Below are positions 1 through 64,000 of a DNA stretch of 64,000 nucleotides, piece by piece; position 1 is the first letter of the stretch; each line of letters begins with the position of its first letter. Where the stretch lies: positions 1-64,000 of the IMG/VR virus record IMGVR_UViG_3300021479_000006, one strand, 5' to 3'. The stretch comes from a virus. The notes below the pieces were generated by a model that saw nothing but the letters and a program-made list of their open reading frames with translations, had not been told where the DNA came from and made no database searches. Position numbers and translations under genes: made by a program.

Positions 1-404
1 TTATCTAAATTTACAATATTGTATAAGGCCGTAATTACTTTAGTCCTCCATTCAAATACTGCTTGCTGAGAGATGGATAAATCTCTGTTTAGTTCTCTTA
101 TCGTAGGAAATTTCTTACCGTTAATCATTAAGTCTAACATCTCTTCAAATTTCTCTAATTTCTTTATACCAGATAGTATCGTCTTTGATTTGTAAGTAAA
201 TGTTTTATTTGTAGTCTTACACTTATATTTTTGTATGTCTTTATAGCTTCCTTGCTTTACAAAAAGATTCGATTTACAACATGGACATTCTGTTACCTCT
301 CGTGAAATGTTTTTAAAAAGAAGTGTTCTTAATTTATTGAGCAGATATTTTCTTTGCTCCGGTGTGAGCTCTCTGAGAAGTTTATCTAATGATCTTTTGT
401 CCAT
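1..404 (-). CDS. Transposase, IS1595/ISXO2-like, N-terminal part (cut by window edge)
   Basis: An open frame starts at ATG 404 and runs leftward off the window without a stop, giving at least 134 residues. It has a zinc-ribbon (CPCCKS near residue 42, KYKCKTTNKTF near residue 66), followed by a helix-turn-helix-like stretch (ELNRDLSISQQAVFEWRTK). This order, zinc ribbon then 'S-x-x-A-F-x-W-R-x-K', is typical of the N-terminus of IS1595/ISXO2-family transposases. The catalytic DDE part would lie outside the window, so I cannot say whether the element is intact. It borders an accessory region, which fits insertion or IS-mediated capture. Confidence 0.6.
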   Translation of the reverse strand, partial: MDKRSLDKLLRELTPEQRKYLLNKLRTLLFKNISREVTECPCCKSNLFVKQGSYKDIQKYKCKTTNKTFTYKSKTILSGIKKLEKFEEMLDLMINGKKFPTIRELNRDLSISQQAVFEWRTKVITALYNIVNLD

Positions 405-527
405 AAAAACTGATTTAATAAGGTTATATTAATAACGCTTTTTATCGGTTTTTATTGTATATTCACACTAAAACGTCAAAACGGCTAACAGAGCCACTCT
501 TATAAACATTCTTTAAACCTCTATCTT

Positions 528-537
528 TATATAAATA
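528..537 (+). promoter_or_regulatory. Orphan copy of the late-promoter-like box
   Basis: An exact TATATAAATA lies on the plus strand, identical to the boxes before the genes starting at 11292 and 43610. No plus-strand gene starts 17-21 nt downstream, unlike the other copies. Either it is chance in AT-rich DNA, or the accessory segment separated the promoter from its gene. Confidence 0.35.
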
Positions 538-677
538 GGGTGTCAGGACTTATTTCCTGGAAACAATTAAAATAACTAATTTTCAGTCGTTTTGTAATAT
601 ATACTTTATTTGACCAAAAATCACTTAATTATTTAACTATCAATCAATCAATTTAGTGGGTGTGTCTGGAACTTATT
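538..677. repeat. Imperfect direct repeat pair, possible decayed element ends
   Basis: GGGTGTCAGGACTTATT at 538-554 resembles GGGTGTGTCTGGAACTTATT at 658-677 (gapped match over about 17 positions). The pair lies just upstream of the transposase gene. They may be remnants of insertion-sequence termini, but the left end of the element is outside the window, so this stays weak. Confidence 0.25.
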
Positions 678-815
678 AGATAATGGTGAGGTATTATTTT
701 GAAATGAAGCCAAGATATTATCCCTAAAATATCGAAGAGCATTACGTTTATCTTCATAATGCTCCCAAATAGTATATATATCCTTCTCTTCATAAGATCG
801 TGGTATTTTTTTCAT
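648..815 (-). CDS. Small hypothetical protein (55 aa)
   Basis: A short frame starts at ATG 815, which overlaps the TAA of the upstream 815-1309 gene as TAATG. That arrangement suggests translational coupling and is the main support for this gene. The product is basic at its N-terminus (MKKIPRSYEEKDIYTIWEHY) with aromatic and charged residues, no membrane segment and no recognisable domain. It is the last gene of a four-gene minus-strand cluster. Its 3' end includes one copy of the GGGTGT-type repeat, so the C-terminus may have been altered by an insertion event. Confidence 0.5.
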   Translation of the reverse strand: MKKIPRSYEEKDIYTIWEHYEDKRNALRYFRDNILASFQNNTSPLSNKFQTHPLN

Positions 816-1309
816 TAGGTAATTTCTGTTATGATATTAAATAATGATTCAGATGTTATATCAAAGAGTTGTAGCTTAGGTGATCTCTTACCAAATTTCC
901 AGACACCCCATTCTTTCTGTAATATCATACAGTCAGCATGCAAGCCTACCATATCAACTTTTCCAAAAAATCCAACAACATAAGTAGCACGAGGTATTAA
1001 AGAAATTCTTTCTGTGCTAAATGTTATTTCTAATTTTTTAATTTTATATTTTCCAATGAATTCTTCTTCGAGCTCAATCTCTTGCTCATAAAAAAATAAA
1101 AGCTTTTTATCTTCGTATATTCTAAGAAGTTCCTTAATATCTTTGTATAGGGCTTCAACAGAGGTTATCCATTGATTTTTCCTATCAGAAGCTTCGGCTT
1201 TTTGTTTCTCTCCTTCTTCGTACTTCTTTTTTAAAAAATTTTCAAAATCATCAAAATATTTTGGCATTTCATCTAAATTTAGAAACGAGTTTATTTTTTC
1301 TGAAGACAT
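815..1309 (-). CDS. Hypothetical coiled-coil protein (164 aa)
   Basis: The N-terminal 70 residues are rich in E and K with heptad-like spacing (FENFLKKKYEEGEKQKAEAS), predicting a coiled coil. The C-terminal half looks like a beta-rich globular domain (YKIKKLEITFSTERISLIPR; VVGFFGKVDMVGLHADCMIL). I do not recognise the family. The ATG at 1309 overlaps the upstream gene by 41 bp; an alternative ATG at 1267 sits 1 nt after that gene's TGA and would give a 150-residue product. It belongs to the accessory cluster of unknown function at the left end. Confidence 0.6.
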   Translation of the reverse strand: MSSEKINSFLNLDEMPKYFDDFENFLKKKYEEGEKQKAEASDRKNQWITSVEALYKDIKELLRIYEDKKLLFFYEQEIELEEEFIGKYKIKKLEITFSTERISLIPRATYVVGFFGKVDMVGLHADCMILQKEWGVWKFGKRSPKLQLFDITSESLFNIITEIT

Positions 1310-1541
1310 ACCCTAATACTTTTAGGTATATATCTTGTCTAATTTTCTTGTTCAGCTGTTCGGTTAGGTATTGAATTTTATCTTCGAGCAACTTTATATT
1401 TTTCTCGTACAGTTCTCTTTCTTTCTCGTTAATATGGTTAACAATAATAATAATAATATTGCGATAAGAAATATCATAATAGAGATATTGAACCTTGATG
1501 CATTTGGAATAATAAGGAATGTCCCAGATTATTCTCGTCAT
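1269..1541 (-). CDS. Small protein with short hydrophobic segment and coiled coil (90 aa)
   Basis: An N-terminal stretch rich in I/Y (ISYRNIIIIIVNH, about residues 25-37) could be a short membrane anchor. A charged helix follows (EKERELYEKNIKLLEDKIQ), typical of a coiled coil. The IIIII run comes from an AAT/ATA repeat in the DNA, so part of the N-terminus may be low complexity rather than selected. The gene is co-directional with its neighbours and sits 27 nt after the upstream gene. Function unknown; the topology (anchor plus periplasmic helix) is also seen in spanin-like proteins, but nothing else supports that. Confidence 0.4.
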   Translation of the reverse strand: MTRIIWDIPYYSKCIKVQYLYYDISYRNIIIIIVNHINEKERELYEKNIKLLEDKIQYLTEQLNKKIRQDIYLKVLGYVFRKNKLVSKFR

Positions 1542-1568
1542 GAATATCTCATGGTAGGTAAGCCATAC

Positions 1569-1829
1569 TTAGTCATTGTGTGAAATATAATCCTTACAAT
1601 GCGTATTATAATTATGATTAGCAGCACGTAATTTAGCATAAGGGACTTTGAAATGTTCTTCATTTTGAAGTCCTTTCTCTTCTATATAGCTTATAGCGTC
1701 ACTACAAAAATACTCATAAGTTTGTAAAGCACCTCGTTGAATTTTTATATCACTTTTTAAACGAGAAACCTTACGACTCTCTCCAAATATCATTCGAAAA
1801 AATAAACCTATGTTAATCCAAGTTTTCAT
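1569..1829 (-). CDS. Small hypothetical protein (86 aa)
   Basis: First gene of the minus-strand cluster at the left end. It has a hydrophobic aromatic N-terminus (WINIGLFFRMIFG) followed by a basic and helical remainder (SRLKSDIKIQRGALQTYEYF) and a C-terminal H/N-rich tail. The N-terminus may associate with membrane. The ATG at 1829 follows a purine-rich stretch (AAAGAAAAGAAAGAAAT), which could help translation. No known domain. Confidence 0.5.
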   Translation of the reverse strand: MKTWINIGLFFRMIFGESRKVSRLKSDIKIQRGALQTYEYFCSDAISYIEEKGLQNEEHFKVPYAKLRAANHNYNTHCKDYISHND

Positions 1830-2052
1830 ATTTCTTTCTTTTCTTTATATAGCATGGGTTAAGAGCTCCATTAAACTATAATTTTATCAGCATTAAATAT
1901 CGTTTGAGTATGATTCTTATTTATTTCTAAAACAGTCATAAAATAATTTACATTACTATATACATAATGCTGCACACTTTTTACGATTTTTTGAGTGCTT
2001 TTCTATATTATTCGTTGAGAAAGTTTAATCAAACTCACAAGTACGTATTTAT

Positions 2053-2565
2053 ATGATGACAAAAAACTTAATAAACTCTCAAAGTTGTACAGGTAAGGAT
2101 AGTGCAGAATGTGTAATGAAATATCAAACAGCAACTATGAATGAAATGAAGAAATATCAAGACTTACAGTCAGATTATTTTCCATTTATTATTCAACTAA
2201 CTGCCTTATTAACTGAAAAAGGTAAATTGAAAGCATATAAAAGATTAGACAGAATGTTAATTGAAGGCGAAGAAATTGGAGATAAAAGATTATCGGCTCT
2301 TTACAAACAATTATTAATAATATGTGATGATTTTCGTAAACTTGTTCCAAAAGGTGAGAACAAAGCTTTTGATCCAATGACCCTCATTCCATCTGTTAAA
2401 GATATATATGATATTTATAGTGGAATAAGACAAACACAAATTGATAAAGCCGGCTCAATAGTTGATTTACTAAATACTTTACAATTAAGCTCCGTATCAG
2501 ACTTGTCAAGTGGAAATAGTAGTAGTAATAGCTCTTCCTCTAAATCAAAAAAATCATCAAAATAG
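2053..2565 (+). CDS. Hypothetical helical protein with Ser/Lys tail (170 aa)
   Basis: First gene of a three-gene plus-strand cassette (2053-3446) with 12 nt and 2 nt intergenic gaps. The body (about residues 20-140) is predicted helical (NEMKKYQDLQSDYFPFIIQL; DKRLSALYKQLLIICDDFRK). The last 25 residues are almost only S, N and K, a low-complexity tail. Two adjacent ATG codons occur at 2053 and 2056, either of which could start translation. I do not recognise a family. Its linkage to two PD-(D/E)XK-like genes in an accessory region next to a transposase suggests a defence or mobile cassette, which is inference only. Confidence 0.65.
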   Translation: MMTKNLINSQSCTGKDSAECVMKYQTATMNEMKKYQDLQSDYFPFIIQLTALLTEKGKLKAYKRLDRMLIEGEEIGDKRLSALYKQLLIICDDFRKLVPKGENKAFDPMTLIPSVKDIYDIYSGIRQTQIDKAGSIVDLLNTLQLSSVSDLSSGNSSSNSSSSKSKKSSK

Positions 2566-2577
2566 ATATTAAGTATT

Positions 2578-3060
2578 ATGAAAGGTGACTTTGGTGAAAG
2601 TGTTGCAAATACTCTTATTGGTATGTGGACTCAAAATGGGCAATTATTTGAAACAAAAGCTATTGGAGGGAAATGGCCTGTTATTGATATTTATGCAGAA
2701 GCAATATCTTCTAATGGCCAAAGGATATTTTGCTTCTTTCAGGTGAAATTAACAGAACTAGGATATACTAAAAGAGAGCATAAATTAAAAGTGCAAATTC
2801 ATAAAGATGATTTAAACAAATTAGCAAACTACAATGCTCCTACTTATTTAATTGGTGTAGATTATGACGAACAAAATCCAACTTCTTGTTCTGCATATAT
2901 AAAAGTGGTAAGGGGAAATTACCAAGTAGGATTAAGTAGTATAGAAACAACTAATGTTCTTAATGCAGCCAACATAATTATCTTAAAACACGAAGTTGAA
3001 TCCTATTGGGCAAATTTATCTCCTTTGATTAGTAAATCAACATATCAAACAAGTTTTTAA
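2578..3060 (+). CDS. DUF4365-like PD-(D/E)XK-fold protein (160 aa)
   Basis: The layout matches DUF4365-type nuclease-fold proteins. There is an early 'G-E' helix (DFGESVANTLIG), a beta strand carrying an acidic residue (WPVIDIYAEA, about residue 35-45), then a strand ending in Q-V-K (CFFQVKLTE, about residues 54-62). The D...QVK pair would be the metal-binding PD-(D/E)XK signature. At 160 residues it is a single-domain protein. It is followed 2 nt later by a second protein of similar design, and the two may form a heteromer. The substrate is unknown. Confidence 0.65.
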   Translation: MKGDFGESVANTLIGMWTQNGQLFETKAIGGKWPVIDIYAEAISSNGQRIFCFFQVKLTELGYTKREHKLKVQIHKDDLNKLANYNAPTYLIGVDYDEQNPTSCSAYIKVVRGNYQVGLSSIETTNVLNAANIIILKHEVESYWANLSPLISKSTYQTSF

Positions 3061-3062
3061 AG

Positions 3063-3446
3063 ATGAAAACAATAAAGCAATTTGGAATATGGATGGCAGA
3101 GGAAATAGCAAAAGTCTATTTGTTTGAAGCTAATTTTATTGAAATTATTGAACAAGATAATAAATTTGACTTTTTAATAATGGATAAACAGAATCGTAAA
3201 TCTATAATTGGAATTGACATAAAATCGTCTAAATATAAAGAAACTAAACTCTTGGAGATTTATAGTAAAAAAAGACAAGAATATACAGAGAACAAATTTC
3301 CAGTGATTATAATGTACATCAATTATATTGACAAGACTGGATTCTTTGAAGTGATAAATAAGCGGTTAACTAATAATTTAATCATTTTAAATACTACTAA
3401 TTTTAAAGCTGAAATAAAGAAATTAACTAGAAAAAAAAGTAAGTAA
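3063..3446 (+). CDS. Second PD-(D/E)XK-like protein (127 aa)
   Basis: This product has the same secondary-structure order as its upstream neighbour: an early helix with E (GIWMAEEIAKVYLF), a strand with an acidic residue (NKFDFLIMDK) and a strand with D-I-K-S-S (IGIDIKSSKY, about residues 49-58). The E...D...DIK set fits a PD-(D/E)XK-like fold, although it is short and the assignment is by motif only. The C-terminus is lysine-rich (KKLTRKKSK), suggesting nucleic-acid contact. It ends the three-gene cassette. No terminator is visible after it. Confidence 0.55.
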   Translation: MKTIKQFGIWMAEEIAKVYLFEANFIEIIEQDNKFDFLIMDKQNRKSIIGIDIKSSKYKETKLLEIYSKKRQEYTENKFPVIIMYINYIDKTGFFEVINKRLTNNLIILNTTNFKAEIKKLTRKKSK

Positions 3447-3466
3447 ATTCTACATCCAGATAAAAG

Positions 3467-3886
3467 CTATGATTTCTTCTTCTGCATAATAAATTTCAAA
3501 GCATCCTCAAAACTCATATTAATCTTCAATGGCTCTTCATAAATTCTACGCCACACTCTCAGATTTTAATAATATATGACGTAAATATAAGTATTGACTG
3601 TCTCTTTAATCATTTTTTCCTTGCCCTTGTAAAATCCTAAAAAATCACTCCAAACAACACTCATTTATATATTTTGTTATATTCACTTTTAGTTTTATAT
3701 TCGAATTTCTTACAAAGTTTTAGAATATGTACTCAATATAACTATTCTAATTCAAGAAAAAATCATGCACCAACTTATGAAGTAGAGCCAATACATTTAA
3801 CTTTAATTTTCAACTTTTGAATAATCATATAAATTACCATGAATTGTTTTTGCTTTTTTAATAAAAATTTCATTCTTGTCACTCAT
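3467..3886 (-). pseudogene. Decayed DUF723 / homing-endonuclease-associated gene
   Basis: This 3447-3930 interval holds no intact gene. On the minus strand ATG 3886 begins MSDKNEIFIKKAKTIHG, then NLYDYSKVEN and a stop at 3803. That is the characteristic opening 'F-x-x-K-A-x-x-x-H-G-x-x-Y-D-Y-S-K-V' of DUF723 repeats found in phage and homing-endonuclease-like proteins. Further down in shifted frames are fragments such as KLCKKFEYKTKSEYNKIYK and RIYEEPLKINMSFEDALKF. Multiple stops and frame changes indicate decay. The lower fragments may or may not belong to the same ancestral gene. Confidence 0.5.
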
Positions 3887-3902
3887 AAAGACTACCCTTT
3901 CA

Positions 3903-3912
3903 TATATACTAA
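3903..3912 (+). promoter_or_regulatory. Late-promoter-like box TATATACTAA
   Basis: It lies 18 nt before the ATG at 3931 of a virion gene. The same ten bases precede the virion gene at 31346. The spacing matches the other copies in the window. Confidence 0.6.
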
Positions 3913-3930
3913 AAATATATATATTTAAAG

Positions 3931-6780
3931 ATGTCCACTCCATTGTACATGCCCCTACGTTCAGGCATCAGCACATTTTGCTTTTCTGGTGCAGCTGAAG
4001 ACACAAGTGCTGTGAATCAAAATCCCAACTATAAAATGACTTTCAGTAAGTTTGTTGCTGGGAAAATGGACTTCACAAGAATGAAGATGAATCCTGTAAC
4101 AAATCATAACTTCAACACAGAGTCTACAAAAGTATATTCGAACGCTGAGATAGGAGATCTTCTAGTTGCTTCACTTCGTAATTACGTAGCCAACCAGGAA
4201 GTTACAATCAGGGAGTCTAAATTGAATTCAAATAATTATTTTTACAACCCAGACATTTTACAAAACACATCCGAAAGAATTTTTTGGAAATGGCTCCGAA
4301 AAACAGGAATAATAGAATTCGAGCCGGCTTTACCAAATGACGAATATGTAGATGGTTCCGATTTAGCTGTAGATGACACCTTACCTGATGATTATTTCAA
4401 AGAATATATTTGGAAAGAAAGAAGTCAAATTCAGTACTCAGTTAATTCAATAGTAGAAAATTCTAATGATACTACAACATATTTAGTATCATTAAACAGT
4501 TCATCAAATATTAAACCAGGTGATTTTATTATATTAACAAACCAATCACCAATAAATATAGGCTTTCTTGGTACAAAATATTTCGTAGTAACACAAATCA
4601 CAACATCTACACAACCAGGTGCAAAAAATGATGTTGTTATTATATCCAAGAAGCCTGTTGAAGTTGATTTAAACGGAAATCCTTTAATTTTCCCTAATCC
4701 GATATTTGTTCCTGATGATTTAGTTATAAATCAAACAAGTAATACTCCTACAACACTAATGCTTTATTATGAAAGAGTAATAAAATATATTGGTGAAGTT
4801 GCAGGTATAAACAGTATTCAAAAAGCAAATAGTTCTTATACACAGGTAGCAACATTTATTCCTGATCAGAATGGTGAAACTCCAGATATACTTTTTAGAA
4901 TTAAAGCAGATGCTAATTATAGCCCAGGTCTTTTTTATCCTATTCTTCCTAGTCAAGATCAACCCGAAATTATAGGTTCAGAAAACTATAATTCACCCCT
5001 AGTATCACAACCACAAAATTATCCAGGAGACCAATATGGATTTTTTGATTCAGAACAAAAATACCAAAATAGTGCTGGATATCAGGATAGAAGACGTGGA
5101 GATTATTATGGTATTACCGTAGCAGATCGTACAACAGCAAGGATTATAAACACACCTTATGTATATCCAGAATTCGATGGTTCTAATCTTGACGGTATAA
5201 CAATGGATTTTAACATTGACCACTTTTCAAAAATGAATCTTCCTAATAATAGATCAACAAATTTTGATGAATTTAGTGCAAAAGTATTTAATAATTTACC
5301 ACCAAAAGATTTTGATTTCAACTTTATACTTTGGTATTATGAAGTAGAAGATTTAACTAAAACACCTACTGTAACAACAATAGACTCTACAACTACAACG
5401 GTTACTACAGCAGACTCTACAGAAAGTATTACTTTAACAACTCAGACAAACACAACACCAATTAATCCAAACGGAACGAATTATAATCTTTACGCAATCA
5501 GTATATTAAGTGATGTTGATCCAACTACTTTCAATCTTCCTGTTGTAAGTAAACTTGTTACAAACGGTACACAAGATGGTACAGCATATGAGTATGGATT
5601 GGATCTAAACTTCTCAATAAGCTCTGATAACCCAACAGAACCTTTTGATCCATCAAAGACATATCAATTATTCGGTATGGATTTATATAATGAGTTAATG
5701 AAACAAATGATTATATCGAATGATTCATTTTCACAAGGTTTGGGTGTTATGACAACATTAGCTACGGAAGTAAATACTATAAAACAGTTAATTTATGGTC
5801 AGACAGATATCCGTGATATAAATTCAAAAATTCAAGCTCTTTATACTTTATTAAACGCATATAAAAGTTTGCAGATTAAAGATTCACCTTCCATTGTAGT
5901 ACAGTTGGATGAATCAACTACACCACCAAGTATTTTATTAAATTCGATAGATCCCAGATATGGTGATATTAAAAAACTACCGGTTACTACTCTGTATAAC
6001 GCTCAAACGAATCTTGTTCAAGATATACAGATCGTAATACCACAAGGTAAAGATATGCTTGTATCCATTATAAACGATGATCAAACCTCAACAACACTTG
6101 ATAGAAATTTGAACGTTGTAATCAGTGGCGATTTAGCTTTTAAACAATCTATACAGTTTTATATCTACCCAGAAAATGCAAACACATTTAAAAATATTAA
6201 TATTTCTATAAATACTGCTTTAGTAACAGGAATAGATCCACAAAAAGGATATCAACTTATTAGTAATCTTATTCTTCCAGTTGATCAAAATTTAAATACA
6301 AATCTTGCTGTTGAAGGTATACAAAAAAGATGGGCTAATATTACATATCCACAAATTTTAGCTTTATCTGTTAGTATACAAAAAATAAGTAATGCTTATT
6401 ATTTAAGAGTTGAAGTTGATGCTTTCATGGTTAAAGCCTTTAAGACTGGTGATGTAATTATGCTAGAGAATCTATTAGTTAAAGGTGTACAAAATACAGA
6501 CTTATCAGGACAGTATGTTATTGTTGGTGATATTACAGATAATAAAATAAATGTACTCCTTAACACAGCTCTTGTAACATCATTATATGAAACAGATCTT
6601 TCAACAACATCTCCTACATTAGTTGATAGACCTATTCCAGATGCTTATTTATTACAACCACCTTTAATAAAAGTACACAAAGGTTATAAAATAAATATTA
6701 CCTGTATTGATAGAACCACTACTACAATATCTGATAAGTATTTAATACAAATCGAAAATTTCCAAAAGTATGAGTTATAG
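3931..6780 (+). CDS. Large virion structural protein (949 aa)
   Basis: A 949-residue protein rich in S, T, N and beta-prone segments, with no signal peptide or catalytic motif. The N-terminal 120 residues (SEIGDLL-type helix, then NPDILQNTSERIFWKWLRKT) look like a globular attachment domain. The rest has Thr-rich linkers (residues 485-520, TTVTTADST) and repeated beta segments. It follows a late-promoter-like box and is the first of a run of virion-type genes. Length and composition suit a baseplate or tail structural protein of a T4-superfamily phage, but I cannot name the T4 counterpart. It overlaps the next gene by 11 bp. Confidence 0.7.
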   Translation: MSTPLYMPLRSGISTFCFSGAAEDTSAVNQNPNYKMTFSKFVAGKMDFTRMKMNPVTNHNFNTESTKVYSNAEIGDLLVASLRNYVANQEVTIRESKLNSNNYFYNPDILQNTSERIFWKWLRKTGIIEFEPALPNDEYVDGSDLAVDDTLPDDYFKEYIWKERSQIQYSVNSIVENSNDTTTYLVSLNSSSNIKPGDFIILTNQSPINIGFLGTKYFVVTQITTSTQPGAKNDVVIISKKPVEVDLNGNPLIFPNPIFVPDDLVINQTSNTPTTLMLYYERVIKYIGEVAGINSIQKANSSYTQVATFIPDQNGETPDILFRIKADANYSPGLFYPILPSQDQPEIIGSENYNSPLVSQPQNYPGDQYGFFDSEQKYQNSAGYQDRRRGDYYGITVADRTTARIINTPYVYPEFDGSNLDGITMDFNIDHFSKMNLPNNRSTNFDEFSAKVFNNLPPKDFDFNFILWYYEVEDLTKTPTVTTIDSTTTTVTTADSTESITLTTQTNTTPINPNGTNYNLYAISILSDVDPTTFNLPVVSKLVTNGTQDGTAYEYGLDLNFSISSDNPTEPFDPSKTYQLFGMDLYNELMKQMIISNDSFSQGLGVMTTLATEVNTIKQLIYGQTDIRDINSKIQALYTLLNAYKSLQIKDSPSIVVQLDESTTPPSILLNSIDPRYGDIKKLPVTTLYNAQTNLVQDIQIVIPQGKDMLVSIINDDQTSTTLDRNLNVVISGDLAFKQSIQFYIYPENANTFKNINISINTALVTGIDPQKGYQLISNLILPVDQNLNTNLAVEGIQKRWANITYPQILALSVSIQKISNAYYLRVEVDAFMVKAFKTGDVIMLENLLVKGVQNTDLSGQYVIVGDITDNKINVLLNTALVTSLYETDLSTTSPTLVDRPIPDAYLLQPPLIKVHKGYKINITCIDRTTTTISDKYLIQIENFQKYEL

Positions 6781-7453
6781 TTTCGATGAAGTTAAAGAGT
6801 GTGTTGAATTTGTATTAGATAGCAGTCAGGTTCAGGATCTTAAACCTGTATGGGAGAAAGCAAAAGATGATAATGGTTATAAATGGGTCTTAACCTTACA
6901 TCGTCTCACATGGGATAATGCTAATGTACTTTATACCAAAATTATTATTCGTACCGATGATAGTAAAAGTAAACTAATAGACAATAGATTTTCTTATTTG
7001 TATGAATTAAGTTGTTATTATAGAGAAGTTCAGTTTGAGAACCTGGAAGATTTTAAAGTAAAACTAGAAAGAATATTTAAAGACAATAAATTTGGTGTAA
7101 ACTTAAAAAGAATATCTGAATTCTTAGTTTCTCCGGCCATGACCCTTAATGAATGGTTTTATAAGAACAAAATAGATACTATTAGTGTCTTTGATTTCCA
7201 GTATCAACCAAAATTTCTTGTTCTACCTTGTAAAAAATTATCATTCGATTTTACATTAAATATAAACAACAAAGAAGATATATCTATTACCTTAAAAAGA
7301 AAGATTACAGAGACTGATAATTTAACAAAAGATGTTTACGAATATACTTTTAACAGACTTAATAAATTTGAAACCGTTGAACAGGAAAATTTATCTACTA
7401 TAGTAGAAACAGTAACAAGATATCTTAAAGATAATTATACTATAAATATATAA
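6770..7453 (+). CDS. Probable virion-associated protein (227 aa)
   Basis: The ATG lies inside the end of the 949-residue structural gene (11 bp overlap), so the two are probably co-translated and functionally linked. The product is mixed alpha/beta (FDEVKECVEFVLDSSQVQDL at the start; repeated strands such as KLSFDFTLNINNKEDISITL later). No transmembrane segment, signal peptide or catalytic motif is visible. The position between two structural genes suggests a small baseplate or tail component. The family is not recognised. Confidence 0.65.
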   Translation: MSYSFDEVKECVEFVLDSSQVQDLKPVWEKAKDDNGYKWVLTLHRLTWDNANVLYTKIIIRTDDSKSKLIDNRFSYLYELSCYYREVQFENLEDFKVKLERIFKDNKFGVNLKRISEFLVSPAMTLNEWFYKNKIDTISVFDFQYQPKFLVLPCKKLSFDFTLNINNKEDISITLKRKITETDNLTKDVYEYTFNRLNKFETVEQENLSTIVETVTRYLKDNYTINI

Positions 7454-7490
7454 TAATACTATATCATTATGGTGCACACTTTTTTGATGA

Positions 7491-7500
7491 TATATAAAAC
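7491..7500 (+). promoter_or_regulatory. Late-promoter-like box TATATAAAAC
   Basis: It lies 18 nt before the GTG at 7519, in the context GATGATATATAAAAC. Its spacing supports the GTG as the start. A TGCACACTTTTT motif lies about 10 nt upstream (7473). Confidence 0.55.
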
Positions 7501-7518
7501 AAATAAAACGTTGATTCT

Positions 7519-8139
7519 GTGATAAAAAGAGATGATTTTTTACTAAAACTAGCAAATTTAAATAACTCAGCTTATTTAGAAACTTTAATGTCTGATTTAG
7601 AAAATTTTGTTGATGCAGCATTAATTAATCAAATTAATATTACTCAATTTATAAATACTAATCCTTCAGGATATGATTCAACAAGTGGTGCTTACACAGA
7701 TGGTATAGTAGATCCATCTCAATACGACCCTACTTATGCAATTCATAGAAATCCTGATGTAACATCTGGTGATAGTCAAGCTGGAAAATCAGGAAACTAT
7801 ACCATATGGGTAGATGACTCAACGGATTTAATTTTAAATGGTAATCTTGTTAATACTACACCATGGCTCGATAAAACTTTAGATAATCCAATAAAAGGAG
7901 AATTCTCTATTCAGCTTCCAGCTAATACGAATAAAAATCTTGCTTTATTATTAGCACAAAAATATATGTCTACTGATATTGGTGTTGATGGTACACCTTC
8001 TGGTGGTTATTGGAGTTATGTAACTTATCCAATAGGCCCTGAATATGGGTCAACTTCTGGACTAGATTATGGTGATGCTGTACGTATAAAACAATCAGGA
8101 AATGATTTGTATATAATTTTTAGGTTATACCCGCTTTAA
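7519..8139 (+). CDS. Putative virion protein with STSG motifs (206 aa)
   Basis: The frame begins at GTG 7519; the first in-frame ATG is about 28 codons later. The GTG is preferred because a late-promoter-like box sits 18 nt upstream and because the codons between read as a plausible helix (LKLANLNNSAYLETLMSDLE). The product is rich in G, S, T, D and Y, with two STSG motifs (GYDSTSGAY; YGSTSGLDY) like those in the tail-fibre genes. Predicted beta-rich C-terminal half. Likely a small structural or fibre-associated protein. Its 3' end overlaps the opposing gene by 15 bp. Confidence 0.65.
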   Translation: MIKRDDFLLKLANLNNSAYLETLMSDLENFVDAALINQINITQFINTNPSGYDSTSGAYTDGIVDPSQYDPTYAIHRNPDVTSGDSQAGKSGNYTIWVDDSTDLILNGNLVNTTPWLDKTLDNPIKGEFSIQLPANTNKNLALLLAQKYMSTDIGVDGTPSGGYWSYVTYPIGPEYGSTSGLDYGDAVRIKQSGNDLYIIFRLYPL

Positions 8140-8556
8140 TATTTTGAATTTATGTAGGGCCTTTAAAAAGGCATAAAACTCATCACTATGTTTATGGAAT
8201 TCTACAGATTGGAATAAATTCAAATCTAATTCATAAATTTCTTTTACCATAACATAGAAACGATCATCATGTTTACAATAAACAGAAAAATAAAAATTCT
8301 TATTACAGTTTCTGAATGTCATTTTAGAATCTTTAAACCCTAACTGATCCATATTTAAATCGAACTCAATATATCTATTTCTATCTACCCAATAAACATT
8401 CATAAAATCTTGTCTAGGAGACCTTATACCATTTAGACAGGCGAATGGTCGATTAATATCAGATATTCGCTCTAATAGCTTTAAATCATTGTAATATTGG
8501 GTAATAAACTCTTGATATAATTTACCCAACAAATTTATCTCATCCAGTGGTATCAT
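8125..8556 (-). CDS. Hypothetical protein, paralogue of 11322-11735 (143 aa)
   Basis: Starts MIPLDEINLLGKLYQEF and ends with HSDEFYAFLKALHKFKILKR. The protein at 11322-11735 starts MILLSELSGVGKVYEKI and ends with NSKELYAFLSILKSQL, with a shared middle block (KNFYFSVY versus KPFYFTFN). The two are therefore diverged paralogues with the same length and layout. No catalytic motif or membrane segment. It is a single minus-strand gene between late structural genes, convergent with the virion gene before it. Function unknown. Confidence 0.6.
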   Translation of the reverse strand: MIPLDEINLLGKLYQEFITQYYNDLKLLERISDINRPFACLNGIRSPRQDFMNVYWVDRNRYIEFDLNMDQLGFKDSKMTFRNCNKNFYFSVYCKHDDRFYVMVKEIYELDLNLFQSVEFHKHSDEFYAFLKALHKFKILKRV

Positions 8557-8591
8557 CTGGATTATTTATTTAACCTTCAATGTTTCCTCGA

Positions 8592-8601
8592 TATATACAT
8601 G
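8592..8601 (+). promoter_or_regulatory. Late-promoter-like box TATATACATG
   Basis: It lies 17 nt upstream of ATG 8619 in the context TCGATATATACATG. It decides the start of the following gene, because the earlier ATG at 8580 would lie upstream of the promoter. Confidence 0.55.
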
Positions 8602-8618
8602 AAATTTGTTTAATATAC

Positions 8619-9092
8619 ATGAATTACGTAAAAAATTATCAGGAATTTTTAAATGAAAAGAAGGCACATTTTCTTTCTGGAATAGTTTTGATTTTAGAAA
8701 ATAAGATACTTTTAGTGAATCCGAAGAAATATAAAGATGCCCCTCATAAGTGGAGTATACCAAAAGGTCATACTGAAATGGATTATACCAGCTTAGAATC
8801 AGCTTTAAAGGAACTACAAGAAGAAGCCAATATAGATTTACCTGAAACAAAATTCATTAATTGTAAACAAGGCGTTGTTAACTATATGAGAAATACTGGC
8901 CGGGAAAAGAATCTTGAATTTTATATTCTGAAAATTAATCGTTCTGTTCTACCTTTCAAACTCTATAATGATATGATACTCAGATTCTATCTAAACAAAG
9001 GAGAAATTCATGAGGCCGGATTTTTTTCAAAGACAGATGCCATGGAACTTATTGAGTCAGAACAAAAATCTATTTTAAATTACATAGATTAA
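8619..9092 (+). CDS. Nudix hydrolase-like protein with capsid-targeting-like N-terminus (157 aa)
   Basis: The chosen start, ATG 8619, lies 17 nt after a late-promoter box and gives MNYVKNYQEFLNEKK, matching the shared tag seen on other late genes and including an L-N-E site. An upstream ATG at 8580 would add 13 residues. The rest is a Nudix fold: GIVLILENKILLVNPKK, then a box GHTEMDY..ESALKELQEEANI. Compared with the Nudix consensus G-x5-E-x7-RE-U-x-EE-x-G-U, the first E is Y, R is K and the late G is N, while the E-x-x-EE core is kept. Activity is plausible but uncertain. If packaged, it would reach the host with the DNA. Confidence 0.75.
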   Translation: MNYVKNYQEFLNEKKAHFLSGIVLILENKILLVNPKKYKDAPHKWSIPKGHTEMDYTSLESALKELQEEANIDLPETKFINCKQGVVNYMRNTGREKNLEFYILKINRSVLPFKLYNDMILRFYLNKGEIHEAGFFSKTDAMELIESEQKSILNYID

Positions 9093-9103
9093 AACCTTTT
9101 TTG

Positions 9104-9111
9104 TAATTTTG
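9104..9111 (+). promoter_or_regulatory. Bacteroidota-type -7 element TAATTTTG
   Basis: It matches TAnnTTTG, the -7 element of Bacteroidota housekeeping promoters, and lies 45 nt upstream of ATG 9157. No clear -33 TTG is visible, so strength is uncertain. Confidence 0.35.
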
Positions 9112-9156
9112 CGTATAAACTTGTTATATTCAAAAAACATTATTAGTTTTAGGCCT

Positions 9157-10383
9157 ATGAAGACGATAAAAATTATATTAATCTGTATTTTAGCTGGTTT
9201 ACTTAATATAAGCCAAGCAAAGACTGTAAACTTAGATCCTGTTTTAAAGGATTTCTTCGAAACAAAACAATTTAGTAATTGTTACAAATTAGCAAAGGTC
9301 ATTAATAGTGGCCGATATTCATCTTATACACTTTCACCATTTGGTGTGAAATACAAAGAAGATAATGTATACATATCCTCCCAGGCCCAGGAGTTTGAAT
9401 TCAAATCTCTATACCTTAGTAACAGAGCATCATTCTATACAAGCTACATAAACAGAACTTCAGAAATACTTAAGTACTTCAAAAAGGATGAAATACACCC
9501 ACAATTTTTAATCTGGGCTGATAGTATATTTAATAGTCCTATTCCAGATCAGTTTGGTTTATTAGTTGATAATTATATAGAAAGGAAATATAAAAGAGGC
9601 GATGATATTCCAGAAATAAGAGATGAAATGCGGAAAACAATGAAGTTAAATGAAATTTATAATTTTTTGAAATCTACTGATACTGTAGCTTTACACAAAA
9701 TATTCGATATAGACAATTCAGAGTTAATTTCTTTAGTGAAGAATAGAAAAGTGGCTGATTTGATGACTCTTGACTCTAAAGGTTTTAACATTAGAACACA
9801 TATTGTATACTCTAATAGTAAAGAGGATCCTATACAAAACGAATTATATATATTATTCGAAAAATTTAATAAAAGTAAAAGATTAGTAAATAAAGACCAA
9901 ATAATAAGATTCCTTTATAGGAACACTAAATTTACAAAACAAGAAAAAGCTTTTGTTACATTTTATTTTGTTAAAAGTTTTTTAAGATATTGTAATAAAG
10001 ATAACTCAAAATTCACTGAATATAGTGACATAGATAATATTGTTCTATACAAAACAACTGTATGTAACGGATATGCTTTACTATATCAATTTCTTTTAAA
10101 AAGTGCTGATGTAGAATGCTATCACATATCTTTAAAAGAAATTGCTCATGCTAATAATATTGTAGTTATTAATAATAAGGCTTATTATGTTGATGTTACC
10201 TGGGGCATTTATTGTAAGGAGATAGGAACTTTTAAAAAAAGCACTATTAAAAGTACATTCGATTTAGAAATAAATCCTTATGATTATAAAGAAATAAATG
10301 ATTTTTCATATATCAAATATGTTAATAACATAGACGATGCTGTTGGTTTTGTTAGTTATCTAAATAATACATGTAAGAAATAA
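9157..10383 (+). CDS. Secreted transglutaminase-like cysteine protein (408 aa)
   Basis: ATG 9157 is chosen because it creates a clean signal peptide (MKTIKIILICILAGLLNISQA, cleavage after AQA-type SQA). The open frame extends upstream only through a TTG. The C-terminal third matches the transglutaminase-like fold: Cys303 in TTVCNGYALLYQ, His331 in EIAHANNIVV and Asp346 in YYVDVTWG form the expected C-H-D triad. The first 280 residues are helical and unassigned. The protein is probably exported to the periplasm, an unusual location for a phage enzyme. It has no late-promoter box and ends at a strong bidirectional terminator. Peptidase, amidase or cross-linking activity are all possible. Confidence 0.75.
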   Translation: MKTIKIILICILAGLLNISQAKTVNLDPVLKDFFETKQFSNCYKLAKVINSGRYSSYTLSPFGVKYKEDNVYISSQAQEFEFKSLYLSNRASFYTSYINRTSEILKYFKKDEIHPQFLIWADSIFNSPIPDQFGLLVDNYIERKYKRGDDIPEIRDEMRKTMKLNEIYNFLKSTDTVALHKIFDIDNSELISLVKNRKVADLMTLDSKGFNIRTHIVYSNSKEDPIQNELYILFEKFNKSKRLVNKDQIIRFLYRNTKFTKQEKAFVTFYFVKSFLRYCNKDNSKFTEYSDIDNIVLYKTTVCNGYALLYQFLLKSADVECYHISLKEIAHANNIVVINNKAYYVDVTWGIYCKEIGTFKKSTIKSTFDLEINPYDYKEINDFSYIKYVNNIDDAVGFVSYLNNTCKK

Positions 10384-10408
10384 AAAAGCCCCAGAATGGG
10401 GCTTTTTT
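10382..10408. terminator. Bidirectional intrinsic terminator
   Basis: AAAAAAGCCCC, loop AGAAT, GGGGCTTTTTT. The A and T runs make it work on both strands. It separates convergent genes ending at 10383 and 10411. Confidence 0.9.
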
Positions 10409-10410
10409 AT

Positions 10411-11292
10411 TTATACTGGTTTTACTATTATTTGTAGTTTTACAAATTGTTCAGCTAAGAATTTTGGATCATCAGGCTTATCAGTACCTTTAACATAAGG
10501 AGTAGGTCCTACAACACCCTTTGTCTCAGCAACAAAACCTATTAATTTAGAAAGTTTTGGTAGTGAGGTTTTGAAATAATCAATCATATATTTTTTAAGA
10601 TTGATTGCTCTATTTTCAGCAAGTTTTTGGTTTCCTCCAGCATAAGTAGTAGTTACTTGAGAAGCACTACCCAATATCTCCATTGTATATTTATCTGTAG
10701 CTCCAGGAGCTTGTAAAGCAGCTTCATGAGCACTATAATATACACCAAAATCATCTAATTCTTTATTCAGTTCTACTTTTTTCGCATCATCAATAGTATC
10801 TTCGTTTGGTACAAAAGTATCACCTACACTTTTCTCATATGGTTCTATATCTACTGGTTTAATACTTACAAACCCAGGATTCAAGTTTACTGCCATCCAG
10901 GCTCCACCATATTTTTTAACGTCTATATCCATAGCACCTTGAACAGTAAATCTACTTACAGTCATTTTCTTATCAGTAGCAGCTTTATTAGCATCAAGTT
11001 CTAATATAAAGTTCTCGCCGGATAATAGACTTTTCCCAGCATCAGCTAAATTAAATTGTGGTTTTGTGAATTTAAGTATATCACCTTCTCTAACAAATTG
11101 GAAAGGTACTGCTGTTTGATTGATTGGTTTACCTTGATACTTGAATATAACATCAGCTACAGCACCTTTACTGAAGTCTGGCGTTTTAGATAAGTCAAGT
11201 TCTATAGTAACTAAATTTACATCAAAGTTATCAGTGGCTTCATTTATTTTAGTAGCCATGAATTGTTCAAATGTTTTAACGTAATTTTTCAT
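10411..11292 (-). CDS. OmpA-family C-terminal domain protein with capsid-targeting-like N-terminus (293 aa)
   Basis: The N-terminus MKNYVKTFEQFMATKINE, followed by A, matches the shared tag and ends in I-N-E/A, a site of the T4 prohead-protease type (I/L-x-E). A beta-rich middle (residues 25-160) follows. The C-terminal 110 residues resemble an OmpA-like peptidoglycan-binding domain: MEILGSASQ, then NQKLAENRAINLKKYM, where the conserved N-x-x-L-x-x-x-R-A pattern is clear. There is no signal peptide, so the protein is not exported by the usual route. It has its own TATATAAATA box 18 nt upstream. Possible roles are an injected cell-wall-binding protein or a virion component. Confidence 0.75.
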   Translation of the reverse strand: MKNYVKTFEQFMATKINEATDNFDVNLVTIELDLSKTPDFSKGAVADVIFKYQGKPINQTAVPFQFVREGDILKFTKPQFNLADAGKSLLSGENFILELDANKAATDKKMTVSRFTVQGAMDIDVKKYGGAWMAVNLNPGFVSIKPVDIEPYEKSVGDTFVPNEDTIDDAKKVELNKELDDFGVYYSAHEAALQAPGATDKYTMEILGSASQVTTTYAGGNQKLAENRAINLKKYMIDYFKTSLPKLSKLIGFVAETKGVVGPTPYVKGTDKPDDPKFLAEQFVKLQIIVKPV

Positions 11293-11310
11293 GCAATTAT
11301 TCGATAGTTT

Positions 11311-11320
11311 TATTTATATA
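11311..11320 (-). promoter_or_regulatory. Late-promoter-like box TATATAAATA
   Basis: It lies 18 nt upstream of ATG 11292. Context GATATATAAATAAAA is the same as at 43629-43638. It contains the T4 late-promoter consensus TATAAATA. Confidence 0.65.
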
Positions 11321-11321
11321 T

Positions 11322-11735
11322 CTATGAACAAAGCTGTGATTTTAGGATACTTAAAAAGGCATATAGTTCTTTTGAATTTTCTGAGGAGATAAAATTTGTA
11401 TGTTCAAAATACATATTTTTATATTCTTTTTCTATATCAACAATATTAATACTAAAATGGTTATCTATCTGATTGAAAGTAAAATAAAAAGGTTTAGATA
11501 TATTTACAAAATAATATTTTGCGAAAGTATTATATCTATAATCTGTATTTGTAAGTATATACCGAAAATTATCGATCCATATTCTGTTAGAACAATGAGT
11601 CTTTTCAAAGGCTATCAAGGGAATATCTACTCTCTGTTCTACTTTAGTATTAAAAAAGCCTATTCTATTAATTGTATTATTCAATATCTTTTCATAAACT
11701 TTTCCTACTCCAGATAGCTCACTTAACAATATCAT
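11322..11735 (-). CDS. Hypothetical protein, paralogue of 8125-8556 (137 aa)
   Basis: ATG 11735 lies 1 nt after the TAG of the thioredoxin gene, so it is preferred over an upstream TTG at 11750. The product shares its opening (MILLSELSGVGKVYE), a central F-Y-F block and the ending (ELYAFL) with the protein at 8125-8556, showing an old duplication. It is the last gene of the long minus-strand operon that begins with DNA polymerase. No recognised domain. Confidence 0.6.
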   Translation of the reverse strand: MILLSELSGVGKVYEKILNNTINRIGFFNTKVEQRVDIPLIAFEKTHCSNRIWIDNFRYILTNTDYRYNTFAKYYFVNISKPFYFTFNQIDNHFSINIVDIEKEYKNMYFEHTNFISSENSKELYAFLSILKSQLCS

Positions 11736-11736
11736 A

Positions 11737-12075
11737 CTACTCAGCAGCAAACATTATGAAACCGTTTGATACTAATTTATCTGTATAGGCTTTTTTACTT
11801 CCTGCACCGATTTGTTTATCTACAACAATACCATCTTTAAAATATAATACACTTGGAAGATTACGAACGCCATACTTCTGAGTTGATACTGAATTTATAT
11901 CAACATCTATTTTAGCTACAATTATTTCATCTTCATAAGTACTTGCTAATTCATCAAGAATTGGTGCTATCATAGTACATGGACCACACCACGATGCTCT
12001 AAAGTCCACTAATACCGGCTTATCCGAGGCAAGTATTTCATTTATATTACTATCATTAATTTCAATCATTTTCAT
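11737..12075 (-). CDS. trxA: Thioredoxin
   Basis: A single thioredoxin domain with the redox motif WCGPC (in DFRASWCGPCTMIAPILDEL, about residues 29-48), the cis-proline region NLPSVLYFKDG, and normal length (112 residues). Start ATG 12075 is 5 nt after the preceding stop; an upstream in-frame ATG at 12096 would overlap that gene. Thioredoxin reduces protein disulfides and can serve phage ribonucleotide reductase or polymerase processivity, but no reductase is in this window. It sits in a minus-strand operon with replication and metabolic genes. Confident family assignment. Confidence 0.92.
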   Translation of the reverse strand: MKMIEINDSNINEILASDKPVLVDFRASWCGPCTMIAPILDELASTYEDEIIVAKIDVDINSVSTQKYGVRNLPSVLYFKDGIVVDKQIGAGSKKAYTDKLVSNGFIMFAAE

Positions 12076-12080
12076 AAATT

Positions 12081-12257
12081 TTATTTTTCGTCCCAAGTAT
12101 GTTTACAATCGTTACAATTACAAACAGAAAGAAAATAACCATAACTCATCAATCTACCTTTAATCAATTTTCCTTGAGTTCTTATTATCTTTTTATCTAT
12201 AGTAATATTTTTTGAATTACAAACATTACATATTTTAATATTCATATTTTTAAACAT
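12081..12257 (-). CDS. Small zinc-ribbon protein (58 aa)
   Basis: Two Cys pairs, CNVCNSKN near the N-terminus and CNCNDCKHTW near the C-terminus, form a likely zinc ribbon about 33 residues apart. The start ATG 12257 lies 2 nt after the upstream stop and is preferred over ATG 12281, which would overlap that gene. The basic N-terminus (MFKNMNIKI) and linker (RTQGKLIKGR) suggest nucleic-acid or protein binding. Small zinc ribbons in phage operons often act as transcription or replication accessory factors. The specific role is unknown. Confidence 0.65.
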   Translation of the reverse strand: MFKNMNIKICNVCNSKNITIDKKIIRTQGKLIKGRLMSYGYFLSVCNCNDCKHTWDEK

Positions 12258-12258
12258 C

Positions 12259-12501
12259 TTAATTTTTAAGCCATTTTTCATTAAATGTATAAAGTTCTAA
12301 TGTTACAGTATCTCTTACCTTTAATATAATCATAGGTGCGAATTCTTTTTCTGATATAATAGTGAAACTTTCAAATACATATCCATTAACCATGTTATCT
12401 TTAAAATAATCCTCCACTATAGACATATCCAAGTGATACTTCATTACGAAGAAAGATCGTTGAATGGTTTCCTTAAATTTTAATTCCTCAATTTTATTCA
12501 T
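12259..12501 (-). CDS. Hypothetical protein (80 aa)
   Basis: A small alpha/beta protein without cysteines or a membrane segment. It has an acidic helix (MSIVEDYFKDN) followed by strands (YVFESFTIISEKEFAPMIIL). It lies between a GNAT gene and the zinc-ribbon gene with 8 nt and 1-2 nt gaps, so it is a genuine operon member. No family recognised. Confidence 0.6.
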   Translation of the reverse strand: MNKIEELKFKETIQRSFFVMKYHLDMSIVEDYFKDNMVNGYVFESFTIISEKEFAPMIILKVRDTVTLELYTFNEKWLKN

Positions 12502-12509
12502 AGGTTTTT

Positions 12510-13016
12510 TTATTCTAATATTTTTCTGATAACAAAATCATCAGGGCTTTCATAATCTCCACCATCAATAAATTCCATATTTTTCTCTTTAAGAAATTCA
12601 GCAACGGTTCCTATTATTTCGAAACCTTCTCTTTTGTAAAAATTTAGTGGGGCTCCTTCTTTATCAACGTATGACATTAATTCTTTACAACCAACTTTCT
12701 TAGCTTCATCTTCAAGATATTTTAAAACTTCAACACCTAAGCCTTTATTTCTATAAACCGGAACAAGTCCAAACCATCCAAGCCATAACGTTTCTGTAGA
12801 TTCATTCAGTGAATATAATCCACAACATCCTATAGCTTTATCTTCAGTTTTAATTAATCTAAACTCCCAGAAGTGGAGAGCCCACAGATCCTCAATTACG
12901 CCACACCATTCTAAAACAGTTGAATAAAAGATATAATCAAAATCTTTTACCAACGGTTTCAATATTGGACCAAATTCATATATATTTCTTGTATTTGAAT
13001 ATTCAATATTTACCAT
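12510..13016 (-). CDS. GNAT-family N-acetyltransferase (168 aa)
   Basis: A GNAT fold with the acetyl-CoA-binding motif A region LGWFGLVPVYRNKGLG (V/I-x-x-x-x-R-x-x-G-x-G pattern), the following helix VEVLKYLEDEAKKVG, and the motif B end FYKREGFEIIG. The start at ATG 13016 overlaps the upstream gene by 7 nt; an ATG at 13028 would overlap by 19 nt. The acyl acceptor cannot be predicted. Phage GNATs may modify host proteins, inactivate toxins or modify small molecules. Its place in the polymerase operon argues for early or middle expression. Confidence 0.8.
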   Translation of the reverse strand: MVNIEYSNTRNIYEFGPILKPLVKDFDYIFYSTVLEWCGVIEDLWALHFWEFRLIKTEDKAIGCCGLYSLNESTETLWLGWFGLVPVYRNKGLGVEVLKYLEDEAKKVGCKELMSYVDKEGAPLNFYKREGFEIIGTVAEFLKEKNMEFIDGGDYESPDDFVIRKILE

Positions 13017-13273
13017 ATAACATCCCATTTGGACAATTTACCTTTATCATATCCAGCAGTATACATGTTAATTAAGGCTTTTTTTATTTCTTCTGGATTT
13101 TCTATACTACCTAAACCAAGTATTAACTCATTAGAAATTTTTTCTAACACTTCTTCCTGAGTAATATTATGTACATATCCAGGCATATAAGGCTCACCTT
13201 CGATACATTTTCTTCTATTAACTTCAAATAATTTTGAGATGTTAGTTAGAATATCTTTTTTAGTGTTTTTCAT
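13010..13273 (-). CDS. Hypothetical protein (87 aa)
   Basis: A small helical, charged protein (TKKDILTNISKLFEVNRRKC; EEVLEKISNELILGLGS) with no recognised domain. The gene lies 7 nt after the membrane-protein gene's stop and overlaps the GNAT gene, so it belongs to the minus-strand operon. The C-terminal segment ALINMYTAGYDKGKLSKWD may form an exposed helix and turn. Function unknown. Confidence 0.6.
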   Translation of the reverse strand: MKNTKKDILTNISKLFEVNRRKCIEGEPYMPGYVHNITQEEVLEKISNELILGLGSIENPEEIKKALINMYTAGYDKGKLSKWDVIW

Positions 13274-13280
13274 TTTTTCA

Positions 13281-14405
13281 TTATATAATTTTGTAATGTT
13301 CTTTCAATATTTTACGAGCCTCTATTTCCTCTACAATCAATTGTTTTTTACTTCCTTTAATATTAAGTATATCTAAGTGAGCAAATATTTTTAACACGTT
13401 TGTTAATTGTGTTTTCGATATTATGAAACCTTGAGCCTTTGCTAAATCTTCGAAATTCTTAAGCGGTGGTAAATTAGCACCTTTTTTTAAGTGTTTAAAT
13501 GTGAATACCAAATCTAAAACTTTATCATGAAATTCCCAAGTTTTATATTGAGTATTTTCTTTAAGTTTTAACTCGTACTCTTGTACAGATTTAGTATTGT
13601 AGAGAAATGTGAAGAATATACCAGTGGAAACAAATATCTCAACTACAACAGCACCGATTACAAATATCCAAATGATATTACTATTTTCTGATTTATTTAC
13701 ATCAAGCTCAGTATTTAAATCTTTTTCGTAAACAGATATACTCTTATCACGTTCTGATTTAAGTTCTTTTATTTGAGATTCATTATTTTTTATAGTTTCT
13801 TTATTACCTTCAATTTGTTTACGATATTGATTTCTTTCTCGGCTCCATTGAGGTAATTCATCAATTCTTGTTTGTATTGTTAAATTGACATTAAATAACT
13901 GTCCATTTTGTTCCTCTATTTTAATAATTTTATCGTTATAATTTTTACTCAAAGAATCAGAATATATTTTGATATCCTTCTTTGTTTCTGTAACCATTAC
14001 TTTTTCTTTACTACTCAATTCTTTTGCTCCAGAAATACTAAAATAGAAGGATCCTGCAATCATAAGTAATGATGATAAAAAGAGTATTATTAAGCCCTTA
14101 CCAGCAAAATTAAAATTAGCTTCTACGAAATATTTGGAGAATTTGGAGTAAATAACTCTTTTAATAATTTCAAACAAAGCTATTGTGAATATAGCAGCAC
14201 TAATAATAAATACAACAATACCACCTGTAGGTTCTTCAGCAATCTTTGTGTAAACATCTTTAAAGAAAAAATATCCAAAAAACATAAGAACGCCTTGTAA
14301 TAAAATAGATATCCAGTATCCTACATCTTTAAGGCTTTTATATTCTTCAAAAAAAGATTTCTTTTCAACCTTCTTTTTTAAACTTTCGTATTCTTCATGT
14401 TTCAT
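13281..14405 (-). CDS. Four-helix membrane protein with coiled coil and wHTH-like tail (374 aa)
   Basis: Four hydrophobic helices are visible: residues about 30-50 (YWISILLQGVLMFFGYFFF), 63-83 (GIVVFIISAAIFTIALFEII), 103-123 (GLIILFLSSLLMIAGSFYF) and 247-270 (WIFVIGAVVVEIFVSTGIFF). Between helices 3 and 4 lies a roughly 120-residue charged coiled coil (NKETIKNNESQIKELKSERD), probably periplasmic or cytoplasmic depending on topology. The last 90 residues look like a winged helix (FIISKTQLTNVLKIFAHLDI). Its start overlaps the ClpA-like gene by 11 bp, hinting at a joint role, for example membrane recruitment. Not recognised as a known family. Confidence 0.7.
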   Translation of the reverse strand: MKHEEYESLKKKVEKKSFFEEYKSLKDVGYWISILLQGVLMFFGYFFFKDVYTKIAEEPTGGIVVFIISAAIFTIALFEIIKRVIYSKFSKYFVEANFNFAGKGLIILFLSSLLMIAGSFYFSISGAKELSSKEKVMVTETKKDIKIYSDSLSKNYNDKIIKIEEQNGQLFNVNLTIQTRIDELPQWSRERNQYRKQIEGNKETIKNNESQIKELKSERDKSISVYEKDLNTELDVNKSENSNIIWIFVIGAVVVEIFVSTGIFFTFLYNTKSVQEYELKLKENTQYKTWEFHDKVLDLVFTFKHLKKGANLPPLKNFEDLAKAQGFIISKTQLTNVLKIFAHLDILNIKGSKKQLIVEEIEARKILKEHYKII

Positions 14406-16314
14406 GTGTGTATCTTATATTATTATCAATTACTTCAATATTTATCACGGTATCCCGAATCATATGTTCTATTATATATTCGGCTAAAGGATTTGTTACT
14501 TCATTTTGTATAACTTCAGATACTTTCCAGGCACCTTTAGATTTATCCTCACATATAGTAGATAATTTTTCGATAAAGTTTTGCTGATATACCAAATCAA
14601 TATTTTGTATTTCCTTTAATCTAAACTCAATATCATTTATTTTATCTTTTACTATATCAGATAGAATCTCTAAACTTAAATTATTGAAATATAAAACATC
14701 ATCGAGTCTGTTTAACAATTCTGGTGTTAATACCTTTTTTATTTGTGTACCAACTGACTCAGATGTTTTCACTTCACTACTACCAAAACCCACTGGTTTA
14801 TAATTAAGTTCTTTTGTACCAATATTTGTTGTGAGAAGAATTATGGCTTGAGTAAGTCTTGCTTTCTTACCCATACTATCTGTTATAAACCCTTCATCAA
14901 GTATTTGAAGTAATAAATTTAAGATTGAACTATGTGCTAACTCTATTTGATCAAAAAGTATTACACAAGCAGGATGTTTCAATATTTCTCTTACAAGAGG
15001 GCTTCCTGCTTCATAACCAACATATCCAGGAGCACCACCGGTTAGTTTACTACTGTTCATTGATTCCATGAAGTCTGACATATTGAACCTTACAACTTTT
15101 GATTCATCATTCCATAATTCTTTTGCTATTTTATAAGCTATACTAGTTTTACCGGTACCACCTGGACCAGCTAACAAATAACAAGCTAAAGGTCTATTAG
15201 TCGATGATAAACCTGATACTTTTCTTTTTATACTATTCATTATAGCTTTTACCGAACTTTCTTGACCACGTAATACTTTATTTATATTATTTTCTATATT
15301 ATTCCAACGATTGGAGGCTTTACCAATACTCACCCAATCCAAAGGAAGATTAGCTTGTAAAGCGGTAACTTTTTCTAAATCTTCATTTTTTACTTTTTCC
15401 TTTTTTGTTACCAACTTCATTTTCCTAACAGAATCCTTCAATAATACTTCACATCTTTCAACGGATTCTAAAACATAAGGAACCTCTATCCAATCATGAT
15501 CCTTTATTATTCGTAATTTCTCTTGTTCCAAATATTCTAATTCTATTTCTAAAAGAACAACATCTTTTGGTTTTTGTTGTTTTCTGTTTTTAATTACACC
15601 ACCAACTTCATCGATAATATCAAAAGCCCCATCAGGCAAAGCTCTATGTGGTAAATATTTTATAGCAAGATCTACAGCATATTCTAATACTGAATCTGGG
15701 TATGTAATACCATGATGTTTCTCATAAATCGATTTTGACTTTTTAAGAATTTCTATGGTTTGTTTTCTATCGGTTGAAGGAACATCTATTATATTAAATC
15801 TTCTAGTAAAGGCACCGTCTTTGGAAAGATATTTCATATACTCCTCTTGTGTAGTACAACCGATTAAAACTATTTCATTACTTGTTAAATATGGTTTAAT
15901 TATATTACCTAGACTCAATGCCTGACTTTTATTTGCACTAAAGAAAGTATGAATTTCATCAATAAAAAGTATACAGTCCTTACTAGTAATTAAGAATTTC
16001 AATAATTTATCAAATTTCTCCTCTAACTCACCACGAAGTTTAGTACCAGCCATAAGGCCAGCCATATCAAGTTTGAGTATATGTTTAAATTTATGAGCTC
16101 TATTTTGATTTAATGTATGAGCGAGACCTTCTATTAAAGCAGTTTTACCAACACCAGGATCACCAAGTAACAATACATTTCTTTTCTTCCTTCTGGACAA
16201 ATAAATCAGAAGTTTTTTCATTTCATTTTCCCTGCCTATTGCTGGATCTATTTTCTTCTCTTCAGCCAGGGCTACAAGATCATCACCATAATTCTTTAAT
16301 TCACTCTTGTCCAA
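14395..16314 (-). CDS. ClpA/ClpC-like double AAA+ unfoldase (639 aa)
   Basis: Two AAA+ modules without the Clp N-domain. D1 has Walker A GDPGVGKT (51-58), Walker B ILFIDE (115-120) and an arginine-finger region FTRRF. D2 has Walker A GPGGTGKT (383-390), pore loop GAPGYVGYEAG (427-437), Walker B VILFDQ (451-456) and the sensor region LLNRLD. D2 Walker B carries Q456 instead of the catalytic Glu. Such E-to-Q changes usually block ATP hydrolysis, so D2 may be a structural or slow ring. VGF at 508-510 lies where ClpA/ClpC proteins dock ClpP. Two ClpP genes occur in this window. It is in the polymerase operon. Confidence 0.9.
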   Translation of the reverse strand: MDKSELKNYGDDLVALAEEKKIDPAIGRENEMKKLLIYLSRRKKRNVLLLGDPGVGKTALIEGLAHTLNQNRAHKFKHILKLDMAGLMAGTKLRGELEEKFDKLLKFLITSKDCILFIDEIHTFFSANKSQALSLGNIIKPYLTSNEIVLIGCTTQEEYMKYLSKDGAFTRRFNIIDVPSTDRKQTIEILKKSKSIYEKHHGITYPDSVLEYAVDLAIKYLPHRALPDGAFDIIDEVGGVIKNRKQQKPKDVVLLEIELEYLEQEKLRIIKDHDWIEVPYVLESVERCEVLLKDSVRKMKLVTKKEKVKNEDLEKVTALQANLPLDWVSIGKASNRWNNIENNINKVLRGQESSVKAIMNSIKRKVSGLSSTNRPLACYLLAGPGGTGKTSIAYKIAKELWNDESKVVRFNMSDFMESMNSSKLTGGAPGYVGYEAGSPLVREILKHPACVILFDQIELAHSSILNLLLQILDEGFITDSMGKKARLTQAIILLTTNIGTKELNYKPVGFGSSEVKTSESVGTQIKKVLTPELLNRLDDVLYFNNLSLEILSDIVKDKINDIEFRLKEIQNIDLVYQQNFIEKLSTICEDKSKGAWKVSEVIQNEVTNPLAEYIIEHMIRDTVINIEVIDNNIRYTHET

Positions 16315-16325
16315 GACCTAAAATT

Positions 16326-16631
16326 TTATTTTAGTTTACCACTTAAACGTTCCCAAAAAGTTAATTTCTTTTTGTATCGTTCACTTAAGTTATTTATCTT
16401 GTATTGCTGTTCTTGTATTTGATTCAAAAATATTTGATTTAATCTTAAAAGTTCTTTTTCACTATCTCTAGCTTGTTCAAGCTCATTAATCACTCGTATT
16501 TTATCTGATTGAATATACCTTATAGTAGATTTTGCTTCATCAAGAAATGAAGAAACTTGTTGATGTGTGTAATTTTGATAACCATCATTGTTATACAAAA
16601 ATTCAATAAAATCTTTTACCTGAGGCCACAT
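16326..16631 (-). CDS. Coiled-coil protein (101 aa)
   Basis: Almost entirely helical and charged, with heptad-like stretches (FLDEAKSTIRYIQSDKIRVI; LLRLNQIFLNQIQEQQYKIN) ending in a basic tail (RYKKKLTFWERLSGKLK). It lies 11 nt upstream of the ClpA-like gene in the same operon, so it could be an adaptor or assembly partner for that ATPase. This is suggested by position only. No known family. Confidence 0.6.
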   Translation of the reverse strand: MWPQVKDFIEFLYNNDGYQNYTHQQVSSFLDEAKSTIRYIQSDKIRVINELEQARDSEKELLRLNQIFLNQIQEQQYKINNLSERYKKKLTFWERLSGKLK

Positions 16632-16679
16632 ATTATATTGTTTATATAGGCTTAAAATATTATACCTATAAACAAAATT

Positions 16680-16982
16680 CTAAATATTCCAAGTTGGTAT
16701 ATCATGAATAGGCATCCAATATAGAACTGTAACATAATCGTCATCAAGTTGCCATTCGTTCATACAACTATTTCTATATACTTTTGCGGGAAAAGTATAT
16801 TTCTCATATTTTTTACTAAAAAGAGTTTCTTCGGAAGCAATTTTTTCAACAACACCCCAGAAACAACCTATATCAGGTAATTTTTCAGATGAAGAAATCC
16901 AACCTATACCAAGTAGAGATTTTAATTCTTCTCCACTAATTATTGGTACTTCTATTTCTGTTTTTATTTCGTAATTTTCCAT
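16680..16982 (-). CDS. DUF551-like protein (100 aa)
   Basis: It carries the DUF551 pattern: WISSSEKLPDIG near the start of the domain (usual form W-I-S-x-x-x-x-L-P-x-x-G) and a closing VLYWMPIHDIP (usual form V-x-x-W-M-P-x-P-x-P). DUF551 proteins are small and common in phages and prophages; their function is not established. The gene is 3 nt from its upstream neighbour and part of the minus-strand operon. Confidence 0.65.
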   Translation of the reverse strand: MENYEIKTEIEVPIISGEELKSLLGIGWISSSEKLPDIGCFWGVVEKIASEETLFSKKYEKYTFPAKVYRNSCMNEWQLDDDYVTVLYWMPIHDIPTWNI

Positions 16983-16985
16983 AAT

Positions 16986-17384
16986 TTATTGTAAATTGTA
17001 AACAAGAGTTTTAAAATTAATAGCATTCAACTGTATTTCAGGGACTTCCTCAGAAAAGTAATACCAGTGATCACCTCTACATAATTTAACATCGTTATCA
17101 ATGGATTCTATTACCATAAAATCATATTCTGAACAAAAGAGTAAATCTTTATCATAATGGTAATTATGAATATCGTCATTATAATAATCCCAAAATTTAT
17201 CATAAATTTCTGAGAGTCTATTGTAACATTCAGATTCAGTTTCATAATACTCTTCTACATGTTTCTCTTCATCTAAACGGCCTTCGTATATTATGAAACG
17301 CCATCCTTTTTCAGATTCTTTCCATATATAAAAATCATCCAGCATATCTTTTAATTCATCACTATAATTATCCGGTGTATACAT
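16986..17384 (-). CDS. Acidic, tyrosine-rich hypothetical protein (132 aa)
   Basis: The product is strongly acidic and rich in Y and W (for example EEYYETESECYNRLSEIYDK and FWDYYNDDIHNYHYDKD). ATG 17384 is preferred; an upstream ATG at 17423 would overlap the DNA polymerase gene by 26 bp. Such acidic, aromatic small proteins in phages are sometimes DNA mimics or inhibitors of host nucleic-acid enzymes, but nothing specific supports that here. It follows DNA polymerase directly in the operon. Confidence 0.6.
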   Translation of the reverse strand: MYTPDNYSDELKDMLDDFYIWKESEKGWRFIIYEGRLDEEKHVEEYYETESECYNRLSEIYDKFWDYYNDDIHNYHYDKDLLFCSEYDFMVIESIDNDVKLCRGDHWYYFSEEVPEIQLNAINFKTLVYNLQ

Positions 17385-17397
17385 ATTAGTAGTTTTT

Positions 17398-20247
17398 TTA
17401 AAAATCCCATTCTTTATCATCATTCAAAATAGCCTCGTTATCAGCGTTTATTTTAATAGTTTTTTCATCATCACCCCATTTATTAATAACACTGGTTTTA
17501 GCATTTTCTAAGACTTTCTTTTTCATGTCTTTAGTAGTATTGAATATATCAAGTCTCATTTGAAGATTTCTATCAAACTGACTTAGTCCAAGTACAGCAT
17601 TAAATCTATTTACCAGAGAAAGAATTGTTTTTTCAAATGTTAAATCACGATCTATTGGTGCTTCTCTCTCAGCAAATTCAATAGGATATGAGCCACGAAT
17701 ATAAGCAAATTCTTTAGTACCTTTTAATTTAGTAACTGATTTAGCATAATAATATTTTATTTTATCACCAGCCTGAATTAAGTTATACTTATTTTTTAAG
17801 GTTGAGTTTTTATTTAATAAATAATTATAGAACCCAGCAGCTTTAACATTATGTGTTGCACCTTTTTCATATAAGAAATTTGCTTGGTCATCAATTATAG
17901 CACCCATATCATTTACTGATGTACTACAACTAATATCTTCTATATCAGCAACCTCATGAGCCATTTTAATTTTCTTTAACAATTTATTCAATTCAAAATC
18001 ATTAAGATCATCTTTGTTGATAAAATAATATTTTATAATACCATCCATATGTTCTCTCACAAATAAAGGTGTTTTAGAACTTACGATATCAATACCTGTT
18101 GGACTTAGTTTAGACAAACTAGCATGAAATATTCCTTTCTTACACCAATCAGGATTTTCTGTTCTTTCTTCACCATCTTCCCAGGCAAGATTTTTAATAT
18201 ATTTTTTCTTCTCTAAGAAAATAATAGATTCGCTTATACTTTCAAGTTCAAATTCTTCTATATTTTTCACTTTATATTTATCAGCATAAGCTTCGAGTAC
18301 ATCTACAAAATATCCAGCTAATCTATGATTATTAACCGTATGTACAAATTTTATAGGATCCTCATTCCAACCACAACTTTGTGCACCCGGATAGAAAGTT
18401 ATATAATTAGAATCTGTGTCAATATATACTGTACATGATGTTTTTTTAGGAATTTGTTTAACATCCGTTACACCAAGTATTTTATGTAATTCAGTATCTA
18501 AATGCCATTTATTATGCCAATAATCTTCATTCGCTGTACCCATTACTTGAATTATATCACGACCAAATGCTGTAATAGTACTTGCAACACCGTTTTCGAA
18601 AGCAACGAAGTGTCTGGCTGCAAAGGCACCATAAGAACCATTCAACACAAGTTTTAATGCCATCTGAATAGCATCAAATCTGTTGTAGCTGGCCATAGCT
18701 TCTTCATATTTAACTTTTAACTCAGCCATCAATTCCTTATCTGGTTTCAATTTAGACTTCTCAGCCTTCATCTGATCCGAATATGTTTTAGCTTTATCTT
18801 TTGATTCTGTGGCCCACTTCTTATTTTTCTTTCTATCATAGTAAATCTCTGTAAGTTTATTCACCACAACAGATTCACTTCTGGCAAATACAGCATTATT
18901 AACAGCTACAATATCATCTTCAGCAATTTTATATTTCTTACCTTTCCATAAAGCATATCCAGGTTCATCTTTAATAACATAACCTCTAAATGTTTCAGGC
19001 GAAAGATTAAACTGTCTGATATTTGTCGGATATAGAGAAGCGAAGTCATAACATGACACATACCGGTTCATACCTTTTAAAGGATTCTTTACATAACCAC
19101 CTTTAATCTTCTCTTCAATATGACTATCATCGTAATCTTTAAAGAAAACAATATTTAACTTATCCCGGTAATCTTCTCTAAGGATACCTTCAGTTACACG
19201 AAGCGTTGTCACAGCATCCAATATTCTTACCTTCGCAAGAGAAGCAATAGCAAACATAATGTTTGCATACTTAGTCTTTTCATGAATAAGTTGCACAAGT
19301 ATGGAGTCAGCAGCATTATAAAATAAATATTCTTCCAAATTTTCATCATATAATTGTTGAAGATCTCCAGGATATTTAATTTTACCAACACCAAGAAGTT
19401 TCATAGAAACGAAATCCAAAGCAGCCGATTCTTTTACTTTGATAGAAGTATCCCATTTTTTATACAGATCCATGTAATCGACAATTACACGATGTCTTGG
19501 AAGTTCTTCGTATTTCTTTTTTAATTTCTTCTTTTTATCAGCAGCACTTGGTTCCTTATTAAAAGGTTTGTCAAGTAATCTTGATGGACTTACACTAGAA
19601 GGATCTAAACCAAGTTTTCTTGCTCTATTAATGATATAGACCCAGTCATATTCAACAAAGTTCCAACCTGTTATAATAGAGAAATTTGGTATAACCTGTT
19701 CAAGTAAATAAGCAACTAACGCTCTTTCAGGATCTTCATTATCATGAAAACTGATGTATTTCACATCAAAATTTAAATTGAAGTTTTCAAAGTGTTTATC
19801 AAGCTTCTTTTTAATGTTATTAATCTGACCATTACCCATAGGTTTAAGGCCTAATAGCATTACTTTACTACCAACAACAATTGACACAGTAAGAATAGGT
19901 GCAGCTGCCTTTTGTGGGGGCGACCAACCACCAGGAAGAATTTCATTTTCAATATCTATAAAAGCTATTTGTTTTGGTTCAACATAACCAAATATTTCTT
20001 CACGTTCCTTTTGTTCCAGAGCATCAAAAAACTCAAAAACACTATAACGGTTTGGTATTTTACAATTTACAACTTTTACAGCTTCACCATCCCAAGTATG
20101 ATATTCACTTTTATCAGGATCATCTTGGACAGTTTTTACGTATTTTTTGGGCTTTCTCCAGGGATAGTATTTCATCCTAAATTTACCTTTAGGGTCAAGA
20201 TAGGAGGCCATCAAACTTCCCGATTTGTATTCAAAATCTATAAGCAT
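17398..20247 (-). CDS. Family B DNA polymerase with 3'-5' exonuclease (949 aa)
   Basis: All signature motifs are present in order. Exo I is IAFIDIENE (D98, E100), Exo II is TGWNFVEYDWVYIINR, and Exo III is YNAADSILVQ. Polymerase motif A is YDFASLYPTNIRQFNL, motif B is KLVLNGSYGAFA, and motif C is YIDTDSNY. Both the proofreading and polymerising sites look intact. The length and the opening (short beta domain before Exo I) resemble T4-type phage polymerases (T4 gp43 is 898 residues). It is the first gene of a 12-gene minus-strand operon and is divergent from the 20402 operon. Confidence 0.95.
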   Translation of the reverse strand: MLIDFEYKSGSLMASYLDPKGKFRMKYYPWRKPKKYVKTVQDDPDKSEYHTWDGEAVKVVNCKIPNRYSVFEFFDALEQKEREEIFGYVEPKQIAFIDIENEILPGGWSPPQKAAAPILTVSIVVGSKVMLLGLKPMGNGQINNIKKKLDKHFENFNLNFDVKYISFHDNEDPERALVAYLLEQVIPNFSIITGWNFVEYDWVYIINRARKLGLDPSSVSPSRLLDKPFNKEPSAADKKKKLKKKYEELPRHRVIVDYMDLYKKWDTSIKVKESAALDFVSMKLLGVGKIKYPGDLQQLYDENLEEYLFYNAADSILVQLIHEKTKYANIMFAIASLAKVRILDAVTTLRVTEGILREDYRDKLNIVFFKDYDDSHIEEKIKGGYVKNPLKGMNRYVSCYDFASLYPTNIRQFNLSPETFRGYVIKDEPGYALWKGKKYKIAEDDIVAVNNAVFARSESVVVNKLTEIYYDRKKNKKWATESKDKAKTYSDQMKAEKSKLKPDKELMAELKVKYEEAMASYNRFDAIQMALKLVLNGSYGAFAARHFVAFENGVASTITAFGRDIIQVMGTANEDYWHNKWHLDTELHKILGVTDVKQIPKKTSCTVYIDTDSNYITFYPGAQSCGWNEDPIKFVHTVNNHRLAGYFVDVLEAYADKYKVKNIEEFELESISESIIFLEKKKYIKNLAWEDGEERTENPDWCKKGIFHASLSKLSPTGIDIVSSKTPLFVREHMDGIIKYYFINKDDLNDFELNKLLKKIKMAHEVADIEDISCSTSVNDMGAIIDDQANFLYEKGATHNVKAAGFYNYLLNKNSTLKNKYNLIQAGDKIKYYYAKSVTKLKGTKEFAYIRGSYPIEFAEREAPIDRDLTFEKTILSLVNRFNAVLGLSQFDRNLQMRLDIFNTTKDMKKKVLENAKTSVINKWGDDEKTIKINADNEAILNDDKEWDF

Positions 20248-20372
20248 ATTCTAATATTGTTTGAGAAGTATATTGTATAGCTGGGTTATTAGATAAAGTT
20301 TTTGTATTTAAACAAAATATTTTCTACAAATTATATGTTAAATTTTTTATAGGTTTTTGTAAAATAGTTTAT

Positions 20373-20380
20373 TACTTTTG
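20373..20380 (+). promoter_or_regulatory. Bacteroidota-type -7 element TACTTTTG
   Basis: It matches TAnnTTTG and lies 21 nt upstream of ATG 20402. A TTTTTG lies 13 nt further upstream, shorter than the usual -33 to -7 distance. Confidence 0.4.
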
Positions 20381-20401
20381 TATTATTAAATATTTGAAAA
20401 C

Positions 20402-20905
20402 ATGTTTAAAAAATTAAAAAATCACTTTTGGGGAGCATTCTTTTTGATTACCAGTATTCTGTTAATCGTTTCCTTAATATTTGCTAATAAATTTAACCTT
20501 GTACCAGTTTTTTTGGTTATATGTCTAATTATGAGCATTATGTTACATTTGGGTTGTGCTTATGAATCAAAATGGTCGGATCCAACAAAAATAAAAATTG
20601 TTTCTGTTAAAATATTAAAAAAACGGCAGTGTATTTGGGAAACCAGATATTTTGTTTTTGAACAACATACTGTCACAGATTATTATATGGGATATTTTAT
20701 AAAGTCTAAAACTATATGGCCAGAAAATATCAACTACAGAGAACGTTACAATGATTCATATGAAACCAAAGAAGATGCTATGATAGAAATTTTATTAACA
20801 CTTAAAACTTTAAAAGCTAATCTGTATAATGAACCTACAGTAAAAGATATAGAAGAGGTTTACGAAATTACGGTTGCTGAAGAACTGACCAAAATAGAAA
20901 TATAG
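20402..20905 (+). CDS. Membrane protein with two N-terminal helices (167 aa)
   Basis: Two adjacent hydrophobic segments at about residues 9-28 (WGAFFLITSILLIVSLIFA) and 34-52 (VPVFLVICLIMSIMLHLGC) form a hairpin anchor. The rest is a soluble alpha/beta domain of about 110 residues (ETRYFVFEQHTVTDYYMGYF, then an acidic helix KEDAMIEILLTL). No signal for export beyond the anchor. It starts the plus-strand operon that continues with SmpB, with only 2 nt between the genes. Function not recognised. Confidence 0.65.
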   Translation: MFKKLKNHFWGAFFLITSILLIVSLIFANKFNLVPVFLVICLIMSIMLHLGCAYESKWSDPTKIKIVSVKILKKRQCIWETRYFVFEQHTVTDYYMGYFIKSKTIWPENINYRERYNDSYETKEDAMIEILLTLKTLKANLYNEPTVKDIEEVYEITVAEELTKIEI

Positions 20906-20907
20906 TA

Positions 20908-21357
20908 ATGGAAGTTATTTTTACAAATAAAAAGGCCCGGTATGAATACGAGTTTATAGAAACCGAAATAGCTGGTATCATGTTACATGGTTCCGAAGTA
21001 AAAGCTTTGAGAGAAGGTAAAACCAATATTGATGATGCTTACCTAACTATAAAAGATAGCAAAGTAATTATCCAGAAAATGTTTATTGGTGATCAGAAGG
21101 TCTCTAATCACACTTCACATGATAACTCCAGGGACCGGATTATTCTTATGACTAAGAATCAAAGAAGAAAATGGTTACAAAAGTTGGAAACAAAAGGTTT
21201 AACAATTATTCCATACAAAGTTTTCTTTGATGATAAAAATATTTGTAAAATAGAAGTTGTTTTAGCTAAAGGCAAAAAGCTTCATGATAAGAGAGAATCA
21301 ATTAAAAGTAAGGATATTGACAGAGACACAAAAAGAGAATTAAGCAATCTAAATTAA
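20908..21357 (+). CDS. smpB: SmpB, SsrA/tmRNA-binding protein
   Basis: Near full-length SmpB (149 residues; cellular proteins are about 150-160). Visible hallmarks are NKKARYEYEFIETEIAGI, the motif GSEVKALREGKTNIDDAYL, the RKWLQKLETKGLTIIPYK segment, and the C-terminal AKGKKLHDKRESIKSKD tail that inserts into the ribosomal decoding centre. SmpB binds tmRNA and rescues stalled ribosomes. A viral copy is unusual. No tmRNA gene is visible in this window, so it may use the host tmRNA or one elsewhere in the genome. It shares an operon with a J-domain protein and a ClpP. Confidence 0.95.
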   Translation: MEVIFTNKKARYEYEFIETEIAGIMLHGSEVKALREGKTNIDDAYLTIKDSKVIIQKMFIGDQKVSNHTSHDNSRDRIILMTKNQRRKWLQKLETKGLTIIPYKVFFDDKNICKIEVVLAKGKKLHDKRESIKSKDIDRDTKRELSNLN

Positions 21358-21362
21358 ACTAT

Positions 21363-22403
21363 ATGACAAATTCAAAATGGACACACGAAAGTTTGTTGTT
21401 GATGGAGAAAATCAACAATCACTTTAATAAACTATGTAGTGAGACAAACTATGTAAACAGGCTCGGTGAAGAAAACAATTGGACTTTTACTTATACCGTA
21501 AGAGCAGTTGAAGAATATAAGAAATTTTTATTCTTATTCGCTATAGATAAAGACCCTGTTTCACCATCACATCCAATAGATGAAGCTTGGCACACACACA
21601 TTCTCTACACAAAAAATTACTTCAACGAACTTTCCACTATTCTTGGTAAAACATTACATCATGAACCAGAAACTGGAAGAAAACAAATCGAAGAGATTAC
21701 CAAACTAAAAAATTGGTACAAATCTACACTGGAACGTTATAACAGTTATTTTGGTGAGGAACCTAAAGATATTTGGACTGTAGTCAAAAAAGATAATTAC
21801 AGTATTGCTGATGAGGAAAATTTATCAAAAAAAGCTAATTCTTTACATGGTATGTTGTATGTAAATATTATCCCCATTGTTATTTTAGTAATACTATCCG
21901 GTGGATTTGCCTTATTTGGTTTATTCTGGTGGGCTTTAATTGGTGCTGTAATAGCTACAACTTATTATATTTTTAATGCTATTTCAGAAAACAAAAAAGA
22001 ACGTGACGATAGAGAGGAAGAAGAACGATTGTCTAGAATTAGACACACTTCTCATAAAGAAACTCAATATAGCTCAAAAAATAGATATACGGAAGATCTT
22101 AATAAAAGGCGTTCTGAAACACCAAAAACTATTGAGACAATTCATACAACTGAAACAGTTCATCATTCAGGATTGGATCCCGTGACTTCATATCTTTTGA
22201 TGGATTCCATAATGAATCATAATAATGAAAGTAATAATCCAGATACTAGTAATGATTCAGGAAAATCTAGCTGTTCAAGTTGCTCATCAAAATCAAGTTG
22301 TTCCAGTTCTTCAGATTCTAGTTCACATTCAAGCTGCTCTTCAGGTTCTAGCTGTTCAAGTAGTAGTTGTTCATCAGGTTCTAGTTGTGGTGGTGGAGAT
22401 TAA
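21363..22403 (+). CDS. Membrane protein with GRDP-like domain and Ser/Cys-rich tail (346 aa)
   Basis: The N-terminal 130 residues contain VSPSHPIDEAWHTHILYTKN and LHHEPETGR, the signature of glycine-rich-domain-containing (GRDP-like) proteins (D-E-x-W-H-x-H, then H-H-x-P). Two hydrophobic segments at about residues 164-198 (VNIIPIVILVILSGGFALFG; WALIGAVIATTYYIF) form a membrane hairpin. A charged linker follows, and the last 60 residues are almost only S, C, G and H with regularly spaced Cys, ending in CGGGD. The tail may bind metal or form disulfides. Function unknown; located 5 nt after smpB. Confidence 0.7.
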   Translation: MTNSKWTHESLLLMEKINNHFNKLCSETNYVNRLGEENNWTFTYTVRAVEEYKKFLFLFAIDKDPVSPSHPIDEAWHTHILYTKNYFNELSTILGKTLHHEPETGRKQIEEITKLKNWYKSTLERYNSYFGEEPKDIWTVVKKDNYSIADEENLSKKANSLHGMLYVNIIPIVILVILSGGFALFGLFWWALIGAVIATTYYIFNAISENKKERDDREEEERLSRIRHTSHKETQYSSKNRYTEDLNKRRSETPKTIETIHTTETVHHSGLDPVTSYLLMDSIMNHNNESNNPDTSNDSGKSSCSSCSSKSSCSSSSDSSSHSSCSSGSSCSSSSCSSGSSCGGGD

Positions 22404-22430
22404 TAAATAAATTTCCGCTTATACGAATTT

Positions 22431-23138
22431 ATGAATAAAATAAAAAACCTAAAGAAACAACGTGTTTTAAACCGATACTTTTTCTTCCAACAAGAACTCG
22501 ATATAAAAGAGAACATGTTGGAAGAAATGGATATCGAATTTAGAGATGCTCTTAGTGTTTTCTTAAAAAACAATCCTGAAGTTGATAAATTATATCAAGA
22601 AAGACTCAAACAAAAACAGGATGAGGAATTTCAACGTTATAAAGAAGCCTTCAGTGAAGAAACTGGTGAAATATTAAGTGATTCAAAAGAAATAATTCTT
22701 TCTGATAAAAAAGAGGAAAATTTCTTTGAAGAGGATCCAGAAGAATATACTAATGAAGAATCCGATGATAATGAATCTGAAGAAGATAATTCTGATAAAG
22801 AAGAAAAAAAGATATATCAGAAGTTATATCGAGAAATAGTTAAAATAACACATCCAGATAAAGTGAAGGATGACCAGAGAAATAAAATGTATATCAGGGC
22901 TACTACAGCTTATGAAAAAAATGAATTTCTTGTTTTAGTAATGATTGCGAGCCAATTAAATATTGAATGGGATTGGAATCCTATTATGGAAACAAGAGTT
23001 AAAACAACGGTAGATGGTTTACAAAAGAAACTAGTTTTAATAGAAAAAAGTGTATCCTGGCTTTGGTATAATACAGAAAATGACGATACAAAAAATCAAG
23101 TTCTTATGGTATTTCTCCGAAATATTTTACAATCATGA
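22431..23138 (+). CDS. Acidic protein with C-terminal J-domain-like segment (235 aa)
   Basis: A helical N-terminus is followed by a very acidic linker (residues about 95-125, EEDPEEYTNEESDDNESEED) and then a DnaJ-type segment: KLYREIVKITHPDKVKDD, with the diagnostic HPD tripeptide after helix II, and YIRATTAYEKNEFLVLVMIA as helix III. The J-domain would stimulate DnaK-type Hsp70 ATPase. A J-domain near the C-terminal half is unlike classic DnaJ but is seen in specialised co-chaperones. It overlaps the next gene by 4 bp (ATGA). Its neighbours SmpB and ClpP suggest a role in protein quality control. Confidence 0.7.
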   Translation: MNKIKNLKKQRVLNRYFFFQQELDIKENMLEEMDIEFRDALSVFLKNNPEVDKLYQERLKQKQDEEFQRYKEAFSEETGEILSDSKEIILSDKKEENFFEEDPEEYTNEESDDNESEEDNSDKEEKKIYQKLYREIVKITHPDKVKDDQRNKMYIRATTAYEKNEFLVLVMIASQLNIEWDWNPIMETRVKTTVDGLQKKLVLIEKSVSWLWYNTENDDTKNQVLMVFLRNILQS

Positions 23139-23608
23139 TTCTTCAGAATCAACTTATCAATTATTTAAATGAAAACCTTGATCATAACAATGATTCCAAG
23201 GTTTTCTTATTATATCTACATTCTGAATTAAAGAATAAGCCTGCATCGGATGAGTTAAATAATCAGGTATTAGAAAAATTAAAAAATATGTTACCTATGG
23301 GTGACTGGTATTCTTATTGTTTAAATACAAATAATAAAGAAGATTTTTTCGATAGACTAAAACAAATTGTATATGAAGCTTCACATTTGAACATTCTTGA
23401 TATACTTAAAAAACATTCTGATTTAGAATCGGATGCAAGACAGGAAGAAGATTATAAGTTATATCTTATTGATTTTCTCACTAATAATATCAATGAGAAA
23501 GATTATGATATGGAAACAAAGGATTCCTTATCACAATTATATGAACTTATTATTTCTGGTGAAATTCAGTATGTAGAAGATATGTCGAAATACGGCCTTA
23601 TTTTATAA
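23135..23608 (+). CDS. Acidic helical hypothetical protein (157 aa)
   Basis: An acidic, helix-rich protein (LINYLNENLDHNNDSKVFLL; EDFFDRLKQIVYEASHLNIL). No cysteine-based, catalytic or membrane motif. The start ATG overlaps the stop of the J-domain gene in an ATGA arrangement, which implies translational coupling and likely partnership with that protein. Function unknown. Confidence 0.65.
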   Translation: MILQNQLINYLNENLDHNNDSKVFLLYLHSELKNKPASDELNNQVLEKLKNMLPMGDWYSYCLNTNNKEDFFDRLKQIVYEASHLNILDILKKHSDLESDARQEEDYKLYLIDFLTNNINEKDYDMETKDSLSQLYELIISGEIQYVEDMSKYGLIL

Positions 23609-23654
23609 ACTTTTCATCAATAAAGGATATAATTCTTAAACTGAATTTATATTC

Positions 23655-24209
23655 ATGGAAAAACCTGTAAGCAGAAAAATATATCTATCCGAACAATTTA
23701 CACAAGAAAGTATTAAATTAGTAACAAAAAGTATTGATGAAATTAATGATAAAGATGATACCCTTGAAAGAGAACTTTTAATTACTTATGGATTAACATA
23801 TGAAAGAAAACCAATTGAGCTCAAAATCGATTCGTTTGGTGGGATGGTATATATGGCATTTGGATTAATTTCTGTTTTAGAAAATTCTAAAACACCTATA
23901 CATACAATTGTTACAGGTTGTGCAATGTCTTGTGGATTTTTACTTCTAATTTGTGGTAAGAAAAGATTTGCACATAAACATAGTACTATTTTATATCATC
24001 AAGTATCTTCTGGTGGTCGTGGCACATTAAAAGAACTCGAAGATAATATTGTTGAAACTAGACGTATCAACAAAGTTCTTAGAGATGTTACGTTAGCTAA
24101 AACTAAAATATCAAAAGCAAGATTAAAAGAATGTTATGAAAAGAAAATCGATTGGTACATTACCGCTGAAGAAGCTCTTAAACTTGGTATTATTGATGAG
24201 ATATTATAG
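23655..24209 (+). CDS. ClpP-like serine peptidase 1 (184 aa)
   Basis: The ClpP fold with the intact triad Ser92 (TGCAMSCGFLLL), His115 (TILYHQVSSGG) and Asp166 (KKIDWYITAEEALKLG). The oligomerising stretch IELKIDSFGGMVYMAFG corresponds to the ClpP oxyanion/GG region (here FGG). Length is slightly below the usual 193-207, with no propeptide. It is probably a tetradecameric peptidase that needs an AAA+ partner; the ClpA-like protein at 14395-16314 is a candidate. It is the last gene of the SmpB operon and lacks a late-promoter box, so it is likely expressed earlier than the second ClpP. Confidence 0.88.
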   Translation: MEKPVSRKIYLSEQFTQESIKLVTKSIDEINDKDDTLERELLITYGLTYERKPIELKIDSFGGMVYMAFGLISVLENSKTPIHTIVTGCAMSCGFLLLICGKKRFAHKHSTILYHQVSSGGRGTLKELEDNIVETRRINKVLRDVTLAKTKISKARLKECYEKKIDWYITAEEALKLGIIDEIL

Positions 24210-24410
24210 TTTGTTCTCTGTAGAAAACATTTCTTTAAGTTTTTGTTTATGTGTTTCATTTTTACAACGAATAGCGTACACTTGATATTTTTTATTAAAA
24301 TATACACTACTTATAGCTTTACCAATACTCCTGGCGATATCTTCGACAGGAGTTTTTTCTTTTGAGAAAACATAATTATTTCCACCTATACCTACTTTAA
24401 ATACTACCAT
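24204..24410 (-). CDS. Small hypothetical protein (68 aa)
   Basis: A compact alpha/beta protein (MVVFKVGIGGNNYVFSKEKT; PVEDIARSIGKAISSVYFNK) with a basic C-terminal helix. It overlaps the end of the clpP gene by 6 bp on the opposite strand. It lies downstream of the paired hairpins at 24426-24474, which may regulate it. No family recognised. Confidence 0.55.
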   Translation of the reverse strand: MVVFKVGIGGNNYVFSKEKTPVEDIARSIGKAISSVYFNKKYQVYAIRCKNETHKQKLKEMFSTENKL

Positions 24411-24425
24411 ATTCTTATAAAATGT

Positions 24426-24474
24426 GAAACCCGGTTGATAGCGACATCTCCGGGTTTCTTGCCATAACAGGCAA
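24426..24474 (-). ncRNA. Two stacked hairpins, candidate structured RNA or regulatory element
   Basis: On the minus strand TTGCC-TGTTAT-GGCAA is followed without gap by GAAACCCGG-15 nt-CCGGGTTTC; the 15-nt loop can pair further (GAT/ATC). Nine perfect pairs are striking in AT-rich DNA. It lies in the only gap (24411-24505) between two co-directional minus-strand genes. No strong U-run follows on either strand, so it is not a standard terminator. Confidence 0.45.
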
Positions 24475-24505
24475 ACGATCCTAATTCGTATTTTAAATAT
24501 TTTAA

Positions 24506-24751
24506 TTAAGCCTCAGTATCTTCAATAACTTTACATAGAGAAGCACAATATGTATCCTCTAATAAAAGTAAACTATCATAAAATTCCTTTGCGATAGCTT
24601 CTTCTCCTATCTCAAAAAATTTCGAATGATCTATAATATCTTCAGTTCTACCTAAATCTTCTTTTTTTGTAGTCCAAACTACACAGTAAGCTCTCCTTGG
24701 AGCATTATTTTCATGAACAAAATTTTCAAAAGATTTTATATAGTTTTTCAT
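24506..24751 (-). CDS. Small protein with capsid-targeting-like N-terminus (81 aa)
   Basis: The N-terminus MKNYIKSFENFVHEN closely matches that of the OmpA-domain protein (MKNYVKTFEQF), including a V-H-E that could serve as a protease site. The remainder is a small alpha/beta domain (RRAYCVVWTTKKEDLGRTED; ALEIGEEAIAK-type helix) with an acidic end. The start overlaps the stop of the upstream ParB-like/nucleotidyltransferase gene by 4 bp (ATGA), so the two tagged proteins are probably made together. Interpreted as a packaged internal protein; function unknown. Confidence 0.7.
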   Translation of the reverse strand: MKNYIKSFENFVHENNAPRRAYCVVWTTKKEDLGRTEDIIDHSKFFEIGEEAIAKEFYDSLLLLEDTYCASLCKVIEDTEA

Positions 24752-25722
24752 TTCAGTTCTATTTTACTGTATTTATCAAGTTCTTTATCATCAAAATAGA
24801 AAAATTGAAAATCAACAATTCTACCATTCCATTTTGGCTTCCATTTATCTGAAACAAACGATGACTGATATTCTTCTGTGAATTGTAATGATGTTTTGCG
24901 AGGCATATTTTCTATAACAACAGCAATATCTAAATCGCTATCTGGTTTAGCCGTACCTTTAGCTTCACTACCAACTATAAAGGCTTTTAAAACTTTTTTC
25001 TTAATCGGTTTAACTAAATTGAATCTTAATTTCTCTCTTACCCATTTAAGTGAAGGATATTCTTTAATTTCTTCTGAATATTCTTCTCCATATGTTGGTG
25101 TATAAAGGTGATCTAAATCTTCTCCAACATAAGCCCATACAGTTTTAATTCCTTTTTTAATAAGAGCTTGACATCTATGTGTACCATCTATAATTTGATT
25201 GTATTCAGAATCATAAACTATAGGTGGATAATTATTATCATTTTCATTTAATAGTTTTACATATTCATTTACAGTATCATCATCAATGGTAAATTCATCT
25301 GTATCAATATCACTAATGTTAAGTTTATTAAGAAGAAAGTAATTAAATTTATAAACTCTATCATGAATATCTGTATCTTCCATATCACCATGAAGGCTCC
25401 AGATATAATCATATATGAAAAGGCTATCTACTTTATCAGGATATTCTTTAGGATTTGGTCGATCATTATCTAATATATTTGTTACATTATTAAATCCACC
25501 TTTCAATCTACCTATTTTCTTAATAACGACACCTTTAATAAGGTATACTTCATTATCTTTTCTAGTTTCAATTTTATAGGGTCCCCATGATAAACCATTA
25601 TCAGTAGCTATTAAACTATTTGGATCCATGTTATTTATTTTTAGCATGTTTTTAACTTGATCAAAATATTCATTTGATGTTTGATTAAATTCAAAATTCT
25701 CATATAACTTAATATATCTCAT
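24748..25722 (-). CDS. ParB-like and nucleotidyltransferase fusion with capsid-targeting-like N-terminus (324 aa)
   Basis: The N-terminus MRYIKLYENFEF fits the shared tag. Residues about 165-200 (YPPIVYDSEYNQIIDGTHRC) carry the D-G-T-H-R motif of ParB/sulfiredoxin-fold proteins. The C-terminal part has a polymerase-beta-type nucleotidyltransferase centre: GS at 251-252, DSDLD with D263 and D265, and a third acidic residue D304 in RIVDFQFF. All catalytic residues of a minimal nucleotidyltransferase are present. This combination is unusual. It might transfer nucleotides to proteins or RNA in the host after injection. It is the middle gene of a three-gene operon led by a Nudix hydrolase. Confidence 0.75.
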   Translation of the reverse strand: MRYIKLYENFEFNQTSNEYFDQVKNMLKINNMDPNSLIATDNGLSWGPYKIETRKDNEVYLIKGVVIKKIGRLKGGFNNVTNILDNDRPNPKEYPDKVDSLFIYDYIWSLHGDMEDTDIHDRVYKFNYFLLNKLNISDIDTDEFTIDDDTVNEYVKLLNENDNNYPPIVYDSEYNQIIDGTHRCQALIKKGIKTVWAYVGEDLDHLYTPTYGEEYSEEIKEYPSLKWVREKLRFNLVKPIKKKVLKAFIVGSEAKGTAKPDSDLDIAVVIENMPRKTSLQFTEEYQSSFVSDKWKPKWNGRIVDFQFFYFDDKELDKYSKIELK

Positions 25723-26293
25723 TCATTTTAAAATAATTTTTTAAATATTCCACACAGTATCCTGTAATAGTGTCTTCTATTTCTAGATGTGGTATTTGTG
25801 AAACAGGTATTCGTATACTTTGACTATTTGCTTCAGCATCGGATCCATCACCTTTAGCTTCTACCTGGTCATAATCATTAGAATTTATTTCTAAAAAGTA
25901 AATATGATATTTAGCACTACAACCTTTAGAAACAAATAATGTATTAACTTCTACAGCTTCAACACTTGGTTTAAGACTCATACCAGTTTCCTCTAGTACT
26001 TCTCTAAAAAGGCATTGAATAGGTTTCTCATTCTTATTCATTGTACCACTAAGCATGGTCAAATAGTGTTCTTTCGAATCACGACATTTATAAGTAGGTA
26101 CATATTCATATCTAAACATAACTTCTCCGGTATCAGAAAGATATATTATAGCAATAATCATATCTGGTTCATCCATATAAATCCAACCTTCAGCTCTTTT
26201 TACTTTATAATTACCATCCTGAAATAATATTTCACCTGTACCATTAGTTTCAACAGTATTTGTTTTTTTAATATAATCAGAAAATTTATCCAT
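25709..26293 (-). CDS. Nudix hydrolase with intact Nudix box (194 aa)
   Basis: Perfect Nudix signature GTMNKNEKPIQCLFREVLEE followed by TGM (G-x5-E-x7-RE-V-x-EE-x-G-M), inside a beta-rich fold starting near residue 20. The catalytic Glu residues are all present, unlike in the Nudix-like protein at 8619. Substrates could be nucleoside-diphosphate derivatives such as NAD, ADP-ribose or capped RNA; the length suggests the ADP-ribose/NDP-sugar class, but this is not certain. The N-terminus MDKFSDYIKKTN is faintly similar to the shared tag. It overlaps the following ParB-like gene by 14 bp. Confidence 0.85.
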   Translation of the reverse strand: MDKFSDYIKKTNTVETNGTGEILFQDGNYKVKRAEGWIYMDEPDMIIAIIYLSDTGEVMFRYEYVPTYKCRDSKEHYLTMLSGTMNKNEKPIQCLFREVLEETGMSLKPSVEAVEVNTLFVSKGCSAKYHIYFLEINSNDYDQVEAKGDGSDAEANSQSIRIPVSQIPHLEIEDTITGYCVEYLKNYFKMNEIY

Positions 26294-26309
26294 GTTTTAT
26301 ATATGTTAT

Positions 26310-29078
26310 TTAAGCACCACGATTTATTGCATAAAGTTGTTTCAAAGCACTATCTGCTATGATAAGATCTCTACCATCTTTTACAAAATACTGGTTTAAC
26401 ACATCCATGTGTTGACTCTCCGGTAACAAACTATCCCATATTCTTAAGTTTGTAAGGAGAATGGGTGAACCCATAAGTTTCATGTTTAATCTATCAACAG
26501 AGAATGCTTGAGGTTCATCAAATTCAGCTGCTTGATTAGCAACTTTAACAAGGTCTGTAGTAGAATAACTCAATGGATTTGCTTCATTTTGTCTTCTGTA
26601 TAACCAGAATTCAATATGTCTTTCTCTTTGATTTAATCGTATCACAACGATATACCAAGTATTAAGTTGTACACTTACATCCCATAACCAACTAAGTTCA
26701 TTTAATCTGAATTCAATCATACCATCTTCAAAAGCAATATCATAACCAAGTGGTTGTGTAGGATGTCTATTGTTAAGAAGAACATAACGTTGTTGTGTGA
26801 TATATTCTTGAATATTGAACCACAATACAAATGTTCTATTTGTAGAAACAGCTAATTGATCAGAGAATCCATAAGTAATAGCTGCCTGATTAAGTGGGGC
26901 CTTGCTTAGATCATAGTAATATCTCGAAACTATAACAGAGCTATTATATAAATCATAATCAACAACTAATGTTGGATCAAAAGCTTTACGTATCATATTA
27001 TCACCTCCTCCTACTATTACTACTTCACCATTTTGTATTAAAGGTGATAATGCTATATCTGTTAATGTCTCCATTTGTGGAGCTTCAGCACCTTTATTCA
27101 TTTCTCTTTGTACATCATCACCGAATAAATTATCCAGACTATTATGTTCAAGAGGTGAGTCAACTTCTGAAGCAAATTCTCTTTTATCGATTTTTGATAG
27201 TTTTTGATGTTTTTTAAGAACAACATTATAATAAACGGAGCCATTAAGAACATCTTTAAATGCTTGTGCATGTGAGATCATATACCATCTATTAAGAATA
27301 CAGAAATTAATTATGTCACCGACAGCAGGTCTTTGTTCGATTCCAAAAGCAATTTTAAATTCATCTCTAGTAATTTGAATTTTAAATACTTCAAAAAGTG
27401 CTAAATCAAACATATTAAAGTGAATTGTACTTTCAGGAAATTTATTATCTGGAACAATAACTTTTATAGTACATCTATCAGAGATGTATAATAACTGTTG
27501 TTCATGAAGAACAGCATCCATACCTTTAGCATCAGGTTTAGTTTTATAGTATTTAACTTCATGACCAAATAAACTTGTATTATCATTAGCTAATTTATTA
27601 TAAAGATTTAATGGTTGTAAATCATAAACATTCCATGTCGGTGTACTAAATGATGAACATGAATCAACTGAAGGGCTTTCCATTACAGAATCACCATCAC
27701 AATTTTTTGTTCTTGAATTTCTCCAAATATCAGGTATATCTGTTACACTATAACATTCATCAACACTAGGATTCAATGTATAGTCACATTGACCTCTAAA
27801 ACCAAATTTGTTAAGAGTTTTATATGATTTTGTAATGTTTTGAAAATCACCCTCCAGCATTAAATCATAAACTTTTATGGCTCCAGTAGTATCTGTACCA
27901 GTTCTAATAAATCCGACTTCAATATTTAAGAATCTTACAGGATCAGGTTTTAATGTTCTTATATTATCGAGTGTTAAAAATTCCCACGGTGTCCAACTAT
28001 GTTTATAATTACTAGATATTCTATATTTTAAGTCAAGTGTTCTTTCCGCTATACCAGAAGTACCTGTAGTATCAATTACTATTCCAGCAACGTCGATTTG
28101 AAATCCTGTAAATTTAAAAGCTTTGTAAATATCCGGTGTTTCAAGTATTACAAATTGTCCTGGATATGTTAGATTAACTATTGATTGTGCTCTCTCAATA
28201 ACAAATTTAGCCGTTAAAAATAAATTGTTAATTTCAAGACTTTTTATATAACTATCAGGAAGTACTCTATCTACATAACGAATTTCAATAGTATCAGTAA
28301 GTCCTATTTCATAACCTAATTGATATTGACTTATAAATATAAAATCCCCTACGTTAGGTATTGAATCAGCCGTTGTAACAACAAGCCCAAATTTAAAAGC
28401 TAAAGGATTAGTGACTAAAATACCATTTAAATAAATCTGAACAGTACCTTGTGTCGGATAATCAATATCTATCTGAATAGGTGTAAGATTAGTCGTTAAT
28501 ATATCATAATTACTATCATCAATAGGATCCAAACTTGTATAAGTTCTATCTCTATCATAGTTAAAATATGGTAATGCTATATACTTAAATTCAAACCAAT
28601 AATCATATTCATCACAATATTGAGACTGTGGTAAATTAACACTTGAAATTGGTGCCCATGTAGTCCATTGCTGTCTATCAGTTGACCATCGCATTTCTTT
28701 TTGAAAATATAAAAAGTCTGTATCTCCAGAAATATCTTCCAGAATAGAATCCCATTCACAAATATTTTGGAATGGTTCCCTATTACCAAAAACTAAAGAT
28801 TCGTACTGAACAACTTCATTAGCAAGATTAGATCTATAAGCATAGCTATGTGTTCCTGCGGTACCTGAAGTACCAGGGATATAGTAATATCCTGTACGTT
28901 CAATATCACCTGGTAATATAGGAGGATCTATTAAAATATATTGAAGACCATTGGTACCATTTATCCATGCACCAGGAGCAAACATATACGGTGGTATAGT
29001 TACAGATTCTAACTCAAATTTAGCTGTAAATTCCTGTTTTAAGTTTTTATGTATTTTTGGATCTATGTAAATATACAC
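26310..29078 (-). CDS. Large virion structural protein with C-terminal LamG-like domain (922 aa)
   Basis: Start is GTG 29078, because no ATG lies nearby and a late-promoter-like box sits 20 nt upstream. The protein is beta-rich throughout, with repeated Trp/Tyr strands (DRQQWTTWAPISS; WTPWEFLTLDN) suggesting sugar-binding or jelly-roll modules. The C-terminal 170 residues look like a concanavalin/LamG domain (TFVLWFNIQEYITQQRYVLL; IEFRLNELSWLWDV; RHIEFWLYRRQ). Two GTSG motifs occur (near residues 69 and 339). Cys are unusually frequent around residues 435-485. Probably a baseplate or tail protein touching the host surface. Confidence 0.75.
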   Translation of the reverse strand: MYIYIDPKIHKNLKQEFTAKFELESVTIPPYMFAPGAWINGTNGLQYILIDPPILPGDIERTGYYYIPGTSGTAGTHSYAYRSNLANEVVQYESLVFGNREPFQNICEWDSILEDISGDTDFLYFQKEMRWSTDRQQWTTWAPISSVNLPQSQYCDEYDYWFEFKYIALPYFNYDRDRTYTSLDPIDDSNYDILTTNLTPIQIDIDYPTQGTVQIYLNGILVTNPLAFKFGLVVTTADSIPNVGDFIFISQYQLGYEIGLTDTIEIRYVDRVLPDSYIKSLEINNLFLTAKFVIERAQSIVNLTYPGQFVILETPDIYKAFKFTGFQIDVAGIVIDTTGTSGIAERTLDLKYRISSNYKHSWTPWEFLTLDNIRTLKPDPVRFLNIEVGFIRTGTDTTGAIKVYDLMLEGDFQNITKSYKTLNKFGFRGQCDYTLNPSVDECYSVTDIPDIWRNSRTKNCDGDSVMESPSVDSCSSFSTPTWNVYDLQPLNLYNKLANDNTSLFGHEVKYYKTKPDAKGMDAVLHEQQLLYISDRCTIKVIVPDNKFPESTIHFNMFDLALFEVFKIQITRDEFKIAFGIEQRPAVGDIINFCILNRWYMISHAQAFKDVLNGSVYYNVVLKKHQKLSKIDKREFASEVDSPLEHNSLDNLFGDDVQREMNKGAEAPQMETLTDIALSPLIQNGEVVIVGGGDNMIRKAFDPTLVVDYDLYNSSVIVSRYYYDLSKAPLNQAAITYGFSDQLAVSTNRTFVLWFNIQEYITQQRYVLLNNRHPTQPLGYDIAFEDGMIEFRLNELSWLWDVSVQLNTWYIVVIRLNQRERHIEFWLYRRQNEANPLSYSTTDLVKVANQAAEFDEPQAFSVDRLNMKLMGSPILLTNLRIWDSLLPESQHMDVLNQYFVKDGRDLIIADSALKQLYAINRGA

Positions 29079-29098
29079 GAATAGATTTTTATTTTCTT

Positions 29099-29108
29099 AC
29101 ATTATATA
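29099..29108 (-). promoter_or_regulatory. Late-promoter-like box TATATAATGT
   Basis: It lies 20 nt before GTG 29078 in the context GGATATATAATGT. It supports the GTG start of the virion gene. Confidence 0.55.
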
Positions 29109-29157
29109 TCCGAAAACTTTCAATGTAATACTGATATAAAACTAAAATGATATATTT

Positions 29158-29793
29158 ATGGATACTATTACAATTCCTAATTTGTACGAAATTTTAGAAG
29201 GATTTAATTTAGAGTCAGCTTATTCATATGTATTAAGAAATAATCTTGGTAACAATTTACCATATCATAATTTTGGTCACATAGAAAATGTTACTCTATT
29301 TGCATATATGGGATGTATTCATGAATCTATCAGTGGTGAAATTACTAGAAATATTTTACTTGCTGCTTTATTCCATGATTTCAATCATTCTGGAGGTAAA
29401 CTTAAAGATATCGAAAATATAACTCTTGCTAAGGCCGGATTAAATGACTACTTAATAGAATCAAATGACACAGAAACTAAATTAGAATTTGTAAATTATT
29501 TGATTGATATAACAGAGTTTCCTTATACAATAGAAACATCAAAATTGACTATTCATCAAAAAATACTTAGGGATGCTGATATTATTCAAAGTTTCTTTCT
29601 TAACAATTATATGCAGGATGTAGTACTTGGTCTGGCTAAAGAAATGAATAAAACTCCCGAAGAGACCGTAGATGGACAATTGAATTTCATATCAAATTTA
29701 TCCTTTGGAACAGAATATGCTAACAAATTATATAATGAAAGAAAGTTAGATATTCTTTCCAATTTGATTCTAATACAAAGATTTTTGAAATAA
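29158..29793 (+). CDS. HD-domain phosphodiesterase-like hydrolase (211 aa)
   Basis: HD-superfamily metal ligands are complete: H37 and H41 (PYHNFGHIENV), H73-D74 and H77 (LLAALFHDFNHSGGK), and D139/D141 (KILRDADIIQSF). The H-D-x-x-H-x-G form and the upstream Y-H-N-x-x-H are the signature of class I cyclic-nucleotide phosphodiesterases rather than of generic HD nucleotidases. The protein is single-domain. It might hydrolyse a cyclic nucleotide signal; a role against cyclic-nucleotide-based host defences is possible but untested. It is divergent from the large virion gene and convergent with 29799-30626. Confidence 0.8.
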   Translation: MDTITIPNLYEILEGFNLESAYSYVLRNNLGNNLPYHNFGHIENVTLFAYMGCIHESISGEITRNILLAALFHDFNHSGGKLKDIENITLAKAGLNDYLIESNDTETKLEFVNYLIDITEFPYTIETSKLTIHQKILRDADIIQSFFLNNYMQDVVLGLAKEMNKTPEETVDGQLNFISNLSFGTEYANKLYNERKLDILSNLILIQRFLK

Positions 29794-29798
29794 GTTAT

Positions 29799-30626
29799 CT
29801 ACTTATCTTTCTTGTTTATTCCATGTATTGTAATGGTTTGTGCATCACTCTTACCAGCATTTATAATTACGTCAAATGTTATATCTTGATTAACCAATTT
29901 TTCTATTGCACTCATTACTTTTGAAACTTCTGAGCCATCTTGTACCATTGTCATACCACCCTCATTAATTTGAGTTTGATCATTTTTAGATTCTTTGATA
30001 AAAGTCTTGAAATCTTTTACTTTGTAATTTTCATTCTGTAATTTCTTTCTAGCATCCATAGTCATACCAGCATTTTCTCTTCTTTTTATTCTGATAGGAT
30101 CAAACCCAGTTTCATATTGTTTACCAACTAAAACTTCAGCAACCATACCTTCAGGTAAACCTTCTGTACAATTACCACCACTATCCACACCTGAAGTCTC
30201 CCAACCAAACTTTAATACTTTATTCTTATTATCAAATGGTATAATATCAACTACCTCAGCCCAACTAAAAGATATAAGTTCGGCATTAGGTTTAAATGAT
30301 TTCAATCTTTTAATAGCTTCACCTATTGTTATAGCTTTAACATTACACTGAAATCTTTGTGTTGGAATAAAAGCTTTATCATAATATTCACCAGGTACTT
30401 TTTCAACAATTTCACCAGACATTGCATATGGTAAACCAACAAAATCTGAGTTATCTTTATCTTCTGAATAATCTATACCATCATAGGTAAGACCATATGT
30501 TTCAATATTTTGATAACCTAAACCTGTAACAATAGAAGCCGAATTTCTACCACCATCATCATGAATAATCATCCATCCTTTAGGATCAAATTGTTCTAGT
30601 TTAATAATTGCTTCAGCTGCTGTCAT
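29799..30626 (-). CDS. Two-repeat protein with internal capsid-targeting-like motif (275 aa)
   Basis: Two similar halves begin AEAIIKLEQFDPKGWMII (residue 4) and GEAIKRLKSFKPNAELI (residue 102); each is followed by a beta-rich segment ending in MSGEIVEK or MVAEVLVG. At residues 203-222 there is VKDFKTFIKES followed by QINE and GG, which is the shared tag plus an I-N-E/G protease-like site, here internal instead of N-terminal. A 53-residue C-terminal domain follows. Either an N-terminal fusion has buried the tag, or an internal ATG (MTMDARKK, about residue 189) makes a second product. A TATATAAGTA box lies 17 nt upstream. Confidence 0.7.
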   Translation of the reverse strand: MTAAEAIIKLEQFDPKGWMIIHDDGGRNSASIVTGLGYQNIETYGLTYDGIDYSEDKDNSDFVGLPYAMSGEIVEKVPGEYYDKAFIPTQRFQCNVKAITIGEAIKRLKSFKPNAELISFSWAEVVDIIPFDNKNKVLKFGWETSGVDSGGNCTEGLPEGMVAEVLVGKQYETGFDPIRIKRRENAGMTMDARKKLQNENYKVKDFKTFIKESKNDQTQINEGGMTMVQDGSEVSKVMSAIEKLVNQDITFDVIINAGKSDAQTITIHGINKKDK

Positions 30627-30643
30627 TTATTTTGTATGAATTT

Positions 30644-30653
30644 TACTTATATA
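30644..30653 (-). promoter_or_regulatory. Late-promoter-like box TATATAAGTA
   Basis: It lies 17 nt before ATG 30626, in the context AGAATATATAAGTAAAA. Confidence 0.6.
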
Positions 30654-30670
30654 TTCTATTTGATAACTGT

Positions 30671-31213
30671 TTATGATTTTTTACTTAAAAGTTCCGTAAG
30701 TTTATCAGAACTTAATTTAGCTCTCACATCGTCCGGCTCCCATCTATTACAACAAGCATTAGGATGTATTAGTCCTGGTGTATCACCTTCAGAATCTTTA
30801 TTAACTCTTTCACAATCAAGATTTTTTATATCAAAATATTCACATCTTTTACAACTGAAACCTTCTTCATTTTCAAAATAACCAGCCTGTTCTTTTGTTA
30901 TTACACCAATATAAGGTATTTCTGGGGTATTTTCACCTACAGGATCCATATGTATCCAAAATCCACATGAACCATAAGGTTTAATATTTTCGTTTGGCCC
31001 AAGGACTTTACATTTAGTAGAATTAGGAAAATCTTTATTTTTTGAAAAAACACATTTGTCACAAGTATATTTAGTTTCAGGTCTAAAAATATATAAAACA
31101 GCTTCTTTTGGAATTTTATGAACAGTTTCGACAGTTGATGATTTTTCATTTATCATTACATTTTCCTTAATAAAATCTTCAAATTTTATAACGTGTTGAT
31201 TTTCTTTTTTCAT
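30671..31213 (-). CDS. Two-repeat cysteine protein (HiPIP-like) with capsid-targeting-like N-terminus (180 aa)
   Basis: The N-terminus ends HVIKFEDFIKENVMINEKS, matching the shared tag with an I-N-E site. Two cysteine modules follow: C-D-K-C near residue 55 with CKVLGPNENI and SCGFWI, and C-K-R-C near residue 122 with DCERVN and ACCNRW. Each has C-x2-C, a single C and a C-x-x-W-like end, a spacing resembling high-potential iron-sulfur or small zinc proteins. The repeats suggest an internal duplication. Likely a packaged metal-binding protein. Late-promoter-like box 17 nt upstream. Confidence 0.7.
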   Translation of the reverse strand: MKKENQHVIKFEDFIKENVMINEKSSTVETVHKIPKEAVLYIFRPETKYTCDKCVFSKNKDFPNSTKCKVLGPNENIKPYGSCGFWIHMDPVGENTPEIPYIGVITKEQAGYFENEEGFSCKRCEYFDIKNLDCERVNKDSEGDTPGLIHPNACCNRWEPDDVRAKLSSDKLTELLSKKS

Positions 31214-31230
31214 TTATTTAAATAAAATTT

Positions 31231-31240
31231 CAATTATATA
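31231..31240 (-). promoter_or_regulatory. Late-promoter-like box TATATAATTG
   Basis: It lies 17 nt upstream of ATG 31213, in the context AGAATATATAATTG. Confidence 0.55.
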
Positions 31241-31316
31241 TTCTATCAAAACTTCTATATTTTTTATAGAAATAAAAATTTGAATAAACGTTCTATTATT
31301 TTCTTTGTTTTTGTGA

Positions 31317-31326
31317 TATATACTAA
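31317..31326 (+). promoter_or_regulatory. Late-promoter-like box TATATACTAA
   Basis: It is identical to the box at 3903-3912. It lies 19 nt before ATG 31346 and so argues for that start instead of a TTG at 31280. It probably drives the whole tail-fibre block to the terminator at 41404. Confidence 0.6.
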
Positions 31327-31345
31327 AAACAGATTCAAAATTAAC

Positions 31346-33190
31346 ATGGCTTGCTGCGATTCATCAAATAGTTTATTTAAAGGCAGAGAGAAATTCATCA
31401 GTTTCTTCAAAGAAAAATTGGTCGCTCAAGATGCAGCCTCTATTTTAGCAGATCTTTCTTTTTGTGGTCTTAAAATAAAATATGATCAAGTACTCAAAGG
31501 TAGTACCTATCTACCACCAGGTGCAGTAAATATGGAAATTCCCTATGGTGGATTAGGTACAGATATTACCTTTTTTGCTATGAAAGCTACTTATGATGCT
31601 ACCAATAAAAGACTTGATGATAATTATATACAATATTATTTTGCTGGACAACCAGATGTTGTTAGAAATATTGCCGGAATAACTATTTTTTCTGGAACAG
31701 ATAGTTCAAGAATACCTACTATATTTTTAAATAATCCTAATAATGTTTACGGTGTAAGAATTGAATTTATGGCTGCTACAGGAGTTATTGTCTTCAGAGA
31801 AACTACAGTAACACAAATATCTAATGAAACATTTAATATTGATAATTTAAATTTTAATAGTATTACAACCAATACTATGACATATGATTTTATAGTGAAA
31901 GACAATAGTGGGAATATTTTAGCAATTATTAATAGAGACACTATTTCAAATATTGAAACAAATGGTCGAATTATTATAATAGATGACTTAGCACAAGGAT
32001 CAATATACTTAACATTTGTTGATGAATTTAATGCTAACCAAGCATTTTCTCTAATCAATTGGGCTTTGGCTGATGCAGCACAAAATCTTATTTTACCGAA
32101 TATGTCTGCCGACATTACTCCACCGGTAATAACATTTAATCCAAGTTTAAATCTTAATTGGGTATTAGCAGATTATCCAGATGGTAATGGTGGATATCTT
32201 ATAACTAAACAAATGCTTATTGATGGTTTCATTTCTAATGTAACAGATAATAGGGATGGTCAAATAATTTTAACAGATGATAATATTACTATTACACTTA
32301 TAAATAGTAATTTATCTCTACAGGCTATAACAGCTGAAGGTAAATATAATATTCTTATTGCTGTAGAAGATATTGCACAAAATAGAACAGTTGATAGTAT
32401 ATTACTTAATGTAAAAGATACTAATCCAGCAAAAATTATTCTTACAGACCTTGGTTCACAAATTGTTTTGGAAAATTCAACAAGTGGTACTTCTGGATGG
32501 GTTCAACAACGAATATATCTTGAAGATTTTGGAGCTGATCATATCATAGAAAAACAAGATTTTATTAATTTATTTGTCGGACAAGTGGTAGATCTTAAAG
32601 ATGGTCAATACCCACTCAACACAAATAATATTACAGTAACAATTACTAATGCAGGTGGACCAACAATCTATCCAGATGTTTATATTCCAGGAAGATATGA
32701 TGTTTATTTCACTGTAATAGATCAAGATCTCAACGTAACAAGTGATTTATGGATGAATTCATTAACAGAATTACCTTTAGATTATGTACCAGTAACTATA
32801 TCACAAAATCAACCACCTGTTATATACTTTAATGATGTTGAGCCACAATATTTGTTGGCTTATGAAAATGGTATAATTGTTAAAGATTATTTGAAATCAC
32901 TTTGTATCGCAAAAGTAACGGATGACAGAGATATTACTATCAATGTTACAGTGCTTGATTTAACAATATATAAAACATATAATTATTTACCAGATTACGG
33001 TACAGCAGGAACAAGTGGTATTATTTCTGGTAATGGAACAAGTGGTATAAACACATTTAATTATGAACCTATATTTCCATTAGAAAAATTATACATAATA
33101 GAACCTGGTATCTATGAATTGTATGTTACAGTTACAGATTCTGATAACGCTAGTACAACAGATTCACAAAATATTGAAGTTAGATCATAA
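31346..33190 (+). CDS. Tail-associated protein with Ig/DUF5011-like repeats (614 aa)
   Basis: ATG 31346 is chosen because it follows the late-promoter box; the frame extends upstream only via TTG. The N-terminal 150 residues are a unique domain (ACCDSSNSLFKGREKFISFF). From about residue 250, three immunoglobulin-like repeats of the DUF5011/HYR type occur, with matching ends YNILIAVEDIAQNRTVD, YDVYFTVIDQDLNVTSD and YELYVTVTDSDNASTTD. Such repeats are typical of phage surface proteins. Several TSG motifs occur. Its stop overlaps the fibre gene start by one base, consistent with co-expression. Confidence 0.75.
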   Translation: MACCDSSNSLFKGREKFISFFKEKLVAQDAASILADLSFCGLKIKYDQVLKGSTYLPPGAVNMEIPYGGLGTDITFFAMKATYDATNKRLDDNYIQYYFAGQPDVVRNIAGITIFSGTDSSRIPTIFLNNPNNVYGVRIEFMAATGVIVFRETTVTQISNETFNIDNLNFNSITTNTMTYDFIVKDNSGNILAIINRDTISNIETNGRIIIIDDLAQGSIYLTFVDEFNANQAFSLINWALADAAQNLILPNMSADITPPVITFNPSLNLNWVLADYPDGNGGYLITKQMLIDGFISNVTDNRDGQIILTDDNITITLINSNLSLQAITAEGKYNILIAVEDIAQNRTVDSILLNVKDTNPAKIILTDLGSQIVLENSTSGTSGWVQQRIYLEDFGADHIIEKQDFINLFVGQVVDLKDGQYPLNTNNITVTITNAGGPTIYPDVYIPGRYDVYFTVIDQDLNVTSDLWMNSLTELPLDYVPVTISQNQPPVIYFNDVEPQYLLAYENGIIVKDYLKSLCIAKVTDDRDITINVTVLDLTIYKTYNYLPDYGTAGTSGIISGNGTSGINTFNYEPIFPLEKLYIIEPGIYELYVTVTDSDNASTTDSQNIEVRS

Positions 33191-36100
33191 TGTTTAAATC
33201 AAGTAATTTTATTATAGCACCAAGCTCAACAGATCTTAATCTAAAAATTAGGGATGAGTTTAACAACGTAACAAATATTTTAAAAGCTAGTAGTATTTGT
33301 AGGTTTCACAAAGATGGTGATACAATTGTAATAAATTCATCTGATTCTACTTCAGCAATATATTTAAAATTCTATAGTACTGATGAGTCCACATTAGGTA
33401 TTAATATATTGTATAATGCCTGGCAGATACTAAAAGCTAATTATTTAGGTCAGGAAGCTAACAAAGCATATGTTGACAGTCAACTTTTTATTGTAGATGC
33501 TAGATTGGATATTCTTGAAAGTAGTCATTCTACTTCAGGATTATTAATCAATGTAGGTAATGGACTAATAAAAACAGGTCTTAGTACTATATCTCTTGAT
33601 ATTACTGATTATGAAACAGATGATACGATAGGATTATCGTCAACATCAGGAATTCTATTTAATGCTGCTTCTTCAACATCTGGATATGTTTCTATTGTTA
33701 TGAATACTAACAATTTTCAAATTATTGATGGTAGAAATACGAAAACAGGTATTCAATATGCTAATGATTATTCTTCTACTTATACAAATAGATCTTTAGT
33801 TGATAAAGCCTATGTCGATAATAAATTAGCTTCATCTATAACATTTACTCCTGCTGGTGATGTAACAGGAAGTACATCAGGAATAACATCTTTAACCCCT
33901 GTTTTAACAATAGGAACTAATGTTGTTACATTTTCTAAAATACAACAAATAAATGCTTTTTCTTTAATTGGTAATACTACAGGTTCTACAGCAAATTTAA
34001 CTAATATTACTTTAGGATCTGGTTTCAGTTTTGTTGGTACCACATTAGATTATACACCATCTATTAATATAGCAGGTACTTCAGGATATGCAATATTAGC
34101 TGGAACAGCGGGTTTTGCTATCGTAGCAGGCACTGTAATTACAAATGCAAATCTATCTGGTGATATTACTAGTATAGGAAATATAACTAGTTATAATAAT
34201 ATAGTACCAATAAGTAAAGGTGGAACACCAACAGGTGGAACTTCAGGACAATTTTTACAGAAAAATTCTAGTACCAATTATGATTATAGTTGGGTTAATT
34301 TATATTATCAGACTGTACAAGTTTTGAGTACATCTGGTACTGCAAGAGCTAAATTAAATTTTAGTGGTCAATTTTCGCATACAGACGATTCAACTAATAA
34401 TAGTACTGATATCACAATTAGTTCAGTAAACTGGATTTTAATTGCTGGTACACCAACTACCATAGCTGGTTACGGAATTAGTGATGGTGTAACGTTAACA
34501 GGTACTCAGGCTTTAAGTAACAAAACAGGCAATATATCACAATGGACAAACGATTCAGGATATTTACTTAACAATAAAACAATTACTCTTTCTGGAGATG
34601 TTACTGGATCTGGTACTTCAGGTATTGTAACATCTATATCTAATACTATAATTACAGGTAAATTATTAACAGGTTACGCTTCCACTACCGGCGTTATTAC
34701 AGCTAATGATTCTATATTAAGTTCTATAGAAAAATTAAATGGTAATATAGGAACCTTGGTTACAGGTGTTTCTACCTTTAATACTAGAAGTGGTAATATT
34801 ACTTTAACATCTTCAGATGTTACTACAGCTCTTACCTTTACGCCTTATAATGCAACGAATCCTTCTGGATATTTGATCAACAACCAAACAATTATATTAT
34901 CAGGCGATGTAAGTGGAAGTGGTACCTCAGGTATTATTACTTCGGTAAATTGGGTGAATGGATATCCAACCTACGACGCTAGATATGTAACACCTTCTAG
35001 TACAAATACATTTACAAATAAATCAGGTAACATATCACAGTGGACAAATGATTCTGGTTATATTACTTCTGCTTCTGGTACAGCTGGAGGAGATCTAAAT
35101 GGTACTTATCCTAACCCTACTGTGAATTGGGTGAATGGATACCCAACTTATGATGCTAGATATGCCGAGAAATCTGGTGTTACTTTTACTGGTGCTGTAA
35201 TATTAAGTGCTGATCCTGTTGTAGCTTTAGGTGCAGCTACTAAAAATTATGTTGATAATCTTGTAACTGGTTTATCATGGAAGAATTCTGTACAAATAGC
35301 TACGGTATCAAATATTACTTTATCTGGTGAACAAAATATTGATAATGTAATAACGTCAAACTCACGTGTATTAGTAAAAAACCAAACTACACAAACACAA
35401 AATGGTATTTATGTTTCAAGTACAAGTGGATGGAGCAGATCCAGTGATATGAATATTGGTAGTGAAATATTTGGTGCAACAGTCTATGTTGAGACAGGTA
35501 ATATAAATGCTAATACACAATGGTCAAATAATAACACTTCTGGTATAACGGTGGGTGTATCTAATATAAATTTTGTTCAGATAGCAGGTGCTGGAACATA
35601 TACGAATGGTACAGGTATTGTTTTAACAGGAAATGTTTTCAGTATAGATTCAAGTTATACAGCTACATCTGGAAGAACAGGTTATCTATCTTCTAGTGAT
35701 TGGACAGTATTTAATAATAAACAAGCAGCTTTAAATGGAACAGGTCTGGTTAAATTTACAGGAACAACACCATCTTATATTACAGGAGCTTCTTCTCAAT
35801 TTGTTAAAGCTGATGGTAGTTTGGATTCAAATAGTTATTTAATCAATAATCAAATAATTACTTTATCGGGTGACGTTTCCGGAAGTGGTACTTCAGGTAT
35901 TACTACTTCTGTAACATGGTCAAATGGTTACTCAACTTATGATTTAAGGTATGTAACACCATCCAGCACAAATACACTCACAAATAAAACAGGTAATATA
36001 TCACAATGGACTAATGATAACGGATATTTAATTAATAATAAAACTATTACACTATCAGGTGATGTATCTGGGAGTGGGACTTCAGGTATCGTAACTTCTG

Positions 36101-38778
36101 TTAATTGGCCAAATGGTTATCCAACCTATGATTCAAGATATGTAACACCTTCTAGTACGAATACTTTTACAAATAAAACAGGAAATATATCTCAGTGGAC
36201 AAATGATGCTGGTTATTTAACCAATGATAAACCTATTACATTATCAGGTGATGTATCTGGGAGTGGGACTTCAGGTATTATTACAACCGTAAATTGGTCA
36301 AATGGTTACTCAACTTATGATGCTAGATATGTAGCTTCAGTTTCTGGAACTAGTGGTAGAATAACTTCAACTGGTGGTGTAAATCCTATGATAGATATAT
36401 CAGCTTCTTATATAGGACAACCTTCCATAACAACTTTAGGTACAATTATTTCTGGTATTTGGAATGGTACAGCAATTACAGATGGTAATTTGGCCTCATC
36501 TTATATCTATGCTAATGGTTCAAGAGCCTTAACAAATAATTGGGCATCAGGTTCATTTTATATTTCAGCTGGTCAATTAGGAGCTGGTACTGGTACAACA
36601 ACACCATCATCTATGCTACATATAGTAGAAACATCATCATCACCTACTAGAGGTATATTATCTGATCAATATACAACAAGTACAATAGGATCAAGAATTA
36701 CAATGCGTAAAGCACGTGGTACTTTTGCATTACCTAATGTAATAGTCTCAGGTGATGTTTTAGGAAGTTTTACAGCTTCTGGATATGATGGAACAAATTT
36801 TATTGATTCTGGTAAAATTTTAATAACTTCTACAGGAACTATTTCTTCAGGTACTATACCAGCATCGTTAACATTACAGACTATGAATTCTTCTGGTGTA
36901 TTAACAGCAGGAATTACCATTGATCAATCACAAATAGTAACTTTTGCTAGTCATTTAGTAGTAGAAGGTGTTACTTCTACAGGAGCTACAGGAACAGGTA
37001 ATTTTGTGTTTAGTAATTCTCCTATATTTACAACACCAAATATAGGTATAGCAACAGGTAATATTACTGGTACAGCTGGATATGCAACATTAGCAATTAC
37101 AAATGCTAATTTAACTGGTCCTATTACCAGTGTAGGAAACACAACCTTTGTAGCCTCACAAACTGGTACAGGAACTACATTTGTAATGAATACATCACCA
37201 GTATTAGTTACACCCACACTTGGTGTAGCTTCTGCTACAACAATAAATAAAGTTACACTAACTACCCCAGCAACAGGAAGTACATTAACAATTGCTGATG
37301 GAAAAACATTAACAGTATCAAATACTTTAACATTTACAGGAACTGATAATAGTTCAGTTGCTTTTGGAACTGGTGGTACGGCTACATATACTTCAAATAA
37401 CTTATCTGTTTTCGCAGCCACTACTTCAGCACAATTAGCAGGTGTATTATCTGATGAAACAGGTACTGGGTTTGTAGTGTTTAGTGATTCTCCAGTATTT
37501 ACAACACAAGCGATCATACCAACATTATATGGTTCTGCTAGTTCAAGTGGTAATTTACAATTAAATTCTACAACTAATGCTTCAAAAGGATTTATTTATA
37601 TAGGTTCCGCTGTAGGTTATGATGCTACAAAAAATTTCTTAGGAATAGGTACACAGACTCCAGCAGCATTGGTACATTTATCTGGTAATATTAGTGCTGC
37701 ATCTTGGGCTCTAAATGGTATTGGTATAAGAGATCAAGCAGCCACATACACTGATACAACAATAGCTACAGGGACTACACCTAATGTATATATGAATTAT
37801 TATGGTGTTAAAACCATGAATTCATCTAATACATCAGTAGTAGTAACTAATTTGTTCGGATCTTATTTTGAAAACCCGATAGCGACCGGTAATGTTACAG
37901 CAACAAATTCATATGCAGCTGGGTTTGGTGGTAATGTGCGATTCGTTTCAGGTGCAGGACAAACTCAATTTACATTTAGTAATGGACTGACTATAAATAT
38001 GTCATCAGCTCAAACGTTTGCTGTTCAAATGAATGGAACTTCTAAATATGTTATATCTACTTTAGGAAATCATACTTTTACTGGAACTACTCAAAGCTCA
38101 GGCATTATACCATTTATTACATTTACACAATCTGCTTATACAGGTGGTGCGACACCAGGTTTATTATGGACAGCTGGTGCACACACAGGTCAGACATCAG
38201 CTACCGAAATCAATGACGCTTTATTTAATCTTGCTCGTAGTGTTACATGGGTAACTTCTATACCAACAACACAAAGATTCTTTAGAATAACAGCACCAAC
38301 AATAAATTGTATATTAGCTTCAACTACAGTAACAGCTGCTACATTCTCTATATCTGGAGCTCCTGGTACAGCTGGAAGTGCTGGTATAACAAACCCATTA
38401 TCTTTATGGGTTGAAAGTGGTGCTAGTGCTTTTAATGGTAGTGTAGGTATAAATCAATCAACTGTTGCTACATCAACATTACAAGTCAGTGGTTCTTTAT
38501 CTGTCGCATATACAGTTCAAACAACTACATATTCTATTCTACCAACAGATCACAGTGTAAACTGTACTTCTGGAACATTTACAGCAACTTTACCAACAGC
38601 TGTTGGAGCCACTGGTAGAATTTATATAATAAAAAATTCTGGAACAGGTGTTATTACTATTGCTACAACATCAGCCCAAACAATAGATGGTTCAAGTACT
38701 AAAACATTAAGTGTTCAATATTCTGGTGTGACAGTTCAATCGACCGGTTCTAACTGGATAGTGATAGGAACATTCTAA
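33190..38778 (+). CDS. Giant tail-fibre protein with tandem repeats (1862 aa)
   Basis: A very long S/T/G/N-rich protein. The N-terminal 120 residues form an attachment domain (MFKSSNFIIAPSSTDLNLKI). Residues about 430-1050 contain repeats of about 63 residues built from ITLSGDVSGSGTSGI, NWxNGYxTYDxRYV, and TNKTGNISQWTND. At least 15 (S/G)TSG motifs occur. The C-terminal 90 residues (YSILPTDHSVNCTSGTFTATLP to NWIVIGTF) form a beta domain similar to the next two gene products. No catalytic motif. This is the probable long receptor-binding fibre, and its regular TSG loops could be glycosylation sites. Confidence 0.85.
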   Translation: MFKSSNFIIAPSSTDLNLKIRDEFNNVTNILKASSICRFHKDGDTIVINSSDSTSAIYLKFYSTDESTLGINILYNAWQILKANYLGQEANKAYVDSQLFIVDARLDILESSHSTSGLLINVGNGLIKTGLSTISLDITDYETDDTIGLSSTSGILFNAASSTSGYVSIVMNTNNFQIIDGRNTKTGIQYANDYSSTYTNRSLVDKAYVDNKLASSITFTPAGDVTGSTSGITSLTPVLTIGTNVVTFSKIQQINAFSLIGNTTGSTANLTNITLGSGFSFVGTTLDYTPSINIAGTSGYAILAGTAGFAIVAGTVITNANLSGDITSIGNITSYNNIVPISKGGTPTGGTSGQFLQKNSSTNYDYSWVNLYYQTVQVLSTSGTARAKLNFSGQFSHTDDSTNNSTDITISSVNWILIAGTPTTIAGYGISDGVTLTGTQALSNKTGNISQWTNDSGYLLNNKTITLSGDVTGSGTSGIVTSISNTIITGKLLTGYASTTGVITANDSILSSIEKLNGNIGTLVTGVSTFNTRSGNITLTSSDVTTALTFTPYNATNPSGYLINNQTIILSGDVSGSGTSGIITSVNWVNGYPTYDARYVTPSSTNTFTNKSGNISQWTNDSGYITSASGTAGGDLNGTYPNPTVNWVNGYPTYDARYAEKSGVTFTGAVILSADPVVALGAATKNYVDNLVTGLSWKNSVQIATVSNITLSGEQNIDNVITSNSRVLVKNQTTQTQNGIYVSSTSGWSRSSDMNIGSEIFGATVYVETGNINANTQWSNNNTSGITVGVSNINFVQIAGAGTYTNGTGIVLTGNVFSIDSSYTATSGRTGYLSSSDWTVFNNKQAALNGTGLVKFTGTTPSYITGASSQFVKADGSLDSNSYLINNQIITLSGDVSGSGTSGITTSVTWSNGYSTYDLRYVTPSSTNTLTNKTGNISQWTNDNGYLINNKTITLSGDVSGSGTSGIVTSVNWPNGYPTYDSRYVTPSSTNTFTNKTGNISQWTNDAGYLTNDKPITLSGDVSGSGTSGIITTVNWSNGYSTYDARYVASVSGTSGRITSTGGVNPMIDISASYIGQPSITTLGTIISGIWNGTAITDGNLASSYIYANGSRALTNNWASGSFYISAGQLGAGTGTTTPSSMLHIVETSSSPTRGILSDQYTTSTIGSRITMRKARGTFALPNVIVSGDVLGSFTASGYDGTNFIDSGKILITSTGTISSGTIPASLTLQTMNSSGVLTAGITIDQSQIVTFASHLVVEGVTSTGATGTGNFVFSNSPIFTTPNIGIATGNITGTAGYATLAITNANLTGPITSVGNTTFVASQTGTGTTFVMNTSPVLVTPTLGVASATTINKVTLTTPATGSTLTIADGKTLTVSNTLTFTGTDNSSVAFGTGGTATYTSNNLSVFAATTSAQLAGVLSDETGTGFVVFSDSPVFTTQAIIPTLYGSASSSGNLQLNSTTNASKGFIYIGSAVGYDATKNFLGIGTQTPAALVHLSGNISAASWALNGIGIRDQAATYTDTTIATGTTPNVYMNYYGVKTMNSSNTSVVVTNLFGSYFENPIATGNVTATNSYAAGFGGNVRFVSGAGQTQFTFSNGLTINMSSAQTFAVQMNGTSKYVISTLGNHTFTGTTQSSGIIPFITFTQSAYTGGATPGLLWTAGAHTGQTSATEINDALFNLARSVTWVTSIPTTQRFFRITAPTINCILASTTVTAATFSISGAPGTAGSAGITNPLSLWVESGASAFNGSVGINQSTVATSTLQVSGSLSVAYTVQTTTYSILPTDHSVNCTSGTFTATLPTAVGATGRIYIIKNSGTGVITIATTSAQTIDGSSTKTLSVQYSGVTVQSTGSNWIVIGTF
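34870..36330 (+). repeat. Tandem in-frame repeats within the tail-fibre gene
   Basis: Units of roughly 189 nt begin near 34870, 35842, 36029 and 36218, with partial units between. The stretch GTATCTGGGAGTGGGACTTC occurs identically near 36064 and 36253. Near-identity at the nucleotide level suggests recent duplication or recombination. Confidence 0.75.
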
Positions 38779-38790
38779 AATTATAAATAT

Positions 38791-41100
38791 TTGATGAACA
38801 TATTACAATACACAACATCTACAAGTGGTACTATTACTTCACAAGATACACAACAAGATCTTCATATAATGCATGATGCCGGAGTCACAGCATCTCTTAC
38901 AATAACTTTACCTGCTACACCATTTAATGGACAAGAAGTAAAGATAACAAGTGTTAATGGAATATCATCATTAACATTAACTACTGGGGTAGGAACTATA
39001 GCAAACAATCTAACATCATTATCTGTTGGTGAATCTATAATATACAAATATCTTTCAAATCAAACAAAATGGTATTTAATTACTTCTATATCAGATATCA
39101 TAGTCCCAAGAAGTAATCTACTTGCTGAATATAGATTTGATGAAGGTAGTGGTACTACTTTAACTGATTATTCGGGTAATGGAAATAATGGTACTTATGT
39201 AGGTAGTCCTACTTTTATAAGTGGTGGTGGGTTTACCGCTTCTGGTTCTAGTTCTCCAGTCCAATATGCAACAGGTCATGCTAATTTTATTTTAACGGCA
39301 CAGACTATTTATCTAGTTTATAGCCCTGATGCTGATTCAGCTTCTACCAACCATCCGATAATGGGTAACAGTGGCGGTAATACTTATTTACAAATAGATC
39401 AATCAGACAATACTAATAATTCTCAATTTCCATCAGCTCATTTGTATGGTGGTACTGGATCAGGTTCAAGTGGAAAATGTTATAGTAATGATACTATACC
39501 ATTATCACCAGCTATTGTAGCAGTTACTATAGATACAAATAATGCTATTCAAAGTCAAATATTTATAGAAGGTAAAGAAGTATTATCATATAATAGTAGA
39601 GCATTGAATATTGCTTTAGGTCGAGGTGGTACACCTTGGTTTGGTGGTAATAATATAGGAAATTCTTTTGGTACATTCAACGGTAATATTTATTATGCTG
39701 CTTCTTATTCTACTTTTCATACAGCTTCACAAGTATTACAAATTACTAATACAATAAGACAGTTATTGAATAACAGAGGAACAGTAAAACAAGATGTATA
39801 TCAACCTTCTACTTTAACTGGTCAATTACTAGCATTAGGTGATAGTATAACATGTATTAATGGAGTAGGTGGAGTAACACCTTATCTTAATAGTATAAGT
39901 ACTAGAATAACTTTCAATAAATATATTAAAGGATGGCCAGGTAATAGTTCCCAATTAGTATATGCAGCACCTGGATTATCATCTTTATATTATGCTCCGG
40001 CAGGGTCTTATAATATTGTTAGTATTTTTCTTGGTACTAACATAATAAGTAATCAAAGTTTATATGAAGCTTGTTTTGAGGGTATAAAATCCATAGCTAA
40101 AGAATTTAAAAGAAAAGGCTGGCAAGTTTTAGTATTTACAATACCCGATAGAACTAATACCTACTCTTACATGGCTTCCTATAATGGATTATTAAGATCT
40201 TCTTTTACAAGAGATGAAATTGTTGATATAGCTGCTGATCCAAGATTAGGTACTAGTGGGGCTTCTACTAACCTTACTTATTTTCAAGCAGATCAAGTAC
40301 ATCCTACTAATACATCACAACTGTTGATAGCAGATTATTTATCAGCAAAAATCAATAGAATTACTAATTTCTCTATTGATAATAAAACATTATACTCACA
40401 AATTAACACAAGTACAGTCACAAATACTACTACAGAAACCTCAATAGTAGGTACATCTTCTGTAAATGATGTCGAATTCAATAATAGTGTATTCCTGTGT
40501 AATACTACTAATGGTAATAATGTATTATCTGGACCTTTCTCAACTTCACAATTAGTAGTTGGTCAATTAATAACAGGTGCTGGAATCCCTACAAATACTA
40601 CTATATCTAGTATAACAGATAATAATCACTTGGTAATGAGTAATAATGCTAGTTCTAGTAATTCCAATACTGCTACAACATTTAGTTATATAGCAATGAA
40701 GCGACACTTTTTTGTTCCAGGTCAAATTATTGTTTTTGAACAAAAAGGATTGTTAACCACTGGAGTTTCACAAACTTTAAATAGAAAAGTAAAAATTGGA
40801 ACTACTGTATTAGGTTCTACAGGTATAGTTACTTTACCTTCTAGTTTAACCAGTGCATTATATAAAATGAATTTAGTAGTTACCTGTGTTACAATTGGTA
40901 CTTCTGGGACTTTTCAGGTACAAGGTGATTTATCAGTATATAATGGAAGCAATGGATACAGTATATACCCAATTTCAAATACTAGTGTAGTTACACTAGA
41001 TACTACAATAGATTCCATAATAGATATTACTGATATATGGGGATCTGCAAGTGCAAGCAATATCGATACATCAACAAATTTAAATATAATCAAATTATAA
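38791..41100 (+). CDS. Tailspike with fibre-tip, LamG-like and SGNH-esterase domains (769 aa)
   Basis: Residues 1-98 match the whole 97-residue protein encoded next (LQYTTSTSGTITSQDT; HIMHDAGVTASLTI). Residues about 110-320 are LamG-like (YRFDEGSGTTLTDYSGNGNN). Residues about 345-530 are an SGNH hydrolase: block I LALGDSIT (S352), block II WPGNSS, block III FLGTNI (N417), and block V DQVHPT (D501, H504). All catalytic residues are present. It probably deacetylates or de-esterifies host surface polysaccharide during adsorption. The last 230 residues are beta-rich. It lies in the fibre operon. Confidence 0.88.
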   Translation: MMNILQYTTSTSGTITSQDTQQDLHIMHDAGVTASLTITLPATPFNGQEVKITSVNGISSLTLTTGVGTIANNLTSLSVGESIIYKYLSNQTKWYLITSISDIIVPRSNLLAEYRFDEGSGTTLTDYSGNGNNGTYVGSPTFISGGGFTASGSSSPVQYATGHANFILTAQTIYLVYSPDADSASTNHPIMGNSGGNTYLQIDQSDNTNNSQFPSAHLYGGTGSGSSGKCYSNDTIPLSPAIVAVTIDTNNAIQSQIFIEGKEVLSYNSRALNIALGRGGTPWFGGNNIGNSFGTFNGNIYYAASYSTFHTASQVLQITNTIRQLLNNRGTVKQDVYQPSTLTGQLLALGDSITCINGVGGVTPYLNSISTRITFNKYIKGWPGNSSQLVYAAPGLSSLYYAPAGSYNIVSIFLGTNIISNQSLYEACFEGIKSIAKEFKRKGWQVLVFTIPDRTNTYSYMASYNGLLRSSFTRDEIVDIAADPRLGTSGASTNLTYFQADQVHPTNTSQLLIADYLSAKINRITNFSIDNKTLYSQINTSTVTNTTTETSIVGTSSVNDVEFNNSVFLCNTTNGNNVLSGPFSTSQLVVGQLITGAGIPTNTTISSITDNNHLVMSNNASSSNSNTATTFSYIAMKRHFFVPGQIIVFEQKGLLTTGVSQTLNRKVKIGTTVLGSTGIVTLPSSLTSALYKMNLVVTCVTIGTSGTFQVQGDLSVYNGSNGYSIYPISNTSVVTLDTTIDSIIDITDIWGSASASNIDTSTNLNIIKL

Positions 41101-41101
41101 T

Positions 41102-41395
41102 ATGCATGTATTACAATACACAACAGTAACAAGCGGAACAGTAACAGCACAAGATACAGGACAGGATGTACAATTGATACATGATGCTGGTGTTACAGCC
41201 ACTCTTACTATAGCTTTTCCAGTAACAACTTTTAATGGTCAAAAATTTGGCGTAATGAGTGCTGGTGGAATTACTACACTTACATTAAGCGTAAGTGCTG
41301 GTAGTATCACAAATGCTATAAGTACATTAGCAGCTGGTGGTTGTAGTACTTATCAATATGTAACAGCACAATCAAAATGGTATAAAATATATTAG
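41102..41395 (+). CDS. Stand-alone fibre-tip/adaptor domain (97 aa)
   Basis: The entire protein is homologous to the first 98 residues of the preceding SGNH tailspike: HVLQYTTVTSGTVTAQDTGQ versus NILQYTTSTSGTITSQDTQQ, and IHDAGVTATLTIAFP versus MHDAGVTASLTITLP. It ends in SKWYKIY versus TKWYLIT. The C-terminus of the giant fibre is a more distant relative. It is therefore a mobile module used as N-domain, C-domain and single protein. It may cap a fibre or form mixed trimers. It is the last gene before a strong terminator. Confidence 0.75.
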   Translation: MHVLQYTTVTSGTVTAQDTGQDVQLIHDAGVTATLTIAFPVTTFNGQKFGVMSAGGITTLTLSVSAGSITNAISTLAAGGCSTYQYVTAQSKWYKIY

Positions 41396-41403
41396 ATAAA
41401 TAA

Positions 41404-41433
41404 AAATCCTTTGTCGGCAAGGACAAAGGATTT
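41404..41433 (+). terminator. Intrinsic terminator of the tail-fibre operon
   Basis: AAATCCTTTGTC, loop GGCAAG, GACAAAGGATTT with a following T-run. It lies 9 nt after the last fibre gene. The stretch from here to 41641 holds no convincing gene. Confidence 0.85.
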
Positions 41434-41641
41434 TAGGTATTTAAGTGATAATCTCTAATATTTATACACAAATATACTTACTAAATATTCAAATTCCTAA
41501 TTATAACTACTTAATTTATAATAATATATGAAATAACTTATAGTTAAACTTCAACTCACCACCGGTAGTTAACTCATTTACATATTCTTGTATTATAAGA
41601 AGTTCTAATCTTATGTTATAAAATTCATCTGTTAAATACAA

Positions 41642-41651
41642 TATATACATA
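41642..41651 (+). promoter_or_regulatory. Late-promoter-like box TATATACATA
   Basis: It lies 17 nt before ATG 41669. Confidence 0.55.
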
Positions 41652-41668
41652 AAATAAAAACTAACCAA

Positions 41669-42019
41669 ATGAATAAATATGTTCTTAATTTTGAGCAGTT
41701 TGTAAAAGAAAGCCAAAATATTGAAACCAATGAATTCTTTAGTTTTAAGAAAAAAGAATTATCACCTATACAGGAAGAATTAGATATGTTTTTAGATATC
41801 ATAGGAAGTCTGGATGTGAAGTTTGACAGTTTATATGATATATCGGAAGCAGAAGCTAATAAAGCAAAAACAATAGCTGAACTTATGCATATAGTAAATA
41901 AAGTTCTAAAAGAATTAAAAGAAGTAAACTTTTTAAGTCCTGATGATATAAATGTAAAAGATAGTCTTGAAATTTTCAAAGAAGAGCTTGCTTCTAAGTC
42001 TATAGCAATGAATGTTTAA
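41669..42019 (+). CDS. Helical protein with capsid-targeting-like N-terminus (116 aa)
   Basis: Starts MNKYVLNFEQFVKESQNIE, one of the clearest matches to the shared tag. The rest is helical and acidic (PIQEELDMFLDIIGSLDVKF; ISEAEANKAKTIAELMHIVN) with no known domain; size and composition recall internal head proteins. A late-promoter-like box lies 17 nt upstream, and a structured RNA plus terminator follow the stop. Interpreted as a packaged internal protein. Confidence 0.7.
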   Translation: MNKYVLNFEQFVKESQNIETNEFFSFKKKELSPIQEELDMFLDIIGSLDVKFDSLYDISEAEANKAKTIAELMHIVNKVLKELKEVNFLSPDDINVKDSLEIFKEELASKSIAMNV

Positions 42020-42020
42020 A

Positions 42021-42110
42021 GTCCTTATGGACATACTTGGTAAAGCCTCTTATCTTCGGATAACGTAACCAAGTGAGAGAATAAAACCAGTCCTAAATGA
42101 CTGGTTTTTT
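42021..42110 (+). ncRNA. Candidate structured RNA with pseudoknot and terminator
   Basis: Hairpin 1 is GTCC-TTAT-GGAC (42021-42032). Hairpin 2 pairs ACTTGGT (42035-42041) with ACCAAGT (42068-42074) and contains an inner TTATC-TTCG-GATAA stem with a stable UUCG loop. CTCT (42047-42050) in its internal loop can pair with AGAG (42076-42079) downstream, forming a pseudoknot. AACCAGTC-CTAAAT-GACTGGTT plus T-run (42085-42110) is an intrinsic terminator. It could be an independent small RNA or the 3' UTR of the tagged gene. Confidence 0.55.
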
Positions 42111-42160
42111 TATGTAAACTTTTTATAGTTTATAGAATATAACAATCAAATAAAACCATT

Positions 42161-42901
42161 ATGAATTTAACTAAACCAACAATTGACTGGTATCAGAAAT
42201 TGAATCAATTTAAAAATGATGAATTCAAATTTTTTGAAGCTGAACATGAATACAAATATAAAGGAAAGAAATTTGAAAGTGTAACAACCTTTATAAGTCA
42301 ATTTCATGAGAAGTTTGATTCTGATTATTGGAGTCAGATTAAAGCAGAAGAGCGTGGTATCACACAACAAGAAATATTGGCTGAATGGAAAGCTAAAGCT
42401 GATAGATCATGTGATCTTGGTACTATGGTTCATGAGTATGCTGAATACAAATGTGCCGGTAAAGAACCAAAAGAAGTAACTGATGAAGAAGTTAAAAAAA
42501 GAATCATAAGTTTAGAAGAAATATTTGAAACTAAACTGAAGAAGTTTATACCTGTAGCTCAAGAGATAAAAGTATTTTCACCTAAATTAAAACTTGCTGG
42601 CACCATAGATGGTTTATTTGAATATAAACAGAAGTTGGTTGTTGGTGATTATAAAACAAATGAAAAATTTACAACGGATAGTGATAAATGTTATAAAAAG
42701 CTTAATCCACCGTTTCAAAACAGATGGGAAAATAAATTAAATGAATACAGTATACAGGTATCAATGTACCGTCTAATATTAGAAGAATGGGGTATTGAAA
42801 CTGAGGCAGCATTTTTAATACATATTCCACCAGTTGGTAAATCAAATTTCCATATAGCACATGATTTTAGAAATGAATTAAAAATATTCTTTGGTATATA
42901 A
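42161..42901 (+). CDS. RecB/Cas4-type PD-(D/E)XK nuclease (246 aa)
   Basis: Motifs follow the RecB-like nuclease order: H91-E92 in GTMVHEYAEYK, D150 in LAGTIDGLFEY, D163-x-K165 in VVGDYKTNEKF and the downstream helix YSIQVSMYRLILEE (Q-x-x-x-Y). The active site looks complete. The N-terminal 60 residues include F-E-S-V-T-T-F-I, also typical of phage RecB-like exonucleases. It probably acts on DNA ends in recombination, degradation of host DNA or packaging. It stands alone between two terminator hairpins. Confidence 0.85.
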   Translation: MNLTKPTIDWYQKLNQFKNDEFKFFEAEHEYKYKGKKFESVTTFISQFHEKFDSDYWSQIKAEERGITQQEILAEWKAKADRSCDLGTMVHEYAEYKCAGKEPKEVTDEEVKKRIISLEEIFETKLKKFIPVAQEIKVFSPKLKLAGTIDGLFEYKQKLVVGDYKTNEKFTTDSDKCYKKLNPPFQNRWENKLNEYSIQVSMYRLILEEWGIETEAAFLIHIPPVGKSNFHIAHDFRNELKIFFGI

Positions 42902-42907
42902 ATGAAA

Positions 42908-42948
42908 AAACCTTCCAAGTGTGCATCATAGAGAGGCATGGAAGGTTT
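42908..42948. terminator. Stem-loop between convergent genes
   Basis: AAACCTTCCA pairs with TGGAAGGTTT across a 21-nt loop. It lies between the nuclease gene (plus) and the acidic core-like gene (minus). A second dyad, AACAGT/ACTGTT, follows near 42968-42999. Confidence 0.65.
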
Positions 42949-43001
42949 ATTCTAAATGACTCATCAACAGTTCCTATGGTATGTTAGTGAGTACTGTTAA
43001 A

Positions 43002-43610
43002 TTACTTCTTAGCAGAAGGCTTTGGTTTACCAGCAGCTTCAGGAGTTGTAACTTTAGGTGTTACATCAGCTTTTTTATGTTTAGCAGCAGGTTTAGTTTC
43101 TGGCAAAGAAAGTTTACCCTTTTTATCTACTTTAGTAGATTTTTTAGCTTCACTTATACCTTCTGTTTCTTCAGGTTTGGTTTCGTCTGTTTCATCATCA
43201 GACATAGTATCATCACCAAGACTATCACCCATATCTTCTGTAGAATCAGCAGCATCTGTTGTATCTTCTGCTACTTTTTCACAACAATCAGAAATTTCAT
43301 CAAGGAATTTTAACATATCCTCTTTAGTAAACTCATCTTCACTACCTTCTAATTTATCTTTTAAATCAAGAATTTTAGTTTTTATATCAGCTAAAATATC
43401 ATCAGCATCTACTTCATCAGTTTCAGCATCAGTTACATCATCACCAACTTCTTTAGTTTCATCTGAAGTCATAGCATCATCAGCTGGTGCATCAGTCGAT
43501 GCTGCTGGAGTTTCTAATTCATCATCAAAAGATTCTTCATTTTCTTGATTTGGTGAATAATTTTCTTTGAACATTTTCCATGTTGGTATTTTCCCGAAAG
43601 ATTGTTTCAT
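43002..43610 (-). CDS. Acidic, Lys/Pro-tailed protein, prohead-core-like (202 aa)
   Basis: The N-terminus (MKQSFGKIPTWKMFKENYS) is a looser match to the shared tag. Residues 20-150 are extremely acidic (D/E/S/T/A repeats such as DDVTDAETDEVDADD) around a short helical core (LADIKTKILDLKDKLEGSED). The C-terminal 45 residues are basic and rich in K, P and A (KPAAKHKKADVTPK). This composition resembles scaffold, prohead-core or DNA-condensing head proteins. It has an exact TATATAAATA box 18 nt upstream. Assignment is by composition and context only. Confidence 0.65.
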   Translation of the reverse strand: MKQSFGKIPTWKMFKENYSPNQENEESFDDELETPAASTDAPADDAMTSDETKEVGDDVTDAETDEVDADDILADIKTKILDLKDKLEGSEDEFTKEDMLKFLDEISDCCEKVAEDTTDAADSTEDMGDSLGDDTMSDDETDETKPEETEGISEAKKSTKVDKKGKLSLPETKPAAKHKKADVTPKVTTPEAAGKPKPSAKK

Positions 43611-43628
43611 GTTTAATTAATTTTATTT

Positions 43629-43638
43629 TATTTATATA
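43629..43638 (-). promoter_or_regulatory. Late-promoter-like box TATATAAATA
   Basis: It lies 18 nt before ATG 43610 and is the same ten bases as at 11311-11320. Confidence 0.65.
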
Positions 43639-43732
43639 TCTACCCAAATAATTCATTTTTTTACTCAGGTCACTTTAGGTAATTATATATCACAAAATAA
43701 TTTTCTATTTCCAAAACTATTAACATTCATAG

Positions 43733-43742
43733 TATATAAAAT
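43733..43742 (+). promoter_or_regulatory. Late-promoter-like box TATATAAAAT
   Basis: It lies 21 nt before ATG 43764 and is divergent from the box at 43629. It probably drives the ClpP-NusG genes. Confidence 0.55.
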
Positions 43743-43763
43743 ACAAATATAACTTTAATTAAG

Positions 43764-44429
43764 ATGACGAATTTCGAAAAATTTGCCAAAGGACAAGTAG
43801 GCTCATTAGCCTTACATGATTATGTGAACTATCAAAATAAGATGAAATCTTCTATGTCAGCTTATATTCTTGAAGAAAGAACAGGAAATCTTGCTGTAAT
43901 GGATATATTTTCCAGACTTATGATAGACCGAATTATATTTTTAGGTACTGAGATAGATGATATAGTTGCAAATATTGTGAATGCTCAATTGTTATATCTT
44001 GACACAGATAAAGTAAATGAACCAATAAAAATATTTATTAATAGTCCTGGTGGTGAATGTTATAGTGGTCTTGCAATACTAGATTGTATGGATATAGTGA
44101 AGTCTCCTGTAGAAACTGTATGTTTAGGTTTGTCCGCAAGTATGGCTGCTGTTATTTTAGCTCATGGGACCAAAGGTTATAGAAAAGCTACACCAAGAAG
44201 CCGAGTGATGATTCATCAACCTTCAGGAGGTGCTGGTGGAAACACAACACAAATTTCTATAACGGCTAAAGAATATGAAGAAGTTAAATTCATTTTAGCC
44301 GAAACATTAGCAATTGACACAGGAAAAACTACAGAGGAAATTCTTAATGATTTTGTTTTTGATAAATGGTTAAGTGCTCAAGCAGCTTTGGACTATGGTC
44401 TTATTGATAAATTAGTTATGAAAAAATAA
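43764..44429 (+). CDS. ClpP-like serine peptidase 2, candidate prohead protease (221 aa)
   Basis: ClpP fold with the intact triad Ser126 (LGLSASMAAVILAHG), His151 (SRVMIHQPSGGAGG) and Asp200 (FVFDKWLSAQAALDYGLID), and the FINSPGGECYSGLAI region. The N-terminus MTNFEKFAKGQVGS resembles the shared tag (N-F-E-K-F), adding about 20 residues compared with cellular ClpP. It is behind a late-promoter-like box and faces a prohead-core-like gene. ClpP-type (S14) enzymes serve as prohead proteases in some phages, so it may mature the head. Alternatively it works with the ClpA-like ATPase. Confidence 0.88.
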   Translation: MTNFEKFAKGQVGSLALHDYVNYQNKMKSSMSAYILEERTGNLAVMDIFSRLMIDRIIFLGTEIDDIVANIVNAQLLYLDTDKVNEPIKIFINSPGGECYSGLAILDCMDIVKSPVETVCLGLSASMAAVILAHGTKGYRKATPRSRVMIHQPSGGAGGNTTQISITAKEYEEVKFILAETLAIDTGKTTEEILNDFVFDKWLSAQAALDYGLIDKLVMKK

Positions 44430-44440
44430 AAAGTAAAACA

Positions 44441-45013
44441 ATGACACTAAATTGGTACGCTGTAAGAATATTAAACAATCAAGAAAATAAAGTAAAAACT
44501 TATCTTGATAGGGAGTTTATTAGAAATATAACCGGAGAATACTTAAATGAAGTATTGATTCCTGTAGAAAGATATTATGAGAAAACTAAAGATGGTAAAA
44601 AGAAACTTATAGAAAAGAAATTATTTTCTGGTTATGTGCTTATTAAAGCTGACTTAAGTAGAGAAATAGTATTGGATACAATTAAAAAAACTCCTGGTAT
44701 AATTGGGTTTTTGTCTTATAAAGACAACAATAAATCATCTATACCAACACCTCTAAAAGAAAGAGAAGTTGCTCAATTTTTAGGTAGAGGATCTGATTTA
44801 ACAGAAGAACAATCAACTGATTCTGATTTGTATATCATTGGTGAATCTGTAAGAATAACAGATGGTCCATTTAAAACATTTTTTGGTGAAGTTAAAGAAA
44901 TTTATGAAGACAAGAAGAAAGTAGTAATTGATGTTACTATATTTGGACGTATCACACCAGTCGAAGTTGATTTTAAACAAACAGAAAAAGCCGAACAGAA
45001 TGTTAAGGTATAA
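44441..45013 (+). CDS. nusG: NusG-family transcription factor (190 aa)
   Basis: The NGN domain is visible as LNWYAVRILNNQENKVKTYL, then KLFSGYVLIKADL and TPGIIGFLSY. A C-terminal KOW domain follows: IIGESVRITDGPFKTFFGEV to VIDVTIFGRITPVEVDF. Size and domain order match bacterial NusG. The N-domain binds the RNA polymerase clamp, and the KOW domain contacts ribosome or Rho. A phage copy could redirect host RNA polymerase to phage transcripts or prevent termination. It follows clpP by 11 nt in a late operon and precedes a strong terminator. Confidence 0.92.
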   Translation: MTLNWYAVRILNNQENKVKTYLDREFIRNITGEYLNEVLIPVERYYEKTKDGKKKLIEKKLFSGYVLIKADLSREIVLDTIKKTPGIIGFLSYKDNNKSSIPTPLKEREVAQFLGRGSDLTEEQSTDSDLYIIGESVRITDGPFKTFFGEVKEIYEDKKKVVIDVTIFGRITPVEVDFKQTEKAEQNVKV

Positions 45014-45042
45014 AAAAAATCCCGGTTAAACCGGGATTTTTT
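45014..45042 (+). terminator. Intrinsic terminator after nusG
   Basis: AAAAATCCCGG, loop TTAAA, CCGGGATTTTTT. The dyad is perfect and has T-runs on the plus strand and A-runs on the other. Confidence 0.9.
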
Positions 45043-45090
45043 ATTTAAAATATATTCAAACTAAATAAGATTTAAGGAATATAAATTCAT

Positions 45091-46926
45091 ATGATAAATG
45101 ATAAAATACAAGGTACCATAAACCATAAAAATATTGATTTTGCTTTGGTAGAATTTGAAGATGGTGGTTCTCTTAAAGTAAAAAGTAAAAGCCTTAATAA
45201 GGCTCTACATGGAGATCTTGTTGAAATAGGTATAGAAGGTAAAGAATACTTTGTAAGTAAAATAATTCAAAGAAGTATACAACATAAAATTAAAGGACAA
45301 TTAAAAATAAATAAAAATTTAACTTTTTTTGTTCCTCAAGAATCAAATTATTATACAGATTTCTTCATACCAACAAAGTTTTATCTCCAAGGTATGGATG
45401 ATAAAGATTATGTAACAGTTGAATTTTTAAGCTGGGGTGATAAAGATAAGAATCCAACAGCGAAGATTTTAAGTATAGATGGTAACAAATTTACACCAAG
45501 GATAGCTACTAAATTTTTAATCAATGAAATGAATCTTAGGACAGATTTTCCTAATTCTGTTATAGCCCAGGTAGAAAGAATTGAAATTACTGATGATATG
45601 TTAATAGGTCGAAAAGACTTTAGACAACATTTAACTTTTACAATAGATCCAGCAACAGCCAAAGACCATGATGATGCAATATCAATAGAAAAAACAGATA
45701 AAGGTTATAGGGTTGGTATTCATATTGCTGATGTGTCAGCTTTTGTTACACCAGGTACAGCTTTAGATATTGAAGCTTTTGAAAGAGGATGTTCTGTCTA
45801 CTTAGTGGATGAACATATACCAATGCTTCCAGAAAAACTATCATCCGATCTATGCAGTCTTATACCAAATGTAGATAGATTATCTTTTTCTGTAATATAT
45901 GATATAAGTAATGAATATAAAATTGAAGGTTACTGGGTTGGAAAAACAATTATTAATTCAAATGAAAATATTTCATATGAAGAGGCCCAAGCAATTTTAG
46001 ACGATAATGAACACAAGTATCATGAAACATTATCTATTTTAAATGATATAGCAGAGTATTTTACTAATACTAGAGAATCTATAGATTTAGAGGCTCCAGA
46101 ACTCGAATTTACACTTGATGAACAAGCATTTCCTATAAAAATAGGTTTGAAAAAAAGACTTGCTACACATAAGTTGATAGAAGCTTTTATGCTTATGGCT
46201 AACCAAACTGTAGCAGAAATACTTAGTAACTATGGTCCAGGTATATACCGAGCACATCCTAAACCAAGCAAACTACAAATATTAGAAATGTATGATTCAT
46301 TAAAAAAAATGGGTCTTACTTTAAATTTAAGTGAAGAAGATATAAAGAAAAGTTTGGATGAATTAAAAAGTAATACTCCAGAAGAATTAACTTCTACTGT
46401 TCGTGATACTATTCTTAGGAGTCTACCAAAAGCCTATTATACTTCAGATGTTGAGGTAGGACACTTTGGTTTAGGGTTTAAATATTACACACATTTCACA
46501 TCGCCTATAAGAAGATATCCTGATATCATCGCACATAGATTATTAAATTGTGTAATAGAAAAGAAACAATCTCTTATAACAGATCTTGAATCTAAAGCTG
46601 TACTTTTGAGTAAACGTGAAAAAGTTGCTCAACAAACTGAAAGAGAATCAAGCAGCCAAAAAATGACATTGTTTATGGAGACAATTAATTATCCCATATC
46701 AGCTAAAATAGTAAGTATAAAAGATTGGGGTGTATTTGTGAAGACTGAATTATTATCCGAAGGACTCATACCTATTCATAGTCTGAAAGGTAAATATAAA
46801 GATGGTGTAATGAAATGCCCCAACTTTACGCTAAAAGTTAATGACTATCTAGTTGTGAAAAAAGAAAGATGTGATTTAAAAAATAGAAGAGTTTATTTCG
46901 AACTATTACAAAAGAAAATTTACTAA
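45091..46926 (+). CDS. rnr: RNase R/RNase II-family 3'-5' exoribonuclease (611 aa)
   Basis: Catalytic RNB domain with TIDPATAKDHDDAISIE (the D-x5-D-x-D-D metal site), GIHIADVSAFVTPG, the substrate loop DEHIPMLPEKLSSDLCSL, and HFTSPIRRYPDIIAHRLL. N-terminal cold-shock/OB segments precede it and a C-terminal S1 domain follows (ISAKIVSIKDWGVFVKTE). The active site looks intact; length is shorter than E. coli RNase R (813) and close to RNase II (644). RNase R works with SmpB-tmRNA to remove faulty mRNA, so its presence with phage SmpB is notable. It overlaps the next gene by TAATG. Confidence 0.93.
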   Translation: MINDKIQGTINHKNIDFALVEFEDGGSLKVKSKSLNKALHGDLVEIGIEGKEYFVSKIIQRSIQHKIKGQLKINKNLTFFVPQESNYYTDFFIPTKFYLQGMDDKDYVTVEFLSWGDKDKNPTAKILSIDGNKFTPRIATKFLINEMNLRTDFPNSVIAQVERIEITDDMLIGRKDFRQHLTFTIDPATAKDHDDAISIEKTDKGYRVGIHIADVSAFVTPGTALDIEAFERGCSVYLVDEHIPMLPEKLSSDLCSLIPNVDRLSFSVIYDISNEYKIEGYWVGKTIINSNENISYEEAQAILDDNEHKYHETLSILNDIAEYFTNTRESIDLEAPELEFTLDEQAFPIKIGLKKRLATHKLIEAFMLMANQTVAEILSNYGPGIYRAHPKPSKLQILEMYDSLKKMGLTLNLSEEDIKKSLDELKSNTPEELTSTVRDTILRSLPKAYYTSDVEVGHFGLGFKYYTHFTSPIRRYPDIIAHRLLNCVIEKKQSLITDLESKAVLLSKREKVAQQTERESSSQKMTLFMETINYPISAKIVSIKDWGVFVKTELLSEGLIPIHSLKGKYKDGVMKCPNFTLKVNDYLVVKKERCDLKNRRVYFELLQKKIY

Positions 46927-47132
46927 TGCAAGATCTAAGAAAAAAAGAAAAATTAAAAAACGTTTACACGGATCACTTACCTAAGATCAATTATAAAAAT
47001 TTATTAAAGAAATCTATATGGATAGGTTCTGTTGTGATATTAGCAGTATTGATTAGTTTTCCCTATCAAATAGGTTATATTATAGGGAAATGGTGGAATT
47101 TATTCCTAGTTGGTTTCAGTGGTACCAACTGA
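46926..47132 (+). CDS. Small single-span membrane protein (68 aa)
   Basis: A basic N-terminus (MQDLRKKEKLKNVYTDHLPK) is followed by one hydrophobic helix (SIWIGSVVILAVLISFPYQI, residues about 31-50) and a second weaker stretch. The ATG overlaps the RNase R stop as TAATG, indicating coupling. It might anchor RNase R at the membrane; this is positional inference. Its 3' end overlaps the opposing gene by 27 bp. Confidence 0.6.
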   Translation: MQDLRKKEKLKNVYTDHLPKINYKNLLKKSIWIGSVVILAVLISFPYQIGYIIGKWWNLFLVGFSGTN

Positions 47133-47549
47133 GGTTTTTTTCTTATAATAATTTTCAACAGCTGTATTTAAACTATTTGGATTACCAACTTTTAATCTAT
47201 TTTCTAATTCTAAAAGGATGCTTCCTAGAAATGTTGTATTAATGTTTGTACCACGTTTACAAGGAACAACCATTTTTTCATCCCTTGCATATATCCATAT
47301 CTGTTGATCTATACCCGGAAATGTATAAAATTGCAATAACCCAGCAGTCCCCATTTTATAACAAAAGCTACCAGTTTCATTTATAAAACGTTCAACAAAA
47401 CCATCTTTTATATTAATAATAGTTTTATTGTTTTGAGTTTTATCATCAGATACTGCCGTAAATGATTTACCAAGATCAACTTTAAACTCTTTAAAATTAC
47501 GTTGAAAGGCACCTATTATATCTTTACTTGTTACAATATAAATCTCCAT
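47106..47549 (-). CDS. Hypothetical protein (147 aa)
   Basis: A soluble alpha/beta protein (MEIYIVTSKDIIGAFQRNFK; LLQFYTFPGIDQQIWIYARD) with a C-terminal helix and T-rich end. No recognised motifs. It lies 13 nt downstream of the tagged gene at 47563-48111 and is probably expressed from the same late-promoter-like box. Confidence 0.6.
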   Translation of the reverse strand: MEIYIVTSKDIIGAFQRNFKEFKVDLGKSFTAVSDDKTQNNKTIINIKDGFVERFINETGSFCYKMGTAGLLQFYTFPGIDQQIWIYARDEKMVVPCKRGTNINTTFLGSILLELENRLKVGNPNSLNTAVENYYKKKTSVGTTETN

Positions 47550-47562
47550 ACAACTATTTATA

Positions 47563-48111
47563 TTAATAAATGTTATCCGTCAAATCTTCTGAATCACCAA
47601 CCTCTCTGGCTTCTTTATCACTTTTTGGTTTTTCAAAAATTGTTTTTACAATATCTTTTATTGTTTTTAAAAATAATTTCTCTTTAAGATCTTCTTTGAT
47701 GTCAATTTTTTGATCCATTTCTTTTAAAATATTCATATCATTATCATCATAACAATAATAATAAACAGCGATGGTTTTTAAAGCATCTAACTCAGCATCG
47801 GGAATATCCAGTTTATAACAAACTTTCCAAGCGTATATTGCCGTTTCGTTTAAAAAATAAGTAAACCATAGAGTCAAATCACTTTCTGTTTGTTCAATAT
47901 CTTGAAGTTCAAAACGAACTTTTCGACCTTTATCATCTTCTTGACCTTTTGACATCCGGCCCCATTTGAACCAATATTTAATTTTAACTTTTAACTCTCT
48001 AAAAAAATCCCGACCAATTACAATATCTTGTTTTTTAATATTTTTATCTTCTCCACTAGTAGCTGGTACTGTCTGTTCTTCAAATTCCTCATATTTTTGT
48101 AAATATTTCAT
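47563..48111 (-). CDS. Protein with capsid-targeting-like N-terminus (182 aa)
   Basis: The N-terminus MKYLQKYEEFEEQTVPA fits the shared tag (Y-x-K-Y-E-E-F-E-E). A basic region follows (RELKVKIKYWFKWGRMSKGQ), then a helical domain rich in aromatics (LWFTYFLNETAIYAWKVCYK; IAVYYYCYDDNDMN) and an acidic tail. No enzyme motif is visible. The late-promoter-like box lies 19 nt upstream. Interpreted as another packaged protein. Confidence 0.65.
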   Translation of the reverse strand: MKYLQKYEEFEEQTVPATSGEDKNIKKQDIVIGRDFFRELKVKIKYWFKWGRMSKGQEDDKGRKVRFELQDIEQTESDLTLWFTYFLNETAIYAWKVCYKLDIPDAELDALKTIAVYYYCYDDNDMNILKEMDQKIDIKEDLKEKLFLKTIKDIVKTIFEKPKSDKEAREVGDSEDLTDNIY

Positions 48112-48130
48112 CCTAATAAACTAATTCTTT

Positions 48131-48140
48131 GATGTATATA
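48131..48140 (-). promoter_or_regulatory. Late-promoter-like box TATATACATC
   Basis: It lies 19 nt upstream of ATG 48111, in the context TTGATATATACATC. Confidence 0.55.
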
Positions 48141-48155
48141 TCAAAAAAATTGTAA

Positions 48156-48395
48156 TTAAATGGATCTTACAAGCATCTTTCCTTCTTCAGAAAGCACATA
48201 TGTATTAAAAGTATCATCAATATCTTTAAGTTCTATGAGTTTTGTTGTTTGTAAAAATTGAAAGGTTCTATATTGGATCTGTTCACATAATGGATGAATA
48301 GGCTTCATAAGCTTAATATTGTACAATAATGGCTTCCTAGCAATCACTTTTAAAAGATTTTTTTGAGCCGATGTAAATTTATTTCCATTTTTCAT
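48156..48395 (-). CDS. Winged-helix-like small regulator (79 aa)
   Basis: ATG 48395 is preferred over a TTG at 48413, because a TAnnTTTG promoter element covers the latter. The product (SAQKNLLKVIARKPLLYNIK; YRTFQFLQTTKLIELKDIDD; TYVLSEEGKMLVRSI) has the helix-helix-strand layout of a winged helix, with the final T-x-x-G-x-x-L wing pattern. It is probably a DNA-binding regulator. It is divergent from the glycosyltransferase operon and might control it. Confidence 0.6.
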   Translation of the reverse strand: MKNGNKFTSAQKNLLKVIARKPLLYNIKLMKPIHPLCEQIQYRTFQFLQTTKLIELKDIDDTFNTYVLSEEGKMLVRSI

Positions 48396-48410
48396 ACTAA
48401 TAATTTTAAA

Positions 48411-48418
48411 CAAATGTA
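48411..48418 (-). promoter_or_regulatory. Bacteroidota-type -7 element TACATTTG
   Basis: It matches TAnnTTTG and lies 15 nt upstream of ATG 48395. A TTG lies 12 nt further upstream, closer than the usual -33 position. Confidence 0.4.
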
Positions 48419-48455
48419 AAAAATATTATACAAGAATAAAAGCATTATTCCATAA

Positions 48456-49568
48456 ATGAATATTACGGATGAATTCAAATTAAGTTTCTTTCAAGGCCCA
48501 CGAGTAGATATTAAGGGTGAAAGTAAAAAAATGTATACTGTCAAGTTCATTAACCCTATCAATGAAACAGTTGTTTTTCAACAAAAAATAGAAATAAACC
48601 AATATGCTAGGGCATATCAGGAATATTTTATACCATGGATTATAAAAATTGATGACCAAGAAGGTAATAATCAGCTTACTTATCAATTTACAACCGAAGG
48701 AAAGAGAATATTTATAACCTTTGAATCTGGAGCTTTAGGTGATACTATTTGTTGGCTTCCTTATGTCGAAGAATTCAGAAAAAAACACAACTGTACAGTA
48801 ATTGTATCAACTTTCTTTAATTTTCTATTTGAGAAAGAATATCCTGAATTAGAATTTCATGACAGAACAAAACCTATTACTAATATACAAGCCGTTTATA
48901 AAATTGGTTGGTTTGGTTCTGGTGAAGCAACTTTCAGAAATCCTATCGACGTAAGGGAACAACCTTTACAAAAACTTGCTGCTGATATATTGGGGATGGA
49001 TTATACACCGGTAAAAACTAAAATTAGTAGAGATACCAGACCTTCTTTATTTAATCAGGGTAAATATGTTGTTATAACTACTTGTAGTACAGCTCAATTT
49101 AAATATTGGAACAATCCTATTGGATGGCAAACCGTTGTTATGTATTTAAAGAGTATTGGTTACACAGTCATTAATATTGGTAAACACGAAAATAATCTGA
49201 GTGGTGTAATTAATATGACCGGCACAAAACCCATGGAGGATATTATAAACCTTATTCAAAACGCTGATTTCATGATTGGTTTGAGTTCCGGTTTAAATTG
49301 GTTGGCATGGGGGTTAGATGTCCCTAACATTATGATCTCTGGTATGACCATGGACTGGAACGAATATGAAAATCCTTATAGGATCATTAATAAATCAGTT
49401 TGTCATGGTTGTTTTAATAAGAAAGAAGTGACTTTTAATAAGGGAAAATGGGATTTTTGTTTTTTTGAACAAGGTAAACCTGATCAGTTTATATGTACTA
49501 AAACTATTACACCTGAGACAGTTATAGAAGTAATTGATAAATTACGAAAAGATAAAAATATAATATAA
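48456..49568 (+). CDS. TibC/BAHT-like protein O-heptosyltransferase (370 aa)
   Basis: The N-terminal 85 residues are a beta domain. A GT-B glycosyltransferase related to heptosyltransferases follows (SGALGDTICWLPYVEEFRKK; NADFMIGLSSGLNWLAWGLD). The C-terminal segment has C316 and C319 (SVCHGCF), C335 (WDFCFF) and C347 (FICTK), the four-Cys iron finger of TibC-type autotransporter O-heptosyltransferases, with the ending TKTITPETV. These enzymes glycosylate serines in strand-loop-strand repeats. Host autotransporter or, more likely, phage fibre repeats rich in TSG could be the acceptor. It starts an operon with a second glycosyltransferase. Confidence 0.85.
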   Translation: MNITDEFKLSFFQGPRVDIKGESKKMYTVKFINPINETVVFQQKIEINQYARAYQEYFIPWIIKIDDQEGNNQLTYQFTTEGKRIFITFESGALGDTICWLPYVEEFRKKHNCTVIVSTFFNFLFEKEYPELEFHDRTKPITNIQAVYKIGWFGSGEATFRNPIDVREQPLQKLAADILGMDYTPVKTKISRDTRPSLFNQGKYVVITTCSTAQFKYWNNPIGWQTVVMYLKSIGYTVINIGKHENNLSGVINMTGTKPMEDIINLIQNADFMIGLSSGLNWLAWGLDVPNIMISGMTMDWNEYENPYRIINKSVCHGCFNKKEVTFNKGKWDFCFFEQGKPDQFICTKTITPETVIEVIDKLRKDKNII

Positions 49569-49571
49569 AAA

Positions 49572-50018
49572 ATGGCCATACTAAATTATACCACCAAAAT
49601 TGATGCTTTCAAAACCATATCAGAGATCCAATCGATGTTGGTTAAAAGAGGTGTTAAATCAATTATTGTTGATTATGATGATACTGGTATACCAGTTGGC
49701 CTTACCTTCTTCTTATACATTAATGATTCACCTATCAACTTTAAATTACCGTCTAATTATCCAGGAGTTTTAAGAGTCATGATTAAAGATAAGAAAATAC
49801 CAAAATCAGCTTTGACTAAGGAACAGGCAACCAGAGTTTCTTGGAGAATACTAAAAGACTGGATAGAAGCTCAAATGGCTCTTATAGATGCTCAAATAGC
49901 TAAACTTGAACAAGTATTCCTACCTTATGCGGTAACAGATACCGGTGAAACTTTATTTGATAGAATGCAAAACTCAAATATGATTGAAAATATAACATCA
50001 CCAAAACTTTTACAATAA
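49572..50018 (+). CDS. Conserved phage-type hypothetical protein (148 aa)
   Basis: The N-terminus MAILNYTTKIDAFKTISEIQ, then LVKRGVKSIIVDYDDTGIPV, is a pattern I associate with a widespread small phage protein of unknown function. A helix follows (TRVSWRILKDWIEAQMALID). No catalytic motif. It lies 3 nt after the heptosyltransferase and 1 nt before the next glycosyltransferase, so it is translated with them although it looks functionally distinct. Confidence 0.65.
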   Translation: MAILNYTTKIDAFKTISEIQSMLVKRGVKSIIVDYDDTGIPVGLTFFLYINDSPINFKLPSNYPGVLRVMIKDKKIPKSALTKEQATRVSWRILKDWIEAQMALIDAQIAKLEQVFLPYAVTDTGETLFDRMQNSNMIENITSPKLLQ

Positions 50019-50019
50019 T

Positions 50020-50715
50020 ATGAAAATAAGAATTGATGTTCCCTGTTATAACAGAAAAGAAATAACAGAATTGTGTTTGAAACAAATGTTTGAAACAAAA
50101 GGATCTAATGGTTTTATCAGAACCTATAATGATCACAGCGAAGATTACGACAATGATTTTCTTGAACCTTATTCAGATGCTGGCGTTATTAGACTACTCC
50201 AGAAAACTAATATTCATTCTATTAGAAGCCACGGGTTTCGCTCCTTTTTGGAAAATGATGAATATGATTTTCTTTATATGACTGATAATGATGCTTTTGT
50301 TGATCCTAATTGGTTAAATCGACTTTTAGAAATGTATAAACTTACAGGGTTACCTTGTAGTATATTTCATTCTAAATATGTCCCACAATCCATTGCTTAT
50401 GCAAAAGATGCCGATATTTTAATAAAACCTGGGTTCACTGGTATAAGCGAATTCTTTCATAGAACACATGTTGAAAAAATTGTTAATTATTTAAATATAC
50501 ATGGTGATTTTCAGGATATGTGGGATTGTGTTATATGGGGTATACTCGGGCATAGATTTGCTGTATCAGGAACTTCTTATACAGAACACCTTGGTGTAGA
50601 TGGTATGCATCATAAAACATGGGACTCTGAAAAATCACTTAATCCAACATTATATCTTAAGGAAAAATGGGATGAAATTGTACCACAATTAGATGCTATT
50701 TTAAAAAATAAATAA
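50020..50715 (+). CDS. GT-A glycosyltransferase (family 2-like, 231 aa)
   Basis: The N-terminus KIRIDVPCYNRKEITELCLK is typical of family 2 glycosyltransferases (short strand, then N-R-x-E). The metal-binding acidic motif is DFLYMTDNDAFVDPNWL (D-N-D, about residues 87-91), which fits the D-x-D role. The C-terminal part ends with a W/H-rich region (EHLGVDGMHHKTWDSE). The size suggests a minimal catalytic domain. Working downstream of the heptosyltransferase, it could extend a glycan on a phage or host protein. The sugar donor is unknown. Confidence 0.8.
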   Translation: MKIRIDVPCYNRKEITELCLKQMFETKGSNGFIRTYNDHSEDYDNDFLEPYSDAGVIRLLQKTNIHSIRSHGFRSFLENDEYDFLYMTDNDAFVDPNWLNRLLEMYKLTGLPCSIFHSKYVPQSIAYAKDADILIKPGFTGISEFFHRTHVEKIVNYLNIHGDFQDMWDCVIWGILGHRFAVSGTSYTEHLGVDGMHHKTWDSEKSLNPTLYLKEKWDEIVPQLDAILKNK

Positions 50716-50755
50716 AAAAATTTGCAAAATATTTTCATATAACAAATCTTTAACC

Positions 50756-50763
50756 TATTTTTG
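50756..50763 (+). promoter_or_regulatory. Bacteroidota-type -7 element TATTTTTG
   Basis: It matches TAnnTTTG and lies 29 nt upstream of ATG 50793. No -33 TTG at the normal distance. Confidence 0.35.
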
Positions 50764-50792
50764 TATCACGTTTCAATTTATAATAGATAAAC

Positions 50793-52352
50793 ATGTTAAA
50801 GAAAGAACAAATCCGTCAGATAATATCTGAAATAATCGAACAACATCCAGACATCGCAAAAGAAGATAGAACACCACATCATCTGTTAGCTGGCGAAATG
50901 ATCGCAAAAAAGGTCCTCCAATATCTATGGCCAGATCAAAAAATTGAAATGCCTGGGGATATGGGTGTTATGGTATTACACAAATTTGATGATATCCCTA
51001 TGGATGCTGTATTCCTTAATAAGGAATTCAATCAATTAAATCTAGAAAATGTTGTTTCTTCCGATAGACCACCATCTCAATTCACAAAACAAGAGCAGAG
51101 TAAATTTTACGTTACTACAAAAAACCAACCTACACTGGTTTTCCTTAGAACCACTAGTCCGGAACTTAAATACAAATTGTTCTGTGTAAGCATGGAAACT
51201 AATGAATCAATCTTATCAACTTTTAATTTGAATGCTTTACAAGTTGGTATAGATGTTTTAGAAGAGAAATTGTATTTTACAAAAGAGTTTGAAGATTTTG
51301 TGAATACTAAACAACTCTACGTAACATCTATTTTTAATCCTAACAGTACAATTATTGATTTGATTGTAATGGCAAATACAATTCCTTGCTACTGTGATAT
51401 TAATGAGGAACTTTTGTTACTTGCTCAACCATATTACTATAATAAGGTTACACATTTAACCGTAGATGTTGTTACCTATGAAGAATATCAGAGAGCGAAC
51501 AGCTATTTCCCAAATCTTTTCAAGTATTTTTCATACGATAAAAAAGAACAAACGATTTCACCTAAAGAAGATACTCTTCCTCAGGAGACAAGACTTTTAG
51601 ACATTGCGAGTGAAGATTTTCAAATGTTCTTGAATTATTGGAAATTGTATAAAAGAAATAGTGTTAGTAAATCTAACCGTGAAAAGTTCGATAAAATATT
51701 TACGTTCACTTTTACGAAGTATTACATTCTGGCTAACCTAGAGTATTATGACTTCAAAAAAGAGCCGGTTGTTGTAGAGATGAAACATCTTGATGATATG
51801 TTGATTAAACACCCTTCTTTAAATAAGCTTATTAGTGAAATCGGTATTCATGAACAATTAATATTTTGTGAGACCATACGAGATTACATGAGACAATATA
51901 ACGAATGGGTTATAGGTTTCCTTGAAACAAACGATAAACTCTTCAAAGAAGGTAATGTTATTGATTATAATAAAATTACAGAACTTCTTGAAAAAGAAGT
52001 TAAGCGTCTAAACGAGCCTCTAATAGAGACTTTGGATTTACGTGAGTTCAAATACAGATCTTATGTTGAAGAGCTCCATACACCATTAAAATTACAAGTT
52101 GAGGGTAAGAAAATGCACCATTGCGTAGGAGGTTACTCTAACCAGGTAGAATCTGGACAATCACGTATCTTCCATATTGAAACGGACAATCTTACATTAT
52201 CTACACTTGAAATTGGTGTATCTGGAAAAGATGATAACATGAGTTTCAGTGTAAGACAACATAAAAATGTTAATAATAAAGAACCCGAAGCAGAAAATAT
52301 CAAAATTGCTAAGGAACTAGTTGAATTCTTAAGCAAAAAATTCGGTTCTTAA
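50793..52352 (+). CDS. PcfJ-like protein (519 aa)
   Basis: The C-terminal 110 residues carry the PcfJ signature: LKLQVEGKKMHHCVGGYSNQ with the central H-C-V-G-G-Y, then SRIFHIE and LSTLEIGVSG. The N-terminal 400 residues are helical with no known domain. PcfJ-like proteins occur on conjugative plasmids and in phages; the biochemical role is not established. It is preceded by a -7-type element and followed by a small gene and a terminator, forming a separate unit. Confidence 0.8.
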   Translation: MLKKEQIRQIISEIIEQHPDIAKEDRTPHHLLAGEMIAKKVLQYLWPDQKIEMPGDMGVMVLHKFDDIPMDAVFLNKEFNQLNLENVVSSDRPPSQFTKQEQSKFYVTTKNQPTLVFLRTTSPELKYKLFCVSMETNESILSTFNLNALQVGIDVLEEKLYFTKEFEDFVNTKQLYVTSIFNPNSTIIDLIVMANTIPCYCDINEELLLLAQPYYYNKVTHLTVDVVTYEEYQRANSYFPNLFKYFSYDKKEQTISPKEDTLPQETRLLDIASEDFQMFLNYWKLYKRNSVSKSNREKFDKIFTFTFTKYYILANLEYYDFKKEPVVVEMKHLDDMLIKHPSLNKLISEIGIHEQLIFCETIRDYMRQYNEWVIGFLETNDKLFKEGNVIDYNKITELLEKEVKRLNEPLIETLDLREFKYRSYVEELHTPLKLQVEGKKMHHCVGGYSNQVESGQSRIFHIETDNLTLSTLEIGVSGKDDNMSFSVRQHKNVNNKEPEAENIKIAKELVEFLSKKFGS

Positions 52353-52353
52353 A

Positions 52354-52521
52354 ATGCATGAGGTTTTACATTTGTTGGGTTTGTGCCCAGATAGTTTATC
52401 ACATTTTGATTTGATTGATTTTATGATTGCTCAAGAGCAAATATTTATTAGTCGATTCAATATAAAGTATGGTCTGTTCTACCTGATAGACAAAATAAAA
52501 CTTATACATCTTTGGATATAA
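52354..52521 (+). CDS. Small protein (55 aa) downstream of PcfJ-like gene
   Basis: ATG 52354 is 1 nt after the PcfJ-like stop. The product MHEVLHLLGLCPDSLSHFDL continues to an aromatic, basic end (FYLIDKIKLIHLWI). The H-L-L-G-L-C-P-D opening looks like a conserved motif rather than random sequence, and the frame ends exactly at a terminator. Function unknown. Confidence 0.6.
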   Translation: MHEVLHLLGLCPDSLSHFDLIDFMIAQEQIFISRFNIKYGLFYLIDKIKLIHLWI

Positions 52522-52555
52522 TAGAAAAAGGCCTCGAATTGAGGCCTTTTTCTAT
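52521..52555. terminator. Bidirectional intrinsic terminator
   Basis: ATAGAAAAAGGCCTC, loop GAATT, GAGGCCTTTTTCTAT. It separates the convergent small gene (plus) and the interrupted gene (minus). Confidence 0.9.
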
Positions 52556-52902
52556 ACTGCTGTTATTTCAACTCTTGAACTTCCTTCATCACCTTCACAA
52601 ATAGGTACCCAAAAATGTCTTATATCCTTCACTCCTAACAATTTAATATCATCAGTTGATATATTATAATCTTCCATAAGTCTAAGAATTTTTTGCTCTG
52701 CTATAACCCTTTAAAATCCTTTTACATTTATATAATACGTAACAAATAATAGGGTATCACTCAAAGGTTTTTGATTTCCTTTTTTTAGTTCAACATTCAA
52801 ATTAACAAGAGCTCTATCCTTACCATTTAATAAAATGTATTTTGGTTTTTTTCTAAAAAGTTTTCTGATTTTATCAAATAATGTTCTAAATATTTTGTAC
52901 AT
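52552..52902 (-). pseudogene. Open frame interrupted by one in-frame TAA
   Basis: From ATG 52902 a 63-residue product ends at TAA 52713-52711. The same frame then continues 52 more codons without a stop to TAG at 52554-52552, and the sequence reads smoothly across (TYYINVKGF, stop, RVIAEQKILRLMEDYNIS). The second part has only an internal ATG (52677) giving 41 residues. This suggests a single about 115-residue gene broken by a nonsense change, or two short genes in one frame. The basic N-terminus (LFDKIRKLFRKKPKY) gives no family. Confidence 0.5.
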
Positions 52903-52905
52903 GGT

Positions 52906-54522
52906 TTATGTAGTTACGTTCATATAAACAATAGCTTCCAGCATATACTTTGGTATAAATTTTATGGATCTTTGCCGAACAGTGCTAAAAGAAGCATCCA
53001 TAATAAATGTTTCAGCCCAGTCTGTCTCAGATCTTATACTCCGGCCATAAGTTTGTACTAAGTCTGCTACAGTTTTCCAATTATACCAATCCGGATTAAG
53101 TTCTAATCTTCTTTTAACTTTTTTAGACCCTAAACTAGGATAAGGCATTTTAATTATAATTTGAAACCTTGATAGATCATCTTTTAAGTCAATTCCAGTA
53201 TTCATTGAGGGTGAGACTAATATAGTAGGTTTTTTAGACTTTTGATGCATGAATAAAGCCTCATCTCTATTCTGACTTGTATGGAAAATTAATCTATCAT
53301 CTTTTATCTCGTCTCTGATCCAATTAGATAATTCATAAGTATTCGTATGAATTATTCCTTTATGATCTTTGTATTTCTTCAAAACTTTCTTTATATAAGG
53401 CACCATATCCTGGAAAGCTATCGTTTTATTATCCTTGGTCATTTTACCAATTGGCATATAATAAATTTGTCTGTTCTCAACAGGGAAAGGTGATGGTATA
53501 GAGATCCAATGTGTTTTTTCAACATCAACTCCCATTAATTTTGAGAACATTTTCTTGTCTAACATAGTACCACTCATTAAAATAACATGCTTGTATTTAC
53601 TCCATACAAGTTGTCTTAGATACTCAGCTGACCATACAGGCTCAGCAATAATAGATATTTCGTTATGACTATTGTATTGTTGTTCCAACACCCAGTTATC
53701 TGGATCTGCTTCATACTGTTCTACGAAATATTGAATTTTATCTAGAAAGCCGTTACCATCTCTTATTAATTTCAAATAATCTTTAACAACTGTAGCATCA
53801 GTTTTTATCGCTTCCTGCATTTCAGTTACTACACGTCTTATATCAGGTGAAATGTTCTCAGTAAGCATTTTAATAAATGGTCCTATCTTATCAAGATCAG
53901 GAAGGTTTCTTTCATAAAATGCTAAACGTTCAGCTGGAAGCTTAAATCTTTTTAAATATCGGTAACTTACAGACACACTAATAAAATCAGAAAAAAGTTC
54001 TTCGAAATTATGAGCCTCATCAATGATAAGTAGATTTGCTTGTCTTTGATCCAGGATAGCCGGCACAAATATAGAGTACATATCAAATAAATGGAAATTA
54101 GTTAAGCTTATATCGCCACTTTTCCAGTTTTTCATTGCTGTATCATAAGGACAGTCTTCACATTTAACTTTGTTCATGTCACACATATCCTTACCAAGCT
54201 CACAATCACAATTGAATTTATCACATCTGTAATTTGCTTTACCCCATAAATTATTAATAAAATCAAACTCTTCGAAATATTGAGTCTGTAACATCTTGGA
54301 ACAAGTAAGTAAATCTACCTTAGCTTTTCCATTGATATTTTTTTTATAGTAGTCGCAAATTTGTAAACAAACAATGGATTTGCCACTCCCAGTCGGAAGA
54401 TCCAGCATTATACATGTTTTACCATCTTCCATAATTGCCTTTTTAGTTTCTTCTAATGCTTCAACCTGAATATCTCTCAGCATTACCAAATCAACAACTT
54501 CTTTTAAACTACTATACTTCAT
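52906..54522 (-). CDS. XPD/DinG-type iron-sulfur superfamily 2 helicase (538 aa)
   Basis: Helicase motif I LDLPTGSGKS, the Fe-S cysteines (YRCDKFNCDC, GKDMCDM and KCEDCPYD, about residues 98-125), motif II LLIIDEAHNFEE, and motif VI region VQTYGRSIRSE are all present. This layout defines the Rad3/XPD/DinG family of 5'-3' DNA helicases. It is compact compared with cellular members. Likely roles are replication, recombination or repair. It is near the polymerase-like and nuclease genes but transcribed separately. A TATATAACTT box lies 17 nt upstream. Confidence 0.9.
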   Translation of the reverse strand: MKYSSLKEVVDLVMLRDIQVEALEETKKAIMEDGKTCIMLDLPTGSGKSIVCLQICDYYKKNINGKAKVDLLTCSKMLQTQYFEEFDFINNLWGKANYRCDKFNCDCELGKDMCDMNKVKCEDCPYDTAMKNWKSGDISLTNFHLFDMYSIFVPAILDQRQANLLIIDEAHNFEELFSDFISVSVSYRYLKRFKLPAERLAFYERNLPDLDKIGPFIKMLTENISPDIRRVVTEMQEAIKTDATVVKDYLKLIRDGNGFLDKIQYFVEQYEADPDNWVLEQQYNSHNEISIIAEPVWSAEYLRQLVWSKYKHVILMSGTMLDKKMFSKLMGVDVEKTHWISIPSPFPVENRQIYYMPIGKMTKDNKTIAFQDMVPYIKKVLKKYKDHKGIIHTNTYELSNWIRDEIKDDRLIFHTSQNRDEALFMHQKSKKPTILVSPSMNTGIDLKDDLSRFQIIIKMPYPSLGSKKVKRRLELNPDWYNWKTVADLVQTYGRSIRSETDWAETFIMDASFSTVRQRSIKFIPKYMLEAIVYMNVTT

Positions 54523-54539
54523 ATGAAAATTCTATATAG

Positions 54540-54549
54540 AAGTTATATA
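54540..54549 (-). promoter_or_regulatory. Possible late-promoter-like box TATATAACTT
   Basis: It lies 17 nt before ATG 54522. The spacing fits the series, but the 3' half is less like the others and a helicase need not be late. Confidence 0.35.
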
Positions 54550-54626
54550 AGGAAGTCATAGTAAGTTTTCATCTTAAATTGAAATATGAGTAATTGTGTA
54601 AATTTAATTCATAAGCGGAATCTAAA

Positions 54627-54636
54627 TATATAAAGT
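54627..54636 (+). promoter_or_regulatory. Late-promoter-like box TATATAAAGT
   Basis: It lies 20 nt before ATG 54657. Confidence 0.55.
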
Positions 54637-54656
54637 AACAAAGTAAAAATATTAAA

Positions 54657-54977
54657 ATGACTGTTTTAAAGTATAAAGAGTTCGTCGAACAACAAAACAA
54701 TTTTCCAAGGACTCTGGTGAATCCAAATACGGATTTAGCAGAAGATGATAAACGCCATTACTTTAAAACTATTATAGCTGATCTTAAGAAAACTCTAATA
54801 GAACTTTATGATATTAAGGATAAAAGAAGTAAAGATATAATAAAGAAATTTTGGAGTATGCCGGAAACGAAAGCTATTATAGAAGATTGTCTAGGTAAGT
54901 ATCCACAGATTCTTCCTCATGTATGTTCACAAAGGATATTGAAAGAACTTGAATACGTTATAAATGAAACGGAGTAA
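54657..54977 (+). CDS. Protein with capsid-targeting-like N-terminus (106 aa)
   Basis: The N-terminus MTVLKYKEFVEQQNNFPR matches the tag in short form (K-Y-K-E-F-V-E), close to the T4 form with Y-Q-E-F. The rest is helical and charged (IIADLKKTLIELYDIKDKRS; AIIEDCLGKYPQILPHVCSQ), without a known domain. It has a late-promoter-like box and overlaps the next gene by 14 bp. Interpreted as a packaged internal protein. Confidence 0.65.
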   Translation: MTVLKYKEFVEQQNNFPRTLVNPNTDLAEDDKRHYFKTIIADLKKTLIELYDIKDKRSKDIIKKFWSMPETKAIIEDCLGKYPQILPHVCSQRILKELEYVINETE

Positions 54978-55506
54978 CTTTTTTATCTGTGATTATAATC
55001 AGTGGATATATCTAAATGATCCAAGGGTTACATCATTATCTGAAGAATTTTTTACAGATATGTTAAAGAATTTTTGTCAAAAATATGATCCTAAATTTCC
55101 TCAGTTATATAAAAAACTCATATCAACAGATCCTTACTGTATTATAAACGCATCCACAATGAGCGAAAAGAATTTTTATTTTGATAATACAATAGATCCG
55201 ATAAACTGGAAAGTATTTCCTGACCGAAGAAAATCTTTAACATGTTTTAATTATAAAGAAAACGATCCAGGAAATCTGTATATTGTTATCCCTTATGATG
55301 GAGCTAATTTTGGTATATGCCCAGGAGCTTATTTTTCTGAATGCGTAATTAAAGAATCAAAAGATTTGATTGAGCAAGGATTCACAAGAGCTTATTATAA
55401 TAACCCTATTGAATGGCTTAAAGGTCTTAATAAAAGAGAACTATGGACCGATGATAGTTGCTTATTAATATCTCAACAACAATGGGAGAACTTTTTCAAG
55501 AAATAA
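54964..55506 (+). CDS. Hypothetical protein (180 aa)
   Basis: Starts inside the end of the preceding tagged gene (MKRSNFFICDYNQWIYLNDP). Mixed alpha/beta with a distinctive segment LYIVIPYDGANFGICPG followed by YFSECVIKES, and a C-terminal W-rich helix (ISQQQWENFFKK). No tag of its own. The overlap suggests co-translation with the tagged protein. Function unknown. Confidence 0.65.
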   Translation: MKRSNFFICDYNQWIYLNDPRVTSLSEEFFTDMLKNFCQKYDPKFPQLYKKLISTDPYCIINASTMSEKNFYFDNTIDPINWKVFPDRRKSLTCFNYKENDPGNLYIVIPYDGANFGICPGAYFSECVIKESKDLIEQGFTRAYYNNPIEWLKGLNKRELWTDDSCLLISQQQWENFFKK

Positions 55507-55517
55507 TTTATTTCTTG
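55497..55517. terminator. Palindrome between convergent genes
   Basis: CAAGAAATAA and TTATTTCTTG form a near-perfect dyad spanning the convergent stops at 55506 and 55508. It is AT-rich, so termination efficiency is uncertain. Confidence 0.45.
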
Positions 55518-55735
55518 TGACTAGTATGTTCCTTTATGAATTCAGTGCCTTTTTTATAAATATCAGAGCCCTCTATCATTTTAATACTGCTATTTAAAAA
55601 AGGTATTTTACTTTTTATGAATATGAAAGATGTTGGATCTAGTTTTATAAGTATTATAATACCAATTATACCTCCTGGTATAACTATACAAAGACCAAAA
55701 AGTAATAAAAAAACAAGTAATTTAAATTTATACAT
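55508..55735 (-). CDS. Small membrane or exported protein (75 aa)
   Basis: A long hydrophobic N-terminal segment (FKLLVFLLLFGLCIVIPGGI, then IGIIILI) follows a two-residue basic start. It could be a signal anchor. The C-terminal half is basic and soluble (SSIKMIEGSDIYKKGTEF). It overlaps the end of the ankyrin-repeat gene by 8 bp and is co-directional. Function unknown. Confidence 0.55.
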   Translation of the reverse strand: MYKFKLLVFLLLFGLCIVIPGGIIGIIILIKLDPTSFIFIKSKIPFLNSSIKMIEGSDIYKKGTEFIKEHTSHKK

Positions 55736-57935
55736 TTGTAAATATATCCTCAGCTTTTATCAAATCTCTTTTAATCCACGACTTTAGTTTACTATACCTA
55801 TGATTATCCATAATAGCTTTATCGACTTTACAACCTTTACTAATAAGATATTTAGTTGTTTTTAAATTTTGTTTTTCAATAGCTTCTCTTAATAATTCAT
55901 TATTTCTAAATGTTATATCAGCATTTTTTTCTTCTATTAACCATTTTAAAATTTTAAATATATTTTCTATTTTTACTTTGTCAGATTCATAATATGATGA
56001 AATACAATTTAATACATATTCACCATAATGACTATCCACTTTCTTTTCTTCTGATGTTCTGTTTTTAAGCCAATAAGAATCACCGTTATTAGGATCCATT
56101 TTTAATGTGCTTAATAAATATTTAAACATTTCATAATAACCTTCTCGACAACATCTTACTAATTCATGATTATTAGAAAATTGTCTTATAATAGACACTT
56201 TTTTCTCTTCAGCAAAAAATTTAACAAGTTCTAAGTTATTGGAATTTACAGCTTCTATAAATAAAGATTCGTTAAAATTTCGCTCGCTTAAAGAGTCACT
56301 ATGCCTCATACCATCTTTTGACCAATCAGCTTTACTATATTCATCAAAAAACTCTTTGTTCATTTTATTTTTAATATAAAAATCTAACCTATATGCTCTA
56401 TATTTATTAGGTTTTTCTTCTGTTAAAAGTAACTTTTTAACGTCATCAATTTTATTATTTTTTACCATCCAAGAACCTAGTTGAGACCACTTATCATAAC
56501 CTATTACACCAGTTTCCTTCCATACTTTGTAACAATTCGTCATATCACCTAACTTATAATAAGCATCAAATTTATTTACAGGATCTTTAATAGTATCTTC
56601 AATTAGCTCAGAAAGGAATATTTTATAACTTTTGTCTATAGTATAATAATAATTTCTATAAACATTTATAATTTGTAGTATATAATTTTCGTTTTTTACA
56701 TATTTCTTAACAATATCAACAAATTGATCGAATAGAGATTTATTTTGTAGAAAATAAGTAATCACATTAGGTAGATATTTTGCTACATCTATACGGTCCA
56801 GATTATTTAAAAATAATTCACTTTGTTTATCTCTAAAAATTTTACCTGGTGCCTCACACAAAAGATCCATTTGTTGATCAATAGATAATTTTGAAATATA
56901 CAATAAGAAAATATTATTATTTTTAGAAGAAAGTAAATAATTTACAAGTTCTAGTTTGTTGGCAAACTTTAAAGCTTTTGATTTATTAATAGCTTGTTCA
57001 GAATCTAATACCTTTATAACACTTGTAGGTATACCAGTTTGTTCTAAATATTTTGTTTTGTTTATACCTACTAAAGGTGTATCATCCTTTTTATGTGCAA
57101 AATTCATTTTACCGTCTTGTTCTACAGTGAAACCTACAAGAAATAATTTGTCTGTAATATCTTTTTCAAACCACCAAGAAAAATATTGTGCTGCTAAAAT
57201 ATTTTTTGTATACTGTTGAAAATAACTAATACTTCTACTGATACACCAAGCATCAGAACCAAATTTTTTAGAAGCATCAAATGTCAGTATACGACAAACA
57301 ATAACACCCTTATTTATGTCTGTATAAACAATATCTACATCTGTATCACTTTTTAAGTTAGTCAGTAATGTCTCATAATTAGCACTAAAACTTCTTTTAG
57401 AAACAAAAGAAATCAAAGAACTTAAAAGTGATTGAAAATCTTTAAAAACACTCAATTTCTTTATCAGATCTGATTTATCAGGAAGATCATAAAATAATAT
57501 AGCAGCCTCTTTAAATTTATTTTTATTTTCTTGTGTTTGATTATCAACAATATTTTTTAAGTTAGATGGTAGTTCATTAAAAATTTTATTAGCTTTATTG
57601 TCACGTTCAACTTGATTCATAGCATCTTCCAATTTTTCAGGACCATCTAAAATGTAATCAACCGGAGATTTAGGTAGTTTTTGAATAAGATTATTCCTTT
57701 TAAAAAACTCTAACCTATCAACTAACTTTTTAGCATCATCAAACATAAATTTAAATTCATAATAAAAATATATAAGCATGTAAACATAACCTAAACAATT
57801 TTTACTACTACAAAATTCTGTATATTGTTTCAGTATTCCGTCACCACTAGGATGTTTTTCAGCCAAATATTTTTTAGCTTTTTGTACATCCTCATTAATA
57901 GGTCGAAAATCATCAAATTTTTTAAAAAACTTCAT
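55728..57935 (-). CDS. Ankyrin-repeat protein with capsid-targeting-like N-terminus (735 aa)
   Basis: The N-terminus MKFFKKFDDFRPINEDVQK matches the tag and contains P-I-N-E/D, the same I-N-E as in other tagged proteins. A central domain has SDAWCISRSISYFQQYTKN followed by FLVGFTVEQDGKMNFAHKKD; a W-C-I-x(n)-Y-x-x-Y layout occurs in several phage proteins of unknown function. The C-terminal 250 residues hold ankyrin-like repeats (NESLFIEAVNSNNLELVKFF; NHELVRCCREGYYEMFKYLL; NNELLREAIEKQNLKTTKYL). It may be a large injected effector binding host proteins. A TATATAATAT box abuts the ATG, so promoter assignment is unclear. Confidence 0.75.
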   Translation of the reverse strand: MKFFKKFDDFRPINEDVQKAKKYLAEKHPSGDGILKQYTEFCSSKNCLGYVYMLIYFYYEFKFMFDDAKKLVDRLEFFKRNNLIQKLPKSPVDYILDGPEKLEDAMNQVERDNKANKIFNELPSNLKNIVDNQTQENKNKFKEAAILFYDLPDKSDLIKKLSVFKDFQSLLSSLISFVSKRSFSANYETLLTNLKSDTDVDIVYTDINKGVIVCRILTFDASKKFGSDAWCISRSISYFQQYTKNILAAQYFSWWFEKDITDKLFLVGFTVEQDGKMNFAHKKDDTPLVGINKTKYLEQTGIPTSVIKVLDSEQAINKSKALKFANKLELVNYLLSSKNNNIFLLYISKLSIDQQMDLLCEAPGKIFRDKQSELFLNNLDRIDVAKYLPNVITYFLQNKSLFDQFVDIVKKYVKNENYILQIINVYRNYYYTIDKSYKIFLSELIEDTIKDPVNKFDAYYKLGDMTNCYKVWKETGVIGYDKWSQLGSWMVKNNKIDDVKKLLLTEEKPNKYRAYRLDFYIKNKMNKEFFDEYSKADWSKDGMRHSDSLSERNFNESLFIEAVNSNNLELVKFFAEEKKVSIIRQFSNNHELVRCCREGYYEMFKYLLSTLKMDPNNGDSYWLKNRTSEEKKVDSHYGEYVLNCISSYYESDKVKIENIFKILKWLIEEKNADITFRNNELLREAIEKQNLKTTKYLISKGCKVDKAIMDNHRYSKLKSWIKRDLIKAEDIFTNV

Positions 57936-57986
57936 ATATTATATATCAAATATAAGAATTTAATATGAAAGTTCATTTTTATGTTT

Positions 57987-57994
57987 TAAATTTG
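57987..57994 (+). promoter_or_regulatory. Bacteroidota-type -7 element TAAATTTG
   Basis: It matches TAnnTTTG and lies 22 nt before ATG 58017, the first of three tightly linked small genes. Confidence 0.4.
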
Positions 57995-58016
57995 TATCCA
58001 CGTAAAAAATATTAAA

Positions 58017-58268
58017 ATGATCTGGCATTATGTACTTTGGACAATATTAGGATATATTATTGGTAGAGCAATGTTTAAATATGTAATCATTTTTTGTAAA
58101 GAAATTTTAGAAATAAAAAAAGGAATGACAATAATATTAACTATCATATCACATATACCTATAGTGAATATGTTATTTTCTCTTTTGTTTTTTATGTTTG
58201 TAATTATTTTAGCTTCTATAGGTTACAGTATCTACTATTTTTTAAAATACATAAAATATATAGACTAA
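58017..58268 (+). CDS. Small membrane protein, two or three helices (83 aa)
   Basis: Hydrophobic helices at residues about 5-27 (YVLWTILGYIIGRAMFKYVI) and 40-75 (IILTIISHIPIVNMLFSLLF; MFVIILASIGYSIYYFL), with a short basic loop between. It is the first gene of a three-gene unit joined by TAATG overlaps. It has no recognised family; holin-like or membrane-modifying roles are possible but unproven. Confidence 0.6.
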   Translation: MIWHYVLWTILGYIIGRAMFKYVIIFCKEILEIKKGMTIILTIISHIPIVNMLFSLLFFMFVIILASIGYSIYYFLKYIKYID

Positions 58269-58471
58269 TGGAAGAGCAAAGACAAAAATGTATCGTTGAA
58301 TATCATATAGCTACTTATTCAGGTGAGGAAATTGTTTACTGTGATAGTAATGATGATAATGATTTTATTATATCAAAAGCGAAGAATCAATTAAAAAGAA
58401 AGGCTGGTGTGTTTCCATTTGGTTACCAATCCTTTAAAATTATTGAACGAGAAGACTATGATGGTGAATAA
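58268..58471 (+). CDS. Small hypothetical protein (67 aa)
   Basis: Begins at a TAATG overlap with the membrane-protein gene and ends at another TAATG. A beta-strand start (KCIVEYHIATYSGEEIVYCD), an acidic loop (SNDDNDF) and a basic helix (SKAKNQLKRKAG) suggest a small ubiquitin-like or double-psi-like fold, but no family is recognised. Confidence 0.55.
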   Translation: MEEQRQKCIVEYHIATYSGEEIVYCDSNDDNDFIISKAKNQLKRKAGVFPFGYQSFKIIEREDYDGE

Positions 58472-58740
58472 TGGCTAGAAATGAAAATAAATTATCTTTG
58501 ATTTATGATAAAAGACAAAATGATTTTGTTACAAAATTTCCAAGAAGCTGTGATGGTGCTCTAATTATGCATACTTTATTATCTGATATTCTTCGATATA
58601 GTTGGGAAAAAGAATATAAACAACAGAAGCCAGCTTATAATGTATTTAATCTTAAAGAAGAGTTAGAAAGTAGAGGGTATGATTTAACAACTTTAAAGTT
58701 TTCTATCGAACTGAAAAAATTAGATAGCGAAAGTAAATAG
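58471..58740 (+). CDS. Small hypothetical protein (89 aa)
   Basis: The start overlaps the preceding stop (TAATG). The product is basic at the start (MARNENKLSLIYDKRQND) and helical later (ALIMHTLLSDILRYSWEKEY), with no recognised domain. Its end overlaps the convergent gene by 21 bp. Confidence 0.55.
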   Translation: MARNENKLSLIYDKRQNDFVTKFPRSCDGALIMHTLLSDILRYSWEKEYKQQKPAYNVFNLKEELESRGYDLTTLKFSIELKKLDSESK

Positions 58741-59127
58741 TTTATTTTCTTTTAAAAATGAAAAATTATCACCGGCACCCCAACTAAACTTACCAGCTGC
58801 TTTTTCAAACCCATTATATTTCAACATTCTTATTTGTTCATCATCCGAATATTTTACAAAGCAACAATCCTGTTTAGGTTTGAACATATTATTAAATTCA
58901 ATACCATCAAAACGAAGTTCATTATCTGTCTTTCTAGTATCCTGTAAAATATAAGCCTCTTTTATTTGACTTTCAGTGATGTAATTAACAATTTCTACCT
59001 GATAACCTTTATCTTCAGCAATCCTCATAAGTTTTAACATCCTAAGATTATTCATATCTTCCGAAAGTGAATTATCCCAGGATGTAACTATTAAATATGC
59101 ATTTTTTGCTTTTTTCGGTAAATTCAT
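58720..59127 (-). CDS. Hypothetical protein (135 aa)
   Basis: An alpha/beta protein opening KKAKNAYLIVTSWDNSLSED, which reads like the first strand and loop of a Rossmann-like or toprim-like fold, then a helix with MLKLMRIAEDKGYQVEIVNY. The rest has no catalytic pattern that I can name. It lies 21 nt downstream of the polymerase-like gene and is probably co-transcribed with it. Confidence 0.6.
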   Translation of the reverse strand: MNLPKKAKNAYLIVTSWDNSLSEDMNNLRMLKLMRIAEDKGYQVEIVNYITESQIKEAYILQDTRKTDNELRFDGIEFNNMFKPKQDCCFVKYSDDEQIRMLKYNGFEKAAGKFSWGAGDNFSFLKENKLFTFAI

Positions 59128-59148
59128 AACCTATATATTCAAGCCGAA

Positions 59149-60369
59149 TCACAAATAGAGTTCTTGTTTAAATTGTGAATGCCATAAATTCTCAACATGA
59201 TTTGTAAATATTGGCTGAATCATAGCTAGATTACTTTTCTGAAAATAAACAGAATCGTGAACAGTGAAAAGAACTGTCTTAGGATCCTCTTTCTTAATGT
59301 CTTTAACAATATTATCAAACATTAAAGTTGATTCTATCTTCTGTAACTCCCAGGATAAGGCTCTATAATCGTTAATTTTGTATTTATATTCACTTATCCA
59401 TCTGTATATTTTAGGATATATTTTTTTGAATATATTATTGTGCCAACAATGTATAGATTTACCAAAGAAAACTTTAAATATAAGTTTTTTTGCATCGTTC
59501 CTAGTAATATCTGCCTCATTCATAAAATCTTCATAAAACTCACCCTTCCGGACAGCGTTAACAAATCTATCTAATTCATCAGAATCAGAGAAGCCAGACT
59601 CTTTAAGAATAATTGCTAAGAATAATGGTTGTGCATTTGGTATATCAAGTTCTTCTATCTGTTCACCATGTATAGTCAAGCAATTACTTCTTATATTTTT
59701 CTTTAATACAGTGAAATTTGTATGCATCCTACCAAATTTATCAAATGACCAGAAAAATGATTCGTCTGCAATAGATTCAATACTATATTGGTTTTTTCTA
59801 TATTGACTTAATCTTAAACATCCTATATCATAATAGTTATTTAATAATCTTGCAGCTTTTTCAAAATCAAGTTTTATAAAGTATAAATCTTCTATAAGAG
59901 ATTTACGAACAGGATCCAATTCTTTTTGATATCCAGAGGGTTCATCCATATGTGATAACTTATAATCACGCCATTTCTTCATATAAACATTATCAGTACA
60001 TTTCACCCGGATACAGTGTCCCTTACTCACATCACTAGTTAAAGCATAAGTCTTTGCTTTATAACCTACACGGTAATTTGATATCATATCAATAAAACCA
60101 ACTTGTTCTAAATATGAAATATATGCCTTATAGTATCCACCATATTTTTCTTTCACAATATCAGCACAAAGATTTAATGTATCATGACCATTGAAGTGAT
60201 AATTGATTACAAAAGTGTGTATCAGATCAAAAAGATAATCTGTTTTAAGATTTTTATTTCCTGACTCAATACTTCTATGTTCTCTCAGGAAGCCTAAGTT
60301 TTCAGGGATAAATCTTAACACATGTGTCTTATCCATTATTTTTTGTACGAAAAATTCAGATTTATTCAT
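59149..60369 (-). CDS. Compact family A-like polymerase palm protein (406 aa)
   Basis: Three motifs in the right order suggest a single-subunit A-family fold. Motif A-like is IEELDIPNAQPLFLAIIL (D242). Motif B-like is ITRNDAKKLIFKVFFG (R290, K294/K295). Motif C-like is FTVHDSVYFQ (H371-D372-S373), using HDS as in T7-type RNA polymerases instead of HDE. A segment GRMHTNFTVLKKNIRS precedes motif A. The N-terminal 200 residues lack exonuclease motifs. At 406 residues it is much shorter than Pol I. It may be a primase-like, repair or plasmid/phage-specific polymerase. The genome already has a family B polymerase. Confidence 0.6.
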   Translation of the reverse strand: MNKSEFFVQKIMDKTHVLRFIPENLGFLREHRSIESGNKNLKTDYLFDLIHTFVINYHFNGHDTLNLCADIVKEKYGGYYKAYISYLEQVGFIDMISNYRVGYKAKTYALTSDVSKGHCIRVKCTDNVYMKKWRDYKLSHMDEPSGYQKELDPVRKSLIEDLYFIKLDFEKAARLLNNYYDIGCLRLSQYRKNQYSIESIADESFFWSFDKFGRMHTNFTVLKKNIRSNCLTIHGEQIEELDIPNAQPLFLAIILKESGFSDSDELDRFVNAVRKGEFYEDFMNEADITRNDAKKLIFKVFFGKSIHCWHNNIFKKIYPKIYRWISEYKYKINDYRALSWELQKIESTLMFDNIVKDIKKEDPKTVLFTVHDSVYFQKSNLAMIQPIFTNHVENLWHSQFKQELYL

Positions 60370-60468
60370 AAATTATAAAAGGGAAATGTATTAGTTATGT
60401 TGCATACTTTATGAAAAGTTTTTCTTGTGTAGATAAATATTTAGAAAAAAGTTATTGATAGTACAAAA

Positions 60469-60478
60469 TATATACTAG
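60469..60478 (+). promoter_or_regulatory. Late-promoter-like box TATATACTAG
   Basis: It lies 21 nt before ATG 60500 and supports the small gene there. Confidence 0.5.
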
Positions 60479-60499
60479 CAAATTCGCATTACTAACTTA

Positions 60500-60637
60500 A
60501 TGAAACATTCGAATGATATAATTAAAAATTTACGCCTGGAAATAGTAAAAAAGGCTAAAGATTATCAAAGAGATCTTAGAATTGTATACTTGGCTGCATC
60601 TACAGAAGTCCTTAAAGAAGGAGTTAAGGCTAAATAA
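60500..60637 (+). CDS. Small basic protein (45 aa)
   Basis: The product is short and basic: MKHSNDIIKNLRLEIVKKAK, then DYQRDLRIVYLAASTEVLKE and GVKAK. It is helical throughout, ending just before the CRISPR-like repeats. Support comes from the late-promoter-like box at the normal spacing and sensible codon content. Function unknown; basic helical peptides of this kind may bind nucleic acid. Confidence 0.5.
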   Translation: MKHSNDIIKNLRLEIVKKAKDYQRDLRIVYLAASTEVLKEGVKAK

Positions 60638-60646
60638 ATTTTTCTT

Positions 60647-60815
60647 CATATTTTTACCTTCCATTTGAGATGCTTCCACAACTTACAAGGATTTAAGGAA
60701 GTGGTTATGGAACGGTGTTTTTACCTTCCATTTGAGATGCTTCCACAACAGCAACTCCATATGTCGTAATGAAATAAGGGGTGTTTTTACCTTCCATTTG
60801 AGATGCTTCCACAAC
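60647..60815 (-). CRISPR. Mini-CRISPR array, three repeats and two spacers, type VI-B-like
   Basis: Repeats at 60780-60815, 60714-60749 and 60647-60682 share 32 identical bases; on the minus strand they begin GTTGTGGAAGCATC and end AAGGTAAAAACACC. The first two are 36 nt and identical; the last differs at three of its last four bases, as expected for a terminal repeat. Spacers are 30 nt (60750-60779) and 31 nt (60683-60713) and unrelated. A 36-nt repeat, 30-nt spacer and GTTG...GGTAAAAACA.C form resemble Cas13b arrays. No cas gene is in the window. Confidence 0.8.
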
Positions 60816-61072
60816 ATATCTAGTATAAGTGTCTGTGTATCACTGTATTTCATATTATATTCAGTATAAAGAATATTCCAGATAGATTCATAACTAACAT
60901 ACAAGATATCATTTTTCTTATTGTAATACATCCAGGTAAATCCTTCAATATCTTTGAATATTATATTACCCAGATATTCTACATCTAATGAAATAGTAAG
61001 CTTTTCTAAAATAGAAACAAAGAATGCTTCTGTACTGATTGTTTTTGTTTTAATTATAATTTCTGAAAACAT
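60683..61072 (-). CDS. Hypothetical protein whose frame runs into the CRISPR repeats (129 aa)
   Basis: About 86 residues are ordinary sequence (MFSEIIIKTKTISTEAFFVS; IEGFTWMYYNKKNDILYVSY). From there the frame continues through two repeat units, encoding LWKHLKWKVKTP twice, and stops within the second spacer. The repeat-encoded part is very likely not original protein, so the array may have been inserted in, or grown from, the gene's 3' end. The gene has a good host-type promoter (TTG, 20 nt, TACTTTTG), which would also transcribe the array. Function unknown. Confidence 0.5.
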   Translation of the reverse strand: MFSEIIIKTKTISTEAFFVSILEKLTISLDVEYLGNIIFKDIEGFTWMYYNKKNDILYVSYESIWNILYTEYNMKYSDTQTLILDMLWKHLKWKVKTPLISLRHMELLLWKHLKWKVKTPFHNHFLKSL

Positions 61073-61077
61073 ATAGA

Positions 61078-61085
61078 CAAAAGTA
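61078..61085 (-). promoter_or_regulatory. Bacteroidota-type promoter, TTG-N20-TACTTTTG
   Basis: TACTTTTG lies 5 nt before ATG 61072, with TTG 20 nt upstream, which fits the Bacteroidota -33/-7 layout. It points towards the CRISPR array. Confidence 0.5.
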
Positions 61086-61112
61086 TGATATAATAATCAA
61101 ATTAACAATTTT

Positions 61113-62285
61113 ATGTATCGTAATAACACAGATAAAAACTATCTTGATCTCATAGACTTGATTTATAATCAAGGTGCTACAAAAAGCGATAGAACTGGTA
61201 CTGGTACCATATCCTATTTTGGTCACCAAATGCGATTTAACCTTCTAGAAGGTTTCCCACTAGTAACAGTTAAGAAAACATTTCATAAAGCAATCACACA
61301 TGAATTATTGTGGTTTTTAGATGCTGTTGATCCCTATTACAAAGATTATGGTAATACCAATATTAAATATCTTGTTGATAATAAAGTATCAATATGGAAT
61401 GAGTGGGCTCTTAAACCATATCTGGAAGCTACAGGTAAAGGACATATTAAACCAAATGCTCCTGAATGGGAGTCTGTCTGGAATGATGAAATGAAAATAT
61501 TTGTAGAAAAAGTAAGAACTGATGATGTATTTGCGAAACAGTGGGGTGAACTAGGTCCTGTATATGGTAAACAGTGGACAGATTGGGGTGGTTCAATGCA
61601 AATGCTTCCAATGCCTGGAACACAAGATGAATATTTTGGAGGATCGTTTGGTGGACCAACACAAGTAAATTTTGCACCATTATCTCTACAACATATTAAA
61701 GGAATCAATCAAATAGAAAATGTAATACATAAACTACGTAATCGTCCCGATGATAGACGTATAATTGTTTCAGCATGGAATGTTTCTGAAATAGATCAAA
61801 TGGCCCTTCCGCCATGCCATGCCTTCTTTCAATTTTATTCTTTCGAAATGACTAATGAAGACAGAGTTAAAAGCTTTACACAGTGGGCTCTTAAACATGG
61901 TTATGATATAACTGGAATGTCCACAGAGAACGCCTTGATACATTATAATTTTCCAAAAAGAAAACTCAATCTACAACTATATCAAAGATCCGTAGATGTC
62001 TGCATTGGTTTGCCATTTAATATAGCTAGTTATGCGTTAATTTTGGAAATGATAGCTCAAGTTACGGATCATTTAGCTTTTGAATTTATACATACTTCAG
62101 GAGATGCACATATTTACCTTAATCATATGGATAGTATTGCTGATTTTAAAAATAATGAATCATACCCATTACCAACATTATATCTGGATAGAAATATAAA
62201 AGAGCTCTCTGATTTCAGAATTGAACATATTAATATAAGTAATTATCAAAGCCATCCTTATATACCACTCAAAGTAGCTGTATAA
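61113..62285 (+). CDS. thyA: Thymidylate synthase with insertions (390 aa)
   Basis: ThyA hallmarks are SDRTGTGTISYFGHQMRF at the start, the catalytic cysteine in MALPPCHAFFQFY, RRIIVSAWNVSEI, and NIASYALILEMIAQVT with SGDAHIYLNH near the end. It converts dUMP to dTMP using methylenetetrahydrofolate. At 390 residues it is far longer than bacterial ThyA (264). Extra segments occur around residues 110-195 (EWESVWNDEMKIFVEKVRTD; MLPMPGTQDEYFGG) and 247-280 (EMTNEDRVKSFTQWALKHGY). The active site is intact. It ends at a strong terminator. Confidence 0.95.
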   Translation: MYRNNTDKNYLDLIDLIYNQGATKSDRTGTGTISYFGHQMRFNLLEGFPLVTVKKTFHKAITHELLWFLDAVDPYYKDYGNTNIKYLVDNKVSIWNEWALKPYLEATGKGHIKPNAPEWESVWNDEMKIFVEKVRTDDVFAKQWGELGPVYGKQWTDWGGSMQMLPMPGTQDEYFGGSFGGPTQVNFAPLSLQHIKGINQIENVIHKLRNRPDDRRIIVSAWNVSEIDQMALPPCHAFFQFYSFEMTNEDRVKSFTQWALKHGYDITGMSTENALIHYNFPKRKLNLQLYQRSVDVCIGLPFNIASYALILEMIAQVTDHLAFEFIHTSGDAHIYLNHMDSIADFKNNESYPLPTLYLDRNIKELSDFRIEHINISNYQSHPYIPLKVAV

Positions 62286-62305
62286 ACTATTGATTTAAAG
62301 CTATT

Positions 62306-62338
62306 AAAAACCTCATAAATTAAATTTATGAGGTTTTT
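62306..62338 (+). terminator. Intrinsic terminator after thyA
   Basis: AAAAACCTCATAAAT, short loop, ATTTATGAGGTTTTT. A nearly perfect long dyad with T-run. Confidence 0.85.
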
Positions 62339-62371
62339 AAATTTTTTATATGATAATATCATAGAAATTTT

Positions 62372-62379
62372 TAGCTTTG
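62372..62379 (+). promoter_or_regulatory. Bacteroidota-type -7 element TAGCTTTG
   Basis: It is a perfect TAnnTTTG lying only 4 nt upstream of ATG 62384, so the transcript would be leaderless or nearly so, or translation starts at the next codon (ATG ATG). Confidence 0.45.
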
Positions 62380-62383
62380 CAAC

Positions 62384-62926
62384 ATGATGGAACTCCTTAA
62401 TGAATTTACAAAAGCAGAATTGATATTTTTCTGTATTGGTATTATAGCAACTGTACTATTTATAATTCAAACTTCACTAAGCTTTATTGGTACTGATGAT
62501 ATTGAATTTGATACTGAAGAAGGTTTCGAAATATTAACAATCAAAAATTTAGTTATTTTTATGATGATCTTCGGTTGGTCTGGAATGGTTGCTATTGATA
62601 GTTTTAAATTACAAATTTCCTCTTCCATAGTATTCTCTTTTACTATTTCAGTACTAGTAATTTTTATACTATCCGGTATAGTATATTTTATGAGTAAGAT
62701 GAAACATGATGGTACAATTAAAATGGAGAATTGTATTGGTAAAATAGCTCAGGTGTATCTGAATGTAAGTCCCCAAGGAATGGGTAAAGTAACATTATCT
62801 GTTCAAGGAGCTTATAGAGAATTCGATGCTATATCAAAAAACAAAGTTTATATACCATCAGGAGCCAATGTAAAAGTCACAGGATTTCAAGATAATATTC
62901 TTGAAGTAGAAACAATTAATTCATAA
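62384..62926 (+). CDS. NfeD-like membrane protein (180 aa)
   Basis: Three hydrophobic helices occur (residues about 12-34 AELIFFCIGIIATVLFIIQT, 55-70 and 80-105 SSIVFSFTISVLVIFILSGI). A C-terminal OB-fold NfeD domain follows (CIGKIAQVYLNVSPQGMGKV; IPSGANVKVTGFQDNILEVE). NfeD proteins work with flotillins in membrane microdomains, and the next gene is a flotillin, 25 nt away. This gene pair is common in bacteria but unexpected in a phage. Its role may be to reshape host membrane or protect against membrane-targeted attack. Confidence 0.85.
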   Translation: MMELLNEFTKAELIFFCIGIIATVLFIIQTSLSFIGTDDIEFDTEEGFEILTIKNLVIFMMIFGWSGMVAIDSFKLQISSSIVFSFTISVLVIFILSGIVYFMSKMKHDGTIKMENCIGKIAQVYLNVSPQGMGKVTLSVQGAYREFDAISKNKVYIPSGANVKVTGFQDNILEVETINS

Positions 62927-62951
62927 TTTTAAACAAATATAAATCACAACT

Positions 62952-64000
62952 ATGTACTCAATAATTTTAGCATCCTTAATTTTTGTTGTATTATTTGCAA
63001 CAGTATACTCTATTTTCAAACGCTATAAAAGATGTCCATCGGATAAAATACTCGTAATCTATGGTAAAGTAGGTGGTGAAAATAGTTCTAAATGTATCCA
63101 TGGTGGAGCAGCATTTATATGGCCGGTCTTCCAGGAATCAACTTTCCTTGATTTAAAACCAATTGCTCTCAAAGTAGATGTTGACAAAGCATTATCGAAA
63201 CAAAACATTCGACTCAATGTTAAGTCTAATTTCACTATAGGTATATCTACAGAACCAACAATCATGACTAATGCTGCTGAAAGGCTTCTTGGTTTACAAA
63301 CAACTAGTATATCGACATTGGCTGAAGATATCATTGTTGGTCAGCTAAGACAAATAATTTCTTTAATGGATATTGAAGAAATAAATACTGACCGGGATAA
63401 ATTCTTGACAAACATTCAGAGTAACGTTGAAAATGAACTTAAGAAAATCGGTCTAAAATTGATTAATGTCAATATTGTTGATATTAAAGATGAATCTGGG
63501 TACATTGATGCTCTTGGTAAAGAAGCTGCTGCTAAAGCCTTAAATGATGCTAAAAAATCTGTAGCAGAAAAAGACAGAGATGGTGCCATCGGTGAAGCTG
63601 ACGCAAATCAGGATAAGATAACTAAAGTATCTAAGCTTACAGCTCAATCGGAGATCGGTAAAGCAAATGCCGAAAGAGAGAAACGTACTAATATAGCTGA
63701 TGCCAATGCTTTAGCAGTAGAAGGTGAAAACACGGCACAGATTAAAATAGCTAAGTCTGAAGCAGAAAAGAGAGAAGCTTTAGCTCAGGCAAATAAAACA
63801 GCAACTGTAGCTGAACAAGTTGCTCAAGCAAAAGCTAAAGAAGAATCATACTCAGCACAAACAAAAGCTGAGTTAGCTCGTGCTGAAATGTCAAAAGCTA
63901 CCAAAGAAGCAGATATTATTGTTGATACTGATATAGCAAAGAGAAAACTTGTTATTGAGGCTCAGGCCGAAGCTGAATCATTAATAGAGAAAGCTAAAGG
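62952..64000 (+). CDS. Flotillin-like protein (partial, right window edge)
   Basis: At least 349 residues, cut by the window edge. An N-terminal membrane segment (MYSIILASLIFVVLFATVYS) is followed by the SPFH domain (KCIHGGAAFIWPVFQESTFL; GLQTTSISTLAEDIIVGQLR) and a long Ala/Glu/Lys coiled coil (EAEKREALAQANKTATVAEQ), the standard flotillin order. Flotillins form membrane microdomains and oligomeric cages. With the upstream NfeD gene it forms a two-gene unit under one -7-type element. Start ATG 62952 places the membrane helix at the N-terminus. Confidence 0.9.
   Translation, partial: MYSIILASLIFVVLFATVYSIFKRYKRCPSDKILVIYGKVGGENSSKCIHGGAAFIWPVFQESTFLDLKPIALKVDVDKALSKQNIRLNVKSNFTIGISTEPTIMTNAAERLLGLQTTSISTLAEDIIVGQLRQIISLMDIEEINTDRDKFLTNIQSNVENELKKIGLKLINVNIVDIKDESGYIDALGKEAAAKALNDAKKSVAEKDRDGAIGEADANQDKITKVSKLTAQSEIGKANAEREKRTNIADANALAVEGENTAQIKIAKSEAEKREALAQANKTATVAEQVAQAKAKEESYSAQTKAELARAEMSKATKEADIIVDTDIAKRKLVIEAQAEAESLIEKAK

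Follow-up and report, generated by a model that had tools for sequence, protein, structure and literature searches.

On balance we lean towards reading this virus record as a fragment of a Mahaphage-type genome with a modular kit, in which SmpB would serve ribosome rescue, RNase R would serve mRNA decay, the Clp proteins would carry out proteolysis and J-proteins would hand clients to DnaK. The window we analyzed covers the first 64 kb of a linear IMG/VR virus record of 166.9 kb, and positions refer to the window unless the record is named. Every gene of the set named in a first-pass annotation of the window lies at the position given there.

The record and its genes

The portal and capsid proteins of the record are T4-like, and the capsid protein shares 48-55% identity with the capsids of Mahaphages with genomes of 634-735 kb. 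We defined a core set of 89 genes as reciprocal best hits present in all four of these Mahaphage genomes, and 41 of the 89 were matched in the record. Because of the Mahaphage-like capsid and this share of the core genes, the record probably is a fragment of the much larger genome of a Mahaphage-type, T4-like huge phage. It is also probably truncated, since the core block of LR756504 that lies past the gene matching the left end of the window is mostly absent from the record. The relatives used for comparison were found through the capsid alignment; a scan of viral contigs with the portal protein returned zero relatives. The hosts are probably Bacteroidota, in keeping with the prediction of Al-Shayeb et al. 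2020 that Mahaphages infect Bacteroidetes (PMC7162821). A scan of bacterial genomes with ClpP2 gave no relative, and the host phylum could not be assigned in that way. The genes of interest are as follows.

14395..16314, minus strand: ClpC-like AAA+ unfoldase (AAA_2, E-value 1.2e-41)
17398..20247, minus strand: family B DNA polymerase (PF00136)
20402..24209, plus strand: six co-directional ORFs, namely a 167-aa ORF, SmpB, a 346-aa ORF, the J-like protein, a 157-aa ORF and ClpP1
20908..21357, plus strand: SmpB (SsrA-binding protein), 149 aa (PF01668, E-value 2.5e-44)
22431..23138, plus strand: J-like protein with an N-terminal coiled region, an HPD motif at residues 141-143 and conserved C-terminal helices
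23655..24209, plus strand: ClpP1, short (PF00574, E-value 1.4e-24)
43764..44429, plus strand: ClpP2, canonical length (PF00574, E-value 7e-60)
44441..45013, plus strand: NusG (PF02357, 1e-19; TIGR00922, 144 against a cut-off of 135.7)
45091..46926, plus strand: RNase R-type exoribonuclease, 611 aa (RNB, E-value 3.6e-98)
Record 106035-107459: two tRNA-Arg and one tRNA-Thr immediately before a short ArgRS-like gene
Record 148237-149298, minus strand: canonical DnaJ
Record 149519-150115: IF3 (148 bits against a cut-off of 60)

The record further encodes RNase HII and five distinct tRNAs. The ArgRS-like protein has 391 aa, matches argS with 40 bits and is 52-54% identical to homologues in LR756504 and LR745206. 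Apart from the set studied here, we observed a minus-strand gene at record 159983-161068 whose product combines solute-binding and ligand-gated ion-channel domains and resembles a prokaryotic glutamate receptor channel, a tandem pair of DUF4365-like genes at 2578-3446, and a match to the Rfam abiF RNA on the minus strand at 42910-42945 (38.5 bits against a cut-off of 37) that could be a terminator hairpin.

SmpB, the J-like protein and the smpB gene run

SmpB is full-length, with both the conserved core and the C-terminal tail present. Its residues 4-146 align to positions 1-142 of the 143 in PF01668, its tail is intact in the alignment and contains DKR, and it is 48.6% identical to the SmpB of LR756504. 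It scores above both NCBIfam equivalog cut-offs (153.6 against 130 and 150.3 against 119.1), and passing these curated thresholds speaks for the kit. The smpB, J-domain and clpP1 genes had been described as one operon, and the spacing is consistent with this, as the six same-strand ORFs are separated by gaps of 2, 5, 27, -4 and 46 nt. The divergent minus-strand run, headed by the polymerase and including clpC, is 154 bp away, and the order clpC-polB-smpB-J is kept in LR756504 at 534-543 kb.

The J-domain assigned at 22431 could be upheld only in part. The protein does have an HPD motif between two helices, yet no profile scored above its cut-off and no fold match was obtained. Searched alone, it had no significant Pfam match. 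Within its family the HPD motif is invariant in 11 homologues, 9 of the 11 have weak DnaJ Pfam matches, and the PF00226 score of 13.6 stays below the cut-off of 27.8. In a profile search against the PDB, J-domain proteins made up all but one of 15 weak matches, a few of which we take to be J-domain proteins. The AF2 model (mean pLDDT 79.7) predicts a helix-HPD-helix arrangement; a Foldseek search with this model returned no match and was uninformative.

Putative promoter motifs

Genes for the portal, scaffold, capsid and several tail proteins are preceded by the motif [GA]ATATATA[AC], which sits at about -27 to -33 (for example at record 96170, 98064 and 100268 and at window 26310, 43002 and 47563). 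In each of the four Mahaphages the motif peaks between -20 and -40; it resembles a late promoter. Our motif scan did not find it before the smpB run, clpC, clpP2 or rnr, which argues for the kit. A host-type TAnnTTTG lies at -29 of the first ORF of the smpB run, but this is weak evidence for timing because the motif has no overall enrichment on the sense strand.

The Clp proteins

The gene at 14395 had been called ClpA-like. A Clp unfoldase is indeed encoded there, although it is nearest to ClpC and not specifically to ClpA. Among solved structures a ClpC matches it best, and because the match begins at ClpC residue 164 the phage protein lacks the adaptor-binding N-domain. The protein retains the two Walker A motifs as well as the VGF loop for ClpP docking. 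The Walker-B Glu of D2 is replaced by Gln and the pore Tyr of D1 by Leu, and both substitutions are unique among the 14 phage Clp ATPases that we compared. In AAA+ proteins, hydrolysis in the ring concerned and the grip of the pore are expected to suffer from such changes. As read in the record, they would be expected to weaken ClpC, and they count against a working ClpCP and hence against the kit.

A (V/L)GF docking loop is present in 13 of the 14 phage Clp ATPases, which favours the kit. The sole exception is LR756501, the only complete genome compared that has a Clp ATPase but no ClpP. Loss of the loop alongside loss of ClpP would amount to covariation of ClpC with ClpP, although it is suggestive only, being a single event.

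Both ClpPs retain the Ser-His-Asp triad in alignments. ClpP1 belongs to a family of short ClpPs that is also found in LR756504, LR756502, Lak-C1 and LR756500; the N-terminal axial-loop region is missing from ClpP1 and its phage homologues and present in ClpP2. ClpP2 has NF011091 as its best NCBIfam model, with a score below the cut-off of that model, and is 53% identical to one of the ClpPs of LR756504. We considered that the two ClpPs might be capsid-maturation proteases, as their best PHROGs matches are labelled head maturation proteases, and rejected this as very improbable. A separate T4-type scaffold/protease gene lies immediately before the capsid gene (record 98064-100190, with weak S80/S77 matches), and the annotation of its counterpart in phage PTm1 gives both functions. 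Moreover, ClpP2 resembles cellular ClpPs over its length, and neither clpP is close to head-assembly genes or preceded by the late motif.

As a separate observation, 22 proteins carry an N-terminal aromatic-acidic motif like that which targets proteins to the T4 capsid, against a mean of 4.9 and a maximum of 12 in shuffled sets (window 10411, 24506, 24748, 30671, 41669, 47563, 55728 and others). ClpP2 fits this motif as well, but probably through its normal ClpP N-terminus.

RNase R and NusG

The RNase R-type protein has a CSD2, an RNB and a weak S1 match in the order CSD-RNB-S1, is without a long C-terminal extension, and keeps the active-site aspartates of RNB when aligned to a solved RNase R. 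Its TIGR02063 score of 474 bits is under the equivalog cut-off of 598. The nusG gene starts 11 nt after clpP2, and an intrinsic terminator (a hairpin followed by a T-run) lies between nusG and rnr.

The search for tmRNA

The first-pass annotation proposed that the phage has its own trans-translation-like surveillance and suggested looking for a tmRNA in the full genome. We found none in the 167-kb record with ARAGORN, with Rfam at gathering and permissive thresholds or with a motif search, and motif matches to the conserved tmRNA element TAAACNTGTAG occurred only inside ORFs. This counts against the kit, although the missing tmRNA is weak evidence about the phage because the record is an incomplete fragment. 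ARAGORN missed most of the phage tmRNAs recovered by the Rfam model, and for this reason we did not rely on its negatives.

A full-length tmRNA scores above the Rfam cut-off in LR756504 (65 bits), the two Lak phages examined, LR756500, G049 and G060. Among the 46 IMG/VR contigs bearing smpB, 18 have a tmRNA above the cut-off, and two of these 18 (G041 and G043) are probable host flanks. The tmRNAs in LR756504, the Lak phages, G049, G060 and many of the smpB-bearing contigs favour the kit. G059, G061 and G062 gave full-length matches below the cut-off with tmRNA-like ends, and LR756501 gave a weak one. In LR745206 and LR756502 all matches were short, even under laxer filters, and this absence of a full-length tmRNA disfavours the kit. 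The tags, read by hand or with ARAGORN, end in AVAA in LR756504, AVA in G060, VLA in LR756501, NVA and VVA in the L007- and L008-type contigs, VAA in L043 and IAA in G019; those of the L007-type contigs, L043, G060 and LR756501 do not end in LAA. We excluded the SmpB matches in prophage records such as those of E. coli and Klebsiella, because they probably lie in host DNA or in flanks from the host, and for the same reason G041, G043 and MT835488, in which rnr, smpB and ssrA are consecutive.

One alternative is that SmpB uses only the tmRNA of the host, or titrates or diverts it, and so tunes host trans-translation while no phage pathway is supplied. The failure to find a tmRNA in the record agrees with it, as does the report that a tRNA-like tmRNA fragment of phage DS6A inhibits tmRNA (PMC4131195). 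We nevertheless regard it as unlikely, because relatives encode their own tmRNA, the record is incomplete and SmpB retains an intact tail, which one might expect an inhibitor to have lost.

Co-occurrence and linkage in relatives

The distribution of the genes in the relatives is as follows.

LR756504 (closest relative): SmpB, tmRNA, RNase R, ClpC and three ClpPs
LR756502: SmpB, RNase R, ClpC and three ClpPs
LR745206: SmpB, RNase R, ClpC and two ClpPs
LR756501: SmpB, weak tmRNA and a Clp ATPase without docking loop; no ClpP and no RNase R
Lak-B5 and Lak-C1: SmpB, tmRNA and two ClpPs; no RNase R and no ClpC lid domain match
LR756500: tmRNA and two ClpPs; no SmpB match
PTm1: none of the tested genes
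G049 (508-kb IMG/VR contig): all five kinds of gene
G019 (separate 353-kb phage), 139730-142970: dnaJ, a 154-aa ORF, clpP and ssrA, consecutive

IMG/VR contigs of 100-250 kb have subsets of the kit, as is expected of fragments. SmpB, RNase R, ClpC and ClpP are all present in the closest relatives, which favours the kit, while members are missing in several others, which disfavours it. The genes thus recur with gain and loss and not as one fixed cassette. The co-occurrence proposed in the first-pass annotation holds for huge relatives but is incomplete, and the independent, patchy occurrence that was named beforehand as speaking against a joint function is seen in part, in LR756501, the Lak phages and LR756500.

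For linkage, we counted the gene pairs within 5 kb and compared them with random placement. G019, whose terminase, portal, capsid and sheath identify it as a phage, has four such pairs (P=0.0017); this record also has four (P=0.037, for a gene list drawn up once the cluster had been seen), LR756504 has two (P=0.10), LR756502 has one, and LR745206, LR756501 and G049 have none. Clustering above chance is therefore clear only in G019 and weak in this record, and in complete genomes the kit genes are mostly scattered, which also counts against the kit. On the other side, the linkages that do occur favour it: clpC adjoins smpB in three phages (this record, LR756504 and G060), clpP1 adjoins smpB in this record and in LR756502, and in G019 smpB follows rnr at a distance of about 1.7 kb and clpP neighbours ssrA, with a terminator-like hairpin between the last two.

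The main alternative that we weighed is that the genes are independent modules and not one pathway: SmpB would serve rescue, RNase R would act in overall RNA turnover and in nucleotide recycling, and Clp would remodel host or phage proteins, their co-occurrence arising as huge genomes gather host-like housekeeping genes. The patchy presence across complete genomes, the distances between the genes in LR745206, LR756502 and G049, the near-random clustering seen in most genomes and the terminator between clpP2-nusG and rnr all agree with it, and IF3, NusG and the tRNAs indicate a broader kit. The dnaJ-clpP-ssrA and rnr-smpB neighborhoods of G019, with their low P value, and the recurrent clpC-smpB adjacency argue against it. 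We consider this alternative possible but doubtful.

Proposed function

For the kit that we favour, we infer the following activity, partnership, benefit and timing. SmpB would bring tmRNA, either the phage's own from the missing part of the genome or that of the host, to ribosomes stalled on broken mRNA, and the ribosomes would be freed. RNase R would degrade mRNA that is loose or non-stop, tagged and other proteins would be broken down by the ClpPs together with a Clp ATPase of the phage or of the host, and DnaJ and the J-like protein would pass clients to the host DnaK. As an outcome, ribosomes would stay productive through a long infection with mRNA cleavage. The proposal that the phage has its own trans-translation-like surveillance is borne out in part: the set of genes is genuine and recurs in huge relatives, but no tmRNA was found in the record, the set is patchy and ClpC carries its substitutions. 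Judged from the sequences, trans-translation is a plausible role for SmpB; the coupling of the genes into one pathway is unproven. A further and improbable extension is that some Mahaphages have an orthogonal pathway, separate from that of the host, in which a tmRNA with its own tag and the phage SmpB would act together and a phage ClpC-ClpP machine, whose barrel might combine ClpP1 and ClpP2, would recognize the tag.

Should the kit be functional, huge phages would repair host translation beyond merely steering it, infection would be less sensitive to mRNA-cleaving defences, and the phages would gain their own means of tagging and degrading proteins. The function of the kit can be tested directly in view of the relatives that have smpB as well as ssrA and of the ClpC-ClpP covariation.

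Comparison with known systems

Systems with two ClpPs are known, such as ClpP1P2 of mycobacteria. The phages resemble them in having two ClpP paralogues per genome and differ in that the phage ClpP1 is without the N-terminal region. The likeness to bacterial trans-translation lies in an orthologous SmpB and in the catalytic residues kept by the phage RNase R and ClpP, and the proximity of rnr and smpB in G019 recalls the rnr-smpB operon of Gram-positive bacteria (PMC3534368). In contrast to the bacterial system, the phage genes are dispersed, the ATPase is ClpC-like (no ClpX was seen among the genes examined), RNase R is shorter and a tmRNA was not seen in the record. Mycobacteriophages and Bacillus phage G have been listed as phages with ssrA (PMC4131195); phage-encoded tmRNA is the shared feature, and several Mahaphage relatives have smpB in addition. 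Al-Shayeb et al. 2020 report tmRNAs and SmpB among the translation genes of huge phages, and ClpP, RNase R, proteases and chaperones are unmentioned in their main text (PMC7162821). Their huge phages include the clade of our phage, whose record differs in showing no tmRNA in its 167 kb. As SmpB and tmRNA in huge phages were already published in 2020, the set of genes in this record is real and partly known, and it is not a new system.
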